A DNA stretch of 53,447 bases from an uncultured Anaerolineales bacterium (GCA_949319575.1 CASGHD010000074.1:1-53447), one strand, 5' to 3'; positions 1-53,447 are shown, counted from the first letter of the stretch. The notes: a model not told the origin generated them from the letters alone. Numbers and translations: made by a program.

Positions 1-102
1 CGTCAAAAAACTGAAGCCTTCAAAAAAGACTACTATCAACATCGCTCGGGAGTGGAAGGCTCATTGTCTGCATTTTTACAGGTTGCGCCGCTAACATGAA
101 AC
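1..102 (+). pseudogene. Possible 3' remnant of a DDE transposase
   Basis: The first reading frame is open from the window edge to a TGA at 100-102. It carries a stretch resembling the C-terminal part of IS1182-like DDE transposases (YYQHRSGVEGSLSAFLQ, compared with the family pattern Y..R.G.EG..S). The conserved tail expected after it is absent or out of frame, so this looks decayed. The match is short and rests on memory of the family; it could also be the end of an intact but divergent gene outside the window. Confidence 0.35.
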
Positions 103-398
103 GGACATCAGCCTGGCTCGCTGGACATCGTCCCCAAGCCCGACACAAACAGAGTTGGTCTTTGACACGCGCCTAAATCGTGACATCGGTTCTTGCTCTG
201 ACCACTTATCCTATTCCCAGTTTGCCAACAGTATTTCTCATTATCGCTTGACAAAATCTTTTGTTGTACACGGATCGCAGGGACAACACGAGGCTCTCCG
301 TGAAAAACGAAAAAAATCCGTCAGTTCCGAGAAATCCGTGTACTACAGAGTCGGCAATCTAAACTTTGAGAAAGCCATGGATCCTCAAACCTGGGGCA
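103..398. other. Gap without a supported gene
   Basis: No convincing coding region. A TTG-initiated reading frame (155-448) crosses this stretch, but it has no ribosome binding site or recognisable motif and runs into the tRNA. A TTGACA hexamer sits at 248-253 without a good -10 partner. Confidence 0.5.
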
Positions 399-427
399 TT
401 GTCATTTCTGAGACCCCTCGTTATAAT
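399..427 (+). promoter_or_regulatory. Sigma70-type promoter of the tRNA-Val gene
   Basis: TTGTCA at 399-404 and a perfect TATAAT at 422-427 are separated by 17 bases. The predicted start of transcription falls a few bases before the tRNA 5' end at 439. Confidence 0.8.
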
Positions 428-438
428 GTCAGTCCTTC

Positions 439-512
439 GGGCGGGTAGCTCAGTTGGTTAGAGCACTGCTTTGACATAGCAGAGGTCGTAGGTTCGAGCC
501 CTATCTCGCCCA
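439..512 (+). tRNA. tRNA-Val (anticodon GAC)
   Basis: A 74-base cloverleaf can be folded by eye. The acceptor stem GGGCGGG (439-445) pairs with CTCGCCC (505-511), with one G-U pair. There is a D arm with AGTTGGTTA, an anticodon stem CTGCT/AGCAG around the loop TTGACAT (anticodon GAC, valine), and a T arm with TTCGAGC. The discriminator base is A. CCA is not encoded and must be added after transcription. Confidence 0.95.
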
Positions 513-747
513 CAGTGCAAGTAGACAGGGAAACAAGTAGACAAGTAAATAGAAACGCGATGACCGAGACGAGTACGTGGTCAAGTCCCTGACAGGGAGA
601 AGAGAACGATGATTGAGAGTCTCTTCAAGGGAACATCACAGAAAACCACTCGCGAGCGTTGAGTTGAACGTAGGGATGAGGCTTGCCCTCATCCATGCAA
701 GTAAGCGAAACGGGTTGCTCCGTTAGAAGCTGAAGAGATGAGTCGTG

Positions 748-780
748 AGACCTCACAGGTCTCTGAGACCTGTGAGGTCT
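748..780. repeat. 33-bp palindromic element inside the T-box leader
   Basis: Two perfectly inverted 15-base arms, AGACCTCACAGGTCT (748-762) and AGACCTGTGAGGTCT (766-780), are separated by CTG. An element with the same 15-3-15 layout and a related sequence lies at 7448-7480 inside a protein-coding gene. Confidence 0.8.
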
Positions 781-818
781 GGTTGGCTCAAATCGGGTGG
801 AACCGCGTGAATCAAATT

Positions 819-848
819 CTCGCCCCGTGTGTGGGCGAGTTTTGTTTT
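819..848 (+). terminator. Regulated intrinsic terminator of the thrS T-box
   Basis: Stem CTCGCCC (819-825) / GGGCGAG (833-839) with a 7-base loop, then TTTTGTTTT. It lies just after the T-box core, as expected for the structure that competes with the antiterminator. Confidence 0.85.
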
Positions 849-934
849 AATTCGCCCTACTCGTAACGCGACATTCATGTCGCCTGCACTTGCGAGATAA
901 ATCTCGCATTACAAATATCGAAAAGGAGGTCGCC

Positions 935-988
935 ATGACCAGCAACACTCAATGGCGGCTCGGAGGATTTGCTACGGCTTCCCTCTGA
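935..988 (+). CDS. Possible 17-residue leader ORF between T-box and thrS
   Basis: An ATG at 935 follows the strong ribosome binding site AAAAGGAGG (920-928) at good spacing. It opens a 17-codon frame ending in TGA at 986-988. The product (MTSNTQWRLGGFATASL) resembles nothing I know. It lies downstream of the T-box terminator and would be translated only on read-through. It could be a leader peptide, the stub of a broken gene, or chance. The ribosome binding site is the only real evidence. Confidence 0.3.
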   Translation: MTSNTQWRLGGFATASL

Positions 989-1020
989 GACGCGAGAATG
1001 TCCACGAAGCAGTAGCAAAC

Positions 1021-1115
1021 CCGCATGTCATTCTGAGCCGCACAGCGGCGAAGAATCTCCAATTCTGCGAGGAGACTCTTCTCCTTCGACACTCAGGGTC
1101 AGAGTGACACATGAA
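1021..1115. repeat. Palindromic intergenic repeat before thrS
   Basis: The stretch beginning TGTCATTCTGAGCC and ending CAGGGTCAGAGTGACAC forms a long imperfect inverted repeat. Its motif (GTCATTCTGAG, GAAGAATCTC) recurs in altered form near 24645-24710. It lies between the T-box and the thrS ribosome binding site, so it is transcribed. Confidence 0.6.
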
Positions 1116-1132
1116 ATAGAAAGGAAGCAAAA

Positions 1133-2944
1133 ATGTCGCAACAAGTTCAAGAAAAATATGAAGAGTCCAATCTGTACAAGATCCGTCATTCCGCCGCGCA
1201 CGTGATGGCGCAGGCGGTGATGGAAATGTTCCCCGATGGGAAGGTGACGATCGGTCCGCCAGTGGAGAATGGGTTCTATTACGATTTCGATCTGCCGCGC
1301 AACCTCACGCCCGAAGATTTGGAAGCCATTGAAAAACGGATGCGTGGAATCGTGCAGGGCAAACACGAATTCAAGAAAAGAGTCGTTTCAGCGGAAGAGG
1401 CGCGTCAGATTTTTGCGAACCAGCCTTACAAGTTGGAGTTGATCGAGGGACTCGAAAAAGGCGGACTCGACGAATATGGGAATCCGCTCAAAGAAAAGCC
1501 TGAGATTTCGATCTATCAGCAAGACACGTTCGTTGATCTGTGCCGCGGTCCGCATGTGGCGAACACGAAAGAGATCAAGCAGGACGCGTTCAAGTTGATG
1601 TCTATTGCGGGCGCGTATTGGCGCGGCGATGAAAACAACAAGATGCTTCAACGCGTCTATGGCACGGCGTGGGAAAGTAAGAAACAGCTCGAAGAATATC
1701 TGAACCAACTCGAAGAGGCGAAGAAGCGGGATCATCGCAAACTCGGCAAAGAGTTGGAGATTTTCATCTTCGACGAGGAAGTCGGTCCCGGTCTGCCGTT
1801 GTGGCTTCCTAATGGCGGCATCCTGATTGAAGAGTTGGAAAAACTCGCCAAAGAAATGGAAGAAGCGGCTGGTTATTCCCGCGTGCGCACGCCCAACCTG
1901 ACAAAAGAAGATTTATTTTTACGTTCTGGTCACTTGCCGTATTACGCCGAGAGCATGTACCCGCCGATGGAACTCGAAGGCGTGAAGTATTACGTCAAGC
2001 CGATGAACTGCCCAATGCACCATAAAATTTTCGGCTCAAAGGGACGCTCCTACCGCGACCTGCCGATTCGTTTAGCGGAATATGGGACGTGCTACCGCTA
2101 CGAGAAATCGGGCGAACTGTTCGGCTTGATGCGCGTGCGCTCGATGCAAATGAACGACGCGCACATCTACGTTACGGAGGATCAATTCGAAAAAGAATTC
2201 CTCGCCGTGATTGACCTGTACCTCAAATACTTCGATCTCTTCGGCATCGAAAAATATGTCATGCGCTTTTCGAAGCACGCCAAGTCGGGTCTCGGCAAAA
2301 AATATGTGGACAACGAACGCCTGTGGATCAAGACAGAGGATATGGTGCGCCGCGCGATGCAAAACGGTAACGTGCCATACGTGGAAGCCGAGGATGAAGC
2401 CGCGTTCTACGGTCCCAAAATTGACGTGCAGATCTGGAGCGTGATCGGGCGCGAGTTTTCGCTCGCCACGAATCAAGTGGACTTCGCCCAGCCCGCCCGC
2501 TTCGACTTGAAGTTCACGAACAGCGAAGGTCACGATGAAATGCCGCTGTGCATCCACCGCGCGCCGCTTTCGACGCACGAGCGCATGATCGGCTTCCTGC
2601 TGGAGCATTACGCGGGCAACTTCCCTGTGTGGCTATCGCCTGAGCAAGTGCGCGTCATCTCCATCACGGATGAGCAGAACGAATACGCCGAAGGAATCGC
2701 CAAACAACTCCGTGAGAACGGCGTCCGCGCCCATGCGGATTTGTCGTCGCAACGTATGAATGCCAAGATCCGCGCGGCGCAGTTGATGAAAGCGCCATAC
2801 ATGCTCGTGGTTGGTAAGAACGAGATGGAAGCGGGACAGGTTTCACTGCGCGTGAGGGATGGAAGCCAGCAGAACAATATTCCGCTGGGCGAGTTTGAGG
2901 CGAGGGTGAAAGATAAGATTGCGAGAAGGGCGAAGGAGTTGTGA
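1133..2944 (+). CDS. thrS: Threonyl-tRNA synthetase lacking the TGS domain
   Basis: Charges tRNA-Thr with threonine in the cytoplasm. The 603-residue product begins directly in the editing domain: HxxxH is at residues 19-23 and the partner Cys/His of DLCRGPH at 137/141. The class II catalytic core follows (MNCPMHH with zinc ligand C293; RVRSMQMNDAH with H344; IHRA near 478). The C-terminal anticodon-binding domain starts near PVWLSPEQVRV. The usual N-terminal TGS domain (about 60 residues) is missing; no frame for it exists just upstream, so this looks like a natural short form. Motif 2 reads RSMQMNDAH where many family members have RGFTQDDAH. The start is chosen from the GGAAG site eight bases upstream. 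Expression is governed by the T-box leader. Confidence 0.96.
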   Translation: MSQQVQEKYEESNLYKIRHSAAHVMAQAVMEMFPDGKVTIGPPVENGFYYDFDLPRNLTPEDLEAIEKRMRGIVQGKHEFKKRVVSAEEARQIFANQPYKLELIEGLEKGGLDEYGNPLKEKPEISIYQQDTFVDLCRGPHVANTKEIKQDAFKLMSIAGAYWRGDENNKMLQRVYGTAWESKKQLEEYLNQLEEAKKRDHRKLGKELEIFIFDEEVGPGLPLWLPNGGILIEELEKLAKEMEEAAGYSRVRTPNLTKEDLFLRSGHLPYYAESMYPPMELEGVKYYVKPMNCPMHHKIFGSKGRSYRDLPIRLAEYGTCYRYEKSGELFGLMRVRSMQMNDAHIYVTEDQFEKEFLAVIDLYLKYFDLFGIEKYVMRFSKHAKSGLGKKYVDNERLWIKTEDMVRRAMQNGNVPYVEAEDEAAFYGPKIDVQIWSVIGREFSLATNQVDFAQPARFDLKFTNSEGHDEMPLCIHRAPLSTHERMIGFLLEHYAGNFPVWLSPEQVRVISITDEQNEYAEGIAKQLRENGVRAHADLSSQRMNAKIRAAQLMKAPYMLVVGKNEMEAGQVSLRVRDGSQQNNIPLGEFEARVKDKIARRAKEL

Positions 2945-2979
2945 AAGGCAGAGACTGGAGACTAGAGAATTAGAGAACC

Positions 2980-3001
2980 TGTCCTGAGCCTGTCGAAGGG
3001 T
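2980..3001. repeat. Short CCTGTCGAAGG-type repeat
   Basis: CTGTCCTGAGCCTGTCGAAGG occurs here and again near 53382-53403; a sister form (CTGAGCGAAGTCGAAGG) occurs twice inside the gene at 19199-21577. Just before it is a GAGACTGGAGACTAGAG simple repeat. Confidence 0.7.
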
Positions 3002-3049
3002 TGGCGGAGGGTTGAAAGGCTCTCCGCCTGTTTTGAAGGCTACGATTCG

Positions 3050-3079
3050 TTGACGATTCCCCAACGGGCGTGGTATCAT
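3050..3079 (+). promoter_or_regulatory. Promoter of the infC-rpmI-rplT operon
   Basis: TTGACG (3050-3055) and TATCAT (3074-3079) are separated by 18 bases, about 50 bases before the infC start. Confidence 0.6.
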
Positions 3080-3133
3080 TCGCCAACCAAAAACCAGCCG
3101 ATGGCTGGATTTATCGTGTAATAGGAGAAGCAT

Positions 3134-3715
3134 ATCAGCGCCGCAGAATTTCGAGTTAATGAGGGCATTCGGGTTCCCGAAGTCCGTTTGATCGGTCCCA
3201 ACGGCGAGAACGTTGGGGTTGTTTCGATGAAGCAGGCTTTGCAAATTGCCCGCGATGCCGAGATGGATGTTGTTGAAGTTTCGCCCAACGCCGCTCCCCC
3301 CGTTTGCCGCGTGATGGATTTTGGCAAGTTCATTTACGAGCGCGCCAAAAAGGAAAAAGAAGCAAAAAAAGCGCAGACGAAGATCGAGGTCAAGGAAATT
3401 CGCCTGCGCCCCAAGACCAACGAAGCCCATCGCGGTTTCAAAGTGGACGATGCCCGCCGCTGGCTCTTAGCGGGGAACAAAGTGCGGGTGACGATCAAGT
3501 TCCGCGGACGCGAAATGGATTACCCCGAGATCGCGCTCGAAGACTTGAAAGAGATCGCCGCGGCTCTCGCGGACGTCAGCGTGGTGGAGGCGTCGCCTCA
3601 AATGGAAGGGCGAACGATGCTCGTGGTGCTGGCTCCCAATAAGGGTGTGGCGAAAAAGAAAGAGAAGGCGGAGCAAGCCTCCCCTGAGAAAGAAGCGTCC
3701 GAAGCGCGGACTTAA
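3134..3715 (+). CDS. infC: Translation initiation factor IF-3, AUC start codon
   Basis: Binds the 30S subunit, keeps subunits apart and rejects wrong start codons. The 193-residue product carries the family N-terminus (SAAEFRVNEGIRVPEVRLIG), the linker and the KIRLRPKT-like C-terminal domain (KEIRLRPKTNEAHRGFK), with a Lys/Glu-rich tail. The conserved N-terminus can only be translated from ATC at 3134: in-frame stops lie at 3119-3121 and 3122-3124, and no ATG, GTG or TTG occurs between them and the conserved block. AGGAG at 3123-3127 sits six bases before ATC. This parallels the AUU start of E. coli infC, which lets IF-3 limit its own synthesis. First gene of the classical infC-rpmI-rplT operon. 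Confidence 0.95.
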   Translation: MSAAEFRVNEGIRVPEVRLIGPNGENVGVVSMKQALQIARDAEMDVVEVSPNAAPPVCRVMDFGKFIYERAKKEKEAKKAQTKIEVKEIRLRPKTNEAHRGFKVDDARRWLLAGNKVRVTIKFRGREMDYPEIALEDLKEIAAALADVSVVEASPQMEGRTMLVVLAPNKGVAKKKEKAEQASPEKEASEART

Positions 3716-3796
3716 GTCCGCAATCCTGGAAAAGGTCCGCGGGCGAAAGTCTTGTCCGCGGTTTTTATTGCAAATTTTTGAAAGGAGATATAGCGA

Positions 3797-4027
3797 ATGC
3801 CTCGCAAAGCAAAGGCTAAAGGTAAGTTGAAACTCAAGACCCACAAGGCGACGTCGAAGCGTTTTCGTCTGACGGGTTCGGGCAAACTTGTGCGCACCAA
3901 AGGCGGCAAGAGTCACTTGCGCCGAAACACGTCGAAACGCTCGAAGGCGCAGTTGTCTGAGATGCAGGACGTGAAGGGTCGCAAGATCATCAAACGCATC
4001 AAGCGCCTTGCGCCGAACATGAAATAG
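3797..4027 (+). CDS. rpmI: 50S ribosomal protein L35
   Basis: Small basic protein of the large ribosomal subunit. The 76 residues start with the family signature MPRKAKAKGKLKLKTHKA and include KRFRLTGSGK and the HLRRNTSKR block. An AAAGGAG ribosome binding site precedes the ATG. Its place between infC and rplT is the conserved bacterial order. Confidence 0.96.
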   Translation: MPRKAKAKGKLKLKTHKATSKRFRLTGSGKLVRTKGGKSHLRRNTSKRSKAQLSEMQDVKGRKIIKRIKRLAPNMK

Positions 4028-4030
4028 AGC

Positions 4031-4104
4031 CATGTTTGCCGCAGAGACAGAGAGTCACAGAGAATTATTTTTTCTCAGTGTCTCTGAGACTCTGTGGCTA
4101 AGAA
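4031..4104. repeat. Inverted repeat of the CAGAGACACAGAG family
   Basis: GCCGCAGAGACAGAGAGTCACAGAG and CTCAGTGTCTCTGAGACTCTGTGGC lie head to head around TTATTTTTT. Related copies are at 9283-9355, 21580-21640, 23262-23318 and 39785-39861. This copy separates rpmI from rplT, so it is part of the operon transcript. Confidence 0.75.
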
Positions 4105-4199
4105 ATGGTTTCGTCGTATCCAATTTTTTAGTTGCGGCTTTCGGGTGTATACAACTGGCATAACATGCCGACGCCCGCGGGTTTGCAGGAGAGTAGAAC

Positions 4200-4541
4200 A
4201 TGAGAGTTAAAGGCGGACCTCAGGGTCACAGACGTCATAAGAAGATTTTGAAAATCACGAAGGGACAGCGCGGCGCGAAGAACCGCCTGTTCAAGCGAGC
4301 CAACGAGGCGATGCTCAAAAGCCTGTGGTACGCGACCCGTGATCGCCGCGTGCGCAAGCGCGACCTGCGCAAGTTGTGGATCGCCCGCATCAACGCCGCG
4401 GCTCGCCTCAACGGAACCACGTACAGCAAGTTGGTGGCGCTGTTGAAGAAGGCGAACATCGAGCTCAACCGCAAGATGTTATCGGATATGGCAATCCGCG
4501 ACCCGCAGGCATTTGCCGCAGTGGTTGCGACAGCGAAATAA
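4200..4541 (+). CDS. rplT: 50S ribosomal protein L20
   Basis: Large-subunit assembly protein that binds 23S rRNA. The 113 residues contain the family blocks [20 protein letters not shown] and [27 protein letters not shown] precedes the ATG. Last gene of the infC operon, followed by a strong terminator. L20 represses this operon in several bacteria; I see no obvious rRNA-mimicking fold in the 172-base gap upstream, which is largely repeat. Confidence 0.96.
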
Positions 4542-4546
4542 ATTTT

Positions 4547-4579
4547 GTAGAGCGAGATTAATCTCGCTCTACTTTTTTT
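4547..4579 (+). terminator. Intrinsic terminator after rplT
   Basis: GTAGAGCGAGATT (4547-4559) and AATCTCGCTCTAC (4560-4572) form a perfect 13-bp inverted repeat directly followed by seven T residues. Confidence 0.92.
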
Positions 4580-4655
4580 AAACGCGAAGTACGCAAATGT
4601 GCGAATGACGCGAATGAAATTTATTCGCGTTGAGAGAACGGGGTAAAATATTTAC

Positions 4656-5225
4656 ATGAACATCGTTTTGGTCGAGCGCGTTCTTCCCACAGGTCAAACA
4701 ATTCAAATCGCGCAAGGCGATATCACCACCGAAAAAGTGGATGCCATTGTCAACGCGGCGAATGAACATCTTCAACACGGAGGCGGAGTCGCGTGGGCGA
4801 TCTCGAAAAAAGGCGGAGACGCGATTCAATCCGAATCGGACGACTGGATCCGCCAGCGCGGACTTGTCTCGCACTCGCATCCCGCGTGGACCTCGGGCGG
4901 GCTCTTGCCTGCGAGATTCGTGATCCACGCTGTCGGTCCCGTGTGGGGGGATGGCGACGAAGACAATAAATTATCCGATGCCGTGACAGGTTCTCTGCGC
5001 GTCGCGGACGAGTTGAAGTGTTCTTCGATTGCAATGCCTGCCATTTCAACGGGCATCTTCGGTTTTCCGAAGGATCGCGCGGCGGGGATTATTTTTTCGG
5101 CAATCGAAAAGTATTTTTCAGAAAACGAGTCGATGCTCAAAATCGTAAAACTGGTTTTGTTCGATAAAGCGACTGTGGATATTTTTATCAAATCATGGAA
5201 AGACAAGTGGGCGGATAAACCGTGA
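4656..5225 (+). CDS. Macro-domain protein (ADP-ribose binding/hydrolase)
   Basis: Predicted cytoplasmic protein that binds or hydrolyses ADP-ribose derivatives such as O-acetyl-ADP-ribose. Its 189 residues carry the macro-domain signatures QGDITTEKVDAIVNAANE, a glycine-rich GGGVAWAI loop, FVIHAVGPVW and the ISTGIFGFP loop that holds the distal ribose. The length equals one macro domain with a short C-terminal extension. It overlaps the downstream RNA methyltransferase gene by four bases, so the two are translationally coupled. The substrate (protein, nucleic acid or free metabolite) cannot be told from sequence. Confidence 0.9.
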   Translation: MNIVLVERVLPTGQTIQIAQGDITTEKVDAIVNAANEHLQHGGGVAWAISKKGGDAIQSESDDWIRQRGLVSHSHPAWTSGGLLPARFVIHAVGPVWGDGDEDNKLSDAVTGSLRVADELKCSSIAMPAISTGIFGFPKDRAAGIIFSAIEKYFSENESMLKIVKLVLFDKATVDIFIKSWKDKWADKP

Positions 5226-5992
5226 TCACATCCAATCAAAACTCAAAAATTAAACTTGTCCGTTCGTTGATGGGACGCGCCAAGGAACGCCGCGAGGCGG
5301 GGATGTTTGTGGTTGAAGGCGTACGATTGGTGGAGGAAGCGGTAAAAGGAGATTGGAGACTGGAGACTGTTTTATACGATGGCTCGTTGAGCGAGAGAGG
5401 GAAGTCGCAGGTCGAAAGTCTAAAGTCAAAAGGTGTTGAAGTGGAGGAAATTTCAACAGACTTGATGAAATCCCTCAGCGAGACCGAAACTCCACAAGGA
5501 ATTCTCGCAATTCTCCAATTCTCCCAATTACCAATTACTAATTACTTGAATTTTATTTTGACCCCCGATCAAATCCGCGACCCCGGGAATCTCGGCACAT
5601 TGCTCCGCTCCGCCGCGGCGACGGGTGTGCAGGCAGTCTTGATTCCCCCCGAAACGACAGATGCCTTCGCGCCGAAAGTTTTACGGGCTGGCATGGGCGC
5701 GCATTTCCGCGTGCCGATTCGTGAGATGGGGTGGGAGGAAATCAGTGAAGTTTGCAGGTTGTCAAGTTTGCAGGTTTTGGTTGCGGATATGGACGGAAAG
5801 TCTTGTTGGGAAAGTGATCTTCGTCAGCCGTTGGCGCTGATCGTCGGCGGCGAAGCGGAGGGAGCGAGTGAGCAAGCGCGCAAGTTGGCGAATGAGCAAA
5901 TCAGTATACCGATGGCGGGAAATGTCGAGTCGCTGAATGCGGGCGTGGCGGGATCGGTGTTGATGTTTGAGGTGGTGAGGCAGAGAAAATAA
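5222..5992 (+). CDS. SpoU/TrmH-family RNA 2'-O-methyltransferase
   Basis: Predicted to methylate a ribose 2'-hydroxyl in rRNA or tRNA with S-adenosylmethionine. The 256 residues have an N-terminal substrate-binding part (KLVRSLMGRAKERREAGMFV) and the SPOUT knot motifs DPGNLGTLLRSAAATGVQAV, LALIVGGEAEG and IPMAGNVESLNAGVAGSVL. The start is GTG, overlapping the previous stop. Two short stretches (around 5348-5370 and 5504-5550) contain the simple GAGATTGGAGACTGG / CCAATTCTCCAATT repeat seen in the gaps, apparently accommodated in the N-terminal domain and linker. The target RNA position is unknown. Confidence 0.9.
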   Translation: MITSNQNSKIKLVRSLMGRAKERREAGMFVVEGVRLVEEAVKGDWRLETVLYDGSLSERGKSQVESLKSKGVEVEEISTDLMKSLSETETPQGILAILQFSQLPITNYLNFILTPDQIRDPGNLGTLLRSAAATGVQAVLIPPETTDAFAPKVLRAGMGAHFRVPIREMGWEEISEVCRLSSLQVLVADMDGKSCWESDLRQPLALIVGGEAEGASEQARKLANEQISIPMAGNVESLNAGVAGSVLMFEVVRQRK

Positions 5993-5999
5993 TAAACTC

Positions 6000-6125
6000 G
6001 TTGGTCGAGTAGGGCGAAGCCCGTATCGAGACCAACACGCCACATGCAAACAGAAAATATCTTGAAAACCTGTGGTCTCGATACGTCCCGCGACGAGCAT
6101 CGCGGGACTACTCGACCACCGAGTA
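6000..6125. repeat. Inverted repeat of the GGTCGAGTAG...TATCGAGACC family
   Basis: GTTGGTCGAGTAG...CGTATCGAGACCAAC (6000-6035) is matched in inverse orientation by GTGGTCTCGATACG...CTACTCGACCACC (6072-6120). A degraded piece of the same family lies near 9640-9690. Confidence 0.75.
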
Positions 6126-6136
6126 GAATTGAAATT

Positions 6137-7348
6137 ATGAAAATCCGCTCAATCACTTACTTCTGCAACCCCAAATATCCGCTCGAGGAAAAAATCCTGC
6201 ACAAGGCGGGGAAGTTTCTCGCGGAGGCGAAGTCCGCGTACGAGGCGGCGGGGTATGAAGTGCAGACTGTCCGAGTGGCGACGATTCCGTTCCCGAAGTT
6301 GCTGGGCGAGGAACACATCAACAAATTGCTGGAGTTGACGAATCAGATCGCGGGAATTGTTGAAGCGCTCAACATTGGCTATGCTTCATTGGGACCCGCG
6401 CTGCCCGAATCCCCGCGCAGTTATGAAGTGATCCCCGACGCGATCTTCATCTCGAAAAATGTTTTCTTCAGTGGCGTGATGGCGGACAAAACGCGCGGAC
6501 TGAATCTCGCCGCGATCCGCGCGTGCGCGGATGTGATTGTGAGATGCGCGCAGATCGAAGCGAACGGATTCGCCAACCTGCAATTCGCCGCGCTGGCAAA
6601 CGTCCTTGCGGGCGCGGCGTTCTTCCCCGCCGCGTATCACGACAAAGATAAACCTACGTTCGCCATCGCAACCGAGTCCGCGGATTTGGCGGTGCAAGCA
6701 TTTGAAAATGCAAAGACCATCGAAGAGGGACGAAATAATTTAATCAGCGAGATCGAAAAGCACGGAAAGAAACTCGCCAAAATCTCCAATTCTCTAATCT
6801 CTAATTCTCCAAGATTTTTAGGCATAGACTTCTCCCTCGCTCCCTTCCCCGACGACGCGCACTCGCTCGGCAACGCGGTCGAAAAAATGGGAATTCCCAA
6901 AATCGGACTGCACGGTTCGCTCGCCGCCGCCGCCATCCTCACCGAAGCCGTTGACCGCGCGGACTTCCCTCACACCGGCTTCAGCGGATTCATGCAACCC
7001 GTGTTGGAAGATTCTGTCCTTGCGAAACGCGCCGCGGAAGGGACGCTCACGATCAAAGACGCGTTGCTCTATTCGGCTGTATGCGGAACGGGACTGGATA
7101 CGATTCCACTGGCGGGAGATACAACCGCCGAACAACTCGTGCCGTTGCTTCTCGATCTTTCTGCATTGGCATTGCGGCTCGATAAACCTCTTACCGCGCG
7201 GCTGATGCCCATCCCCGGCAAGAAAGCGGGGGATGAGACGAGTTTCGATTTTGGATTCTTTGCCAACAGCAAAGTGATGAGCTTGGAAAGCGAACAATTG
7301 AAAGCGCCATTTAATAGTTCGGAAACTTTCGAGATCAAGAAGAGATAA
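6137..7348 (+). CDS. DUF711 / UPF0210 family protein
   Basis: A 403-residue protein that I recognise as DUF711-like, without a settled biochemical role. Visible features are the N-terminal IRSITYFCNP strand, a glycine/alanine-rich middle (CGTGLDTIPLAGDTT; FSGFMQPVLEDSVLAKRAA) and the final PGKKAGDETSFDFGFFANSKVM block. No signal peptide or membrane segment. I chose the ATG at 6137, where the family N-terminus begins; an upstream in-frame ATG at 6044 would start inside an intergenic repeat. Residues around 6780-6812 contain an ATCTCCAATTCTCTAATC repeat read as SNSLISNS. It lies 11 bases before the lipoprotein gene. Confidence 0.8.
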   Translation: MKIRSITYFCNPKYPLEEKILHKAGKFLAEAKSAYEAAGYEVQTVRVATIPFPKLLGEEHINKLLELTNQIAGIVEALNIGYASLGPALPESPRSYEVIPDAIFISKNVFFSGVMADKTRGLNLAAIRACADVIVRCAQIEANGFANLQFAALANVLAGAAFFPAAYHDKDKPTFAIATESADLAVQAFENAKTIEEGRNNLISEIEKHGKKLAKISNSLISNSPRFLGIDFSLAPFPDDAHSLGNAVEKMGIPKIGLHGSLAAAAILTEAVDRADFPHTGFSGFMQPVLEDSVLAKRAAEGTLTIKDALLYSAVCGTGLDTIPLAGDTTAEQLVPLLLDLSALALRLDKPLTARLMPIPGKKAGDETSFDFGFFANSKVMSLESEQLKAPFNSSETFEIKKR

Positions 7349-7359
7349 CTGAGGAAGAT

Positions 7360-8409
7360 ATGCAAAAGATAGTTGCCGGTCTTTTTATTTCCGTATGCTT
7401 GCTGACATCCTGCGCCGCGCCGACGCCGCACGCGACGATCACTCCTCAGACTTCAGAAGTCTCCGAGACTTCCGAAGTCTTGACTCCAACCTCAACCCAA
7501 ACACCCGCCTCAACGCCGACCAACACCGTTACGCCTGAAAAGTGGAGCGGCGATTTGACCCAAGAGCAATACTGGCTCAACCCCGACGGCACAGTAAAGC
7601 CTGGCGAAGTGATCCCCGCGGGGTGCCTGCAGTCTGAGGGCAAGGATCATTGCATCCTCAACCCCGAGGCTTCGCCTGCGGTCTATGAGGGACTCTTGAA
7701 AATGATCTTTAATGTGACGGCGAGCTTTGGCGGCAACCCTGGGGGATACTGGGACAAGACAGGCGAGTGGGCAGAGAGAGAGGCGGATCTAGCGATAGCC
7801 GCGGACAAGTTTGTCCAGGCTTGTCGGGCGGGACAGACGTTTGATGATCTGACTAATCTGGTGCGATGGGGAGATAAACGAACGACCGATGGTAAGCTTG
7901 ATAGCAATACTGACTTGGTTTTTGCTGAATCTTTTGGTGCGGCAATAGATTGCCGCAATATCCAAGTAGTGATCTTGACGCCCGAGGAGATGCAGGCGGG
8001 GTGGGCGAAGGACGAACTGAAGGGATTTTGGTCAACGAATGGTGGGATGTGGTACGGCAAATTTGAGGCGGTCCCGATGGATGATGACAGTGGCAACTCG
8101 AGGATCCAGTTTGTGATCGGACGACTTGAATCCAAATCCAAAGATATGAGTTTCTTTAGGATAAAACCTGGAGAGACTCCAGAATCATTGTTTGCTAATC
8201 TAGGTATTTATACCCTGATCACGGCGATGAACCCCGAGAATGGAACTTTGTCGATAAGATCAGAAACGCATTCTGTCAAAAAGAAAACTATTTCGCTTTG
8301 GGGGCAAAGCGCGAATACTGACCCCAAGATAATAAAGACCAGGGGGGAGGAGGCGCTAACGGCTTACTTTGATGAGTATTGGAGCGGGGGACTAGTAGAG
8401 GGGGAGTAG
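7360..8409 (+). CDS. Secreted lipoprotein of unknown function
   Basis: The 349-residue product has a lipoprotein signal peptide with lipobox LTSC around residues 15-18, followed by a Thr/Pro/Ser-rich linker to about residue 60. A globular part follows with two early cysteines (AGCLQSEGKDHC) and no family I recognise. It is probably anchored outside the cell membrane. In the linker, bases 7448-7480 are a palindromic 33-bp element like the one in the thrS T-box leader, read in frame as QTSEVSETSEV. Confidence 0.75.
   Translation: MQKIVAGLFISVCLLTSCAAPTPHATITPQTSEVSETSEVLTPTSTQTPASTPTNTVTPEKWSGDLTQEQYWLNPDGTVKPGEVIPAGCLQSEGKDHCILNPEASPAVYEGLLKMIFNVTASFGGNPGGYWDKTGEWAEREADLAIAADKFVQACRAGQTFDDLTNLVRWGDKRTTDGKLDSNTDLVFAESFGAAIDCRNIQVVILTPEEMQAGWAKDELKGFWSTNGGMWYGKFEAVPMDDDSGNSRIQFVIGRLESKSKDMSFFRIKPGETPESLFANLGIYTLITAMNPENGTLSIRSETHSVKKKTISLWGQSANTDPKIIKTRGEEALTAYFDEYWSGGLVEGE
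7448..7480. repeat. 33-bp palindromic element within the lipoprotein gene
   Basis: Arms AGACTTCAGAAGTCT (7448-7462) and AGACTTCCGAAGTCT (7466-7480) flank CCG. The 15-3-15 layout equals that of the copy at 748-780. The length is a multiple of three, so the reading frame is kept. Confidence 0.75.
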
Positions 8410-8415
8410 AGGCAG

Positions 8416-8916
8416 TTGGAAAACGGCGCGCAATGTGTATATAGTGGAGGGGTGAGCAAAATCTTGGCGGTGTTGGGATTGTTGGGGGTAGCGGCGGGGC
8501 TGTGGTTGTACCTCTTTTCTACCCAAATACATTACCGCGCGGCAGACGAAGTGTTTGAACTCAAGATGGGAGCGGGCAAGTGGGTCTACTATAGTGGGCT
8601 GATGGCGGCTATGACTCGCGGCAGAGGCGGGGGCGAGGTCACGGTCGTCATCAAAAACGGGATCGAGAATACGGGCAAGTGCATCACGGTCGCGCGCGGG
8701 ACGGGACCCCTCTACTGCTTGCGCGTGGCGGGAGACGAGATCACGCTCCTTGTGGACCAGAGAGTATGGGACAAGGTGGGGCAGGACAAAGCCAGGCTGG
8801 GGGTGAACCTGCTCCTGGGGGAGTCGCTCTATAGCCGAGTGGGCGGGGATGAGGAGCGGTACTGGAGGCTATACAACAGGTGGCAGTCGCAGATGTGGAG
8901 AGTGGAGCAGAGATGA
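8416..8916 (+). CDS. Small membrane-anchored hypothetical protein
   Basis: About 154-166 residues with one N-terminal membrane segment (ILAVLGLLGVAAGLWLYLF) and a soluble remainder, probably outside the membrane. I recognise no family. The start is uncertain: TTG at 8416 has GGGGAG nine bases upstream, while GTG at 8452 has GGAGG too close. It follows the lipoprotein gene by six bases and overlaps the next gene by four, so the three form one unit. The coding strand here is unusually G-rich. Confidence 0.55.
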   Translation: MENGAQCVYSGGVSKILAVLGLLGVAAGLWLYLFSTQIHYRAADEVFELKMGAGKWVYYSGLMAAMTRGRGGGEVTVVIKNGIENTGKCITVARGTGPLYCLRVAGDEITLLVDQRVWDKVGQDKARLGVNLLLGESLYSRVGGDEERYWRLYNRWQSQMWRVEQR

Positions 8917-9185
8917 GATACCTACTCCTTGCCACCTTGGCGATCTTTTTGGCGCTCTCGCTCCCGTCAAGGGTGGCGGCGCAAACTTGTAGTGGGGCGA
9001 CATGGTGCGGGAAATATGATGAGCAAAGTGGGAGTTGCGACTGCGCGAACCAACTGCTGTCGCGCAATGACTGCCAGCCTGTGGCGGGGGCGTGCGGGGA
9101 ATACGATTGTGAGGATCAGGCTGGCGCGTGCTGGTGCAGTGCAACCTGCGGCTGGACTGGGGGCGGGGGAGGAGGGGGCGGGTAA
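8913..9185 (+). CDS. Small secreted cysteine-rich protein with polyglycine tail
   Basis: The 90-residue product has a clear signal peptide (MRYLLLATLAIFLALSLPSRVAA) and a mature part of about 67 residues with ten cysteines in closely spaced pairs (CSGATWC, CDC, CWC), ending in eight glycines. This suggests a disulfide-bonded exported mini-protein. I know no matching family. The ATG overlaps the preceding stop (ATGA), so it is coupled to the membrane protein upstream. The G-rich end might be low-complexity drift, but the cysteine spacing argues for a real product. Confidence 0.6.
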   Translation: MRYLLLATLAIFLALSLPSRVAAQTCSGATWCGKYDEQSGSCDCANQLLSRNDCQPVAGACGEYDCEDQAGACWCSATCGWTGGGGGGGG

Positions 9186-9282
9186 CCAACAGGTTCGATT
9201 CAAACAAATTATTCCGAATAACCATAATTGCCCGACAGCGTAGTGGCGACTTTTGCTCTCTTCAAAATTAATCGAGCAAAAA

Positions 9283-9355
9283 AATCTAACCACTGAGACA
9301 CGGAGACACAGAGAAAACCAATTGAACACTCCGCGACTCAGTGTCTCAGTGGTTC
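9283..9355. repeat. Inverted repeat, CTGAGACACGGAG family
   Basis: ACCACTGAGACACGGAGACA and CTCAGTGTCTCAGTGGTT face each other. Same family as 4031-4104. Confidence 0.75.
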
Positions 9356-9467
9356 AATACGGATTGCTTGGTTAAATTGTTAATCTGCAACAGTCGCTTT
9401 TTCGACGCAATACAAACGACTGAAGTCGTTACTACGGTCAACCAATTTATGTTAATTTGAATATTTC

Positions 9468-9621
9468 GTAACTACTCAGGCATGTCGTTGCGAGGAGGCT
9501 CTTGCTCGCCTGCCCCGATGTTTTTTCGGGGTCCCGACGAAGCAATCTCCCGGCGTTGGGGGACTGCTTCGGCAAAACCAAGAGCGCCTCGCAGTGACAT
9601 GTTCCCAGGCTGAGTAGTTAC
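9468..9621. repeat. Long palindromic element, copy 1
   Basis: A 154-bp element bounded by GTAACTACTCAGG and CCAGGCTGAGTAGTTAC. It contains GTCGTTGCGAGGAGGCTCTT, a CCCCGATGTTTTTTCGGGG hairpin and an inverted CTCGCAGTGACATG. Copies 2 and 3 are at 32942-33122 and 53308-53447. No open frame spans the copies; it looks like a non-autonomous palindromic element. Confidence 0.8.
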
Positions 9622-9740
9622 AATATTTCTTGATACAGGTGGTCTCAATACTGTCTCGGCTGGCGCCTCCACCTACTCGACCACCGAACTACCCCACTAT
9701 CAAACTAACTCAACTTTCTAACCTTCCAACCTTCAAACTT

Positions 9741-11540
9741 TTATACCCGTAATTTCCACAACGTAAACGGCTCGTCGAAACCTTTTACGTTATCCGTAAA
9801 GCGACTCAACACCTCGGGCTTGAGGTTTTGCGTGAGAAATTCCTGCACTTCGGGATCTTTGTAGATTTCCTCGGTGAAGATCAACTCGCCGCCTTGTGAA
9901 AAGTTCGGCAGGCGCGCGGCGATGTTCACCGTCGAGCCGAAATAATCCAAGCGATCATTTAAATTGACGACGATGCACGGACCTTTGTGCATCCCCGCTT
10001 TGAGCCACAACATCGGCTCACCGCGTTCCATGATTTTGACTTGCGCCTTCCACATCGCGCGCATCGCGGCAATCGGATGACGGAACGCTGCCATCACCGA
10101 ATCACCCATCGTCTTCACGATCGCGCCGCCCTCTGCGGCGATCTCATCTTCGAGCAATTGAAAATGTTCGCGCACGCGTCCGAACGCCGGCGCATCGCCG
10201 ATTCTGCGATACAGCCGCGTCGACTCGCGCAGGTCGGTGAACATCAACGTGATCGAGCCGACGGAAATTTCCTCGCCGGGTCGAATCACTTCGGTGGCGA
10301 ACAAATCGCGGAACACTTGCAGCGCGGTCACGTCTGCGGCGGTGGCGGCTTGGTCGCCCCATGAGGTGCGCTCAAGTTGAAAGGTAGAGTCGGCGTCGGT
10401 GGCGTTGATCAGGTTGAGGGTCGGAAGAAGCGAGACGCGTTGTTCTTCGGGGGGCCATCCGTATTGAGTCACGCGCAAGTCCGCTTTCGATGCCCCATCC
10501 GCATCCGCAAAGATAGAAACAGAACCGCTCGCGTTTGAAGCGCGCATGGTGAAACGACCCGGCTCGAGTTGCACGTCCACCGGCAGAGAACGCAGAGGCG
10601 ACAAACTTTGCGACATGACCACATGCGGCTGCAATTGCGGGCTTCCCACGCAAAACGCGGCGGCGTAATCAATGGCTCGCACGGAGGCGTTGGGTCGGAA
10701 GACCACTTCGATGTTGTGATCGAAGTTTGCGCGGAAATCAATCTGGCAGGTGTTGCAATGCGAATCGCCATGCACGTCGGCGAGATTGCTATGACCCTCG
10801 GTGATGCCGCGGCAGGATGGGCAAAGCAGATCCCAAGACATATCCACGATGCCCGCGCGCGTGGCGCGTAAAAACATTTCGAGTACGGCGCGGCGATTCG
10901 TTTTCCACGCGTCGGCGAGCGCGTACGGGCGAATGCGCTGGATGGACAACTCGTCGGCATGATCGAGAAAATCTTCGAGACGATTCACCAATTCGGGATT
11001 CGTCCCCTGCTTCATCACCGCTTCACTCTGACTTTTGAATCTGGCTCGCCCACCCGAGCTTAACGCGCGCCGACGCGGCATCTCGTTGACAGATTCTCCG
11101 CGCTGGATGATCGCGTCGTATTTGCGGAAGGCGCGCTCGAATCGATTCTTTGCAATGACGCCGATCCCAAACGGGATCCCAAGTTGGGCGAGGAGGTTGC
11201 CCGTGACAAAAATGGATTGATATGAAATACGCGTCCCGCCTTCGGGTAACGGATCGAACCGCGCGTTGACGCGCATTTCATCCAGCGGACCTTTGCGGTA
11301 ACGACGCGCGATGCCGAACGAGTACGGGTACGTCCACTCGAACGGCTCTTCCTCCCACTCGATGCGAAGGATGGGGAGTTTCATGCGAGCCAACTTCGTC
11401 CCTTTGACGTTGGTCAGCAATTCCACCTCCGGCTGACCCGTGTCGCGGTTGAAGCGGTTCGTGTCCGCCGCCAACGACCAGATCGCTTCGGGGGAGGACT
11501 TGATGTCCCATTGCCAGTTGAAGGTGAATTCTTTTGCCAT
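9741..11540 (-). CDS. Class III adenylate/guanylate cyclase with SRPBCC head
   Basis: Predicted to make a cyclic nucleotide from ATP or GTP. The 599-residue protein starts with an SRPBCC-like ligand-binding domain (about 1-150: FNWQWDIKSSPEAIWSLAADTNRFN). A middle region with two CxxC pairs (CPSCRG, CNTCQ; possible zinc site), like DUF5939, follows at about 190-390. The C-terminal cyclase domain (about 420-599) has the metal-binding VGSITLMFTDLRESTRLYRR and the GDSVMAAF motif. It has no membrane segment, so the SRPBCC part probably senses a hydrophobic small molecule in the cytoplasm. The only reverse-strand gene here, divergent from the gene at 11703. ATP or GTP preference cannot be decided by eye. 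Confidence 0.88.
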   Translation of the reverse strand: MAKEFTFNWQWDIKSSPEAIWSLAADTNRFNRDTGQPEVELLTNVKGTKLARMKLPILRIEWEEEPFEWTYPYSFGIARRYRKGPLDEMRVNARFDPLPEGGTRISYQSIFVTGNLLAQLGIPFGIGVIAKNRFERAFRKYDAIIQRGESVNEMPRRRALSSGGRARFKSQSEAVMKQGTNPELVNRLEDFLDHADELSIQRIRPYALADAWKTNRRAVLEMFLRATRAGIVDMSWDLLCPSCRGITEGHSNLADVHGDSHCNTCQIDFRANFDHNIEVVFRPNASVRAIDYAAAFCVGSPQLQPHVVMSQSLSPLRSLPVDVQLEPGRFTMRASNASGSVSIFADADGASKADLRVTQYGWPPEEQRVSLLPTLNLINATDADSTFQLERTSWGDQAATAADVTALQVFRDLFATEVIRPGEEISVGSITLMFTDLRESTRLYRRIGDAPAFGRVREHFQLLEDEIAAEGGAIVKTMGDSVMAAFRHPIAAMRAMWKAQVKIMERGEPMLWLKAGMHKGPCIVVNLNDRLDYFGSTVNIAARLPNFSQGGELIFTEEIYKDPEVQEFLTQNLKPEVLSRFTDNVKGFDEPFTLWKLRV

Positions 11541-11702
11541 GTGAGGTAGATGTGAGAAGTTGGGGTGATTTTACCTAGAAATGATTGCGAGAGGGTTAAG
11601 AAAGCGTTTCATTTCCACTTGGGAATTTGCTTGACAGTGTATCCCGATGAAAATACAATGCTTGAAATTAGCGGTTCGGTTTTTACGAAGTCAGGAGGAG
11701 AG

Positions 11703-12323
11703 ATGAGCAAAGGGAAAAAGAAAAGTGGATTAAGCCCTCAAGTATGGGTAGCCATCATTACCACATTAGGGGTGATTATCGTCGCGTTGTTTGCATTCCC
11801 GCCATTTCAAAGATTATTTGATCCAACACCGTCGCCGACAGCTGTATCTGCAAACACTCCGTTCCCAACGGTTGCATTCACGCTTCAGCCAAACTCACAG
11901 ACGCCAAGCCCTACTTTTACTGAAACTCTCCTTCCCACTGCAACCTTAACTTCAACGGAAACATTCACTCCCATTCCACCCTCTGCCACTCTCATACCAA
12001 CAACAGGTTCGCCAACGGGGATGCAAGTCAAAATTACAGCCAACATAACAAATGGACGCGCTCCGCTCAACGTTACGCTCAGCGCCAAAGACTCATTCGT
12101 CCGCGCTCCTGATGGAACTATCTTCGAGTGCAGAAAAAGTGGATGCCGTTACGTTTGGTATGTCTATCTCAACGGCGAACAATTCATCGAGCCGCAAGAG
12201 ACCAACGGAACGTTCGAACTGAAACTGGGAAAGCGCGGCAATTATTTCGTCAGCGTATACGTCTGCCACGGAGCCGACGCTCCGACTTGCGGCAGTGGGG
12301 GAACTGTCATCATCGTCGAATAG
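11703..12323 (+). CDS. Membrane-anchored protein with Thr/Pro stalk and PKD-like domain
   Basis: The 206-residue product begins with a basic stretch (MSKGKKKSG) and one membrane segment (VWVAIITTLGVIIVALFAF). A Thr/Pro/Ser-rich stalk of about 80 residues follows, then an Ig/PKD-like beta domain (KITANITNGRAPLNVTLSAKD) with four cysteines. It is probably displayed outside the membrane; the ligand is unknown. AGGAGG at 11693-11698 supports this ATG rather than the upstream in-frame codon at 11565. Confidence 0.7.
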   Translation: MSKGKKKSGLSPQVWVAIITTLGVIIVALFAFPPFQRLFDPTPSPTAVSANTPFPTVAFTLQPNSQTPSPTFTETLLPTATLTSTETFTPIPPSATLIPTTGSPTGMQVKITANITNGRAPLNVTLSAKDSFVRAPDGTIFECRKSGCRYVWYVYLNGEQFIEPQETNGTFELKLGKRGNYFVSVYVCHGADAPTCGSGGTVIIVE

Positions 12324-12425
12324 TTGAAATTTGCCAGCGAGCGCATTCCAGCTTTTCGAATCGATCTGTCCAGATCATATATCCTTGCATTTTGCGGCAG
12401 AGGCGCTCCTCATGCCCGTTTTAAG

Positions 12426-12453
12426 TTGACAAATCCCAAGAATCCATTATACT
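12426..12453 (+). promoter_or_regulatory. Promoter 1 of the catabolic regulon
   Basis: TTGACA (12426-12431) and TATACT (12448-12453) are 16 bases apart. Hexamers, spacing, the following operator and the downstream ribosome binding site are all repeated at 33144-33241 before the ring-reductase genes. Confidence 0.85.
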
Positions 12454-12457
12454 GAAT

Positions 12458-12498
12458 ATATCTCACTTATTTTACGGTATGATATAAAAGTGAGATAT
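12458..12498. promoter_or_regulatory. Inverted-repeat operator 1
   Basis: ATATCTCACTT (12458-12468) and AAGTGAGATAT (12488-12498) are a perfect 11-bp inverted repeat with a 19-base spacer, starting four bases after the -10 box. The same arms and total length (41 bp) occur at 33176-33216. The position over the transcription start suggests repression. The only conventional regulator gene in the cluster is the PaaX homologue at 37762, so it is the first candidate. Confidence 0.75.
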
Positions 12499-12539
12499 GT
12501 TTTGAAACGATGAAATCCAGTCGTTTCTGGAGGTTCTGC

Positions 12540-12806
12540 GTGGATGCATGTCTGTTTTGTACGCGGCAGGATCGGTTATTGATTGATGTAATCGCCAAAC
12601 GCTGGGAGGCGGCGCAGGATGCCAGTCTCTCAACAATATCGTGTTGGCTCAAAGTGGCGGGTGTCTTTTTAGATCAAGCATTGTTTTCCTGGTCGTCTAT
12701 CCAAAATTTGTTTTCACAATCACCTTGCGATACCCCCTGTCAAGGGGTTTTTATTTTGCTTGCAAAACGAGCGTTGGCACTGCGTATAGCAAGCGACTGC
12801 AAATAA
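12540..12806 (+). CDS. Possible 88-residue leader ORF
   Basis: GTG at 12540 sits six bases after GGAGG (12529-12533), exactly the spacing of the bcrC-like start at 33239 in the duplicated module. The frame stays open for 88 codons, has a CxxC near its start and three Trp residues, and matches no family I know. It runs through a terminator-like hairpin (12732-12757), which argues against an ordinary gene. It may be a leader peptide or what remained when the promoter module was copied here. Confidence 0.3.
   Translation: MDACLFCTRQDRLLIDVIAKRWEAAQDASLSTISCWLKVAGVFLDQALFSWSSIQNLFSQSPCDTPCQGVFILLAKRALALRIASDCK
12732..12757 (+). terminator. Terminator-like hairpin upstream of trpB2
   Basis: CCCCT (12734-12738) and AGGGG (12743-12747) with a four-base loop, followed by TTTTTATTTT. 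It lies roughly 290 bases after the predicted transcription start and 140 bases before trpB2, so it would either end a short leader RNA or act as an attenuator. Confidence 0.55.
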
Positions 12807-12900
12807 CGTTTTGAAAATAGACAGGAGAAGCGTTATGGATGAACAATAAATCAGAAAATCTTCTTCCAATAATTCAAATCAAACAAAGCGAGGAGCACCC

Positions 12901-14283
12901 ATGAGCGATCAATATAAGTACGTACTCACCGAAGCCGATATGCCAAAGGCTTGGTACAACATCAATCCGGACATGCCGGTGGACCCGGCCAAGACCGCCT
13001 GGAACGCGGTACTACACCCCGGTACCAAGGAGCCGGTGACACCCGACTTCCTGGCGGTTTTATTCCCCATGAAATTCATCATGGAGGCGGTCAGCATGGA
13101 TCGCTGGATCGAGATCCCCGAACCGGTCCGCGACATATACAAACTGTGGCGCCCGTCGCCTCTCTATCGCGCCCACCGACTCGAGAAGGCGTTGGATACG
13201 CCCGCGCACATCTACTATAAATATGAAGGGGTATCCCCCGTTGGCTCGCATAAGCCCAACACGGCTATTGCCCAGGCATTTTACGCAAAAGAAGAGGGTG
13301 TCAAAGGTTTCACCACAGAAACCGGCGCGGGGCAGTGGGGCTCGGCAATGTCGATGGCGTGCAACTTCTTCGACCTGGAATGCCATGTCTACATGGTGAA
13401 GGTTTCCTACAACCAGAAACCGTATCGCCGCATCATCATGGAGAATTTCGGCGCGACGGTCACTCCCAGCCCTTCGAACAAGACCCAATACGGGCAAAAA
13501 GTGCTGGCGGAGGATCCCAACAGCCCCGGCTCGCTCGGCATTGCCATTTCAGAGGCGGTGGAGGCGGCGGTGACATCCAACGGCAAATATAAATATTCAC
13601 TGGGTTCTGTCCTTGGACCTGTGCTCATGCATCAGACCGTTATCGGGTTGGAAGCCATCAAGCAGTTCGATATGGCTGGCGAGTACCCGGACACGGTTAT
13701 CGCCTGTGTCGGCGGCGGGAGCAACTTTGCCGGCTTCACCTTCCCGTTCCTTCACAAGAACCTGACCGAAGGCGCAAAGACGCGCGTGGTTGCGGTTGAG
13801 CCAGCCGCCTGCCCAACGCTCACCAAGGGCAAATACGCGTTCGATTACGGCGATACCGCGCAGATGGCGCCCATCGTCAAGATGCACACGCTCGGCCACA
13901 ACTTTGTGCCGGAAGGCATTCACGCGGGCGGACTGCGCTATCACGGCATGGCGCCGCACGTCTCCGCGCTGGTAGACAGCGGTCACGTCGAAGCGGTCGC
14001 CATCGATCAGTTGGATACGTTCGAGGGCGCGTCCATTTTTGCGAAGGCGGAGGGAATCGTCCCGGCGCCCGAGTCGTCTCATGCTATTCGCGCCGCGATC
14101 AACGAGGCGTTGAAATGCAAAGAGGAAGGTACGAAGAAAGTGATCGCCTTCAACCTTTCAGGACACGGTATTTTCGACCTGGCGTCTTACGATGAATACA
14201 TGAAAGGCAACCTCCAGCGTTTTGAATATCCCGCTGAAAAGATCGAAGCGTCCATGAAGGACCTACCGGAGGTCGCTCTCTAA
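12901..14283 (+). CDS. trpB: TrpB2-type tryptophan synthase beta chain
   Basis: PLP enzyme that condenses indole with serine (or O-phosphoserine) to tryptophan. The 460 residues have the TrpB2-type N-terminal extension (AWYNINPDMPVDP...HPGTKEPVTP), the PLP lysine motif GSHKPNTA, the catalytic ETGAGQWG loop and the phosphate-binding GGGSNFAGF. TrpB2 proteins work without TrpA, and none is present here. Published work on archaeal-type TrpB2 found O-phosphoserine dependence. Here it heads a catabolic gene series and precedes a ParB/Srx-fold protein, a fold that includes free-serine kinases. This suggests indole capture into tryptophan before degradation, rather than biosynthesis; that role is inference. 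Confidence 0.92.
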   Translation: MSDQYKYVLTEADMPKAWYNINPDMPVDPAKTAWNAVLHPGTKEPVTPDFLAVLFPMKFIMEAVSMDRWIEIPEPVRDIYKLWRPSPLYRAHRLEKALDTPAHIYYKYEGVSPVGSHKPNTAIAQAFYAKEEGVKGFTTETGAGQWGSAMSMACNFFDLECHVYMVKVSYNQKPYRRIIMENFGATVTPSPSNKTQYGQKVLAEDPNSPGSLGIAISEAVEAAVTSNGKYKYSLGSVLGPVLMHQTVIGLEAIKQFDMAGEYPDTVIACVGGGSNFAGFTFPFLHKNLTEGAKTRVVAVEPAACPTLTKGKYAFDYGDTAQMAPIVKMHTLGHNFVPEGIHAGGLRYHGMAPHVSALVDSGHVEAVAIDQLDTFEGASIFAKAEGIVPAPESSHAIRAAINEALKCKEEGTKKVIAFNLSGHGIFDLASYDEYMKGNLQRFEYPAEKIEASMKDLPEVAL

Positions 14284-14298
14284 CGAGCGGAATCTCTT

Positions 14299-14334
14299 AT
14301 TCATTCCTCCAACTGTATCGTTGGAGGAATGAAT
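14299..14334 (+). promoter_or_regulatory. Hairpin covering the start of the ParB-like gene
   Basis: ATTCATTCCTCCAA (14299-14312) and TTGGAGGAATGAAT (14321-14334) form a perfect 14-bp stem with an 8-base loop. The right arm holds GGAGG and the ATG at 14329. No T-run follows, so it is a poor terminator and a good candidate for translational control. Confidence 0.65.
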
Positions 14335-15204
14335 ATTTCGGAAACATACACAGTAGATGACTGGCATGTTATGCGTACCCTCGAACCGTCTGAAATCCGC
14401 TTGCGTTTTGTGGCTCTTGAGAAATTGTTACTGCACGAGGAAGACGATCCCTACCGCGTGCAACGGATCGTCGATTCCATCACGCGGGATGGTCTCCTGC
14501 GCAATCCGCCTATTGTCGCGGAATACCAGTCGAAATACATCGTGCTGGATGGGGCGACTCGCGTTACAGCGTTGAGGGCTATGGGCTTCCGCGACGCCAT
14601 GGTCCAGATCGTGGAGTATGACAAAGAAACCGTGGACCTCAGCGTTTGGAACCACATCATCGTTGGTTTGTCTCCGGATCATCTGCTTGCGGACCTTGCG
14701 GATATCGATGAGTTTACAATTCAACCGATCGAGGAGACAACTGCCATCCAGCGGTTGAACGCGCGGGATATTGAAGCCTGCATCATCATGCGCAACGGCT
14801 CACAGTTCGCGGTGCTTTGCGAGGGCGATATCTGCGATAAGGCGGATCTGCTCTGCCAGCTGGTTTCGGTCTATCGAGGAAAAGCGGAAGTTCATCGCGC
14901 GGCGGCGATCAACATGCCGCTCTTGATCGGTGAATATCCCAACCTTTCGGCGGTCATTGCGTTCCCCGCGTACGCGCCGTCGGATGTGGTGGAGATCGCC
15001 CTCAATGGGAGCAAAATTCCCATGGGGGTGACCCGGCATCTCATCCCGGGGCGAGCGTTGGGGTTGAATATCCCCATTGAGAAGTTCGACGATTCGTCTT
15101 CCCTCGAAGAAAAGAATGCCTGGTTGGATGAAAGCATCCGCCAGAGATTGAAGATGAACAAAATTCGGTTGTATCAGGAACCGGTATTTGTATTCGATGA
15201 GTGA
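14329..15204 (+). CDS. ParB/Srx-fold protein, possible serine kinase
   Basis: The 291-residue product has a ParB N-terminal-like fold: IVDSITRDGLLRNPPIVAEY followed by the nucleotide-site motif YIVLDGATRVTALRAMGF. Two families with this fold, archaeal SerK and staphylococcal SbnI, phosphorylate free serine to O-phosphoserine. The gene lies 45 bases after trpB2, whose relatives use O-phosphoserine, so a serine-kinase role fits, though a DNA-binding regulator is not excluded. No helix-turn-helix is obvious in the C-terminal 170 residues. The start codon ATG 14329 lies in a hairpin only one base after GGAGG; M15 (14371) is an alternative start. Confidence 0.6.
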   Translation: MNISETYTVDDWHVMRTLEPSEIRLRFVALEKLLLHEEDDPYRVQRIVDSITRDGLLRNPPIVAEYQSKYIVLDGATRVTALRAMGFRDAMVQIVEYDKETVDLSVWNHIIVGLSPDHLLADLADIDEFTIQPIEETTAIQRLNARDIEACIIMRNGSQFAVLCEGDICDKADLLCQLVSVYRGKAEVHRAAAINMPLLIGEYPNLSAVIAFPAYAPSDVVEIALNGSKIPMGVTRHLIPGRALGLNIPIEKFDDSSSLEEKNAWLDESIRQRLKMNKIRLYQEPVFVFDE

Positions 15205-17089
15205 ATTGCCCATGCCTACTCAACTAATCACAGGAAACGAAGCGATCGCTTTGGGGATGGTGGAACAGGGTTGCCGCGTGGTGACCGCCTACCCTGGCAC
15301 GCCGAGCTCTGAAATTCTGGCGGGGGTCATCAAATATAAGAAGCGACTCAGCCGCGATGTGTACACAGAGTGGTCGGTCAATGAGAAGGTGGCGTTTGAG
15401 GTGGCGCTCGCTGCCAGTTGGACGGGACTGCGCGCCGCTGTGGCGATGAAACAGGTGGGGTTGAACGTCGCCTCCGATCCGCTGTTTAGCGCGGCGTACA
15501 CAGGCGTCAAAGGCGGATTCGTCATCATCCCCGCCGACGATCCTGGACCGCATTCCTCCCAGACCGAACAAGATTCACGATTGCTGGCGCTCACCGCCAA
15601 AGTGCCCGTGTTTGACCCATCCACGCCGGCGGAGGCGCGGGAGATGATCAAAGATGCATTCGCGCTTTCGGAACGCTACAGGATTCCTGTCATCGTTCGC
15701 CCGACAACGCGCCTGTGTCACGCCGTCAGCCCGAACGAGGTGGACGAATCCGCGCCCGACGAAAAAATTCCATCCGTCAAATTTCAGAAAGACCCAGTCC
15801 ATTGGACTGCCACCCCCAAACTGCGCTTCAAACTTCATACCGAACTCAACCAAAAACTGAGCGACATCACCGCCGAGTTTTCCAAATCGAAATATAACGA
15901 AACGATAGACGCCAACATCAACGGCGCGATCGGAATCATCGCCTCAGGCGTCGCGTTCCACACCGCCCAACAAGCGCTGACCGAGCTGGGCGCCCGCGTT
16001 CCCATGCTCAAAATTGGGACGCCGTTCCCGCTGCCATTATCTTTAATCGAAAATTTTTGCGCGTCGGTCAAAACTGTCGTCGTGTTGGAAGAGCCAGACA
16101 CCTGTATCGAATTGCAAATCGCGGACCGCAACAACGTGAAGGGACGGCTCGACGGCGCGGTTCCCAACGCGGGCGAGTTGACGCCCGAAGTGATGTTCTC
16201 GGTCTTGCACAAAATCTTCGCCCACGCGGGGATACAAGTCAACGCCGCGCCTGAGGATAACGAACTGAGCGCGTTCATCAAAACGCTTTCCCTGCCCGTG
16301 AGGCGACCGCGCCTCTGCCCTGGTTGTTCGCATCGCTCCGCGTTTTACGCCATGAAGCGAACGTTCGGTCCGCGCGCCATTTACCCTGGCGATATCGGCT
16401 GTTACACGCTGGGAACGAACCTCCGCGCGGTGGATACCTTCGTGGACATGGGCGCTTCGATCACGATGGCGAACGGATTCTTCCAAGCCAACCGACTCGC
16501 CAACGACGAGCGCGTCATCATGGCGACCATCGGCGATTCGACCTTCCTGCATTCGGGCATCCCGCCGCTGATCAACGCCGTCCACACGGGAGCGCGGTTT
16601 GTGTTGTTGATTCTCGATAATCACACCACCGCCATGACGGGTTTCCAGCCAACCGCCGCGAACGATTATCTGGCAGACGGCTCCGAGGCGCCGCGCAAAG
16701 TTTCCATCCCCGATCTCGTCCGCGCCTGCGGAGTGGAATACCTCAAAGTGACCGACCCGTATGAGCAGGAGGATTTCGCCGACATCCTGAAAGACGCGCA
16801 GGCGCACGCGCAATCTCCTAGCGGAGGCGTGGCGGTGGTCATCGCGGACCGTCCGTGCGTTTTATACGACAAGGAGCCGATTCTGGAGAATCCGCTTCCC
16901 GTCATCATCACCGAAGAATGCGACGGATGCCGCTTCTGCACCGAAGCCTTCGAGTGCCCCGCGCTGGTTCTGCGCGCCGACGGCAGCCGCGTGGATATTG
17001 ATTACACCATCTGCGTGGACTGCGGTCAGTGCATTGACGCCTGCCACAAGGGATTCATCGTGCCGAAGATCGCGGAGATGGTTGGCTGA
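15197..17089 (+). CDS. iorA: Indolepyruvate:ferredoxin oxidoreductase alpha subunit (copy 1)
   Basis: With IorB it decarboxylates aryl pyruvates to aryl-acetyl-CoA, reducing ferredoxin. About 630 residues: an N-terminal pyruvate-oxidoreductase-like domain (GNEAIALGMVEQGCRVVTAYPGTPSSE), a central TPP domain (CPGCSHRSAF; DIGCYTLG; IGDSTFLHSGIPP; LDNHTTAMTG), and two C-terminal 4Fe-4S motifs (CDGCRFCTEAFEC and CVDCGQCIDAC). The start at 15197 overlaps the ParB-like gene's stop; M at 15212 is also possible. Its neighbours (TrpB2, aminotransferase) point to indolepyruvate as substrate and indoleacetyl-CoA as product, which would remove the need for an indoleacetate-CoA ligase. Confidence 0.9.
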   Translation: MSELPMPTQLITGNEAIALGMVEQGCRVVTAYPGTPSSEILAGVIKYKKRLSRDVYTEWSVNEKVAFEVALAASWTGLRAAVAMKQVGLNVASDPLFSAAYTGVKGGFVIIPADDPGPHSSQTEQDSRLLALTAKVPVFDPSTPAEAREMIKDAFALSERYRIPVIVRPTTRLCHAVSPNEVDESAPDEKIPSVKFQKDPVHWTATPKLRFKLHTELNQKLSDITAEFSKSKYNETIDANINGAIGIIASGVAFHTAQQALTELGARVPMLKIGTPFPLPLSLIENFCASVKTVVVLEEPDTCIELQIADRNNVKGRLDGAVPNAGELTPEVMFSVLHKIFAHAGIQVNAAPEDNELSAFIKTLSLPVRRPRLCPGCSHRSAFYAMKRTFGPRAIYPGDIGCYTLGTNLRAVDTFVDMGASITMANGFFQANRLANDERVIMATIGDSTFLHSGIPPLINAVHTGARFVLLILDNHTTAMTGFQPTAANDYLADGSEAPRKVSIPDLVRACGVEYLKVTDPYEQEDFADILKDAQAHAQSPSGGVAVVIADRPCVLYDKEPILENPLPVIITEECDGCRFCTEAFECPALVLRADGSRVDIDYTICVDCGQCIDACHKGFIVPKIAEMVG

Positions 17090-17108
17090 TATGGGATGGA
17101 AAAACCAA

Positions 17109-17185
17109 TTTAATCACAAAGCACACGAAGGTCACAAAGGAAGTGCGTCTGCAAGATTAGCCGTCTTCTCCCCTTCGTGTTTAAT
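17109..17185. repeat. CACGAAGGTCACAAAGG-type repeat
   Basis: ATCACAAAGCACACGAAGGTCACAAAGG followed by an inverted CCCCTTCGTGTTT. The family recurs at 17789-17880, 26850-26935, 28614-28677 and 47978-48050. Confidence 0.65.
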
Positions 17186-17206
17186 TCCTTATTCCTTTGG
17201 CGAATC

Positions 17207-17854
17207 ATGAACCCAACCTCAACCAATGAACGCAAGGTCATCATCACGGGCATTGGCGGGCAGGGGATCGTCTTCCTCACGCGCCTGTTCTCGCAAACCG
17301 CGCTCGATCTGGGGCTGGGCGTGGTGGTCTCCGAAACGCATGGGATGAGCCAGCGCGGCGGCTCGGTCATCTCGCACCTCAAGATCAACGGAAGCGACGC
17401 GCCGTTGATCCAGCGCGGCTCTGCGGATGTGATGATCGCCATGGATCCAGGCGAAGCCATGCAAAACCTCGACTTCATGCGGCGCGGCGGGACGGTCTTC
17501 GTCAACAGCGCCGAAGGGTTGCATGAAAGCCTCGCGCCACATCTCGAACGGCTGGACATCCGCGTTTTGAATCATCCCGCCACTGCAACTGCCGTTGAGT
17601 TGGGCTCGCCCGCCGCCGCGAATATCGTGCTGGCGGGGTTCGTCGCGGCGTTTTTCATTTTGGGGCTTCCATACGAAAACATGATTCAAACGCTCAAACA
17701 AATCTCGAAGAAGGGAAGCGAGAAAAATTTGCAGGCGATCAACGCGGGTTTCGAGGCGGGGCAAAAAATAAATGAGGAAAAACTCAAACACAAAGGACAC
17801 GAAGCACACACAGGGAAGGAAGGAAATCAAGTTGTGAGCGTTTCTCCTTCGTGA
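17207..17854 (+). CDS. iorB: Indolepyruvate:ferredoxin oxidoreductase beta subunit (copy 1)
   Basis: Gamma-type domain partner of IorA. The 215 residues have the family N-terminus IITGIGGQGIVFLTRLF, the VSETHGMSQRGGSV block and a C-terminal helical part. The ATG at 17207 is preferred to an in-frame GTG at 17177 that lies in the intergenic repeat. The last 20 or so residues (from KLKHKGHEAH) are translated from a CACAAAGGACACGAAG repeat, so the ancestral stop seems to have been replaced by one inside the repeat. Confidence 0.88.
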   Translation: MNPTSTNERKVIITGIGGQGIVFLTRLFSQTALDLGLGVVVSETHGMSQRGGSVISHLKINGSDAPLIQRGSADVMIAMDPGEAMQNLDFMRRGGTVFVNSAEGLHESLAPHLERLDIRVLNHPATATAVELGSPAAANIVLAGFVAAFFILGLPYENMIQTLKQISKKGSEKNLQAINAGFEAGQKINEEKLKHKGHEAHTGKEGNQVVSVSPS

Positions 17855-17880
17855 CCTTAGTGACCTTCGTGGTTAAAAGG
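17789..17880. repeat. CACGAAGCACACA-type repeat overlapping the iorB 3' end
   Basis: ACACAAAGGACACGAAGCACAC is matched inversely by CTTCGTGACCTTAGTGACCTTCGTGG. The first part encodes the extra tail of the upstream protein. Confidence 0.7.
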
Positions 17881-17892
17881 TTCTAAATTTTC

Positions 17893-18738
17893 ATGAACTC
17901 ATTCGATCACTTCACCCCCGCCACACTGACCGAGGCTCTTTCGATATTGGCCGAGCGCAACGGCAACGCCTCGATCATTGCGGGCGGCACCGATTTGCTT
18001 CTCAGGGTCAAGAATCACATCGTTAAGCCCGCCGCCGTGCTTAACGTCAAACGCGTCCCCGAACTGCGCGCGTTGTCGTTCGACTCAAATGAAGGATTGC
18101 GCGTCGGCGCTCTCACCACGCTGAGGGATTTAACCCGCTCGCCGCTCATCCGCGACTGTTATCCTGTGCTCGCTTCGGCGGCTGGATTGATGGCGTCGGA
18201 GCAGATTCGCAGTCTTGCGACGCTGGGCGGCAACTTGTGCAACGCTTCGCCATCCGCAGACCTCGCCCCGCCTCTCATCGCCCTTGATGCTGTCGCCTGT
18301 CTCGTCAGCCTTTCCTCCGAGCGACAGATTCCGCTCGCCGAATTTTTTACGGGACCTGGCAGATCTGTTTTGCAAAAGGGCGAGTTGTTGAAAGAGATCA
18401 TCGTTCCACCGCCGCAGGGAAAGACGGCGTATCTCAAACATTCGCCGCGCGCGTTCATGGACATTGCCATCGTCGGCGCCGCTGTGCGGATTCAACAACA
18501 GGGCGGCAAATGCCAGCAGGCGAGAATCGTGTTGGGGGCGGTCGCGCCAACTCCACTTCGGGTGAGAAGCGGGGAAGAGTCGCTGGAGGGGCAAACGCTC
18601 ACAAGCGAGGTCATCCGCCAAGCCGCGAAAATATCCGCCGAGTCGTGTTCCCCCATCAGCGACGTGAGAAGCGCGGCGTGGTATCGCAAACGGATGGTGG
18701 AAGTTTTGGTTCGCAGAGGTATCGAGGCGACGTTATGA
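17893..18738 (+). CDS. Molybdenum hydroxylase, FAD subunit (CoxM-like)
   Basis: FAD-binding subunit of a xanthine-dehydrogenase-family enzyme that hydroxylates aromatic or N-heterocyclic carbon with water. The 281 residues show AGGTDLLLR (FAD pyrophosphate), QIRSLATLGGNLCNASPSAD and the CO-dehydrogenase-flavoprotein C-terminal domain ending RKRMVEVLVRRG. It overlaps the 2Fe-2S subunit gene by four bases. In the proposed pathway the complex adds oxygen at C2 of the indole ring of indoleacetyl-CoA; substrate specificity is inferred only from context. Confidence 0.92.
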   Translation: MNSFDHFTPATLTEALSILAERNGNASIIAGGTDLLLRVKNHIVKPAAVLNVKRVPELRALSFDSNEGLRVGALTTLRDLTRSPLIRDCYPVLASAAGLMASEQIRSLATLGGNLCNASPSADLAPPLIALDAVACLVSLSSERQIPLAEFFTGPGRSVLQKGELLKEIIVPPPQGKTAYLKHSPRAFMDIAIVGAAVRIQQQGGKCQQARIVLGAVAPTPLRVRSGEESLEGQTLTSEVIRQAAKISAESCSPISDVRSAAWYRKRMVEVLVRRGIEATL

Positions 18739-19202
18739 AAACGCTGATTACGCTTAATATTAACGGCGATGCGCGTGAAATTTATATTGACGCGCGGCGA
18801 AGTTTGCTGGATATTCTGCGGGACGAACTCGCGCTGATGGGCGCGCATCGCGGGTGCGACTCGGGCGATTGCGGCGCGTGCACGGTCATCGTCAACGGAC
18901 AGCCCGTGACCTCGTGCATGATGCTGGCGGCGGATTGGAACGGCGCGGAGATTCTCACAGTGGAGGGGATGGCGAAAGACGGGCAGTTGCATCCCATCCA
19001 GCGCGCGCTGGTCGAGAAGGGCGGCATCCAGTGCGGCTTTTGCACGCCAGGTTTTGTGATGAACATCAAGGCGTTGCTGGATGAAAACCCGAAGCCGACC
19101 GAAGCCGAAGCGCGGGCGTGGCTGGCGGGGAATCTCTGCCGATGCACGGGCTACGCAAAAATTATCGAAGCAGTGATGAGCGTTGCGGAGGAATCGGCAT
19201 GA
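18735..19202 (+). CDS. Molybdenum hydroxylase, 2Fe-2S subunit (CoxS-like)
   Basis: A 155-residue electron-transfer subunit with two 2Fe-2S clusters. The plant-type cluster ligands are in GCDSGDCGACTV and the later SC near residue 59; the second cluster is in QCGFCTPG and CRCTGY. Length and motif order match the family. Four-base ATGA overlaps on both sides tie it to the M and L subunits. Electrons would pass from the Mo site through these clusters to FAD. Confidence 0.95.
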   Translation: MKTLITLNINGDAREIYIDARRSLLDILRDELALMGAHRGCDSGDCGACTVIVNGQPVTSCMMLAADWNGAEILTVEGMAKDGQLHPIQRALVEKGGIQCGFCTPGFVMNIKALLDENPKPTEAEARAWLAGNLCRCTGYAKIIEAVMSVAEESA

Positions 19203-21577
19203 CGGACGCGCTCATCGGTCAACGCGTTCCCAAACTGGACGCGCCCAGCAAGGCGGCGGGCAAGACCATCTACGGTCATGATGTGCGCCTGCCAAGCATG
19301 TTGCACGGGCGTATTTTATATTCGCGTTACGCTCATGCAAAAATCATCCGCATGGATACCTCTCGCGCCGAAAAATTGCGCGGCGTCAAATGCGTGTTGA
19401 CCCCGAAAGATAACCCGCCGCATCGGTTTGGCTACGGCAAGGATAACAAGCCGTTCAAGGATATTGCGCGGAGTCTGCGCGACGAGATCGCGGGCGTGGT
19501 CGCAACCGACGCCGACATCGCCGAAGAAGCGTTGTCGCTTATCGAAGTGGATTACGAACTGTTGCCGAATATCTTTTCGCCGCGCGAGGCGCTAAGCGAA
19601 GGCGCGTTGTTGATTCATCCCGAACACAAGTCGAATCTGTTTCAACGCTACAACTACTCGCACGGTGATCTGGCGCAAGGCGAGAGCGAGTCGGCGGTGG
19701 TGGTGGAAGAAAAATTCCTGCTTCCGTACGTCTCGCATGTGTGCATGGAGACTAGCGTGGTCGTGGCGCAGTTCGATCATCGGGATCATCTGACGCTGTG
19801 GAGCACAACGCAAATTCCGTTTTTGTTACAGCGCGATTTGTCTGAAGCGTTGGGCATTCCTGGGAGCAACGTCCGCATCATTCAAACCGCCGTCGGCGGC
19901 GCGTTCGGGCGCGGACTGGACATCTATCCCTACGAACCCATTGCGGCGTTGATGTCGCGCAAGACGGGTCAGCCCGTGCGTGTGGCGTTTTCGCGCGAGG
20001 AGGAATTTTTGGCGGGACCTGCGCGTCAGCCAGCGGAAGTGACCGTGCGGGCGGGCGCGAAAGCGGACGGAACGCTGACGTTCAGGGATGCGTCGTGCAT
20101 GTTGGACATCGGCGCGTATGTTTCGTGGGGAACGGTCACGCCGCTGGTGATGATGGAGACCACCGCTTCGCTGTATCAAGTGCCGCACGCGCGCTTTACG
20201 GCGGATTGCGTTTACACCAATAACCTTATCACTGGCGCGATGCGCGGATACGGCAATCCGCAATCTACGTTCTTCATCGAGACGCTGATGGATCGTCTCG
20301 CCGAAGCGTTGAAGATGGACCCTGTGAACTTCCGCATCATGAACGCGAACGTCCCCAACTCCGAGACGCCGCAGGGATTGGTCATCACGTCCTGCGGGTT
20401 GAAGGAATGTCTCGAAGCGGTCGCGGCGAGCGCGGACTCAGCAAGGATGAATGTTTATCCTGAGCGAAGTCGAAGGAATGAAGGAGGAAGGCTTGTCCTG
20501 AGCGAAGTCGAAGGGATGACTGTAACCGCCAACATTAAACCTTCCCCTTTCAACCTTCAACCTCCACACATCAAGCGCGGAATCGGATTCGCCTCCACGC
20601 TGAACGTCGGCGGCGGGGCGCGCATCTATCGCAGCGACGGGTGCGGGGCGACGGTCAAAGTGGATGACTTCGGTCACGTCACGCTGGTGACTGGCTCGAC
20701 GGAAATCGGTCAGGGTTCGGAGACGGCGCTGGCGCAAATCGTCGCGCAGACGCTGGGCGTGAAAATCGAAAACATCACGGTGTTGAACAGCGATACCGAC
20801 ATCAAGCCCTGGGATGTGGGAGTCCATGCCAGCCGAACGACGTTCATCGCGGGCAACGCCGCATACCTCGCCGCAGTGGACGCGCGGAATCAAATCTTCG
20901 AGACGGCGGCGCAACTGCTCGGCGTCGGCGTGGATCAACTGTCCGCGAGCGCGGGGCAGGTCACAGTCAGGGATGAAGCGGGGAAGTCCATCTCATTGGA
21001 GCAGGTTGCTCGTCGTCGTCACTTCAAAGAAGGCGGCAAGGTCATCCTCGGCGAGGGCTGGTACGACCCGCCGACTCAACTGGTGGACAAGGACACGTAC
21101 AAAGGAAATATTTCGGCGGCGTATGGCTTCGGCGCGCAAATGGCGGAAGTGGAAGTGGACATCGAAACGGGCAAGGTGCGCGTGCTACGGCTGGCGTGCG
21201 CGAACGATGTCGGTCATGCGATCAACCCGATGGCTGTCGAAGGTCAGATCGAAGGCGGGGCGCAGATGGGACTCGGTTACGCGTTGACCGAAGAGTTGAT
21301 CGTGAAAGATGGCAAGGTGTTGAACCCCGACCTGCTCGATTATCGTTTGTTTACATCCGCCGATATGCCGATCATCGAAACGCGCATCATCGAGACCGAC
21401 GACCCCGGCGGTCCATTCGGCGCGAAGGGCGTGGGCGAGATGGGCGGCACGCCAACCGCCGCCGCGATTGCAAACGCGATCTACGACGCGGTGGGCGTGC
21501 GCATGACTCAACTGCCGATGACGCCCGAGCGAGTCTTGGCAGCGTTGGATGAAAAAGAGAAGAGAGCAAGAGTCTAA
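19199..21577 (+). CDS. Molybdenum hydroxylase, catalytic Mo subunit (CoxL/HcrA-like)
   Basis: The 792-residue large subunit binds the molybdopterin cofactor. Visible motifs are the N-terminal GQRVPKLDAPSKAAGKTIYG, QTAVGGAFGRG, the AMRGYGNPQ loop and the catalytic glutamate in GAKGVGEMGG. The CO-dehydrogenase loop AYxCSFR is absent, so it is a hydroxylase rather than CO dehydrogenase. Bases about 20445-20572 form an in-frame insert containing two copies of a genomic palindromic repeat (see findings). A few residues seem missing near RDEIAGVVATDAD, where relatives have YVGDxVAAV. Overlap with the 2Fe-2S gene supports the ATG at 19199. Confidence 0.92.
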   Translation: MTDALIGQRVPKLDAPSKAAGKTIYGHDVRLPSMLHGRILYSRYAHAKIIRMDTSRAEKLRGVKCVLTPKDNPPHRFGYGKDNKPFKDIARSLRDEIAGVVATDADIAEEALSLIEVDYELLPNIFSPREALSEGALLIHPEHKSNLFQRYNYSHGDLAQGESESAVVVEEKFLLPYVSHVCMETSVVVAQFDHRDHLTLWSTTQIPFLLQRDLSEALGIPGSNVRIIQTAVGGAFGRGLDIYPYEPIAALMSRKTGQPVRVAFSREEEFLAGPARQPAEVTVRAGAKADGTLTFRDASCMLDIGAYVSWGTVTPLVMMETTASLYQVPHARFTADCVYTNNLITGAMRGYGNPQSTFFIETLMDRLAEALKMDPVNFRIMNANVPNSETPQGLVITSCGLKECLEAVAASADSARMNVYPERSRRNEGGRLVLSEVEGMTVTANIKPSPFNLQPPHIKRGIGFASTLNVGGGARIYRSDGCGATVKVDDFGHVTLVTGSTEIGQGSETALAQIVAQTLGVKIENITVLNSDTDIKPWDVGVHASRTTFIAGNAAYLAAVDARNQIFETAAQLLGVGVDQLSASAGQVTVRDEAGKSISLEQVARRRHFKEGGKVILGEGWYDPPTQLVDKDTYKGNISAAYGFGAQMAEVEVDIETGKVRVLRLACANDVGHAINPMAVEGQIEGGAQMGLGYALTEELIVKDGKVLNPDLLDYRLFTSADMPIIETRIIETDDPGGPFGAKGVGEMGGTPTAAAIANAIYDAVGVRMTQLPMTPERVLAALDEKEKRARV
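20445..20572. repeat. Repeat insertion inside the Mo-subunit gene
   Basis: Two direct copies of TCCTGAGCGAAGTCGAAGG (20458-20476 and 20496-20514), followed by CCTTTCAACCTTCAACC-type simple sequence. The stretch is read in frame as about 42 extra residues (VYPERSRRNE, LVLSEVEG). Confidence 0.8.
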
Positions 21578-21579
21578 CC

Positions 21580-21640
21580 ACTGAGACACGGAGAAAAAAT
21601 TAAGAGAAACTCCGTGGCTCAGTATCTCTGTGGTTCAAGC
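21580..21640. repeat. Inverted repeat, CTGAGACACGGAG family
   Basis: ACCACTGAGACACGGAG faces CTCCGTGGCTCAGTATCTCTGTGGTT in the gap before the aminotransferase gene. Confidence 0.75.
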
Positions 21641-21692
21641 CTTTGGAGTTTAACATGATCCGATTTTCTTCCATCGGAAGGAGAAAGAAATA

Positions 21693-22814
21693 ATGACGAA
21701 ACCCCGCTTCAACCCCGACCTGTTGACTGTTCCGCTGTATGTGGCGGGCAGGAGCATTCAGGAGATTCGCGAAAAGTATGGGCTTGAAAAGATCGTCAAG
21801 CTTGCTTCGAATGAAAGCCCAGTGGGTTCGTCTCCGCTTGCGATTCAAGCCGCGCTGGAGATGATGACGGAGGCGCATCGCTACCCTGGCGTGGGAGATG
21901 TGAACCTGCGCCGAAAGTTGGCGGCGCGGTTTGGGCGCGGCTTCACGGAAAATAATTTTCTGATCGGCAACGGCGCGACGGACCTGCTGAGGATGATCAC
22001 GCAGGCGTTCACCTTCGACGGCGGCAATAACGTCATGGCAGATGCGACCTTCCCGATGTATCGCATCCTGACGACCACGTTCAGCGGAGAGAGCCGAATC
22101 ATTCCGCTTCTCCCAAACCACCGCTTCGATCTTGACGCGATGCTTGCCGCGATTGACGACGACACGCGCATCGTCTTTCTCTGCACGCCGAACAACCCCA
22201 CCGGGATGATCATCACTCAGAGCCAATTCGACTACTTTATGAGTCGCGTCCCTGAGCATGTGATCGTGGTGATGGACGAGTCGTATCATGACTACGTGAC
22301 CGATCCTTCCCACGCGGAAAGTTTGGAGTACATCGAACAGGGGCGCAACGTCATCGTCCTGCGGAGTTTTTCCAAGGCTTCGGGTCTGGCGAACCTGCGG
22401 GTGGGATACATGGTCGCCTCCGCCGAATTGACGGAGTATGCGCGCCACGCGCTTTTGCCGTTCAACACCAGCGACATTGCCCTGTGCGCCGCCGCCGCCA
22501 GCATAGACGACGACGAGTACAACGAACTTCAGCGCAAAACGGTTTTGAACGGGCGCGATTATTTTGAATCGGCGTTTGCCGATTTAGACCTGCAAGCCAT
22601 TCCGAGCCAGGCGAACTTTGTGGCGATCGTCTCGCCGCCGCTGGGTTCGGCGCGCCTGACGGAATTGCTTTTACAGCGCGGATTCATCGTCCGCGAGTTG
22701 ACCACGTTCGGGATGAAGAACGCCGTCCGCGTTAGCGTGGGAACGATGGAAGAAAACATGGCGTTCGCGCAAGCTCTCAAACTCATCTTTGAAACGGAAG
22801 GAGTCGCCGCGTGA
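21693..22814 (+). CDS. PLP aminotransferase, HisC/aromatic type (class I/II)
   Basis: The 373-residue fold-type I enzyme resembles histidinol-phosphate aminotransferases: KLASNESPVGSS, the NNPTG substrate loop (CTPNNPTGMI), the Asp/Tyr pair in VMDESYHDYV and the PLP lysine in SFSKASGLANLRVGY, then a conserved Arg in VRVSVGT. A housekeeping HisC is unlikely here; beside IorAB and TrpB2 it is best read as a tryptophan (aromatic amino acid) aminotransferase giving indolepyruvate. AAGGAG precedes the ATG. It overlaps the next gene by four bases. Confidence 0.85.
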   Translation: MTKPRFNPDLLTVPLYVAGRSIQEIREKYGLEKIVKLASNESPVGSSPLAIQAALEMMTEAHRYPGVGDVNLRRKLAARFGRGFTENNFLIGNGATDLLRMITQAFTFDGGNNVMADATFPMYRILTTTFSGESRIIPLLPNHRFDLDAMLAAIDDDTRIVFLCTPNNPTGMIITQSQFDYFMSRVPEHVIVVMDESYHDYVTDPSHAESLEYIEQGRNVIVLRSFSKASGLANLRVGYMVASAELTEYARHALLPFNTSDIALCAAAASIDDDEYNELQRKTVLNGRDYFESAFADLDLQAIPSQANFVAIVSPPLGSARLTELLLQRGFIVRELTTFGMKNAVRVSVGTMEENMAFAQALKLIFETEGVAA

Positions 22815-23248
22815 CGTACATCAAGCGCATTGAACGGGTCGCATTGGCTGTGCCAAATTTGGAAGAGGCGAAGAAATTCTTCGAGGATTGGTTCGACGCG
22901 AAATTCCGCGACGAGGAAAATATCGAAGACATGGGCATCCGCTATCGTCCCTTTGAAGTGGGCGAAAGCCTGATGGAATTGCTCGAACCGACGCGCGAAG
23001 ACAGCCCGGTGGCGAAGTTCCTCAAGCGCAACGGCGGACCTGGCGTGCATCACATCACCTACGAGGTGGACGATCTCGACGAAGCCATCGCGGAACTGGA
23101 ACGTCGCGGCGGGCGGATCGCCTACCGTCACACGTATGGCGAAGGCGTGACGTTTGAGGGCAAGGTCTGGCGCGAGGCGTTCGTGCACCCGAAAGATTCG
23201 TTCGGAGTGTTGATCCACCTGGCGGAGAAGAAGGTTGCGCAATCGTAA
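22811..23248 (+). CDS. Methylmalonyl-CoA epimerase-like VOC protein with altered metal site
   Basis: The 145-residue VOC-fold protein resembles methylmalonyl-CoA epimerase (RVALAVPNLEEAKKFF; MELLEPTREDSPVAKFL; GGPGVHHITYEVDDL; HPKDSFGVLI). Two residues expected to bind metal differ: the His of the family DHVAIAV is Arg (IERVALAV), and the Glu of GVLVEL is His (GVLIHL). GTG start overlapping the previous stop. In a pathway with a B12 mutase producing a chiral malonyl-CoA thioester, an epimerase acting on (2-aminobenzyl)malonyl-CoA would fit; the changed ligands may reflect that bulkier substrate or a different role. Confidence 0.8.
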   Translation: MTYIKRIERVALAVPNLEEAKKFFEDWFDAKFRDEENIEDMGIRYRPFEVGESLMELLEPTREDSPVAKFLKRNGGPGVHHITYEVDDLDEAIAELERRGGRIAYRHTYGEGVTFEGKVWREAFVHPKDSFGVLIHLAEKKVAQS

Positions 23249-23261
23249 GCCAAAGATATGA

Positions 23262-23318
23262 ACTACAGAGACACGGAGTCGCAGAGATTAAGAAACTCCG
23301 TGTCTCTGTGTCTAGCAT
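23262..23318. repeat. Inverted repeat, CAGAGACACGGAG family
   Basis: ACAGAGACACGGAGTCGCAGAG faces ACTCCGTGTCTCTGTGTCT just before the CoA-transferase gene. Confidence 0.75.
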
Positions 23319-23330
23319 TTTTTACAGAAT

Positions 23331-24533
23331 ATGAGCCACCTCGACTCTCTCACCGTCCTCTCCCTCGAACAGGCGACGACGCTTCCTTATATGACCTTGA
23401 AGCTGGTCATGGATGGGGCGCGCGTCATCCGTCTTGAGTCGCCTCCGCGCGGCGACCCGAATCGCTGGGTGGGTCCGCAGGTGTTGAGCGACTCGCAAGC
23501 GGAGACAGGCTTCGAGTCGGGGATGAACGCTTACTTCCTCCCGAATAATTTGGGGAAGGAATCCATCACGTTGAATCTGCTCGAGGAGGCGGGGCGCGAC
23601 ATCCTGCATCGCTTGATCCGCGAGATGCCGATTGACATCTTCGCCACGAATCAACGCCCCGACTCTTACAAGAAGTTGGGAATTGATTACGAAACCCTGA
23701 GCGGAATCAAGCCCGATCTGATCTGGGTGGGCATTACGGGTTTTGGACCGACGAGCAACGAAGCGGCGTACGACCCAATCTTGCAGGCGCGCGCGGGTTT
23801 GATGGAGCTCACTGGCGAATCAAATGGCGACCCGATGGTCTTCGGCTTGCCGATGGTGGATTTGGGCGCGGGCGAACATGCCTACGGCGCGGTGATGAAG
23901 GCGTTGTATCAACGCGCGGTCACGGGTAAGGGGACGCGGCTCGATATTTCCATGTTTCAATCCGCCGTCTCGTGGATGGTCTCGCCCGTATTACTCTCGC
24001 ATAGTTTCGGCGTGAAGGCGGCGCGGCGCGGTAACACGCATCAATTCTTCGCGCCCGTGTCGGTCTACCCCACATCGGACGGATTCATCTATCTCGCCGT
24101 CGGCAACGACCGTCAATGGGAGGCATTGACGGGACAGCAGGGATTCGAGTCGCTTGCGAATGAAAAATACAAACATAACGCGGGGCGCATCGCCGCAGTG
24201 GACGAACTCAACGGGCAATTGAGCGCGATCTTCAAAAATCGTTCCACGGCTGAGATGATCGAAATGTGCAACAAGATCAGCGTGCCTGTCTCGCGCGTGA
24301 ACACCGTCCCGCAAGTCTGCGCCGACCCGTTGATCGCGAGTCAACTGGTGAAGGCGCGCGATTCGCGTTCAGGAATCGAGATTGCGATCCCACCGCCAGC
24401 GGTCATCTCGGCGCGTTTGAAAGAGAAAGGGCTGACGCTGGGATTCCCTCCGCGCCTGGGCGAGCATAATGAAAGCGTGCTCGCGTCGCTGGGTTGTGAT
24501 GCGAGTGAGTTGAAGGAGAGAGGGATTATCTAG
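23331..24533 (+). CDS. Class III (CaiB/BaiF) CoA-transferase
   Basis: The 400-residue enzyme of the formyl-CoA transferase family moves CoA between carboxylic acids through an aspartyl thioester. The catalytic Asp is in MVDLGAGEHAYGAVM; VLSLEQATTLPYMTLKLVMDGARVI and YDPILQARAGLM are also typical. In anaerobic indoleacetate degradation a class III enzyme (IaaL) acts as phenylsuccinyl-CoA transferase, and this is the likely role here, shifting CoA to the carboxyl group needed by the mutase. One family III gene is present, followed directly by the dehydrogenase. Confidence 0.88.
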   Translation: MSHLDSLTVLSLEQATTLPYMTLKLVMDGARVIRLESPPRGDPNRWVGPQVLSDSQAETGFESGMNAYFLPNNLGKESITLNLLEEAGRDILHRLIREMPIDIFATNQRPDSYKKLGIDYETLSGIKPDLIWVGITGFGPTSNEAAYDPILQARAGLMELTGESNGDPMVFGLPMVDLGAGEHAYGAVMKALYQRAVTGKGTRLDISMFQSAVSWMVSPVLLSHSFGVKAARRGNTHQFFAPVSVYPTSDGFIYLAVGNDRQWEALTGQQGFESLANEKYKHNAGRIAAVDELNGQLSAIFKNRSTAEMIEMCNKISVPVSRVNTVPQVCADPLIASQLVKARDSRSGIEIAIPPPAVISARLKEKGLTLGFPPRLGEHNESVLASLGCDASELKERGII

Positions 24534-24537
24534 AAAG

Positions 24538-24720
24538 CCATCCGCGAATATTTCACGAATACTCGAATGTGTTGCGCGAATTCGTTTATTCGTGGTTCAT
24601 TCGTGGATGGTTCTTCAGCGCGAATACAACAGTAGTCGTTTGTCGTTCTGAGCAAGTGAAGAATCCCTGAGGTCGTCGTAGAGACCCTTCGCTACCACTC
24701 AGGGCGACATGGAAACAGGT
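24538..24720. repeat. Two palindromic repeats before the acyl-CoA dehydrogenase
   Basis: First (24538-24610): CCATCCGCGAATATTTCACGAATAC faces GTTTATTCGTGGTTCATTCGTGGATGG. Second (24645-24710): GTCGTTCTGAGCAAG...CACTCAGGGCGACATG, related to 1021-1115. A related copy of the first is at 32758-32862. Confidence 0.7.
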
Positions 24721-24729
24721 AAACACAAG

Positions 24730-25884
24730 ATGGACCAATTGCTGACCGAAGAACAAAAACAATTTCGCCAATCCGTCCGCAGTTTTGTGGAGAAGGAAGT
24801 GATTCCCGCCGCGCAGGAGATGGACGAGAGGGGCGAGTTTCCGCGCGCGCTGTTTCAGCGTTGCGCCGCCAACGGCTACTTCGCCCTGCGCTATCCCGAA
24901 TCCGTCGGCGGCATGGACGCGGACTTCCTCACCTACTGCCTGATGATGGAAGAGATCGCGCGCGGTTCGCTCTCGCTGGGGGCGGTGGTTGCCATGCAAA
25001 CGTTAATGGGCACCGACTTGGTCTTTCGCTTCGGCACGGACGAGCATCGTCAGCGCCTGCTCGCTCCCGCATTGAGAGGCGAGAAGATCGGCGCGATCGC
25101 GATGACCGAACCCGACTTCGGCTCTGATCTCGGCGGCATCACCACTCGCGCGATTCAAAAGGATGGCGGTTGGGAGATTCACGGCAGGAAGATGTGGATC
25201 ACCTCCGCGACTGTGGCGGACTTCTTCACCGTCGCCGCAAAAACGGACCCTGAGGCTGGCTTCAAGGGAATTGACTTTTTCCTCGTCGAGAAGGAACGCG
25301 CGGGCGCGCGCGTGGGACGCAAGATCGAGAAGATGGGTGTCCGCGCGTCGGAGACATCCGAGTTGATTTTGGAACACGTGCAAGTCCCAGCGGAAAACAT
25401 GCTCGGCAAACAAGGCGCGGGATTCAAGAGCCTGGGCGATATCCTCTGCCAGATCCGCGTCATGACGGGCGCGTTGGCTCTCGGTCTGGGTGAGGCGGCG
25501 TTGAAGTCATCCATCAAATATTCTAACGAGCGCGTCCAATCGGGACAGACGATTGCAAACTATCAAGCCATCGCGCACAAGATCGCCGAGATGGGAACCC
25601 GTCTCGAGGCGGCGCGCGCGCTGGTCTATCAAGCCGCGAAGGATATTGACGCGGGCGCCAAGGATGTCAAACTCGCATCCATGACGAAATTATTCGCCAC
25701 TGAGGTTGCCAACTTCATCGCCGATGAATGTACGCGCATCCACGGCAGTTACGGCTTTGCGATGGAATACGACGCGCAACGATACTACCGCGACGCGCGA
25801 TTTTTGTTATACGGCGGCGGCACCTCCGAAGTGTTGCGCAACGTCATCTCGAAGGCGATGGGTGTGCCTGAGTCGCGGAAGTAG
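24730..25884 (+). CDS. Acyl-CoA dehydrogenase lacking the usual catalytic Glu (IaaF-like)
   Basis: The FAD enzyme of about 384 residues follows the acyl-CoA dehydrogenase plan (LLTEEQKQFRQSVRSFVEKEV; AMTEPDFGSDLGGI; KMWITSA; RIHGSYGFAMEYDAQRYYRDA). The C-terminal motif reads YGGGTSEVLR, so the Glu of YEGTS, the base that removes the alpha proton, is Gly; the alternative isovaleryl-type Glu position is not Glu either. Benzylmalonyl-CoA dehydrogenase IaaF needs no such base because loss of CO2 replaces proton removal. This makes oxidative decarboxylation of (2-aminobenzyl)malonyl-CoA to 2-aminocinnamoyl-CoA the best guess. ATG at 24709 lies inside a repeat; 24730 is preferred. Confidence 0.87.
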   Translation: MDQLLTEEQKQFRQSVRSFVEKEVIPAAQEMDERGEFPRALFQRCAANGYFALRYPESVGGMDADFLTYCLMMEEIARGSLSLGAVVAMQTLMGTDLVFRFGTDEHRQRLLAPALRGEKIGAIAMTEPDFGSDLGGITTRAIQKDGGWEIHGRKMWITSATVADFFTVAAKTDPEAGFKGIDFFLVEKERAGARVGRKIEKMGVRASETSELILEHVQVPAENMLGKQGAGFKSLGDILCQIRVMTGALALGLGEAALKSSIKYSNERVQSGQTIANYQAIAHKIAEMGTRLEAARALVYQAAKDIDAGAKDVKLASMTKLFATEVANFIADECTRIHGSYGFAMEYDAQRYYRDARFLLYGGGTSEVLRNVISKAMGVPESRK

Positions 25885-25945
25885 AAATGCGCCTGATGTA
25901 TCCTTATACCTTTTTAAGGACGCAGATTTTTTGAGGATTCTGCCG

Positions 25946-26380
25946 ATGGATAAAAAGCCTCCGCGCCACGGGTCGCTGTTCAAGCACGCAGAGCTGACCG
26001 AGCAAATCATCGGCGCGTTCTATGCGGTTTATTCTGTCCTGGGCTATGGGTTTCTCGAGAATGTTTATGTGAAGGCTTTGATGATCGAATTACAGAAGCG
26101 CGGTTTGAAAGTTCGGGACGAACTTCCCATCCATGTGTATTATGACGGTCAACTGATTGGAGAGTATTTCGCGGATATTGTCGTAAACGAACTGGTGATT
26201 CTCGAAATCAAAGCCGCGAAGGCATTGGCGGCTGAACATGAAGCGCAACTTTTGAACTACTTAAAGGCAACACCTTACGAAGTAGGCTTGCTCCTGAGCT
26301 TCTGTCCAAAACCTGAAACCAAACGCCGAGCATTCGACAACGACCGCAAGGAATGGTATATCGCCCAAAACAAACAATGA
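25946..26380 (+). CDS. GxxExxY family protein
   Basis: The 144-residue protein belongs to the GxxExxY family (GFLENVYVKAL, then IVVNELVILEIKAAKAL), related to PD-(D/E)XK nucleases; function is not established. It is flanked by CGCAGATTTTTT and GAATCTGCGTTTATCAGCGTTCATCTGCGTCC repeats, the setting in which such genes usually occur. It sits between the dehydrogenase and the mutase genes and has no pathway role, so it looks like an insertion. The start is the ATG at 25946; upstream frame sequence overlaps the dehydrogenase out of frame. Confidence 0.85.
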   Translation: MDKKPPRHGSLFKHAELTEQIIGAFYAVYSVLGYGFLENVYVKALMIELQKRGLKVRDELPIHVYYDGQLIGEYFADIVVNELVILEIKAAKALAAEHEAQLLNYLKATPYEVGLLLSFCPKPETKRRAFDNDRKEWYIAQNKQ

Positions 26381-26425
26381 ATCTGCGTTTATCAGCGTTC
26401 ATCTGCGTCCCGATTTTATGTATCT
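26381..26425. repeat. GATGAACGCGGATT-family repeat flanking the GxxExxY gene
   Basis: GAATCTGCGTTTATCAGCGTTCATCTGCGTCC. A matching half precedes the gene near 25917-25935 and a full palindromic copy lies at 38615-38702. Confidence 0.65.
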
Positions 26426-26443
26426 GAATTAAGGAATTAATCC

Positions 26444-26851
26444 ATGACAAACAAACCCATCCGAGTGCTGATCGCCAAACCAGGGCTGGACGGTCACGAC
26501 CGTGGCGCGAGACTGGTCACCCTCGCCTTGCGCGACGCGGGCTTTGAGGTGATCTACCCAGGCTTGCACCAGACCGTCGCCAAAATCGTCGAAAGCGCAT
26601 TGCAAGAGGATGTGGACGTGATCGGTCTGTCCATTCTCTCTGGAGCGCATTTGCCCATCGCGGAAAAACTGATGAACGAACTCCGCAAAGCGGGCATGGA
26701 CGACAAAATCGTCATCGTCGGCGGCAACATCCCCGAACAAGACATCCCCACGCTTACTACCTTCGGCGTGGCGGGCGTGTTTCCCAGCAGCAGCAGGTTC
26801 GAAGAGATCGCCGCGTTCATTCAAAATAATGTCGCGGATAAAGTCTCTTAA
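26444..26851 (+). CDS. B12-binding subunit of an acyl-CoA mutase
   Basis: The 135-residue protein corresponds to the C-terminal cobalamin domain of methylmalonyl-CoA mutase. The lower-ligand motif DGHDRGA holds the His that coordinates cobalt; the GLSILSGAHL and VVGGNIPEQD blocks follow. Two-subunit mutases (MCM-type split enzymes, IaaGH) have this arrangement. Paired with the large subunit about 150 bases downstream. Confidence 0.93.
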   Translation: MTNKPIRVLIAKPGLDGHDRGARLVTLALRDAGFEVIYPGLHQTVAKIVESALQEDVDVIGLSILSGAHLPIAEKLMNELRKAGMDDKIVIVGGNIPEQDIPTLTTFGVAGVFPSSSRFEEIAAFIQNNVADKVS

Positions 26852-26935
26852 ACACGAAGTACACGAAGGTCACGAAGGAATAAACCTAAACGTCTCCTGC
26901 CCTTTGTGTGCTTGGTGTCATTTCGACACGGTGAG
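26850..26935. repeat. ACACGAAGGTCACGAAGG-type repeat
   Basis: AACACGAAGTACACGAAGGTCACGAAGG faces CCCTTTGTGTGCTTGGTGTC. It separates the two mutase subunit genes. Confidence 0.65.
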
Positions 26936-26997
26936 CGAAAGACGAACCGTCAATGCAAGCCTTTGTGGTTGAAAAAGATTTGCCCATAGGAGTTTCA

Positions 26998-28599
26998 ATG
27001 GCAGACAAAATTCGAGATGTGATTCTGGAATCGGGCATCCCCGTCAAACCCGTGTACGGACCCGAAGACCTGGGCGGAATCGACTCCGCCGGCGACATCG
27101 GCAAGCCAGGCGAATTCCCCTTCACGCGCGGAATTCATCCCTTCATGTACCGCCAGCGACCGTTTACGATGCGTCAGTACGCGGGCTTTGGGATGCCGCA
27201 TGAGACGAATCAGCGATTCAAATTCTTAATCGAAAACGGGCAGAACGCCCTCAACGTCGCGTTCGACCTCCCCACCCAAATGGGACTCGATTCCAGCGAC
27301 CCGCTTGCAGAGGGCGAAGTGGGGCGCGTGGGCATGGCGGTGGATACGCTCGCCGATATGGAAGTCGCTTTCGCGGGCATCCCCATTGACCAGATCAGCG
27401 TCTCTCTCACCATCAACGCGGTGGCGGCTCCGATCATGGCGATGTATTTCGTCGCCGCCGAAAAGCAGGGCGTGCCGTTGAATCAAGTGCGCGGCACGGC
27501 GCAGAACGACATCCTCAAGGAATACATCGGGCGCGGCGCGTGGATCTTCCCCGTCGAGCCAGCCGTCCGCCTGATCGGCGACACGATCGAATTTTGCGCG
27601 CGCAACGCGCCGAAATATTATCCCGTATCGGTCTGCGGGTACCACATCCGCGAGTCGGGCGCGAACCCTATGCAGGAGATCGCCTACGCCTACTCCATCG
27701 CGCGCGAATACATCCGTCGCGGGCTGGGGCGCGGCTTGAACGTGGACGAATTCGCTGGGCAGATATCGTTCAACTTCGACATCTACGGCAACTTCTTCGA
27801 GCAAATTTCAAAATTTCGCGCGGCACGGCGGCTGTGGGCAAGAATCATCAAGGACGAATTCGGCGCGAAGAATCCCAGCACGATGATGATGAAGATGATC
27901 GCGGGCGGCGGAGGCGGCGGTCTCACCATCGAACAGCCCGAAAACAACATCGTGCGCGGCGCGTACTACGCGCTCATCTCCGCGCTCTCTGGCACGCAGA
28001 CGATGGCGCTGTGCAGTTACGACGAAGCCTATACCATCCCGACCGAAAAAGCCGCGCTGATTTCATTACGCACCATGCAAATCTTGATCGAAGAAATGGG
28101 CATCGGCGACACCGTTGACCCGCTCGGCGGTTCGTACTACGTCGAAAGTTTGACCAGCGAATTCGAGCGCCGCATGGCTGACGAGATCAAGCGCGTGGAC
28201 GAAGAGTGGGGCGGAATTGTTGAAGCAGTCAGCGCGGGAATCTTGCAGGGCGAGGTGGCGCGTCAAGCCTATCAGTTTGAAAAAGGCGTGCAGGACGGGT
28301 CAATCCCCAAAGTCGGGGTGAACCGCTTCCGCATGGAGGAGGAAAAGCGCGACGTGGCGCTTCATCCCTATGACTCAAAACAAGCGGATGAGTCGATTCG
28401 CCGCACAGCGGAAGTGATCGCGGCTCGTGACGCGGGGACGGTTGATTCGGCTCTCCAAAAAGTCCGCGACGCGGCGAGCAGTGGACAAAACACCATGCCC
28501 GCGCTGATCGAAGCCGTGCGCGCGTATGCGACGATCGGCGAAATCACGAAGACGCTGAAAGAAGTCTTCGGCGAGTATGCGGAGCAAGTCAGGCTGTAG
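26998..28599 (+). CDS. Coenzyme B12-dependent acyl-CoA mutase, catalytic subunit
   Basis: The 533-residue TIM-barrel subunit of a methylmalonyl-CoA-mutase-family enzyme (RPFTMRQYAGFGMPHETNQR; NVAFDLPTQMGLDSSDP; NDILKEYIGRGAWIFP; CGYHIRESGANP). An Arg at the position of the carboxylate-binding residue is kept (EPAVRLIGD), but the family block SQTSGWSLT has become AGGGGGGGLT, HTNSLDEA is ALCSYDEA, and YPTMY is HPFMY. These changes suggest a substrate with a carboxylate and a large side group, such as (2-aminophenyl)succinyl-CoA. AGGAG five bases before ATG 26998 supports this start. No MeaB-type GTPase chaperone gene is seen nearby. Confidence 0.92.
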   Translation: MADKIRDVILESGIPVKPVYGPEDLGGIDSAGDIGKPGEFPFTRGIHPFMYRQRPFTMRQYAGFGMPHETNQRFKFLIENGQNALNVAFDLPTQMGLDSSDPLAEGEVGRVGMAVDTLADMEVAFAGIPIDQISVSLTINAVAAPIMAMYFVAAEKQGVPLNQVRGTAQNDILKEYIGRGAWIFPVEPAVRLIGDTIEFCARNAPKYYPVSVCGYHIRESGANPMQEIAYAYSIAREYIRRGLGRGLNVDEFAGQISFNFDIYGNFFEQISKFRAARRLWARIIKDEFGAKNPSTMMMKMIAGGGGGGLTIEQPENNIVRGAYYALISALSGTQTMALCSYDEAYTIPTEKAALISLRTMQILIEEMGIGDTVDPLGGSYYVESLTSEFERRMADEIKRVDEEWGGIVEAVSAGILQGEVARQAYQFEKGVQDGSIPKVGVNRFRMEEEKRDVALHPYDSKQADESIRRTAEVIAARDAGTVDSALQKVRDAASSGQNTMPALIEAVRAYATIGEITKTLKEVFGEYAEQVRL

Positions 28600-28613
28600 G
28601 GTAATGCCATTTT

Positions 28614-28677
28614 TTTACCGCCAAGCACGCCAAGTTTATAAAGATTTCTTTGCGTCCTTAGCGTGCTTCGCGGTGAG
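28614..28677. repeat. Short inverted repeat, CCGCCAAGCACGCC family
   Basis: TACCGCCAAGCACGCCAAG faces CGTGCTTCGCGGTGA across 20-odd bases. Confidence 0.6.
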
Positions 28678-28702
28678 ATATGTTTGAGAATTAGGAGCGT
28701 TT

Positions 28703-30781
28703 ATGCGACTTGGTTGCGACATCGGCGGGACGTTCACCGACTTTGTTCTGCTCGACGACGAAACAGGCGAGATCAAAGTGTACAAATGCCTCACCACCCC
28801 AGGCGACCCGTCTGACGCGGTGGAGGAGGGCGTGCGCGCGCTGTCGAAGCGCGCGCCTGACCTGCCGCAAAAGATGAAGGAAGTGATTCACGGCACGACG
28901 CTGGTCATCAACGCCATCATCGAACGCAAAGGCGCGCGCACGGGGTTGATCACCACCGAAGGATTCCGCGACGTGCTGGAACTCGGGCGCGAGACCCGTT
29001 ACGCGCCGTATGATGTCTTCGCTGAATTTCCGAAGCCGCTTGTGCCGCGCCCGTTGCGCATGGAAGTCAGCGAGCGTTTACGCGCCGATGGAAGCGTGCT
29101 GAAAGCGTTGGATGTGAAGCAGGCTGGGGATGTCGTCCGCGCTTTGAAAAATGCAGATGTGAAGTCCATCGCCATTTGTTTGCTCAACTCATTTGAAAAT
29201 CCCGCGCACGAACTGGCGGTCAAGCAAATCATCACAAAAGAATTCCCCGAAGTTTCCATTTCGACTTCGTATGAAGTCCTGCCGCAAATACGCGAATACG
29301 AACGCACTAGCACGACCGTCGCAAATGCCTACGTCAAACCGCTAACCGAAAGTTACCTGCGAAAACTTTCAAAGCGGTTGAGTTCGCTTGGATTCACGGG
29401 TCGGTTGTTCATCATGCTCTCCAGCGGCGGAGTCACATCGGTCGAGACGGCGGCTGAATTTCCCGTGCGTATCATCGAGTCGGGACCGACGGCGGCGGTC
29501 ATCGCGGGCGAATATTTCAGCCGCATCTTCAACCTGCCCGAAATGTTCTGCTTCGACATGGGCGGCACCACGGCGAAGTCGTGTTTGATTCAAGGCGGAG
29601 TCGCGGGCGTCGTGCCCACCTTCGAAGTGGGCAGAGTCCAACGGTTCATGAAGGGAAGCGGGCTGATGATTCAAGTCCCCGTGGTGGATTTGATGGAAAT
29701 CGGCGCGGGCGGCGGCAGCATCGCGCATCTCTCGCGCCTCGGCACGCTTCAAGTGGGACCTGAAAGCGCGGGCGCGGAACCAGGTCCCATCTGCTACGGA
29801 CGCGGGGGCAAACGTCCCACCGTCACCGATGTGGATCTTCTGCTCGGCTATCTCGACGCGGATTATTTTCTTGGCGGCGAAATGAAATTGGATGTAGAAG
29901 CGGCGCGGCGTGGCGTGGAGGAGCAGATCGCCCAGCCGCTCGGCGTTTCATACATTCAAGCCGTGTGGGGCATTCACGATCTCATCAACGAAATGATGGC
30001 GGCGGCGGCGAAGACTCACATCGCCGAACGCGGCGGGAATCCCAAAGTGGTCACGCTGGCGGCGTTCGGCGGCGCGGGACCCGTCCATGCGTATGGGCTG
30101 GCGTATAAACTTGGCGCGCCGCGCGTGATCGTCCCGCCCAACGCGGGCGTCGGCTCCGCGCTGGGATTCTTCACCGCTCCCCGCGCCTTCGATTTGGTTC
30201 GCAGTCACAAGGCGCCGCTTGCAAGCATGGATTTGGATGAGATCGAAAAACTTTTTCGTTCGATGGAAATCGAAGGCGAACGCGCGTTACGCACAGCAGG
30301 CGCGATGGATGAAATTTCCTTCACCCGCTCGGTGGATGCGCGTTTCATCGGTCAAGGCTCGGAGACGAACCTGCTTCTGCCGCCCAAGCCTTTCACGCAA
30401 CTCCAGCCGACCGAACTGCGGAATCTCTTCGATAAAAATTACGAGCGTCTGTATGGGCGGACCTATCCAGAGATTCCCATCGAACTGGTCAACTTCCGCG
30501 CGCGGGCGAGTTTGCCCGTCCAACCGTTGAAACTTCAAGAGTTGGACAAAATGAAAGGCGACGTGAAAAACGCGATCAAGGGCGAGCGGCTGGCGTTCTC
30601 TGCCCTGGCGAAAGATTTTATCCCCTTCAAAGTATATGACCGCTATAAATTATTCCCTGGCGCGTCCTTTGCGGGCCCCGCCATCATCGAAGAACGCGAA
30701 TCCACCATCATCGTCGGCGAAACCGCGACCGTGTCCGTGGATCAATTCGGTTTTCTGTGGATGGAAATGCCGACAGGATGA
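28703..30781 (+). CDS. Hydantoinase/oxoprolinase subunit A (HyuA-like)
   Basis: The 692-residue ATP-binding subunit opens or forms C-N or C-C bonds at carbonyl groups, as in 5-oxoprolinase, N-methylhydantoinase and acetone carboxylase. It has the N-terminal phosphate loop CDIGGTFTDFVLLD, HGTTLVINAI, the second phosphate loop FDMGGTTAKSCLI and the GGSIA and GGAGPVHA motifs. With HyuB next to it, and with a molybdenum hydroxylase upstream, ATP-driven opening of the lactam of 2-oxoindole-acetyl-CoA is the expected step; the iaa pathway uses a hydantoinase-like pair (IaaCE). AGGAG precedes the ATG. Confidence 0.9.
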   Translation: MRLGCDIGGTFTDFVLLDDETGEIKVYKCLTTPGDPSDAVEEGVRALSKRAPDLPQKMKEVIHGTTLVINAIIERKGARTGLITTEGFRDVLELGRETRYAPYDVFAEFPKPLVPRPLRMEVSERLRADGSVLKALDVKQAGDVVRALKNADVKSIAICLLNSFENPAHELAVKQIITKEFPEVSISTSYEVLPQIREYERTSTTVANAYVKPLTESYLRKLSKRLSSLGFTGRLFIMLSSGGVTSVETAAEFPVRIIESGPTAAVIAGEYFSRIFNLPEMFCFDMGGTTAKSCLIQGGVAGVVPTFEVGRVQRFMKGSGLMIQVPVVDLMEIGAGGGSIAHLSRLGTLQVGPESAGAEPGPICYGRGGKRPTVTDVDLLLGYLDADYFLGGEMKLDVEAARRGVEEQIAQPLGVSYIQAVWGIHDLINEMMAAAAKTHIAERGGNPKVVTLAAFGGAGPVHAYGLAYKLGAPRVIVPPNAGVGSALGFFTAPRAFDLVRSHKAPLASMDLDEIEKLFRSMEIEGERALRTAGAMDEISFTRSVDARFIGQGSETNLLLPPKPFTQLQPTELRNLFDKNYERLYGRTYPEIPIELVNFRARASLPVQPLKLQELDKMKGDVKNAIKGERLAFSALAKDFIPFKVYDRYKLFPGASFAGPAIIEERESTIIVGETATVSVDQFGFLWMEMPTG

Positions 30782-30797
30782 TTCAATAGCCTGATTC

Positions 30798-30902
30798 TTT
30801 CGCACACGGATTAGACGGATGGCACGGACGAACACGGATTTTTTAAAGGTTTTTTCCGTGAAAATCAGTGAAACCCGTGAAATCCGTGTCCCGATACGCA
30901 GA
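30798..30902. repeat. CACGGATTAGACGGAT-type repeat
   Basis: CACACGGATTAGACGGATGG...ACACGGATTTTTT faces GAAACCCGTGAAATCCGTGT. Family members at 35890-35975 and 43226-43485. Confidence 0.65.
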
Positions 30903-30917
30903 CTCACGGAGTAACCC

Positions 30918-32567
30918 ATGACCCAAACCTTCGACCCCATCACCCTCGAAATCCTCTGGCGGCGGCTCATCTCCATCGTGGACGAAGCCGACGCCACCGT
31001 CGCGCGAACCGCGTTCTCCAGTCTCCTGCGCGACGCGCACGATTACACCTGCATGTTCACTGACCGTCACGGGCGCGAACTGGCGCAAGGGACTCTCGCC
31101 ACGCCTGGGCAATCGGGCGCAATGGCGCTGGGCATGCGCAATCTCGTGCAAAAATTTTCAGCGGACGAACTTCATTCTGGCGATGTCTTCATCACCAACG
31201 ATCCCTGGGCGCTGGCGGGACATCTCAACGACATCTGCGTCTTCAGCCCGATATTCCACAAAGGAAACCTTGCCGCCTTCACGGCTTGCGTCTTGCATCA
31301 CTCGGATATCGGCGGGAGAGTTGCCTCCGACAATCACGATGTCTTTGAAGAAGGCTTGTTCATCCCGCTGGTGAAACTGTACGAGCGAGGCGAATTGAAT
31401 CAAGCCGTGCTGGATATGATTCGCTGGAACGTCCGCACGCCTGAAAATGTTATCGGCGACATCCGCTCACAGACTGCCGCCAATCACGTCTGCGCCGCGC
31501 AGGTTCAGCGGATGCTGGAAGAGTATCGGCTCGACTCGCTGGACGATCTTGCGGATGAGATCATCGCCCGCAGTGAAAAGAGCGTCCGCTCCGCGATCGA
31601 GCAGGTCCCCGATGGCGTGTATCGCGCCGAAGGCGTCATCGAACAAATGGAGGGGCAGAAGGATATCAACATCAAAGCCGCCGTTGAGATCAAAGGAAGC
31701 GACATCAGCGTTGACCTCGCGGGTTCGTCGCCGCAAGTCAGTTGGGGCGGCAACGTCGTGTACAACTTCACCTTCGCTTATGTTCACATGGCAATCAAAA
31801 GCATCTTCGACCCAGACATTCCCAACAATCACGGCAGTGTCGCGGTCATTAAACTCGACGCGCCCGAAGGCAGCGTCGTCAATTGCCGCTTCCCAGCCGC
31901 CGTCGCCGCGCGGATGCAGATCGGTCACTTCATGGCAGAGATCATCTATCGCGCGTTGGCGCAGGCGCTTCCGCATCGCGTCATCGCCTCCAGCGGCGGC
32001 ACACCCGCCACGATGAACGTCTTTTACGGAACGTTCAACAACGGCAAACCCTGGCATTCGGTCATCATCCGTGGCGGGGGCATGGGCGCGAGCAGTGGGC
32101 GCGACGGCGAGAACAGTTACATCTTCCCCGCCAACGGCGCGAACACGCCCATCGAAATTCTCGAAGGCGACACGCCCCTCATCGTCGAACGACGCGAACT
32201 GCTGATAGATTCGGGGGGAGCGGGGAAATTTCGCGGCGGGCTGGGGACGCGCACCGTCTTCCGCATCCCAGACGATGAACACGCGCCTCAGACTCCCGTC
32301 AGCCTGGGCATCCAGTCGGGACGCTTTCGCCTACCCCCAGAGGGACTCGCTGGCGGGCAGGCTGGCTCGCGCGCAAAATTTCTCGTCAATGGGGAGCAGG
32401 GGAATCCCTACGGGCTGACCAAACTCCACCCTGGCGATATCATCGTCATGGAATCATCGGGCGGCGGCGGCTATGGTCTCCCTAATGAACGTGACCCCGA
32501 CGTGCTCACAGAAGATATCCGCGCAGGATGGGTGTCTGAAGAAAAGGCGAAGTCGGAGTATGGGTAA
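30918..32567 (+). CDS. Hydantoinase/oxoprolinase subunit B (HyuB-like)
   Basis: The 549-residue partner of HyuA, with FDPITLEILWRRL at the N-terminus, ITNDPWALAGHLNDICVF, HHSDIGGRVA and the C-terminal GGGGYGLPNERDP, all typical of hydantoinase B. Last gene of the first gene series; a 671-base gap rich in repeats separates it from the promoter of the ring-reductase series. Confidence 0.92.
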   Translation: MTQTFDPITLEILWRRLISIVDEADATVARTAFSSLLRDAHDYTCMFTDRHGRELAQGTLATPGQSGAMALGMRNLVQKFSADELHSGDVFITNDPWALAGHLNDICVFSPIFHKGNLAAFTACVLHHSDIGGRVASDNHDVFEEGLFIPLVKLYERGELNQAVLDMIRWNVRTPENVIGDIRSQTAANHVCAAQVQRMLEEYRLDSLDDLADEIIARSEKSVRSAIEQVPDGVYRAEGVIEQMEGQKDINIKAAVEIKGSDISVDLAGSSPQVSWGGNVVYNFTFAYVHMAIKSIFDPDIPNNHGSVAVIKLDAPEGSVVNCRFPAAVAARMQIGHFMAEIIYRALAQALPHRVIASSGGTPATMNVFYGTFNNGKPWHSVIIRGGGMGASSGRDGENSYIFPANGANTPIEILEGDTPLIVERRELLIDSGGAGKFRGGLGTRTVFRIPDDEHAPQTPVSLGIQSGRFRLPPEGLAGGQAGSRAKFLVNGEQGNPYGLTKLHPGDIIVMESSGGGGYGLPNERDPDVLTEDIRAGWVSEEKAKSEYG

Positions 32568-32632
32568 TTTGACAAAAACCTTTTCAACCACAAAGCGCGC
32601 TAAGGGCTCGTAAAAATATAATTTCCTTGTTG

Positions 32633-32676
32633 GGGATGCAGTTGCACTGCATCCCGTTCGCAGTGCAACTGCGAAC
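32633..32676. repeat. Two adjacent mirror-related hairpins
   Basis: GGGATGCAG (32633-32641) / CTGCATCCC (32647-32655) and GTTCGCAGT (32656-32664) / ACTGCGAAC (32668-32676). The inner parts GCAGTTGCACTGC and GCAGTGCAACTGC are reverse complements, so the two hairpins can also pair with each other. No T-run follows. Confidence 0.7.
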
Positions 32677-32757
32677 GAACATAAATTCGGGAAGTTATTA
32701 ATTTACAGACCCTAATATTACAACGCAAAGTCGCTATCGAGGCTCATAGCGCCCCAA

Positions 32758-32862
32758 ACCATCCACGAATAAAAACCACGAATACTCGAATTCGCGCCGG
32801 GCATTCGCGCGCTTGTGTTGAGTCTATCGAGGCATTCGTGAATATTCGTGGACGGTTTACCC
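32758..32862. repeat. CCACGAATA-family inverted repeat
   Basis: CCATCCACGAATAAAAACCACGAATA faces GCATTCGTGAATATTCGTGGACGG. Related to 24538-24610. Confidence 0.7.
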
Positions 32863-32941
32863 ATACAACAGATTAACCTTGCGCTGTAATACTAAGTCTT
32901 TTACAGGTTTCCTTCGTGACCTTTGTGTTTAGGCGCTAATC

Positions 32942-33122
32942 GTAACTGCTCAGGCATGTCGTTGCGAGGAGGGCTCTTGCTCGTCTGCCCCGATGTTTTT
33001 TCGGGGTCCCGCCGAAGCAATTTCCCGGTATGGGGAGACTGCTTCGGCAAAACCAAGTGTCTCGACAAGCTCGACAACCAAGCGGCGCCTCGCAGCGACA
33101 TGTTCCGAGGCTGAGCAGTTAC
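32942..33122. repeat. Long palindromic element, copy 2
   Basis: A 181-bp copy bounded by GTAACTGCTCAGGCATGTC and GACATGTTCCGAGGCTGAGCAGTTAC. It has the same core as copy 1 plus an extra CTCGACAAGCTCGACAACC segment in the right half. Confidence 0.8.
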
Positions 33123-33143
33123 CGCTAATCTGCAAATTCCCCG

Positions 33144-33171
33144 TTGACAATTCCAAAAAGAGGGGTATACT
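33144..33171 (+). promoter_or_regulatory. Promoter 2 of the catabolic regulon
   Basis: TTGACA (33144-33149), 16 bases, TATACT (33166-33171). Identical hexamers and spacing to 12426-12453. Confidence 0.87.
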
Positions 33172-33175
33172 GAAC

Positions 33176-33216
33176 ATATCTCACTTTTGTTACGATGTGT
33201 CGAAATAGTGATATAT
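33176..33216. promoter_or_regulatory. Inverted-repeat operator 2
   Basis: Left arm ATATCTCACTT (33176-33186) is identical to operator 1; the right arm TAGTGATATAT (33206-33216) matches its complement at 9 of 11 positions. Total length is 41 bp, as at 12458-12498, and a central TTACGATGTG resembles TTACGGTATG of operator 1. Confidence 0.75.
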
Positions 33217-33238
33217 ATTTAGAGACTGGAGGTTTTGC

Positions 33239-34405
33239 ATGACCCTGCGGCTGTTTGAAACATGGCAGAACCAATCCCTCGAGGGGATTTTTGCGGAGTG
33301 CCGCGAACTGTCGGAGGATGCCGAGTTACCCACCGTCAAACGCTGGCGCGAAAATGGGGGCAAGGTGCTGGGGCATTTTCAGGTGTACTTCCCCGAAGAA
33401 ATCGCCCACGCGGCTGGGATGCTCCCGCTCAAAATGCGCGGCGCGCCTGTCGAGCCGACTCACTCCGACTCGCGCTTCGGCTCCTACCTTTGCTCGATCC
33501 TCAAAACCAACCTTGAACTCGTTCTCAGCAACCGTGTCGAACTGGACATGTTCGTCACCCACCCCATCTGCGACGCGGCGCGGAATCTGGCGGCGGTCTG
33601 GGGGCGGAACTATTCATATCCGTGCCAGATTTTGTACCTGCCGCAGAACGCCAACTCGAAGGCGTCGGCGGAGTATTTAAGAGGGGAATATGACAGGGTG
33701 AAAAACGACATCGAAGCGCTGACGGGGACCCAGGTCACGGACGAGGCATTGCGGAATTCCATCGCGGTCTATAACGAGAATCGTAGTCTCCTGCGAAAGA
33801 TATACGAGATCAAACGCAAACAGCCCTGGCTGTTGTCGGGCTTTGAAGCGTACCTGTTGATGAACGTCGGCGGGATGATTTTGCGCGAAGAGCACAACGA
33901 AATGCTCAAAGCGGCGATCCCGCTGATCGAAGCGCGACCCGCCAAACGTCAGGATAAGATTCGCGTGGTGTTTGAGGGCGGCTTCTGCGAACAGCCTCCG
34001 CTGGATTTGATCCGCGCCATCTCGCAGTCCTGCTACATCGTGGACGATGATCTGTTAATCGGCTTGCGCTGGATTCTCGAAGACATTCCGCTCGAAGGCG
34101 ACTTGCTGATGAATATGGCGGACGCGTACTTAGAAAAATCCACGTACAGCCCCGTGCAACACGACGCGCGCAAACCGAAGGAAAAGATGCTGTTGCAGCG
34201 CATCGCGGACTCGGGCGCGGAGGCGGCAATCATCACCGCCGCCAAGATGTGCGAGCCTGGGCTTGAAGATCAGGTGACGTACACGAAAGCGCTCGATGAA
34301 AAGGGCATCCCCTATTTCGTCGGCGAGTTTGAAGAGAACATGACCAGTTTCGACAGCATGGAAATCCAGCTGGAGACGTTCACGGAGAATTTGATATTTA
34401 GTTGA
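33239..34405 (+). CDS. bcrC: Benzoyl-CoA reductase subunit, BcrC/BzdN-like
   Basis: One of two subunits forming the ring-reducing part of ATP-dependent (class I) benzoyl-CoA reductase, in the 2-hydroxyacyl-CoA dehydratase superfamily. The 388 residues include VYFPEEIAHAAGMLPLKMRG and cysteines suited to 4Fe-4S binding in THPICDAARN and GGFCEQPP. ATG is six bases after GGAGG. Reductase rather than dehydratase is supported by the paired subunit, two ATPase subunits, and genes for the following ring-pathway enzymes. It is the first gene after promoter 2. It may also act on 2-aminobenzoyl-CoA. Confidence 0.88.
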   Translation: MTLRLFETWQNQSLEGIFAECRELSEDAELPTVKRWRENGGKVLGHFQVYFPEEIAHAAGMLPLKMRGAPVEPTHSDSRFGSYLCSILKTNLELVLSNRVELDMFVTHPICDAARNLAAVWGRNYSYPCQILYLPQNANSKASAEYLRGEYDRVKNDIEALTGTQVTDEALRNSIAVYNENRSLLRKIYEIKRKQPWLLSGFEAYLLMNVGGMILREEHNEMLKAAIPLIEARPAKRQDKIRVVFEGGFCEQPPLDLIRAISQSCYIVDDDLLIGLRWILEDIPLEGDLLMNMADAYLEKSTYSPVQHDARKPKEKMLLQRIADSGAEAAIITAAKMCEPGLEDQVTYTKALDEKGIPYFVGEFEENMTSFDSMEIQLETFTENLIFS

Positions 34406-34408
34406 AGT

Positions 34409-34507
34409 ATGTCATTGCGAGGAGCTCTCGTGTTCTTCGCGACAAAACAATCTCCTTATTTGCGGGAGATTGCGTCGGGCAGAAGATCACTGCCCTCGCA
34501 ATGAGAT
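34409..34507. repeat. TCATTGCGAGGAG palindromic repeat, between bcr genes
   Basis: ATGTCATTGCGAGGAGCTC faces CTGCCCTCGCAATGAGAT. Family B; other copies at 40649-40748, 44543-44643, 45516-45623 and 51779-51869. Confidence 0.8.
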
Positions 34508-34521
34508 GGAACAGGTGACCT

Positions 34522-35820
34522 ATGACCGAAACTAAAACAGACGAGCTCGTGGGGCGCGGCAACAAGGAAGGGGCGGACCTGTTCCGCGAATGGTTCGATA
34601 GCCTGGCAGACGCGGCAAAGAACGGACGCGGCGCGGCGTATGTATTCGTGATGGGCAGTATGGCAGAATTATTGCACGTCTTCGATTTTCCACTGGTACT
34701 GCCTGAGATCACATCGCTTCAAACTGCTGTGCGGCGCGTGGCGGATACCTATCTCGCCGAAGCGGAAGATTACGGCTATTCGCCCGACATCTGCGGCTAC
34801 GTCAAAGCGGATATGGCTGTCCAATTGCGCGGCGGACAACACCCGATGGGGCAGATTCCCAAACCGTCCGTCGCGGTGATGAGCAACGCCTGCAACACCT
34901 ACATCAAATGGGCGGAGATATGGGAGCGCATGTACGGCATCCCGCTCTTCGTGTTGGACGTGCCGGCCACCCGTCAGGCGGGCGGACAGTTCCAGCCTGG
35001 CAGTTCCGATTTCGAGCGCGACCGCAAATACGTCGAAGCGCAGGTGCGGGAGTTGATCACGCTCTGCGAGCAGGTCTCAGGCAAAAAGTTCGACATTGAC
35101 CGCCTGCGCGAATCGCTCGGTTACGCCAACGATATGAACGAAGGCTGGCGGCGCGTGCTGGAACTCAACAAGAGTAAGCCGTCTCTCTTCAACGCGGTGA
35201 CGGATGGCACGGTCTATCTGGGCGTTTCAAATAATTTGCGCGGCACAAAGAAGGGCAGTCAGTTCTTCAAGAATCTCGTGGAAGAGATGGAATACAAAGC
35301 CGCGCACGGCATCGGCACGCAGATCGTCGAGAAATACAGGCTCGGTTTCGTCGGCGTGCCGTGTTACCCGATCTTCCGACGCTTCAGCGAAATGTTCACC
35401 GAATGGGGCGGCAACTTCGTCCACTCTACCTATTTGAACTTCGCTTCGGGCGGCGGCAACCTCGGCTATCAATACGACGTCAACCGTCCCATCGAAAGTC
35501 TTGCGGAGGGATACCTGATCAGCGTGCGCGAAGCGATGGACAACATGTTCCATCAGGATCGCGTGGTGATTGACTGGGTGAAGAATTACGAGCTGGACGG
35601 CGTGGTCTATCACCCGATTAAATCGTGCCGCACCGTTTCGACGGGTCTTGCCGACGGGCGGCGGGCAATGATGGCGGCGACGGACGTCCCCAGCCTGTTC
35701 ATCGAATCGGACATGATGGACAAGCGCGTCGTCTCCGAAGCGCAGATGAAGAATCGCGCCGACGCCTTCTTTGAAGGTCTCGCGTCACGCCGCGAGATGG
35801 CGAAGGTGGCGCAAACTTGA
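34522..35820 (+). CDS. bcrB: Benzoyl-CoA reductase subunit, BcrB/BzdO-like
   Basis: Second ring-reducing subunit, 432 residues. Cysteines at YSPDICGYVK, MSNACNTYIKW, GVPCYPIF and KSCRTVSTG are spaced as in 2-hydroxyacyl-CoA dehydratase-family FeS subunits. Length is near that of BzdO. It is separated from bcrC by a family B repeat that leaves about 15 bases before the ATG, yet a GGAACAGGTG ribosome binding site remains. Expected to form the ring-reducing heterodimer with the product of the gene at 33239. Confidence 0.88.
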   Translation: MTETKTDELVGRGNKEGADLFREWFDSLADAAKNGRGAAYVFVMGSMAELLHVFDFPLVLPEITSLQTAVRRVADTYLAEAEDYGYSPDICGYVKADMAVQLRGGQHPMGQIPKPSVAVMSNACNTYIKWAEIWERMYGIPLFVLDVPATRQAGGQFQPGSSDFERDRKYVEAQVRELITLCEQVSGKKFDIDRLRESLGYANDMNEGWRRVLELNKSKPSLFNAVTDGTVYLGVSNNLRGTKKGSQFFKNLVEEMEYKAAHGIGTQIVEKYRLGFVGVPCYPIFRRFSEMFTEWGGNFVHSTYLNFASGGGNLGYQYDVNRPIESLAEGYLISVREAMDNMFHQDRVVIDWVKNYELDGVVYHPIKSCRTVSTGLADGRRAMMAATDVPSLFIESDMMDKRVVSEAQMKNRADAFFEGLASRREMAKVAQT

Positions 35821-35824
35821 AACG

Positions 35825-36062
35825 AGAAATTTTGAACCGCAAAGCGCGCGAAGTTCGCTTAGAAACCGTTTCTTAACTTCTTCTTTTCGACACGGACGCC
35901 ACGGATTTCACTGATTTTCACGGAAAAGAGCTTTAAAAAGTTGTCTTTTTCCGTGTGCTCTGTGAGATCCGTGTACAAAAGAACCAGGCTTCAGACTTAA
36001 GAAACACTCTCTAAGAGAAAACCAAAAAACTTTGCGTCCTTGGCGGTCTTAGCGGTAAATCC
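35825..36062. repeat. Nested repeats between bcrB and the ATPase genes
   Basis: GAACCGCAAAGCGCGCGAAG (35833) faces GCGTCCTTGGCGGTCTTAGCGG (36035), enclosing a CACGGACGCCACGGATTTCACTG / GAGATCCGTGTAC pair (35890-35975). No gene is visible in this 268-base gap. Confidence 0.65.
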
Positions 36063-36088
36063 TTTTCCAAATCCGGAGGTACTTTCCC

Positions 36089-36904
36089 ATGGCATACGCG
36101 GCAGGCGTTGACGTAGGCTCGACGCAAACCAAAGCAATCATCATCAACGAAGACCGCGAGATCGTCGGTCGTTGCCTCACAGACACTGGGGCGAACGTGG
36201 TCATCGCGGCGGAGAACTCCTTCGCCGAAGCGCTCAAGACCAGCGGCATCCGCGAAGAGGAAGTCGAATACGTGATCGGCACGGGCTACGGGCGGTATCG
36301 CGTCACCTTCGGCAACACGCAGGTGACGGAGATCTCCTGTCACGCGCGCGGCGCGGCGCAGATGTTTCCTGGCACCAAAACCGTGCTGGACATGGGCGGG
36401 CAGGACACCAAAGCCATCCGCGTCAGCCCCAAGGGCGAAGTGCTCGACTTCTGCATGAACGACAAATGCGCGGCGGGCACGGGGCGTTTCCTCGGCGCGG
36501 CAGCGGCGGCGTTGGATATTCCGCTTGGCGAACTCGGCAACGTGGCGATGAAGGCGGAACGACCTGTCAAGATCAGCACCACTTGCACGGTCTTCGCCGA
36601 ATCCGAAGTGCTCTCGTGGCTGGGCAAAGGCAAAAAGATCGAAGACATTTTGTGGGGCGTGCACCTCTCCATCGCGTCGCGCTCGACCGCGTTACTGCGC
36701 CGCGTCGGCATCGAAGACGAGATCACCTTCACGGGCGGGGTCACCAAGAACGCGGGTATGATCAAATCGCTCGAACAGGCGCTGAAGACCAAACTCAACG
36801 TCAGCGACGATTCGCATTACATGGGCGCGTTGGGCGCGGCGCTCTTCGCGCTCGACCACATCCTCGCGGGGCGCGTCCCCACCGAAGAAAAGGAGACGGC
36901 ATGA
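36089..36904 (+). CDS. Benzoyl-CoA reductase ATPase subunit (BcrA/BcrD type), first
   Basis: The 271-residue ASKHA-fold activator couples ATP hydrolysis to electron injection into the ring-reducing subunits. It has phosphate loop [13 protein letters not shown], the second nucleotide motif [12 protein letters not shown], and the two cysteines of the intersubunit 4Fe-4S cluster in [11 protein letters not shown] and [11 protein letters not shown]. Two similar short ATPases (271 and 275 residues) match the Azoarcus BzdP/BzdQ layout better than the Thauera type with one long subunit. GGAGG precedes the ATG at nine bases; it overlaps the next gene by four. Confidence 0.9.
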
Positions 36905-37728
36905 GCGTCTACACCTCTGGAATTGACGTCGGCTCGACCTATACCAAAGCCGTCATTTTGAAGGACGGCAACGAGATCGTCTCGCGCGCCATGCTCAACA
37001 CAGGCTTCCGTTTGGAAGAAGCCGCGCGCAAGGCATATGAAACCACGCTCGAACAGGCCGGACTGAACGAATCCGATTCGTCGTATCTCGTCACCACTGG
37101 CTTCGGTCGCCATCTCGTCGGCTTCCGCGACGTGAACGTGACCGACATCAACGCCAGCGCGCGCGGCGCGGCGTTCCTCTTCCCCAAGACGCGCACCATT
37201 CTCGACGTCGGCGGGCAGACGATGAAAGCCATCCAACTGACCGAAGAGGGCAAAGTCAAATCCTTCCGCCTCAACGACAAATGCGCGGCAGGCACGGGCG
37301 CGTTCCTCGAAAAGACCGCCCGTTACATGGGGTACAAAACCGAAGAGATAGGCACGCTCGCGGCGGTCTCCAAAACGGCCGTTCCCATTTCGGGCGTGTG
37401 CGCGGTCTTCGCCGAATCCGAAGTCATCAACCACCTCTCGCAGGGCATGTCTCCCTCCGACATCATGTATGGCTCCATCGTCTCGCTTGTGGCGCGTTCG
37501 GTGCAATTGCTCAAGCGCGTCGGCATGAATCCCGAATTCACGCTCATCGGCGGCATCCTGCGATTCGAATCCATGAGCCATGTGGTGCGCGAACAGATCA
37601 AGACCGAAGTCAACGTGGCGGAGGGCGACCTCGTGCAATACGTCACCGCCCTCGGCGCGGCAATCCTCGGCTATCGTCGTTTTGAAAAGATTCAACGCGA
37701 AGGTCAACAAGCAATCGCAGGCGCCTAG
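36901..37728 (+). CDS. Benzoyl-CoA reductase ATPase subunit (BcrA/BcrD type), second
   Basis: The 275-residue paralogue of the preceding subunit, with [27 protein letters not shown] and cluster cysteines in [11 protein letters not shown] and [12 protein letters not shown]. In the second motif GGQD is GGQT, so the two ATPases are not equivalent. ATGA overlap with the previous gene. The stop codon lies inside a terminator-like hairpin (37713-37740), just before paaX. Confidence 0.9.
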
Positions 37729-37740
37729 CCTGCGATTTTT
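37713..37740 (+). terminator. Hairpin with T-run at the end of the reductase genes
   Basis: AATCGCAGGC (37713-37722) and GCCTGCGATT (37728-37737), loop GCCTA, then TTT for a run of five T residues. It overlaps the stop codon of the second ATPase gene and could reduce transcription into paaX. Confidence 0.65.
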
Positions 37741-37761
37741 CAGTTCAGGAGACGCGCCGCC

Positions 37762-38604
37762 ATGTCGCCGACAACGCCATCCGTTCGGACTCAATTTCTG
37801 ATATTCACCCTCTTCGGCGAATTCATCCTCCCGCGCGGCGGCTCCATCTGGACCTCCAGCCTGATTCGCCTGCTCGACCAACTCGGCGTCGGAGAGCGCG
37901 CCGCGCGTCTCACGCTCTCGCGCATGGCAAGCAAAGGCTGGCTATCCGCGCGCAAAGACGGGCGGCGCAGTCAATACTCGCTGACTCCGCGCGGATGGTC
38001 TCTGCTCGTCCAGGGCGGACAGCGCATCTTCGAGCCGCCCTTCAAAGAATGGGACGGCGTCTGGCAGATCGTCGTCTTCTCGCTACCCGAAAAGAAGCGC
38101 AGTCTGCGGCACGCCTTTCGCGCGCGCCTGCCGTGGTTTGGCTTCGGTCAACTCGCGCCGAATATGTGGATCTCGCCCCACAACCGCAAAACAGAACTCC
38201 TCGCGCTGTGCGGTGAACTAAACATGCAGGATCATGTCGAAATCTTTTCGGGCATCCACATGGGACCCTCCGAAGACCAGGACCTCGTCCGCCGCTGTTG
38301 GGACCTGCCTCACCTGGCTGGGCAATATAAAAAATTCATCGTTAAATTTGAAAAGGAATATCTCGCCTGCAAGAACAACGGACACCTCCCGCCAAAGATG
38401 GACGAGAGTTTCGTCAGCCGTTTCTGGCTGTTGCATCACTTCCAGGGCTTTCCGCGCATAGACCCAAACCTGCCCGCCGCCCTGCTCCCCGCCGACTGGA
38501 TCGGCTTCAAGGCGCGGCAGTTTTTTGAAGACTATCGCGCCCTGTTGGAAAAACCCGCCAACCAGTTCGTGGACGAAATCGTCGCCGCCGAACCCGCGCG
38601 GTAA
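37762..38604 (+). CDS. paaX: PaaX-family transcriptional repressor
   Basis: The 280-residue protein follows the PaaX plan: an N-terminal winged helix (SLIRLLDQLGVGERAARLTLSRMASKGWL), the central WDGVWQIVVFSLPEKKR domain and a C-terminal helical domain. PaaX members repress aromatic catabolic genes and are released by aryl-acetyl-CoA thioesters such as phenylacetyl-CoA. Here indoleacetyl-CoA or a later thioester would be a logical effector. It is the only conventional regulator within the cluster, so it is the first candidate to bind the shared operators at 12458 and 33176; that link is untested. Confidence 0.88.
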   Translation: MSPTTPSVRTQFLIFTLFGEFILPRGGSIWTSSLIRLLDQLGVGERAARLTLSRMASKGWLSARKDGRRSQYSLTPRGWSLLVQGGQRIFEPPFKEWDGVWQIVVFSLPEKKRSLRHAFRARLPWFGFGQLAPNMWISPHNRKTELLALCGELNMQDHVEIFSGIHMGPSEDQDLVRRCWDLPHLAGQYKKFIVKFEKEYLACKNNGHLPPKMDESFVSRFWLLHHFQGFPRIDPNLPAALLPADWIGFKARQFFEDYRALLEKPANQFVDEIVAAEPAR

Positions 38605-38614
38605 GCAAAAAACC

Positions 38615-38702
38615 AGGACGTGGATGAACACAGATGAACGCGGATTTTTCAAAAATCAGAATGGTTTTTATCAGCGTTTTCAGCGTTCATCTGCGTCCTA
38701 AA
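38615..38702. repeat. GATGAACACAGATGAACGCGG palindromic repeat
   Basis: AGGACGTGGATGAACACAGATG faces CAGCGTTCATCTGCGTCCT. Same family as the repeats around the GxxExxY gene. Confidence 0.7.
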
Positions 38703-38730
38703 TATGTTTTTTGAAAATGGAGACATACAC

Positions 38731-39768
38731 ATGGATGTGCTAAAGAATCAAAAAACCGACTTCAAAGAGATCGTCTACGAAAAAAGCAACTGGGTGGCGC
38801 GCATCACCATCAACCGCCCGCAAGTCTACAACTCGTACAGCACCAACGCGCTTGAAGAACTGGCAACCGCGTTCCGTCAAGCCGCCTTCGACGACGAAGT
38901 GGCGGTTATCGTGTACACGGGCATGGGCGACAAAGCCTTCTGCACGGGCGGCGACGTGAAGGAATACCAGGAACGCTACACGCGCTCGCCGCACGATTAC
39001 TGGAAATACATGCGCCTCTTTGGCGCGTACATCGAAAGCATCGTCAACACGGGCAAACCCGTCGTCGCGCGAATCAACGGCATGGCGGTCGGCGGCGGCA
39101 ACGAATCGAATCTCGCCTGCGATCTCGCCGTCATCGCCGAACATGCCTGGGTTGGGCAGGTCGGCGCGGGAGTCGGAAGCGTGGCGGCGGGCGGAGCGAC
39201 TCAATGGCTGCCCATCACCGTCGGCGACCGCCGCGCCCGTTACATGTTGATGACGAACCGCCGCATCCCCGCCTACCAAGCCCTCGAATGGGGACTCGTT
39301 AATCAGGTCGCGCCATCCGTCAAAAAAGACGGCGCGTTCATCGAACACGCCACGCCCGAGCAAATTGCCCAAGCCCAAAAAGGCGCGGACGGCTACAGCA
39401 TTGACCTCTCGAAACTCGACGAAGCCGTGGACGCGCTCGCCCAAGAACTCGTGGATAAATTTGCCGAGTGCATCCGCTTCACCAAAGAACAGATCAACTT
39501 CTGGAAAAATTTCAGCTGGCATCAGACCATCGGTCCCGCGCGCGACTGGCTCTCGATTCACTACACCTCATGGGAGCCGCTCGAAGGCATGAGCGCGTTC
39601 GTCGAAAAACGCCCCGCGCGGTACCGCATGTTGCGCGAACGCGCCGCGCAAGGCAAGAGCAGTGAGTTCATCTGGGGCGCGTACGAAAAAACCTGCCCCT
39701 CCTGCGGCGCGAAAGCCCTGCCCGAAGAATTCACCCACTGCGGCGTCTGCGGCGCGGGTTTGAAATAG
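38731..39768 (+). CDS. oah: 6-oxocyclohex-1-ene-1-carbonyl-CoA hydrolase (Oah/BzdY-like)
   Basis: Crotonase-fold enzyme that adds water twice and opens the alicyclic ring to 3-hydroxypimelyl-CoA. The 345 residues show ARITINRPQVYNSYSTNALEE, FCTGGDVKEYQERY, the oxyanion loop GMAVGGGNESNLACDL and the long C-terminal part (WKNFSWHQTIGPARDWLS) that sets this group apart from simple hydratases. The last 30 residues form a zinc-ribbon-like tail (CPSCGAKAL, CGVCGAGLK). GGAGA seven bases before ATG 38731 supports this start over 38704. Part of the upper benzoyl-CoA pathway with the hydratase at 39880 and dehydrogenase at 43514. Confidence 0.88.
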   Translation: MDVLKNQKTDFKEIVYEKSNWVARITINRPQVYNSYSTNALEELATAFRQAAFDDEVAVIVYTGMGDKAFCTGGDVKEYQERYTRSPHDYWKYMRLFGAYIESIVNTGKPVVARINGMAVGGGNESNLACDLAVIAEHAWVGQVGAGVGSVAAGGATQWLPITVGDRRARYMLMTNRRIPAYQALEWGLVNQVAPSVKKDGAFIEHATPEQIAQAQKGADGYSIDLSKLDEAVDALAQELVDKFAECIRFTKEQINFWKNFSWHQTIGPARDWLSIHYTSWEPLEGMSAFVEKRPARYRMLRERAAQGKSSEFIWGAYEKTCPSCGAKALPEEFTHCGVCGAGLK

Positions 39769-39784
39769 ACCTCTTGCGAAAGTC

Positions 39785-39861
39785 ATTTTTGCCACAGAGA
39801 ACGCAGAGAAAAAAAGAATGTTTCTCAAGGTCTTTGCGGACTCGGTGGCTGAGAAAGAGAA
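39785..39861. repeat. CAGAGAACGCAGAG-type inverted repeat
   Basis: TTTGCCACAGAGAACGCAGAG faces TCTTTGCGGACTCGGTGGC before the next gene. Confidence 0.65.
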
Positions 39862-39879
39862 TCTTATACAAGAGATCAA

Positions 39880-40644
39880 ATGACCGAATCATTTATTTCT
39901 GTCGAGACGAAGAACGGCGCTTCTTTCCTGACGTTGAAGCGGGCTCCGCTTAACGTGCTGGACATCGCCACCCTGACTCAGTTCGAGTCCGCGCTGACGG
40001 AGTTATCGCAAGACGAATCGATTCGCGTGCTTGTCATCAAAGCCGAAGGGAAGATGTTCTCGGCAGGCGTGGACGTGGCAGACCACACGCCCGATAAAGT
40101 CGGCGACATGATTCCGCTGTTCGACAGAGTCTGCCGCGCGTTGGCGAACTTCCCCGCGCCGACGATTGCCGTCGTTCACGGTCACGCGCTCGGCGGCGGA
40201 TGCGAACTGGTCTTGTGTTGCGACCTCGCCGTGATGACCGGTAACGCAAAGATCGGACAGCCTGAAATTCAACTCGCCGCCATCGCTCCCATCGCCGCGT
40301 TGAGGCTTCCGCAATTGGTCGGCTATCGCAATGCGGCGGATATTCTCTTCACAGGTCGCGCGTTGACCGCGGACGAAGCCTTGAAAATGGGATTGGTCAA
40401 TGCGGTGGTTTCTGCCGAGCAATTGGAGCAATGGGTTGAAGAGAAGGTAACAAAACTTACAAGTCTCAGTCGCGCCGCGTTGACCATGACCAAACGCGCC
40501 CTGCATATCGGCTTCGGCGCGTGGGACGCATCCGCGGTGGAACTGGAGCGCTTGTATCTGGATGAATTGATGAAAACCGAAGACGCGCATGAGGGCTTGA
40601 CCGCTTTCATGGAAAAGCGCGCGGCGGTTTGGAAACATAAGTAA
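39880..40644 (+). CDS. dch: Cyclohexa-1,5-diene-1-carbonyl-CoA hydratase-like (Dch/BzdW)
   Basis: The 254-residue crotonase-fold hydratase has LKRAPLNVLDIATLTQFESAL, KMFSAGVDVADH and the oxyanion block GHALGGGCELVLCCDLAVM. Expected to hydrate the diene made by benzoyl-CoA reductase to 6-hydroxycyclohex-1-ene-1-carbonyl-CoA. PLNVLD and SAGVDVADH fit the dienoyl-CoA hydratase group rather than ordinary enoyl-CoA hydratases, though a side-chain hydratase role is an alternative. Confidence 0.82.
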   Translation: MTESFISVETKNGASFLTLKRAPLNVLDIATLTQFESALTELSQDESIRVLVIKAEGKMFSAGVDVADHTPDKVGDMIPLFDRVCRALANFPAPTIAVVHGHALGGGCELVLCCDLAVMTGNAKIGQPEIQLAAIAPIAALRLPQLVGYRNAADILFTGRALTADEALKMGLVNAVVSAEQLEQWVEEKVTKLTSLSRAALTMTKRALHIGFGAWDASAVELERLYLDELMKTEDAHEGLTAFMEKRAAVWKHK

Positions 40645-40648
40645 CCCA

Positions 40649-40748
40649 ATGTCGTTGCGAGGGCGGTGTTCTTCCGCCCGAAGCAATCTCCCGTTGATAG
40701 AGGAGATTGCTTCGTCGCCAGGAGCAAGAGCGCTCCTCGTAACGACAT
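40649..40748. repeat. Family B palindromic repeat
   Basis: ATGTCGTTGCGAGGGCGG faces GAGCGCTCCTCGTAACGACAT; core GAAGCAATCTCC / GGAGATTGCTTCG. Confidence 0.8.
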
Positions 40749-40762
40749 GACAAGGAGAAGTT

Positions 40763-41218
40763 ATGACATCACGCGGATTAACATACGAACAATTTGAAAT
40801 GGGCGCGGTGTACCCGTCGCAGGCGCGGACGGTGACCGAGGCGGACGTGGCGAACTTCGCCGGGCTTTCGGGCGATTTCAACCCCCTGCACACCGACGCC
40901 GAGTTTGCCAAGGCCACGCCGATGGGCGAGCGCATCGCGCACGGCGTTCTCATCCTTGCGATGGCGACGGGCATGGCGAACTGGATGGGCATCTTTGAAG
41001 GCACGACGATTGCCTTGATGGAACAGGTGACGCGCTACAAAGGCGCGGTTAAATTCGGCGACACGATTCGGCTGGAGATGGAAGTCATCGAGAAGAAACC
41101 CACGTCCAAGCCTGATAAGGGCGTGGTGAAGTTTGCAGTCCGCGTGAAGAACCAGCGCGGCGAGAATGTGGTTGAGGGGGAGTGGACATTGTTGATGAAG
41201 GCAGTAGGGCAAAGTTAA
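40763..41218 (+). CDS. MaoC-like acyl-CoA hydratase
   Basis: The 151-residue hot-dog-fold protein carries the R-specific hydratase signature (FAGLSGDFNPLHTDAEFA with the Asp/His pair, then GERIAHGVLILAMATG). It could hydrate 2-aminocinnamoyl-CoA on the way to 2-aminobenzoyl-CoA, or take part in breakdown of pimelyl-CoA intermediates. AAGGAG precedes the ATG. It forms a close set with the SDR and thiolase that follow, a complete beta-oxidation turn. Confidence 0.85.
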   Translation: MTSRGLTYEQFEMGAVYPSQARTVTEADVANFAGLSGDFNPLHTDAEFAKATPMGERIAHGVLILAMATGMANWMGIFEGTTIALMEQVTRYKGAVKFGDTIRLEMEVIEKKPTSKPDKGVVKFAVRVKNQRGENVVEGEWTLLMKAVGQS

Positions 41219-41247
41219 CTTTGCCGTACAAATAATCGGAGGGCAGT

Positions 41248-42015
41248 ATGTTACTCAAGGATAAAGTCGCATTGATCACGGGGGGAGGGAATGGGATTGG
41301 GCGGGCGATTGTTTTGCGCTTTCTTCGGGACGGCGCGAAAGTCGTCACGGTGGACCTGGACCAGGCTGGGATGGAGGAAACGCTCAAAGAGGCGGGGCAG
41401 GCTGGAGGTCAGATCAGAGGCGAGATGGCGAACATCACCAAGCGCGAGGATGTTCAGCGCGTCGTCGATTCGATCGTCAAAGAACATGGTCGGCTCGACA
41501 TCCTGATCAACAACGCGGGCATCACGCGCGACGCGCTCACGGCGCGGGTGAAGGATGGCGAAGTCAAGTTGATGACCGATGAGCAATGGGACGCGGTGCT
41601 GGATGTCAACTTGAAAGGGACGTGGCTGTGCGCGCAGATCGCGGCGGTGGAAATGATCAAGCAGAAATATGGGCGCATCGTCAGCACGGCATCGGTGGCG
41701 GCGATTGGGCACATGGGGCAGTCGAATTACGCGGCGTCGAAGGCAGGCGTGGTGGCGGTGACGCAAACGCTCGCGCTCGAACTGGCGCGGTTTAATATCG
41801 CGGTCAATTGCATCGCGCCAGGCGGGACGAAGACGCGCATGACGGCGGCGATTCCCGAAAACATCATGGCAAATTTGATCGAACGAATTCCGCTCAAGCG
41901 TTTTGCCGACCCGTGCGAGATCGCGGCGGTTCACGCCTTTCTTGCGAGTGATGAGGCGTCGTTCATCACGGGGCAATGTGTTTTTGTAGACGGCGGTCAG
42001 ACCGTCGGAGCGTGA
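41248..42015 (+). CDS. Short-chain dehydrogenase/reductase (3-hydroxyacyl-CoA type)
   Basis: The 255-residue Rossmann enzyme has TGGGNGIGRAI, NNAGITRD, the catalytic Ser and YAASK, and APGGTKTRM. Predicted to oxidise a 3-hydroxyacyl-CoA with NAD(P); in the pathway, 3-hydroxy-3-(2-aminophenyl)propanoyl-CoA to the 3-oxo thioester. The thiolase gene starts one base after its stop, so the two are coupled. Confidence 0.86.
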   Translation: MLLKDKVALITGGGNGIGRAIVLRFLRDGAKVVTVDLDQAGMEETLKEAGQAGGQIRGEMANITKREDVQRVVDSIVKEHGRLDILINNAGITRDALTARVKDGEVKLMTDEQWDAVLDVNLKGTWLCAQIAAVEMIKQKYGRIVSTASVAAIGHMGQSNYAASKAGVVAVTQTLALELARFNIAVNCIAPGGTKTRMTAAIPENIMANLIERIPLKRFADPCEIAAVHAFLASDEASFITGQCVFVDGGQTVGA

Positions 42016-42016
42016 G

Positions 42017-43216
42017 ATGTTTGCGAAATCATTCATCCCCTACGGCGGATATTGGTGTTCGCCGTTCGCCCGCTGGCAGGGAAGTTTTGCCAACTTGCAC
42101 ACGATCAAGTTCGCGGCGGAGGTGACGCGCAAAGCATTGGAAGCACGGAAGGTTGATCCGAAAATTTTCAGCAATGTCTATCTCGGCATGACCGTTCCCG
42201 CGCCCGCTTCATTTTATGGAGCGCCGTGGCTGGCGGGCATGATCGGCGCGGAGGGCGTCACGGGTCCCGTTTTTTCGCAAGCCTGCGCGACATCGGCGCG
42301 GGTGATCGGAAGCGCGGCGCGGGCGGTGGAGACGGAAGACGACGCTTCGATTCTCTGCGTGACGGCGGATCGCACCTCGAACGGACCTCACCTGCTGTAT
42401 CCGAATCCCACCAACCCTGGCGCGCGCGGCGACTCTGAAGACTGGGTGTGGGACAACTTCAACCGCGACCCGTTCGTGGGCAACGCCATGATTCAGACTG
42501 CCGAAAACACGGCGAAGGATTACAACATCACGATGGCGGAACAGAATGAAGTGATGTTGATGCGTTACGCTCAATACCAGAAGGCGCTCGAAAACGACGC
42601 GGCGTTTCATAAGAAGTACATGTCGGTTGTGGAAGTCAATCCGTCGGGGAAGAAAGTCGTCGCCACGGTGATGGACGACGAAGGCGTGTTCCCCTCCACT
42701 GCGGAGGGACTCGCCAAACTGAAACCCATCCTGCCTGATGGCACGGTCACATACGGCGGACAGACCTATCCCGCCGACGGCAACGCGGGGATGATCGTCA
42801 CGACAAAAGAGAAGGCGCGCGAACTGAGCAAAGACTCAAAGATCGAAATTCAACTGCTCTCATTCAACGAAGGACGCGCCGAAAAAGGATACATGCCCAA
42901 AGCCAACGCTCCCGCCGCGAGAGGCGCGTTGAAAAAAGCGGGCGTGGACATCAAGGACATCAAAGCGATCAAGACTCACAATCCGTTTGCCGTGAACGAC
43001 ATTTTCCTCAACCGCGAGTTGGGCATTCCGCTCGATAAGATGAACAACTACGGCTCGTCGCTCATCTGGGGTCACCCGCAGGGACCGACAGGCATGAGAC
43101 TCGTCATGGAGATGATCGAAGAACTCGTCTTGCTCGGCGGCGGATACGGGCTGTTCACAGGCTGCGCAGCTGGCGACACCGCCGCGGCGATTGTGTTGGA
43201 AGCGCGTGGAGGCTGA
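42017..43216 (+). CDS. Thiolase (acetyl-CoA acyltransferase)
   Basis: The 399-residue thiolase has the nucleophilic Cys in SQACATSARV, THNPFAVNDI, GHPQGPTGMR and the second Cys in TGCAAGDTAAA, so all catalytic residues are present. Expected to cleave 2-aminobenzoylacetyl-CoA into 2-aminobenzoyl-CoA and acetyl-CoA, or to act in lower beta-oxidation. An insertion-rich middle (SEDWVWDNFNRDP; YGGQTYPADGNAG) departs from common FadA-type sequences. Confidence 0.88.
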   Translation: MFAKSFIPYGGYWCSPFARWQGSFANLHTIKFAAEVTRKALEARKVDPKIFSNVYLGMTVPAPASFYGAPWLAGMIGAEGVTGPVFSQACATSARVIGSAARAVETEDDASILCVTADRTSNGPHLLYPNPTNPGARGDSEDWVWDNFNRDPFVGNAMIQTAENTAKDYNITMAEQNEVMLMRYAQYQKALENDAAFHKKYMSVVEVNPSGKKVVATVMDDEGVFPSTAEGLAKLKPILPDGTVTYGGQTYPADGNAGMIVTTKEKARELSKDSKIEIQLLSFNEGRAEKGYMPKANAPAARGALKKAGVDIKDIKAIKTHNPFAVNDIFLNRELGIPLDKMNNYGSSLIWGHPQGPTGMRLVMEMIEELVLLGGGYGLFTGCAAGDTAAAIVLEARGG

Positions 43217-43219
43217 AGG

Positions 43220-43500
43220 ATTTTTCGTACACAGATTACACGGATCAGACGGAAGACTCTACTGAAAAAGGCAATCGCACCGCTACGCGCGCGAAGGTCG
43301 CAAAGGAAAAGCAAAATCAAGAATCTATTTTCAAGAAAACCCGTGAAGATCTATGTTCTTAAAACGCCTTTGAATTTTCTTCGCGGTCATTACGGTAATT
43401 TTTTGTAACTGAGTCACAGAACGACTGATTATTAATTTCAAAAAAACCATGGAACTCCGTGAAATCCGCGTACAAAATGGTTTGTAAATGACAGATTCAG
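43220..43500. repeat. Repeat-filled 297-base gap before the dehydrogenase gene
   Basis: Contains TACACAGATTACACGGATCAG and GTGAAATCCGCGTACAAAATGG (outer pair), and CTACGCGCGCGAAGGTCGC / CTTCGCGGTCATTACGG (inner pair). No gene is visible. Confidence 0.6.
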
Positions 43501-43513
43501 AAAGGAAACATTC

Positions 43514-44536
43514 ATGAAAGCCGCTGTATTTCACGCCGCGCATCAACCGCTGGCAATTGAAGAAGTCCCCACGCCCACTCCGTCTGCGGGCGAAGTCCTC
43601 ATCAAGGTGGCGGGATGCGGAGTCTGTCACACCGACCTGCATTACATTGACCACGACGTTCCCACGTTCAAGAAGCCGCCGCTCGTGTTGGGACATGAGG
43701 TCTCAGGCGTGATCGCGGGCTTGGGCGCGGGCGTGACTCAATGGAAGGAAGGCGCGCGCGTCCTGCTCCCCGCTGTATATGGATGCGGTCAATGCGCCAT
43801 GTGCCGCACAGGACGCGAGAACATCTGCGAGAAGATGATGATGTTCGGCAACAACGTGGACGGCGGCTATGCCGAGTACATGCTCGCGCCCGCCAAGGAT
43901 GTGATCGCCCTGCCCGATGAACTTCCGCTTGTGGAAAGTTCTATCATCGCGGACGCGGTCACCACGCCGTATCACGCCGTTGTCAACCGTGGACAGGTGA
44001 AGCCTGGCGATTCAGTTGTTGTGGTGGGATGCGGCGGTATCGGCTTGAATCTCGTCCAGGTCGCTGCGGCTGTCGGGGCGAAGGTCATCGCGATTGACGT
44101 GATCGATTCCAAACTGGAATGGGCGAAGAAACTCGGGGCGCAGGCGATGATCAACGCGAAGAACGTCGAGCGCGTGGATAAGGAAGTCCGCAAGTTAACG
44201 GGCGGCGGCGCGGACATCGGCTTTGAGGCGATTGGCAACCCCGTCACCCAGGCGCAGACGTTTTCCTGCATCCGCGCGGGCGGACGCTTTGTGATGGTTG
44301 GTTACAGCGACAAACCGATGACGCTCGACTCGGGGCGCGTGATGTATCGCGAGATGGAGATCATCGGCTCGCTCGGTTGCCGCGCTGTGGATTATCCGCG
44401 CGTGCTGGAACTGGCGCGGCAGGGTCGTATCAAAGTAAAGGAACTCGTCACCGCGCAGTTCCCGCTGGACCAGATCAACGCCGCGTTCGACACGCTTCGC
44501 AAAGGCGAAGGAATTCGGTCGGTGGTTGTGCCGTAG
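43514..44536 (+). CDS. had: Zinc alcohol dehydrogenase, 6-hydroxycyclohex-1-ene-carbonyl-CoA type
   Basis: The 340-residue medium-chain dehydrogenase has catalytic zinc ligands in GCGVCHTD and LGHEVSG, the four structural-zinc cysteines in [15 protein letters not shown], and NAD-binding [10 protein letters not shown]. Neighbours encoding a benzoyl-CoA reductase, dienoyl-CoA hydratase and ring hydrolase make 6-hydroxycyclohex-1-ene-1-carbonyl-CoA dehydrogenase the best call; substrate is inferred from context. Confidence 0.82.
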
Positions 44537-44542
44537 CGGATA

Positions 44543-44643
44543 ATGTCATTGCGAGGAGCGCTCTTGTTCTTTGCGACGAAGCAATCCCCCCCCTTAGCCA
44601 GGAGATTGCTTCGAGCGGAAAATCACCGCTCTCGCAATGACAT
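44543..44643. repeat. Family B palindromic repeat
   Basis: ATGTCATTGCGAGGAGCGC faces CGCTCTCGCAATGACAT, with GAAGCAATCCCC / GGAGATTGCTTCG in the core. Confidence 0.8.
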
Positions 44644-44655
44644 GGCAACAGATTT

Positions 44656-45507
44656 ATGATCATAGACTTCCACATCCACCTCTCGCTTCCCGAACACGAA
44701 CTGCCATCCGTGTTGGAATGGATGCGTTCGAATTATCAAGGAGACCTCGATGCCTATGTCCGAGAAATTCTCACCCCGCAGGGAATCCGTCGGCATCTTC
44801 AAGCGCACGATGTTGACCTGGCTGTCGGTCTGGCGGAAGTCTCGCCTGTCACCACAGGCGTCGCGGATAACGACTACGTCGGCAAACTCTGCGCGTCAGC
44901 CAACGCGCTCGCCGACCCAGCCTCAGGTCCGCGCGGACGGCTGTTGCCCTTTGCCAGTATCAACCCATTCCTCGTCAACGATCTTGCCGCGGAACTCGAA
45001 AGGCTTGTAAAGGAATACGACTTCAAAGGGATCAAGGTCTACCCGCCGTATCAGCATCACTACGTCAATGACCCGCGCATGTATCCGCTGTACGCCAAGG
45101 CGCAGGAACTCGGTCTGCCGATGATGGTGCATACGGGCTCGTCCGTCTTCAAAGGCGCGCGCATCAAATACGCCGATCCGCTTCTGCTCGACGACGTGGC
45201 GATTGACTTTCCCGAACTGAATATTCTGATGGCGCATTCGGGGCGTCCGTTCTGGTACGAGCAGGCGTTCTGGCTGGCGCGGCGGCACGAGAACGTGTAT
45301 ATGGAAATTTCGGGTCTGCCCGCCAAACACCTGCTGGATTATTTCCCGCGCCTCGAAATGCTCGCGGATAAGGTCGTCTACGGCTCAGACTGGCCTGGCA
45401 ACCCAGACCTGCGCCGCAACGTCTCAGCCATCCGCGCTTTGAATATTTCGGAGGAAGCGAAGCAAAAGATTCTGCGCGATAACGCGGCAAGGATTTTGAA
45501 GTTATAG
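44656..45507 (+). CDS. Amidohydrolase-2 family TIM-barrel protein
   Basis: The 283-residue metal enzyme shows the family ligands DFHIHL, the His of MMVHTG and MAHSG, and the Asp of YGSDWPG. The family includes ACMSD-type decarboxylases and hydrolases. Within this cluster it could act on a side product such as an aryl carboxylate or lactone, but nothing in the sequence fixes the substrate. Flanked on both sides by family B repeats, so it may have joined the operon as a unit. Confidence 0.8.
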   Translation: MIIDFHIHLSLPEHELPSVLEWMRSNYQGDLDAYVREILTPQGIRRHLQAHDVDLAVGLAEVSPVTTGVADNDYVGKLCASANALADPASGPRGRLLPFASINPFLVNDLAAELERLVKEYDFKGIKVYPPYQHHYVNDPRMYPLYAKAQELGLPMMVHTGSSVFKGARIKYADPLLLDDVAIDFPELNILMAHSGRPFWYEQAFWLARRHENVYMEISGLPAKHLLDYFPRLEMLADKVVYGSDWPGNPDLRRNVSAIRALNISEEAKQKILRDNAARILKL

Positions 45508-45515
45508 ATATCATT

Positions 45516-45623
45516 TATCATTGCGAGCAGAGCGAAGCAATCTCCAATTTCTAATCTCCAGTCACCAATTATCAGGATCAGGAGATTGCTTCGGGCGGAA
45601 GACCACCGCCCTCGCAATGACAT
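45516..45623. repeat. Family B palindromic repeat with simple-repeat insert
   Basis: TATCATTGCGAGCAGAGC faces CCGCCCTCGCAATGACAT. In the loop is TCCAATTTCTAATCTCCAG, the same simple repeat found inside the genes at 5222 and 6137. Confidence 0.75.
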
Positions 45624-45642
45624 AAAACGATAGGGAGACGCC

Positions 45643-47391
45643 ATGCGAGAATTTTTACTAGGTAACGAAGCCATCGCCCGCGGAGCGTGGGAAGCGGGAG
45701 TCAAATTCGTATCGGGTTACCCAGGCACGCCCAGCACCGAGATCATCGAAACCCTGGCGACGCGCTTCCCCGAAACCAACCCGCGCTGGTCAACGAACGA
45801 GAAGGTCGCGTTTGAAGAGGGCATGGGCGCGGCGATCGGCGGCTTGCGGACGCTCGTCACCATGAAGCACGTCGGTCTCAACGTCGCGGCGGACGCCTTC
45901 ATGGTCTTCCCCTACTCTGGCACGAACGGCGGCTTCGTCGTCATCTCCGCCGACGACCCTGGGATGCACTCCTCGCAAAACGAGCAGGACAACCGCTACC
46001 TCGCGCGAGTCGCCAAAGTCCCCGTGCTCGAGCCGAGCGACGCGCAGGAATGTCACGACTTCATGATCGCGGGACTCGAACTCTCGGAGCAGTTCCGCTC
46101 GCCCGTCATGCTCCGCACAACGACCAGGCTCGCCCATCACAAGGGATTGGTGGAAGTCGGCGAACGGGCGGATGTGCCGCCCCGCGAGTTTATCCGCGAC
46201 CCCCAACGTTTCTCTGTCCCGATCTATCGCCTGATTCGCCGCCCCGAAGTTGAGAAAACGCTGACGGCTTTCGCCGAATACGCCGAGACCTGCCCCTTCA
46301 ACCGCATCGAAGAAGGCGCGGATGACAAAATCGGCGTGGTCACTTCGGGGATTTCCTATCAATATGTGAAAGAAGTTTTGCCAGACGCGGGCATCCTGCG
46401 ACTCGGCATGACCTTCCCCTTGCCCGCTAATCTCCTGCGCGACTTCTGCGCGAAATACGAAACGGTGTACGTCGTCGAAGAAGGCGAACCGTTCATCGAA
46501 GAATTCATGCGCGGCGCGGGAATCACAAACCTGACAGGCAAGGAACTCTTCGGCGTCATCGGCGAATACTCGCCAGGCAGATTGCGGAAGACGCTCGGGC
46601 TGGGCGCCCCGCCCGAGCCGTTCACCAACGACGGCGTCAACCTCATCATGCGCCCGCCCATGTTCTGCGTCGGTTGCGGACATCGCACCGTTTTCGCCGC
46701 GTTGAGACAGTTGCGAGTCACGGTCTCGGGCGATATCGGCTGTTACACGATGGGCGCTTTGCATCCCTACGAAGCGGAACACACCACCTTCGCGATGGGA
46801 TCAAGCATCGGTGTCGCCGTCGGCTTGGAGCAGGCGGGACACGAGAACACCGTCGCCATCATCGGCGACTCGACCTTCATTCACGCGGGCATTCCGCCGC
46901 TGATCGACGCGGTCTACAACCGAAGCCGCCTGACGCTCATCATCCTCGACAACTCCACGACGGGCATGACGGGCAGTCAGCCCAACCCCGTTTCAGGCAA
47001 AGATGTGATGGGACAGCAGGCGCCTCAAATTGACCTCGAAGCGTTGTGCCGCGCCTCGGGCGTCGAAAACGTTGCCATCGTGGATACATGGGATCGCAAG
47101 GAAGTCGTCAACGTCATCCGCCGCGCCGTCTCTTTCAAAGGACCCGCCGTTGTCATCGCGCGCGGACCGTGCCAGCAGATTCCCGAAATCAAACACTCGC
47201 ATCGCATCCCGTTCTTCATTCACGAAGACCTTTGCACGCAATGCGACGCCTGCTTCAAAGTGTGGTGTCCCGCCATCACGCGCGCGCCGCAGAACTTCCC
47301 CGTCATCGCCGCCAACGAATGCACATCCTGCACCGTCTGCGCCCAGGTCTGCCCAACGGACGCCATCAAGCTCGCGGAGGAAACTGCATGA
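45643..47391 (+). CDS. iorA: Indolepyruvate:ferredoxin oxidoreductase alpha subunit (copy 2)
   Basis: The 582-residue second IorA paralogue. N-terminal GNEAIARGAWEAGVKFVSGY, TPP domain with FCVGCGHRTVF, DIGCYTMG and IGDSTFIHAGIPP, then two 4Fe-4S motifs (CTQCDACFKVWC and CTSCTVCAQVC). The first motif of each copy is irregular in its last spacing. It is shorter than copy 1 and closer to archaeal-type IorA. It may serve other aryl pyruvates (phenylpyruvate, hydroxyphenylpyruvate) or mainly make reduced ferredoxin for benzoyl-CoA reductase. Confidence 0.9.
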   Translation: MREFLLGNEAIARGAWEAGVKFVSGYPGTPSTEIIETLATRFPETNPRWSTNEKVAFEEGMGAAIGGLRTLVTMKHVGLNVAADAFMVFPYSGTNGGFVVISADDPGMHSSQNEQDNRYLARVAKVPVLEPSDAQECHDFMIAGLELSEQFRSPVMLRTTTRLAHHKGLVEVGERADVPPREFIRDPQRFSVPIYRLIRRPEVEKTLTAFAEYAETCPFNRIEEGADDKIGVVTSGISYQYVKEVLPDAGILRLGMTFPLPANLLRDFCAKYETVYVVEEGEPFIEEFMRGAGITNLTGKELFGVIGEYSPGRLRKTLGLGAPPEPFTNDGVNLIMRPPMFCVGCGHRTVFAALRQLRVTVSGDIGCYTMGALHPYEAEHTTFAMGSSIGVAVGLEQAGHENTVAIIGDSTFIHAGIPPLIDAVYNRSRLTLIILDNSTTGMTGSQPNPVSGKDVMGQQAPQIDLEALCRASGVENVAIVDTWDRKEVVNVIRRAVSFKGPAVVIARGPCQQIPEIKHSHRIPFFIHEDLCTQCDACFKVWCPAITRAPQNFPVIAANECTSCTVCAQVCPTDAIKLAEETA

Positions 47392-47978
47392 AGACCTACA
47401 ACCTGATGTTCGCGGGCGTCGGCGGGCAGGGATCGCTTCTCATCGCTGAACTGACCTCGCTCGCCGCCGTCAACGCGGGATACGATACGAAGCAGACCGA
47501 AGTTCACGGCGTCTCGCAAAGAGGCGGGAGCGTGGAGACTCACGTCCGCTTCGGAGAAAAAGTCCACTCGCCCATCGTCACCCCAGGCGAAGCCGACGCG
47601 GTGGTCGGACTCGAAAAACTGGAAGCATTGCGTTTCGCGCATTACCTGAATATCGAAACTGGGACAGTTCTCGTCAACGACCATGAACTGGTGCCAGGCT
47701 CGGTCCCCAACGCCGAAAGTATTTATCCGCGTGAGACGATTGACTTCCTCAAATCAAAGGGAATGCGAGTCGTCGCCCTGCCCGCCTCGCAAACCGCGCG
47801 CGATCTCGGCGACGCCCGCATGGCAAACGTCGTCATGCTCGGCGCGTTGTCCACGCTGTTGCCCATCGAGCAGGAGGTTTGGGAGAAGACGCTCAAACTC
47901 CGCATCCCCGCCAAATATTTGGATGGCAATTTGAAGGCGTTCGAGTCTGGTTATGATGCGATGCAAAAAGCTATTTAA
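47388..47978 (+). CDS. iorB: Indolepyruvate:ferredoxin oxidoreductase beta subunit (copy 2)
   Basis: The 196-residue partner of the preceding gene, with FAGVGGQGSLLIAELTSL and the KQTEVHGVSQRGGSVETHVRFG block. ATGA overlap with the alpha gene, closer coupling than in copy 1, where a repeat lies between the two genes. Confidence 0.9.
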   Translation: MKTYNLMFAGVGGQGSLLIAELTSLAAVNAGYDTKQTEVHGVSQRGGSVETHVRFGEKVHSPIVTPGEADAVVGLEKLEALRFAHYLNIETGTVLVNDHELVPGSVPNAESIYPRETIDFLKSKGMRVVALPASQTARDLGDARMANVVMLGALSTLLPIEQEVWEKTLKLRIPAKYLDGNLKAFESGYDAMQKAI

Positions 47979-48050
47979 CACGAAGAACACAAAGGAAAAA
48001 AGAAAAATCTTTTAAACCTTCGTGACCTTTGTGCCTTTGTGGTGAAAAGG
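47978..48050. repeat. ACACGAAGAACACAAAGG-type repeat
   Basis: AACACGAAGAACACAAAGG faces CCTTCGTGACCTTTGTGCCTTTGTGG before the next gene. Confidence 0.7.
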
Positions 48051-48070
48051 TTTTTGGAAAGGAGTTAGAG

Positions 48071-49390
48071 ATGTCCGCGAATCCAAACGACACGCACGAA
48101 CTGATCTACGATTGGAATCTTGTCGAAGCGCCCAACGCCCCCAAGAAGCGCGTGATGGTCACCGACGAAACCCTGCGCGACGGACTGCAATCGCCGTCGG
48201 TCATCCAGCCTGAGATTCAAGACAAAGTGTATTTGCTGTACCTCATGTCTGACCTCGGCGTGGATGCGGCAGACCTGGGGCTGTGCGGCGCGGGCGAGAA
48301 GTTCAAATATCACGTTAGCGTGCTGGCGAAGGAAATCGTCAAGCAAAAGATGGACATCCAGCCGCAGAGCGCGGCGCGTTCCGTCGTCGCCGATATCATC
48401 CCCATCGTGGATGTCTCCGAAGATGTCGGCGTTCCGCTCGAAGCGGCGGTCTTCCTCGGCACAAGTCCCATTCGCCGATTCGCCGAAGGCTGGGATGTGG
48501 ATTTCCTGTTGCGTCAGACCGAAGACGCCGTCACCTTCGCCACCAAACACGGCATCCCCGTTATGTTCGTCACCGAAGACACCGTTCGCGCCGACCCTGA
48601 GACTCTGCGTCGGGTGTACGAAACAGCCATCAGGTCGGGAGCGAAGCGCATCTGCGCCGCCGATACGGTCGGTCACATCGCCCCGCACGGAGTCCACGCG
48701 CTGATCACCTTCCTCCGCAAAATCGTGGACGAGGTTGACCCGACGGTGGGCATTGACTGGCACGGGCATAAAGATCGCGGGCTGGATATCGCCAACTCGA
48801 TCGCCGCCGTCGAAGCGGGCGCGGACCGCGTCCACGCTTGCGGATTGGGCATCGGCGAACGAAGCGGCAACACGCCGATGGAACTTCTGCTGGTCAACTT
48901 CAACCTGCTCGGCTGGGGCGCGCGCGACCTGACGAAACTGCCCGAATACTGCGAAGTGATCGCCGACAAATGCGGCGCGGTGATCCCGTTCAATTATCCC
49001 GTTGTCGGGGCCGACGCCTTCCGCACGACGACGGGCGTCCATGCGGCGGCAATCGCCAAGGCGCTCACCAAAAACGACGAGTGGCTCGCGGAGCATGTCT
49101 ATTGCGGCGTGCCTTCGAGCATGGTCGGGCGCGCGCATGAGATCGAGATCGGTCCGATGTCTGGCGAGCATAACGTGCGCTTCTTTTTACGCAAACACAA
49201 AATGGAAGAGAACCCCGCCTATGTGACGAAGATTCTCGAAGTGGCGAAACGCTCCAATCACCTGCTCGGCGAAGACGATGTGCGCCGCATCGTGACGGTG
49301 ATGAGCCGCCGCCAGCGCGCGCATCAGGAAGTGACCGACGAGGAACTGGATCACGAGTTGACGCGCCGCCGCGAAAGGATTCTGCGATGA
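48071..49390 (+). CDS. DRE-TIM acyltransferase/lyase (isopropylmalate synthase-like)
   Basis: The 439-residue enzyme of the pyruvate-carboxyltransferase-like family: VTDETLRDGLQSP (metal Asp and catalytic Arg), the metal motif DWHGHKDRGL, and CGLGIGERSGNTPMELLL. The family includes 2-isopropylmalate, homocitrate, citramalate and benzylmalate synthases and HMG-CoA lyase. It lacks a clear C-terminal allosteric domain; the tail (after about residue 330) is helical. A LeuC/HacA-type subunit is encoded nearby, so a 2-oxoacid chain-elongation route is possible. AAAGGAG supports the ATG at 48071. It overlaps the MoaD-like gene. Confidence 0.78.
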   Translation: MSANPNDTHELIYDWNLVEAPNAPKKRVMVTDETLRDGLQSPSVIQPEIQDKVYLLYLMSDLGVDAADLGLCGAGEKFKYHVSVLAKEIVKQKMDIQPQSAARSVVADIIPIVDVSEDVGVPLEAAVFLGTSPIRRFAEGWDVDFLLRQTEDAVTFATKHGIPVMFVTEDTVRADPETLRRVYETAIRSGAKRICAADTVGHIAPHGVHALITFLRKIVDEVDPTVGIDWHGHKDRGLDIANSIAAVEAGADRVHACGLGIGERSGNTPMELLLVNFNLLGWGARDLTKLPEYCEVIADKCGAVIPFNYPVVGADAFRTTTGVHAAAIAKALTKNDEWLAEHVYCGVPSSMVGRAHEIEIGPMSGEHNVRFFLRKHKMEENPAYVTKILEVAKRSNHLLGEDDVRRIVTVMSRRQRAHQEVTDEELDHELTRRRERILR

Positions 49391-49638
49391 ACGTCCATGT
49401 GCGACTCGCGGAACCGTTCTGGAGAGCAGTCGGACTCCGCGAACTTGACATGACCCTCCCCTCCGCTTCAAGCGTGGACGATCTACTGACTCTCCTGCGC
49501 GAGCGTTATCCGCGCCTGGGCGTGGATTTCGACCAATGCCCGCCGCACATCTTCATCGGCGAAGAGGAAGCCGACGCGCATTCACCATTGGAAGACGGCG
49601 CGCGCGCGCATTTTGTTTATCCCGTTGCTGGCGGTTAA
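49387..49638 (+). CDS. MoaD/ThiS-family sulfur carrier
   Basis: The 83-residue ubiquitin-fold protein ends in the required Gly-Gly (VYPVAGG) for thiocarboxylation. It lies 294 bases before a tungsten/molybdopterin aldehyde oxidoreductase gene, a common arrangement, so it probably supplies sulfur for the pterin cofactor of that enzyme or of the Mo hydroxylase. Four-base overlap with the preceding gene. Confidence 0.85.
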   Translation: MNVHVRLAEPFWRAVGLRELDMTLPSASSVDDLLTLLRERYPRLGVDFDQCPPHIFIGEEEADAHSPLEDGARAHFVYPVAGG

Positions 49639-49641
49639 GGC

Positions 49642-49918
49642 GCAGTACGACAAAGTTCACTTTGTCCGTGCGGCAAACGCAACCTGAAGGTTGCAGTACG
49701 ACAAAGTTCACTTTGTCCGTGCGGCAACCGCAACCTGAAGGTTGCAGTACGATAAAGTTCACTTTGTCCGTGCGGCAAACGCAACCTGAAGGTTGCAGTA
49801 CGATAAAGTTCACTTTGTCCATGCGGCAAACGCAACCTGAAGGTTGCAGTACAACAAAGCAGTACGATAAAGTTCACTTTGTCCGTGCGGCAACCGCAAC
49901 CTGAAGGTTGCGGTACAA
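49642..49918. repeat. Tandem array of a 51-bp hairpin-rich unit
   Basis: Five full units start at 49642, 49693, 49744, 49795 and 49859; a 13-base partial unit (49846-49858) and a partial last unit (from 49910) complete the array. Each unit holds three small stem-loops: CAAAGTTCACTTTG, TGCGGCAAACGCA and GCAACCTGAAGGTTGC (the last across the junction). Units are nearly identical, differing at a few positions. There are no spacers, so this is not a CRISPR array. It fills the gap between the MoaD-like gene and the aldehyde oxidoreductase gene. Confidence 0.9.
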
Positions 49919-49932
49919 GTATGAGGTAAATC

Positions 49933-51801
49933 TTGACCCACACATCCCCTATTGCCATCATCAACCTTTCGACGGGCGAAATCAAAACCACATCCACGCC
50001 CGATGAATTGCTTCGCGCCTATCTCGGCGGGCGCGGACTGAACATGGCGTACCTGCGTCATTACCTGCGTCAGCATGGCGACCCGCGCAGTGTAGACGCG
50101 CTCAGCCCGGAGAATCCGCTCATTGTTGGCGCGGGGCTGATGACGGGGACGATCTCTCCCAACGCGGCGCGCTTCAACGTCTCGGCGCGTTCGCCTGAAA
50201 GCGGCATTCTCGGCGACGCCAACTGCGGCGGATTCTTCGCGGCGGCGATGCGCAAGGCGGGCTTTGATCGTCTCATCATTTTAGGACGCGCCGAAAAACC
50301 GTCCTACCTGCTGATCGAAGACGGGCAGATCAGCGTCCATGCGGCGGATGGGCTGTGGGGGTTGAACGCGATCGAGGCGCAGAATCAACTCAAAGCGCGG
50401 CACGGAAGCGGGACCGTCTCCGCAGTGATCGGACCGTCGGGCGAGAATCAAGTCCGCATGGCGGCAATCATGACAGGTCAAAAGAACGCGGCGGGACGCG
50501 GCGGCATGGGCGCGGTGATGGGGAGCAAGAATCTCAAAGCCATCGTCGCGCGAGGCGGGACCGTGATCGAAGTGGCGCAAAAGGAAACTTTGCGGGCGTT
50601 GCGGCTCAAACAACAGGAGGAGTTGAAAAGCTCGAAGGTGGTGCAAGTGTTGGGCAAGGTCGGCACGCCGCTGTTATACGAAGTGAGCAACCGACTCGGC
50701 GCGATCCGAACACGCAACTCGCAGGATAATTTTTTCGAGGAAACGCTCAACGGCGAAGAGGTTGAAAAATTTTCAGACAAGATGCTGGCTTGCACGTCGT
50801 GCGTGGTGCATTGCCGTCATCGTAACACGCTGGGCGGCGAAGGACCCGAATACTCGACGCTGGTCCTGCTCGGCGCGAACATCGGCATTGCGCCCACCGA
50901 TCAGGTCATCCAGTTGAACAACCTCGTCAACGATCTCGGCTTGGACGCCTCTTCGACTGGCACGATCATCGGCTGGGCGATGGAGTTGTACCAGCGCGGA
51001 TTGATCGACGACTCGCTGACAGGCAAGCCGTTGGTCTGGGGCGATTACGAAACCGTGTATGCGTTGATCGAAGATATCGCGCATCGGCGCGGGTTTGGAA
51101 ACATTCTCGCCGAAAGCACGCAAGCCGCGCGATATTTCCCGCAGGCGGCGCTCGATTATTTGATCGCCGTCAAAAATTTGCCGCAGTCCGACCCGCATGA
51201 TGTTCGTTACTTCAAAGGCTTCGCGCTGGGCATCGCAGTCGCCAGCCGCGGCGCGGATCATCTCCGCAACCGCCCCACGCTGGAGGTCTTCAAACTTCCC
51301 GACGAAGCGCGCGCGAACGTTTATGGGCGCGCCAACGACCCCGACCCGACGGGCTACAAAGACAAGGGGTTGATCGTCGCGTACGGCGACGATATCTACG
51401 CGGTGGCGGATTGTCTCGGCGTGTGCCGCTTCGTCACGCGCGGATTCAACAGTCCGCATTTGCTGGGCTATCAAGACTTTTGCGACTCGGTCGCCGCCGC
51501 GACAGGGCTGGAATACACCCCCGCCTCTCTCCGCGACGTGGGGCGGCGCACGCTGGACACGGAGCGACTCATCAACGCGGGCTTCGGACTGACGCGCGCC
51601 GACGACACCCTGCCCAAACGCTACTTCGACGACCCGATGCCCGCGCGAAAAACGAAAGGTCATCACGTAGACAGGGAACAATTCCAACTGATGCTCGACG
51701 AGTATTACGCCGAGCGCGGCTGGGACGCGGATGGGCGAGTCTCCGCCGAGAGGATCGCGGAGATAGATGGACTTAATGATGTCATTGCGGGATGTTCTTA
51801 G
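49933..51801 (+). CDS. Tungsten aldehyde:ferredoxin oxidoreductase
   Basis: Oxidises aldehydes to acids with ferredoxin as acceptor. The 622-residue protein has the AOR N-terminal domain (YLGGRGLNMAYL; GPSGENQVRMAAIMTGQKNAAGRGGMGAVMG) and cluster cysteines CTSCVVHC and CLGVC near residue 495. Start is TTG at 49933, with GAGG six bases before it; the only upstream in-frame ATG (49921) meets a stop two codons later. Its last residues (IAGCS) are encoded by the start of a family B repeat. Likely substrates are aryl acetaldehydes formed from aryl pyruvates; the reduced ferredoxin could feed benzoyl-CoA reductase. Confidence 0.9.
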   Translation: MTHTSPIAIINLSTGEIKTTSTPDELLRAYLGGRGLNMAYLRHYLRQHGDPRSVDALSPENPLIVGAGLMTGTISPNAARFNVSARSPESGILGDANCGGFFAAAMRKAGFDRLIILGRAEKPSYLLIEDGQISVHAADGLWGLNAIEAQNQLKARHGSGTVSAVIGPSGENQVRMAAIMTGQKNAAGRGGMGAVMGSKNLKAIVARGGTVIEVAQKETLRALRLKQQEELKSSKVVQVLGKVGTPLLYEVSNRLGAIRTRNSQDNFFEETLNGEEVEKFSDKMLACTSCVVHCRHRNTLGGEGPEYSTLVLLGANIGIAPTDQVIQLNNLVNDLGLDASSTGTIIGWAMELYQRGLIDDSLTGKPLVWGDYETVYALIEDIAHRRGFGNILAESTQAARYFPQAALDYLIAVKNLPQSDPHDVRYFKGFALGIAVASRGADHLRNRPTLEVFKLPDEARANVYGRANDPDPTGYKDKGLIVAYGDDIYAVADCLGVCRFVTRGFNSPHLLGYQDFCDSVAAATGLEYTPASLRDVGRRTLDTERLINAGFGLTRADDTLPKRYFDDPMPARKTKGHHVDREQFQLMLDEYYAERGWDADGRVSAERIAEIDGLNDVIAGCS

Positions 51802-51869
51802 GCGAAGTAATCCCTAACATCGTGACGGAGATTGCTTCGTCGGGAAGATCGCCCTCCTTGCAATGACAT
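51779..51869. repeat. Family B palindromic repeat spanning a stop codon
   Basis: ATGTCATTGCGGGATG faces CTCCTTGCAATGACAT. The left end encodes the C-terminus and stop of the upstream gene; the right end supplies an in-frame ATG (51863) before the next gene. Confidence 0.75.
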
Positions 51870-51892
51870 CATTTGAGAAAAGGAAACCATGT

Positions 51893-53149
51893 ATGGCACA
51901 CACACTTGCAGAAAAAATCCTGGCTGAAAAATGCGACCAGAAGGAACTCTACCCTGGGCAGTTCATCAACGCCCGCGTGGATATGGTGATGGCGTCTGAG
52001 CTTTCGGGCGTGCTTGCCATCGAAGAGTTCGAGAAGATCAAGGGCGCGCGCGTCTGGGATCCCAAAAAGGTGGTCTTCGTGATGGATCACTTCACGCCCG
52101 CCAAAGACATCAAATCTGCCGAGATCGTCAAGCAATGCCGCGAGTTTGCGGCGGCGCACGGCATCCGCTTTTACGATGTGGGACGGGCGGGCATCCAGCA
52201 CATCTTGTTGCCCGAGCAGGGCATGATCGTCCCTGGCGACCTGATCGCGGGCGCGGACTCGCATACCTGCACGCACGGTTTCATTGGCGCGTTCGGTACG
52301 GGCATCGGCTCGACCGATGCGGCGGTGGCGATGGCGCTGGGCGAGTTGTGGATGAAAGTGCCAGAGAGCGTCAAGTTTGTTTATCACGGTAAGCCGCAGA
52401 AGTGGGTGCGCGGCAAGGATTTGATCCTGCACACCATCGCGCGGATCGGCGTCGAAGGGGCGCGGTATCAGGCGATGGAGTTTATGGGCGAAGCGCTTCA
52501 GCATCTCGACATGAGCGACCGCTTCTCGATGGCGAACATGGCGATCGAAGCGGGGGCGAAGGCGGGTTTGTTTGAGGCGGACGAAATGACCCGCTCCTTC
52601 ATCCGCGCGCGCGGGCGCGAGGACGGCTTGTACCTGCAAAGCGACCCCGATGCGGAATACGCGGCGGTCTATGAATTCGACGTGTCGGAGTTCGAACCAT
52701 TCGTGGCGGTGCCGTTCATCCCAGAAAACGTCAAACCCGTTTCACAACTCAACGAAGTGGAGATCGACCAGGCGGTGATCGGCATGTGCACCAACGGCAA
52801 CCTTGAAGACTTGCGAGCCGCGGCAGAGATTCTCAAGGGACATCAGATCCATCCGCGCGTGCGGGCGGTGATCATCCCTGGCTCGCAGAAGGTGTATCTC
52901 GACGCCCTACGCGAAGGGCTGATCGAAATCTTCATCCAAGCCAATTGCTCGGTCAGCACGCCCACCTGCGGACCGTGCCTCGGCGGTCACATGGGCGTGC
53001 TGGCGGCGGGCGAGAAGTGCATCTCCACCAGCAACCGCAACTTCCGCGGGCGCATGGGTCACACCTCCAGCGAACTGTATCTCGCCAACCCCTACGTCGC
53101 CGCCGCGTCTGCCATCGCGGGCAGGATTATTTCTCCCGACGATTTGTAA
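51893..53149 (+). CDS. 3-isopropylmalate/homoaconitate-type dehydratase large subunit
   Basis: The 418-residue aconitase-superfamily large subunit of the LeuC2/HacA group: GADSHTCTHGFIGAFGTGIG, cluster cysteines in GMCTNGNLEDL and STPTCGPCLGGHMG, and STSNRNFRGRMGH. A small subunit (LeuD/HacB) must exist but is not in the remaining 298 bases. ATG 51893 gives the length normal for the group; ATG 51863 begins inside a repeat. With the DRE-TIM synthase at 48071 it suggests a chain-elongation or alkylmalate isomerisation step; leucine synthesis is the conventional alternative. Confidence 0.87.
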   Translation: MAHTLAEKILAEKCDQKELYPGQFINARVDMVMASELSGVLAIEEFEKIKGARVWDPKKVVFVMDHFTPAKDIKSAEIVKQCREFAAAHGIRFYDVGRAGIQHILLPEQGMIVPGDLIAGADSHTCTHGFIGAFGTGIGSTDAAVAMALGELWMKVPESVKFVYHGKPQKWVRGKDLILHTIARIGVEGARYQAMEFMGEALQHLDMSDRFSMANMAIEAGAKAGLFEADEMTRSFIRARGREDGLYLQSDPDAEYAAVYEFDVSEFEPFVAVPFIPENVKPVSQLNEVEIDQAVIGMCTNGNLEDLRAAAEILKGHQIHPRVRAVIIPGSQKVYLDALREGLIEIFIQANCSVSTPTCGPCLGGHMGVLAAGEKCISTSNRNFRGRMGHTSSELYLANPYVAAASAIAGRIISPDDL

Positions 53150-53307
53150 ACTTTAAACACTAAAGACATGAAGGACGCAAAGTTGGTTTGAGTGATGGTT
53201 TTGGTTCTTTGTCTTAGATCATTATATGCGACGATCTAATTGGCTTACACAATGTTTAATTGGACGCGGAAAAACGCTGATCTCGCTGATTCAAAAGAAA
53301 AAAATTC
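53150..53307. other. Gap without a supported gene
   Basis: AT-rich intergenic DNA with traces of the CACTAAAGACATGAAGGACGC repeat family. No coding region or clear regulatory site. Confidence 0.5.
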
Positions 53308-53447
53308 GTAACTGCTCAGGCATGTCGTTGCGAGGAGGGCTCTTGCTCGCCTGCCCCGATGTTTTTTCGGGGTCCCGACGCCTGTCCTGAGCCTGTCGAA
53401 GGGAAGCAATCTCCCGGTATGGGGAGACTGCTTCGGCAAAACCAAGA
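53308..53447. repeat. Long palindromic element, copy 3 (cut by window edge)
   Basis: Begins GTAACTGCTCAGGCATGTC and follows copies 1 and 2, but carries a GCCTGTCCTGAGCCTGTCG insert (about 53382-53403). It ends at the window edge within GCAAAACCAAGA. Confidence 0.8.

Follow-up and report, generated by a model that had tools for sequence, protein, structure and literature searches.

The window, i.e. the whole stretch of 53,447 nt that was analysed (GCA_949319575.1 CASGHD010000074.1:1-53447), stems from an uncultured Anaerolineales bacterium (Chloroflexota) whose own assembly is coded G000. A sequence-only reading had proposed a complete anaerobic route from tryptophan or indole to a ring-opened product, with enzymes from an aminotransferase to a class I reductase and its follow-on enzymes. 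Profile scans recovered all of these as open reading frames on the plus strand between 12901 and 53149 (Table 1). The stretch from trpB2 to aconitase is found in two congeners, G012 (a single contig of 3,970,692 bases) and G017, with 31 of 34 frames in the same order. Hence the cluster is not due to chance; it is real. The relatives keep the genes together, while that reading had considered that they might be scattered. The congeners lack three frames: the GxxExxY gene, a frame of 122 aa that may not be a real gene, and the aldehyde:ferredoxin oxidoreductase between hcs and acn, which is present in G451 and G454. Gene content, order, motifs, a common upstream repeat and recurrence can be read off the DNA directly. 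Genes beyond those listed earlier are trpB2, a serine-kinase-like gene, paaX, an amidohydrolase, a second iorAB, a homocitrate-synthase-like gene, the aldehyde:ferredoxin oxidoreductase and aconitase. The amidohydrolase-2 family gene accompanies many related clusters.

Table 1. Features of the cluster with supporting scores and curated cut-offs.
Feature	Position	Strand	Evidence
Operator-like inverted repeat 5' of trpB2	12455..12501	.	AATATATCTCACTT / AAGTGAGATATGTT, 19 nt apart, after TATACT
98-aa frame between repeat and trpB2	12510-12806		without Pfam match
TrpB2-type tryptophan synthase beta chain	12901..14283	+	TIGR01415 635.8 bits (cut-off 518.85); NF009057 710.4 bits
SbnI/SerK-like serine kinase	14329..15204	+	NF033589 2e-23, residues 24-289
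IorA1, indolepyruvate ferredoxin oxidoreductase alpha	15188..17089	+	TIGR03336 651.4 bits (cut-off 650.9)
IorB1	17177..17854	+	126.9 bits, under cut-off 227
Mo-hydroxylase FAD subunit	17893..18738	+	profile scan
Mo-hydroxylase FeS subunit	18738..19202	+	ORF from 18510; homology from ~18738
Mo-hydroxylase Mo subunit	19118..21577	+	TIGR03194 587.3 bits, under cut-off 994.55
HisC-like aminotransferase	21693..22814	+	TIGR01141 283.8 bits (cut-off 276.55); SFSK at 225
Methylmalonyl-CoA-epimerase-like protein	22811..23248	+	106.8 bits, under cut-off 114.95
Class III CoA-transferase (CaiB family)	23331..24533	+	NF052585 202.1 bits, under cut-off 750
IaaF-type acyl-CoA dehydrogenase, GGG motif	24709..25884	+	RDARFLLYGGGTSE
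B12-binding mutase small subunit	26444..26851	+	TIGR00640 146.7 bits (cut-off 57.45)
Mutase large subunit (IaaGH-like)	26953..28599	+	TIGR00641 601.2 bits (cut-off 303.8)
Hydantoinase/lactamase alpha (HydA, 692 aa)	28703..30781	+	NF050156 531.9 bits, under cut-off 1000; Pfam Hydantoinase_A
Hydantoinase/lactamase beta (HydB, 549 aa)	30918..32567	+	NF050157 253.4 bits, under cut-off 1000
Second operator-like repeat copy, directly 5' of bcrC	33176..33214	.	
Class I reductase subunit, MbdN-like (bcrC)	33239..34405	+	531.4 bits to 9g87_B
Class I reductase subunit, MbdO-like	34522..35820	+	541.9 bits to 9g87_A
Class I reductase ATPase subunit	36089..36904	+	Pfam BcrAD_BadFG 220.9 bits
Class I reductase ATPase subunit, MbdP-like	36901..37728	+	301.9 bits to 9gai_C
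PaaX-family repressor	37762..38604	+	TIGR02277 222.9 bits, under cut-off 264.55; three PaaX Pfam domains
Oah-like ring-opening hydratase	38704..39768	+	TIGR03200 217.5 bits, under cut-off 464.45
Dch-like dienoyl-CoA hydratase	39880..40644	+	TIGR03189 169.1 bits, under cut-off 292.5
MaoC-type hydratase	40763..41218	+	profile scan
SDR dehydrogenase	41248..42015	+	profile scan
Thiolase	42017..43216	+	profile scan
Had-like dehydrogenase	43514..44536	+	TIGR03201 272.6 bits, under cut-off 338.65
Amidohydrolase-2 family protein	44656..45507	+	Pfam PF04909 161 bits
Second IorA/IorB pair	45643..47978	+	IorA 663.2 bits (cut-off 650.9); IorB 215.7 bits (cut-off 237)
Homocitrate/isopropylmalate-synthase-like protein (hcs)	48029..49390	+	profile scan
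Aldehyde:ferredoxin oxidoreductase family	49933..51801	+	profile scan
Aconitase family (acn)	51863..53149	+	profile scan

A 19-base motif overlapping the repeat has only two sites in the whole 3.65 Mb assembly (≤2 mismatches), one before trpB2 and one before bcrC. This exclusive distribution supports two operons within one regulon and speaks for the earlier claim that ring-reduction genes and iaa-type route are jointly controlled. The PaaX-family repressor may be the sensor of indoleacetyl-CoA.

The acyl-CoA dehydrogenase has GGG in place of YEG, as reported for benzylmalonyl-CoA dehydrogenase (IaaF) (PMC8360864). The motif is present in the window and three relatives, and in 79 of 80 related loci, the remaining one having GAG; no Aromatoleum locus is among these 80. 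Together with the conserved neighbourhoods it supports an iaa-type route. Alignment pairs mutase residues Y76, R206 and H231 with a Tyr, an Arg and a His of the P. shermanii methylmalonyl-CoA mutase, presumably the residues that bind a free carboxylate. Mutase and dehydrogenase score higher against iaa-like loci of other phyla than against solved mutases and dehydrogenases, scores that come from different programs; to this extent an origin from enzymes of unrelated function, the other objection foreseen, is disfavoured. The lactamase consists of HydA and HydB without a third subunit, and a two-subunit hydantoinase-like gamma-lactamase appears in the available part of the family description in PMC5214803. 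The CaiB-family CoA-transferase stays under each curated cut-off and is regarded as IaaL-like by context.

The class I reductase is present as claimed; its assignment to the benzoyl-CoA type is overstated. Mbd chains, i.e. 3-methylbenzoyl-CoA reductase, are the best PDB match for the three subunits searched, and the ATPase at 36089 was placed by Pfam. The three subunits scanned against Bcr and Bzd models stay under the cut-offs (C 266.6/421.15; B 213.2/486.55; ATPase at 36901-37728, best with Bcr D 147.5/312.85 and BzdQ 142.6/380.2). An iaa-type core and a joined ring-reduction module are supported. To call the route complete claims too much, as no gene found explains how the ring amino group is lost. 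This gap also counts against the pathway favoured below.

For indole as starting compound no entry mechanism had been given; most likely it proceeds via TrpB2 and phosphoserine. TrpB2 exceeds its curated family cut-off and carries Lys118 within GSHK, which we take to be the PLP lysine. Its nearest solved relative is 6hul (450 bits), with 4qys, presumably the phosphoserine-dependent TrpB entry, scoring lower (374 bits), a point against this entry mechanism. TrpB2 enzymes use O-phosphoserine as substrate according to the accessible portion of PMC11917138, citing Busch 2014. The nine best PDB matches of the adjacent serine-kinase-like model are SbnI, SerK (a free serine kinase) and the P. furiosus relative 1vk1. 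E37 and D74, the latter presumably the catalytic Asp, are invariant in all 18 aligned sequences, five of which come from outside the cluster. E37 aligns with the glutamate of the SbnI LHE motif and, judged from the offset between the ranges given for the SerK match, probably corresponds to SerK E30. PDB entries 5x0g and 5x0k have E30 mutated, and their titles indicate the role of the Glu. Fold and catalytic Glu/Asp of free serine kinases are therefore present, with scores below the SbnI and SerK equivalog cut-offs (83.1 of 350 and 42.1 of 380). Genes near trpB2 that point to phosphoserine, if only indirectly, are of serine-kinase-like, phosphoglycerate-dehydrogenase-like or class V aminotransferase type; the phosphoglycerate-dehydrogenase-like one adjoins it in some clusters, with or without serK.

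A class sample of 199 genomes contains 13 with strong IaaF (below E 1e-150). TrpB2 lies within 25 kb on the same contig in eight of these and, with iorA1, on another contig in four; the 13th has no TrpB2 and an internal stop in its iaaF. In seven genomes with weaker IaaF (E 1e-115 to 1e-132) TrpB2 is on another contig in five and not found at E 1e-100 in two. No iorA is seen beside background TrpB2 in the 28 loci read. serK is not beside trpB2 in nine Chloroflexota clusters, and none was found anywhere in G449, G450, G451 and G453. The same goes for G478, G483 and G484, genomes of Rokubacterium and gammaproteobacterial origin that have TrpB2 next to iaa genes.

The nine clusters without adjacent serK would fit a main substrate other than indole, namely tryptophan from protein, with TrpB2 and SerK only recapturing indole that escapes to neighbours or stems from them. 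Aminotransferase and IorAB would suffice for tryptophan. A search of 11 distinct hosts shows five (G454, G455, G457, G464, G466) in which neither trpA nor trpB1 exceeds the cut-off, while in the window's own genome both sit elsewhere. We nevertheless consider this unlikely. In the window, G012 and G017 no other recognised gene stands between the operator-like repeat and trpB2. Its tie to the iaa genes requires at least four gains or losses on the tree, and an adjacent gene that would provide phosphoserine makes sense for synthesis alone.

Beyond TrpB2, entry through IorAB as proposed before is supported, although the specificity of the oxidoreductase is not predictable from sequence (PMC13290082). 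The HisC-like aminotransferase would act on tryptophan as judged from context; that it passes the histidinol-phosphate model counts against this role. No CoA ligase was recognised in the window, in line with the earlier statement. This holds for the window only, as an acyl-CoA ligase-LeuD fusion is the next gene downstream of aconitase in G012. G000 has a copy of 83% identity on a contig that probably adjoins the window: it begins with the 103 bases with which the window ends. Such a ligase could serve the classic iaa route from free indoleacetate, TrpB2 and IorAB then having another purpose, and an AMP-forming ligase is indeed common in proteobacterial iaa-like loci. With one of those as query, however, the best G000 match reaches 206.6 bits (32% identity), compared to 570-578 bits in G480, G481 and G482. 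PaaK-type ligases are not found above 25 bits in G000, G012, G017 or G451; other cluster hosts (G464, G466, G570) have them at 543-570 bits. As the thioester would come straight from IorAB, free indoleacetate appears improbable as the substrate.

Hence we favour a phosphoserine-TrpB2 entry, by which this anaerobic Anaerolineales member would use indole (and tryptophan) through one regulon of two operons, with a probability of roughly two in three. The substrate of each enzyme, the TrpB2 direction and the deamination are inferred. SerK would phosphorylate serine to O-phosphoserine; from this and indole TrpB2 would build tryptophan, with release of phosphate. The aminotransferase would then form indolepyruvate and IorAB1 indoleacetyl-CoA, CO2 and reduced ferredoxin, so that a CoA ligase would be unneeded. 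Following C2 hydroxylation by the Mo-hydroxylase, the ATP-dependent lactamase HydAB is predicted to open the pyrrole ring to (2-aminophenyl)succinyl-CoA, CoA-transferase and epimerase setting thioester position and stereocentre. The B12 mutase would produce (2-aminobenzyl)malonyl-CoA and the IaaF-type dehydrogenase 2-aminocinnamoyl-CoA, the putative substrate of the MaoC-type hydratase, which with SDR and thiolase would release acetyl-CoA and 2-aminobenzoyl-CoA. Ring reduction and opening would fall to the methylbenzoyl-CoA-reductase-like enzyme with Dch, Had and Oah. The serine carbons would return as acetyl-CoA and CO2, making serine a recoverable handle for the inert ring.

TrpB enzymes are promiscuous, and TrpB2 might join phosphoserine to another nucleophile, e.g. 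a substituted indole, the cluster then degrading an indole derivative; we deem this very improbable, as the enzymes that follow correspond to the iaa set acting on indoleacetyl-CoA without substituents. We lean, if only somewhat, towards a further strategy for attacking an inert N-heterocycle anaerobically: indole would be activated by a recoverable O-phosphoserine handle instead of hydroxylation, a biosynthetic enzyme being run for catabolism, in parallel to fumarate addition. The strategy may have had several origins, with TrpB2 drawn into iaa-type clusters of Chloroflexota, Rokubacteria and Gammaproteobacteria. Indole is widely formed by bacteria that metabolise tryptophan; it also serves as a signal and is a pollutant. 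In the search for indole degraders of digesters, lakes or vents, trpB2 together with iaaF offers a marker; the cluster also supplies testable genes and an example of a biosynthetic enzyme put to degradative use.

Compared with known systems, the cluster shares with the iaa pathway of Aromatoleum aromaticum and A. evansii the GGG-type dehydrogenase, two-subunit lactamase and split B12 mutase, and probably the class III CoA-transferase; that pathway also has a Mo-hydroxylase. It differs in that the window has no IaaB-like ligase, entry probably being by TrpB2, SerK, aminotransferase and IorAB, in its PaaX regulator, and in a regulon that also takes in the genes for reductase and ring opening. 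The TrpB2-phosphoserine entry would be a new way into this known plant-hormone degradation route. SbnA is the PLP enzyme partner of SbnI and takes O-phosphoserine. In SbnI-SbnA (staphyloferrin B), and in archaeal SerK with cysteine synthase (for SerK, PMC5120207), a ParB-fold serine kinase likewise serves such an enzyme. The product of the partner here would be tryptophan destined for degradation, and the kinase scores under both equivalog cut-offs. O-phosphoserine-dependent TrpB2, as far as the excerpt of PMC11917138 goes, is similar in the family score over cut-off and the phosphoserine-making genes nearby, but here it heads a catabolic operon with the host trpA/trpB1 elsewhere. MbdNOPQ 3-methylbenzoyl-CoA reductase provides the closest chains (531, 542 and 302 bits), while the neighbourhood differs and the presumed substrate is 2-aminobenzoyl-CoA or benzoyl-CoA. 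TrpB2 or phosphoserine joined to indole catabolism was not recognised among the entries listed by searches of open-access papers. The accessible sections of a 2018 review name one isolate as strictly anaerobic indole degrader, treat the anaerobic enzyme as speculation and give oxindole, isatin and anthranilate, not tryptophan, as anaerobic intermediates (PMC6221969). That route likewise starts from indole, but here C2 hydroxylation would follow the addition of a carbon chain at C3.

The assembly holding the window comprises 3.65 Mb in 227 contigs and is 91% complete. All described genes, from 12901 to 53149 on contig C74 (the window), lie on the plus strand. The sequence-only reading had listed genes for anaerobic degradation of tryptophan or indole up to the opened ring, and this list was confirmed; the first two genes, trpB2 followed by an SbnI/SerK-like serine kinase gene, were not part of it. 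From trpB2 to acn, 31 of the window's 34 frames are kept in unchanged order in genomes G012 (on one contig) and G017, the three lacking a counterpart being a GxxExxY gene, a 122-aa frame and an aldehyde oxidoreductase. Both halves of the cluster are also present in G570, G451 (Lac Pavin) and G454 (Mohns); in G570 Oah is just 34% identical and the genes past the amidohydrolase were not found. In G039 the upper half, including trpB2 and serK, is conserved, and the 60 kb fetched showed no bcr. By coordinates G448 equals G017 and G455 equals G052, hence each was counted once. The insertion site of the PD-(D/E)XK-like GxxExxY gene varies among related clusters (locus L067; contig C32 of G052). One copy of an interspersed repeat separates the two operons; another sits at the contig end and is the probable cause of the assembly break there.

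Features in and around the cluster
Feature	Sequence	Position	Strand
Gene with DUF5939 and adenylate/guanylate cyclase domain, upstream of the cluster	window	9741-11540	minus
GxxExxY gene	window	25988-26380	
Interspersed repeat (window copies 82% identical, 141 columns)	window	32940-33057; 53306-53446	
Interspersed repeat	locus L233	1-103	
Second module	window	45643-53149	
Second module	locus L233	287-3523	
Second module	locus L027	15693-17780	

The core of the route, which is of the iaa type, is well supported at the sequence level. The motif region of the acyl-CoA dehydrogenase reads RDARFLLYGGGTSE in the window. According to excerpts of PMC8360864, IaaF is a benzylmalonyl-CoA dehydrogenase in which GGG replaces the YEG of most relatives, and its branch is found in operons with other iaa genes. 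The window protein is 93%, 91% and 91% identical to its closest named relatives (L067, L068 and L069), all from Anaerolineales/Chloroflexi metagenome assemblies. A genome-collection scan with this dehydrogenase, using patterns that did not contain the GGG motif (one lies close to it), gave 171 relatives. The best 80 were kept and belong to Chloroflexota, Acidobacteria, Planctomycetes, Rokubacteria, Proteobacteria, Bacteroidetes and others; 79 carry GGG and one GAG. Adjacent to the dehydrogenase in these 80 loci are the mutase large subunit (61), HydA (57), the CoA-transferase (53) and the Mo-hydroxylase large subunit (45), with at least one of the four in 74, many loci ending at contig ends. 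A hydantoinase-type 2-oxoindoleacetyl-CoA gamma-lactamase is named for indoleacetate metabolism in the consulted part of PMC5214803. The window mutase retains the Tyr, Arg and His of the P. shermanii methylmalonyl-CoA mutase; it scores 690 bits against a Paramagnetospirillum mutase (L114, tblastn) and 484 bits against the best solved mutase (phmmer, a different program).

Several clusters vary this gene set. Some (L084, L086, L204-L206) contain a second acyl-CoA dehydrogenase and second Mo-hydroxylase genes, perhaps serving another indole compound. In L074, L085, L157, L158 and L219 a 34-41% relative takes the place of HydAB, with a V4R-type gene close by in L074 and L158. Three genomes of the genus have a second HydAB pair with a nearby CoA-transferase (L044 on contig C213 of the window genome, L045, L046). 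Recoding of TAG in five IaaF genes was rejected: four are terminal stops and one (L206, in G567) is internal, the latter gene being likely broken.

TrpB2 enzymes use O-phosphoserine as substrate and have high indole affinity, as stated in a passage of PMC11917138 citing Busch 2014 and Hettwer and Sterner 2002. TrpB2 is widespread across a class sample of 199 genomes (155 at E 1e-100), and IaaF falls below E 1e-150 in 13, a cut chosen after the list was seen. At the search's own threshold of 1e-115 the TrpB2 association amounts to 12 of 20 genomes. TrpB2 lies 9-22 kb from IaaF on one contig in eight of the 13 (the window genome G000, G570, G512, G561, G490, G633, G643, G541). Four (G636, G631, G579, G617) have it on another contig together with iorA1, joined by Mo-hydroxylase genes in all except G636; G631 and G579 were equated with G458 and G459 by coordinates. 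The thirteenth, G567, shows no TrpB2 at E 1e-100, and its L206 locus is perhaps a decaying cluster. In the seven weaker genomes (E 1e-115 to 1e-132) TrpB2 is on a different contig (five) or absent (two); CoA-transferase and/or Mo-hydroxylase genes adjoin the dehydrogenase in two of the seven, G495 and G521.

That TrpB2 is the host's ordinary tryptophan synthase was rejected for the window genome, as trpA and trpB1 sit on another contig. Five hosts show neither gene over the cut-off, and there the ordinary-synthase reading may hold.

TrpB2 goes with the indolepyruvate ferredoxin oxidoreductase (IOR) in 9 of 11 loci, versus 11 of 69 loci (p 3e-5; uncorrected for kinship, many loci cut by contig ends). 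Six of the 80 loci, each of them carrying TrpB2, were extended by additional sequence; before this extension trpB2 occurs in 10 of 80. Mutual exclusion of TrpB2 and ligases did not reach significance (Fisher p 0.50). As background we took the best 30 TrpB2 loci of the class search, with flanks of about 1.4 kb or less, and set aside two from cluster genomes. TrpB2-IorAB as a common pairing was rejected, since iorA is beside none of the remaining 28, all from genomes lacking a strong IaaF. Seven of these adjoin a class V aminotransferase or phosphoglycerate-dehydrogenase-like gene (at least 41% identity), five more having a weaker dehydrogenase match next door. Hence TrpB2 may generally be tied to phosphoserine supply in this class, its tie to IorAB being peculiar to the cluster. 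The class V aminotransferase scores best with BhcA (299 of 650), SerC models giving about 50 bits; the dehydrogenase-like genes reach 413-424 bits against the phosphoglycerate dehydrogenase model (cut-off 454).

The kinase-like gene directly follows trpB2 in 12 genomes (window, G012, G017, G039, G447, G452, G455, G457, G459, G464, G466, G570); in G447 the contig with this pair showed no other part of the cluster. In G643 and G617 it lies within about 3 kb, an aminotransferase and a dehydrogenase intervening. No kinase is found beside trpB2 in nine (G450, G451, G453, G454, G456, G458, G460, G465, G541). A phosphoglycerate-dehydrogenase-like gene takes its place in G458 and G541, and at another site in G458 TrpB2 and the kinase form a pair of their own. 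Residues 24-289 match the SbnI model (2e-23). For the AlphaFold model (mean pLDDT 88) the nine top PDB hits are SbnI, free serine kinase and the P. furiosus relative, with TM-scores by query of 0.64-0.69, ParB following at 0.24 or less. E37 and D74 are invariant in all 18 aligned sequences (13 cluster, 5 non-cluster). At 17 loci of relatives outside the cluster (flanks about 1.5 kb) no cluster gene adjoins, bar one weak aldehyde-oxidoreductase match.

Entry of indole via phosphoserine is likely, judged from genes and their neighbourhood. The genome-wide look-up of TrpB2 covered 40 of the 80 loci. Outside Chloroflexota, TrpB2 accompanies IaaF in one Rokubacterium (L103) and in the Gammaproteobacteria L120 and L125; no SbnI/SerK-like kinase was found in the genomes of these three. 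At L120 and L125 TrpB2 and an IOR-like gene adjoin iaa-like genes, and no ligase was found in the fetched stretch. In a TrpB2 tree with 55 sequences (G039, G447 and G449 left out, three fragments dropped) the cluster label requires six changes. Well-supported branches force at least four of these, and the tree does not separate gains from losses. Because of the missing kinase and the ambiguous tree, our confidence in indole entry by this route, followed by iaa-type steps and ring reduction, is slightly reduced to roughly two in three. For the same reasons the reading of indole activation by an amino-acid handle as a further anaerobic strategy, one that may have arisen through several recruitments of TrpB2, became slightly less probable, and we still lean towards it.

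PaaK-type ligases were searched in 12 genomes and are present in G464, G466 and G570 (543-570 bits); none above 25 bits occurs in the window genome, G012, G017 or G451. Directly past the aconitase G012 encodes an AMP-forming ligase fused to LeuD, an odd combination. The window genome has an 83% identical copy on contig C63, which opens with the same 103 bases that end the window. To judge by coordinates and frame lengths, G017 and G451 seem to be arranged likewise. The fusion belongs to a second module with IorAB2, a homocitrate/isopropylmalate-synthase-like protein, aconitase and a LeuB-like dehydrogenase, which could perform 2-oxoacid elongation or a Re-citrate-synthase-type reaction feeding reduced ferredoxin.

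An inverted repeat is located upstream of trpB2 and a similar one before bcrC. With up to two mismatches the 19-base motif occurs at these two sites only in the whole assembly; the reversed motif gave no match there, and 100 window shuffles none with up to three mismatches. G012 and G017 have the repeat at both positions, L070 and L071 before bcrC. It was found in seven of 31 scanned stretches, with poor matches in two more, and therefore does not extend to more distant clusters. PaaX suggests itself as the protein that would bind it.

Of the reductase subunits, the three searched have MbdO, MbdN and MbdP of 3-methylbenzoyl-CoA reductase as nearest relatives. The ring amino group may be lost as in denitrifiers, by reductive deamination to benzoyl-CoA. 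The cluster is related to the iaa pathway and differs from it in its probable entry and in carrying a ring-reduction operon as well.
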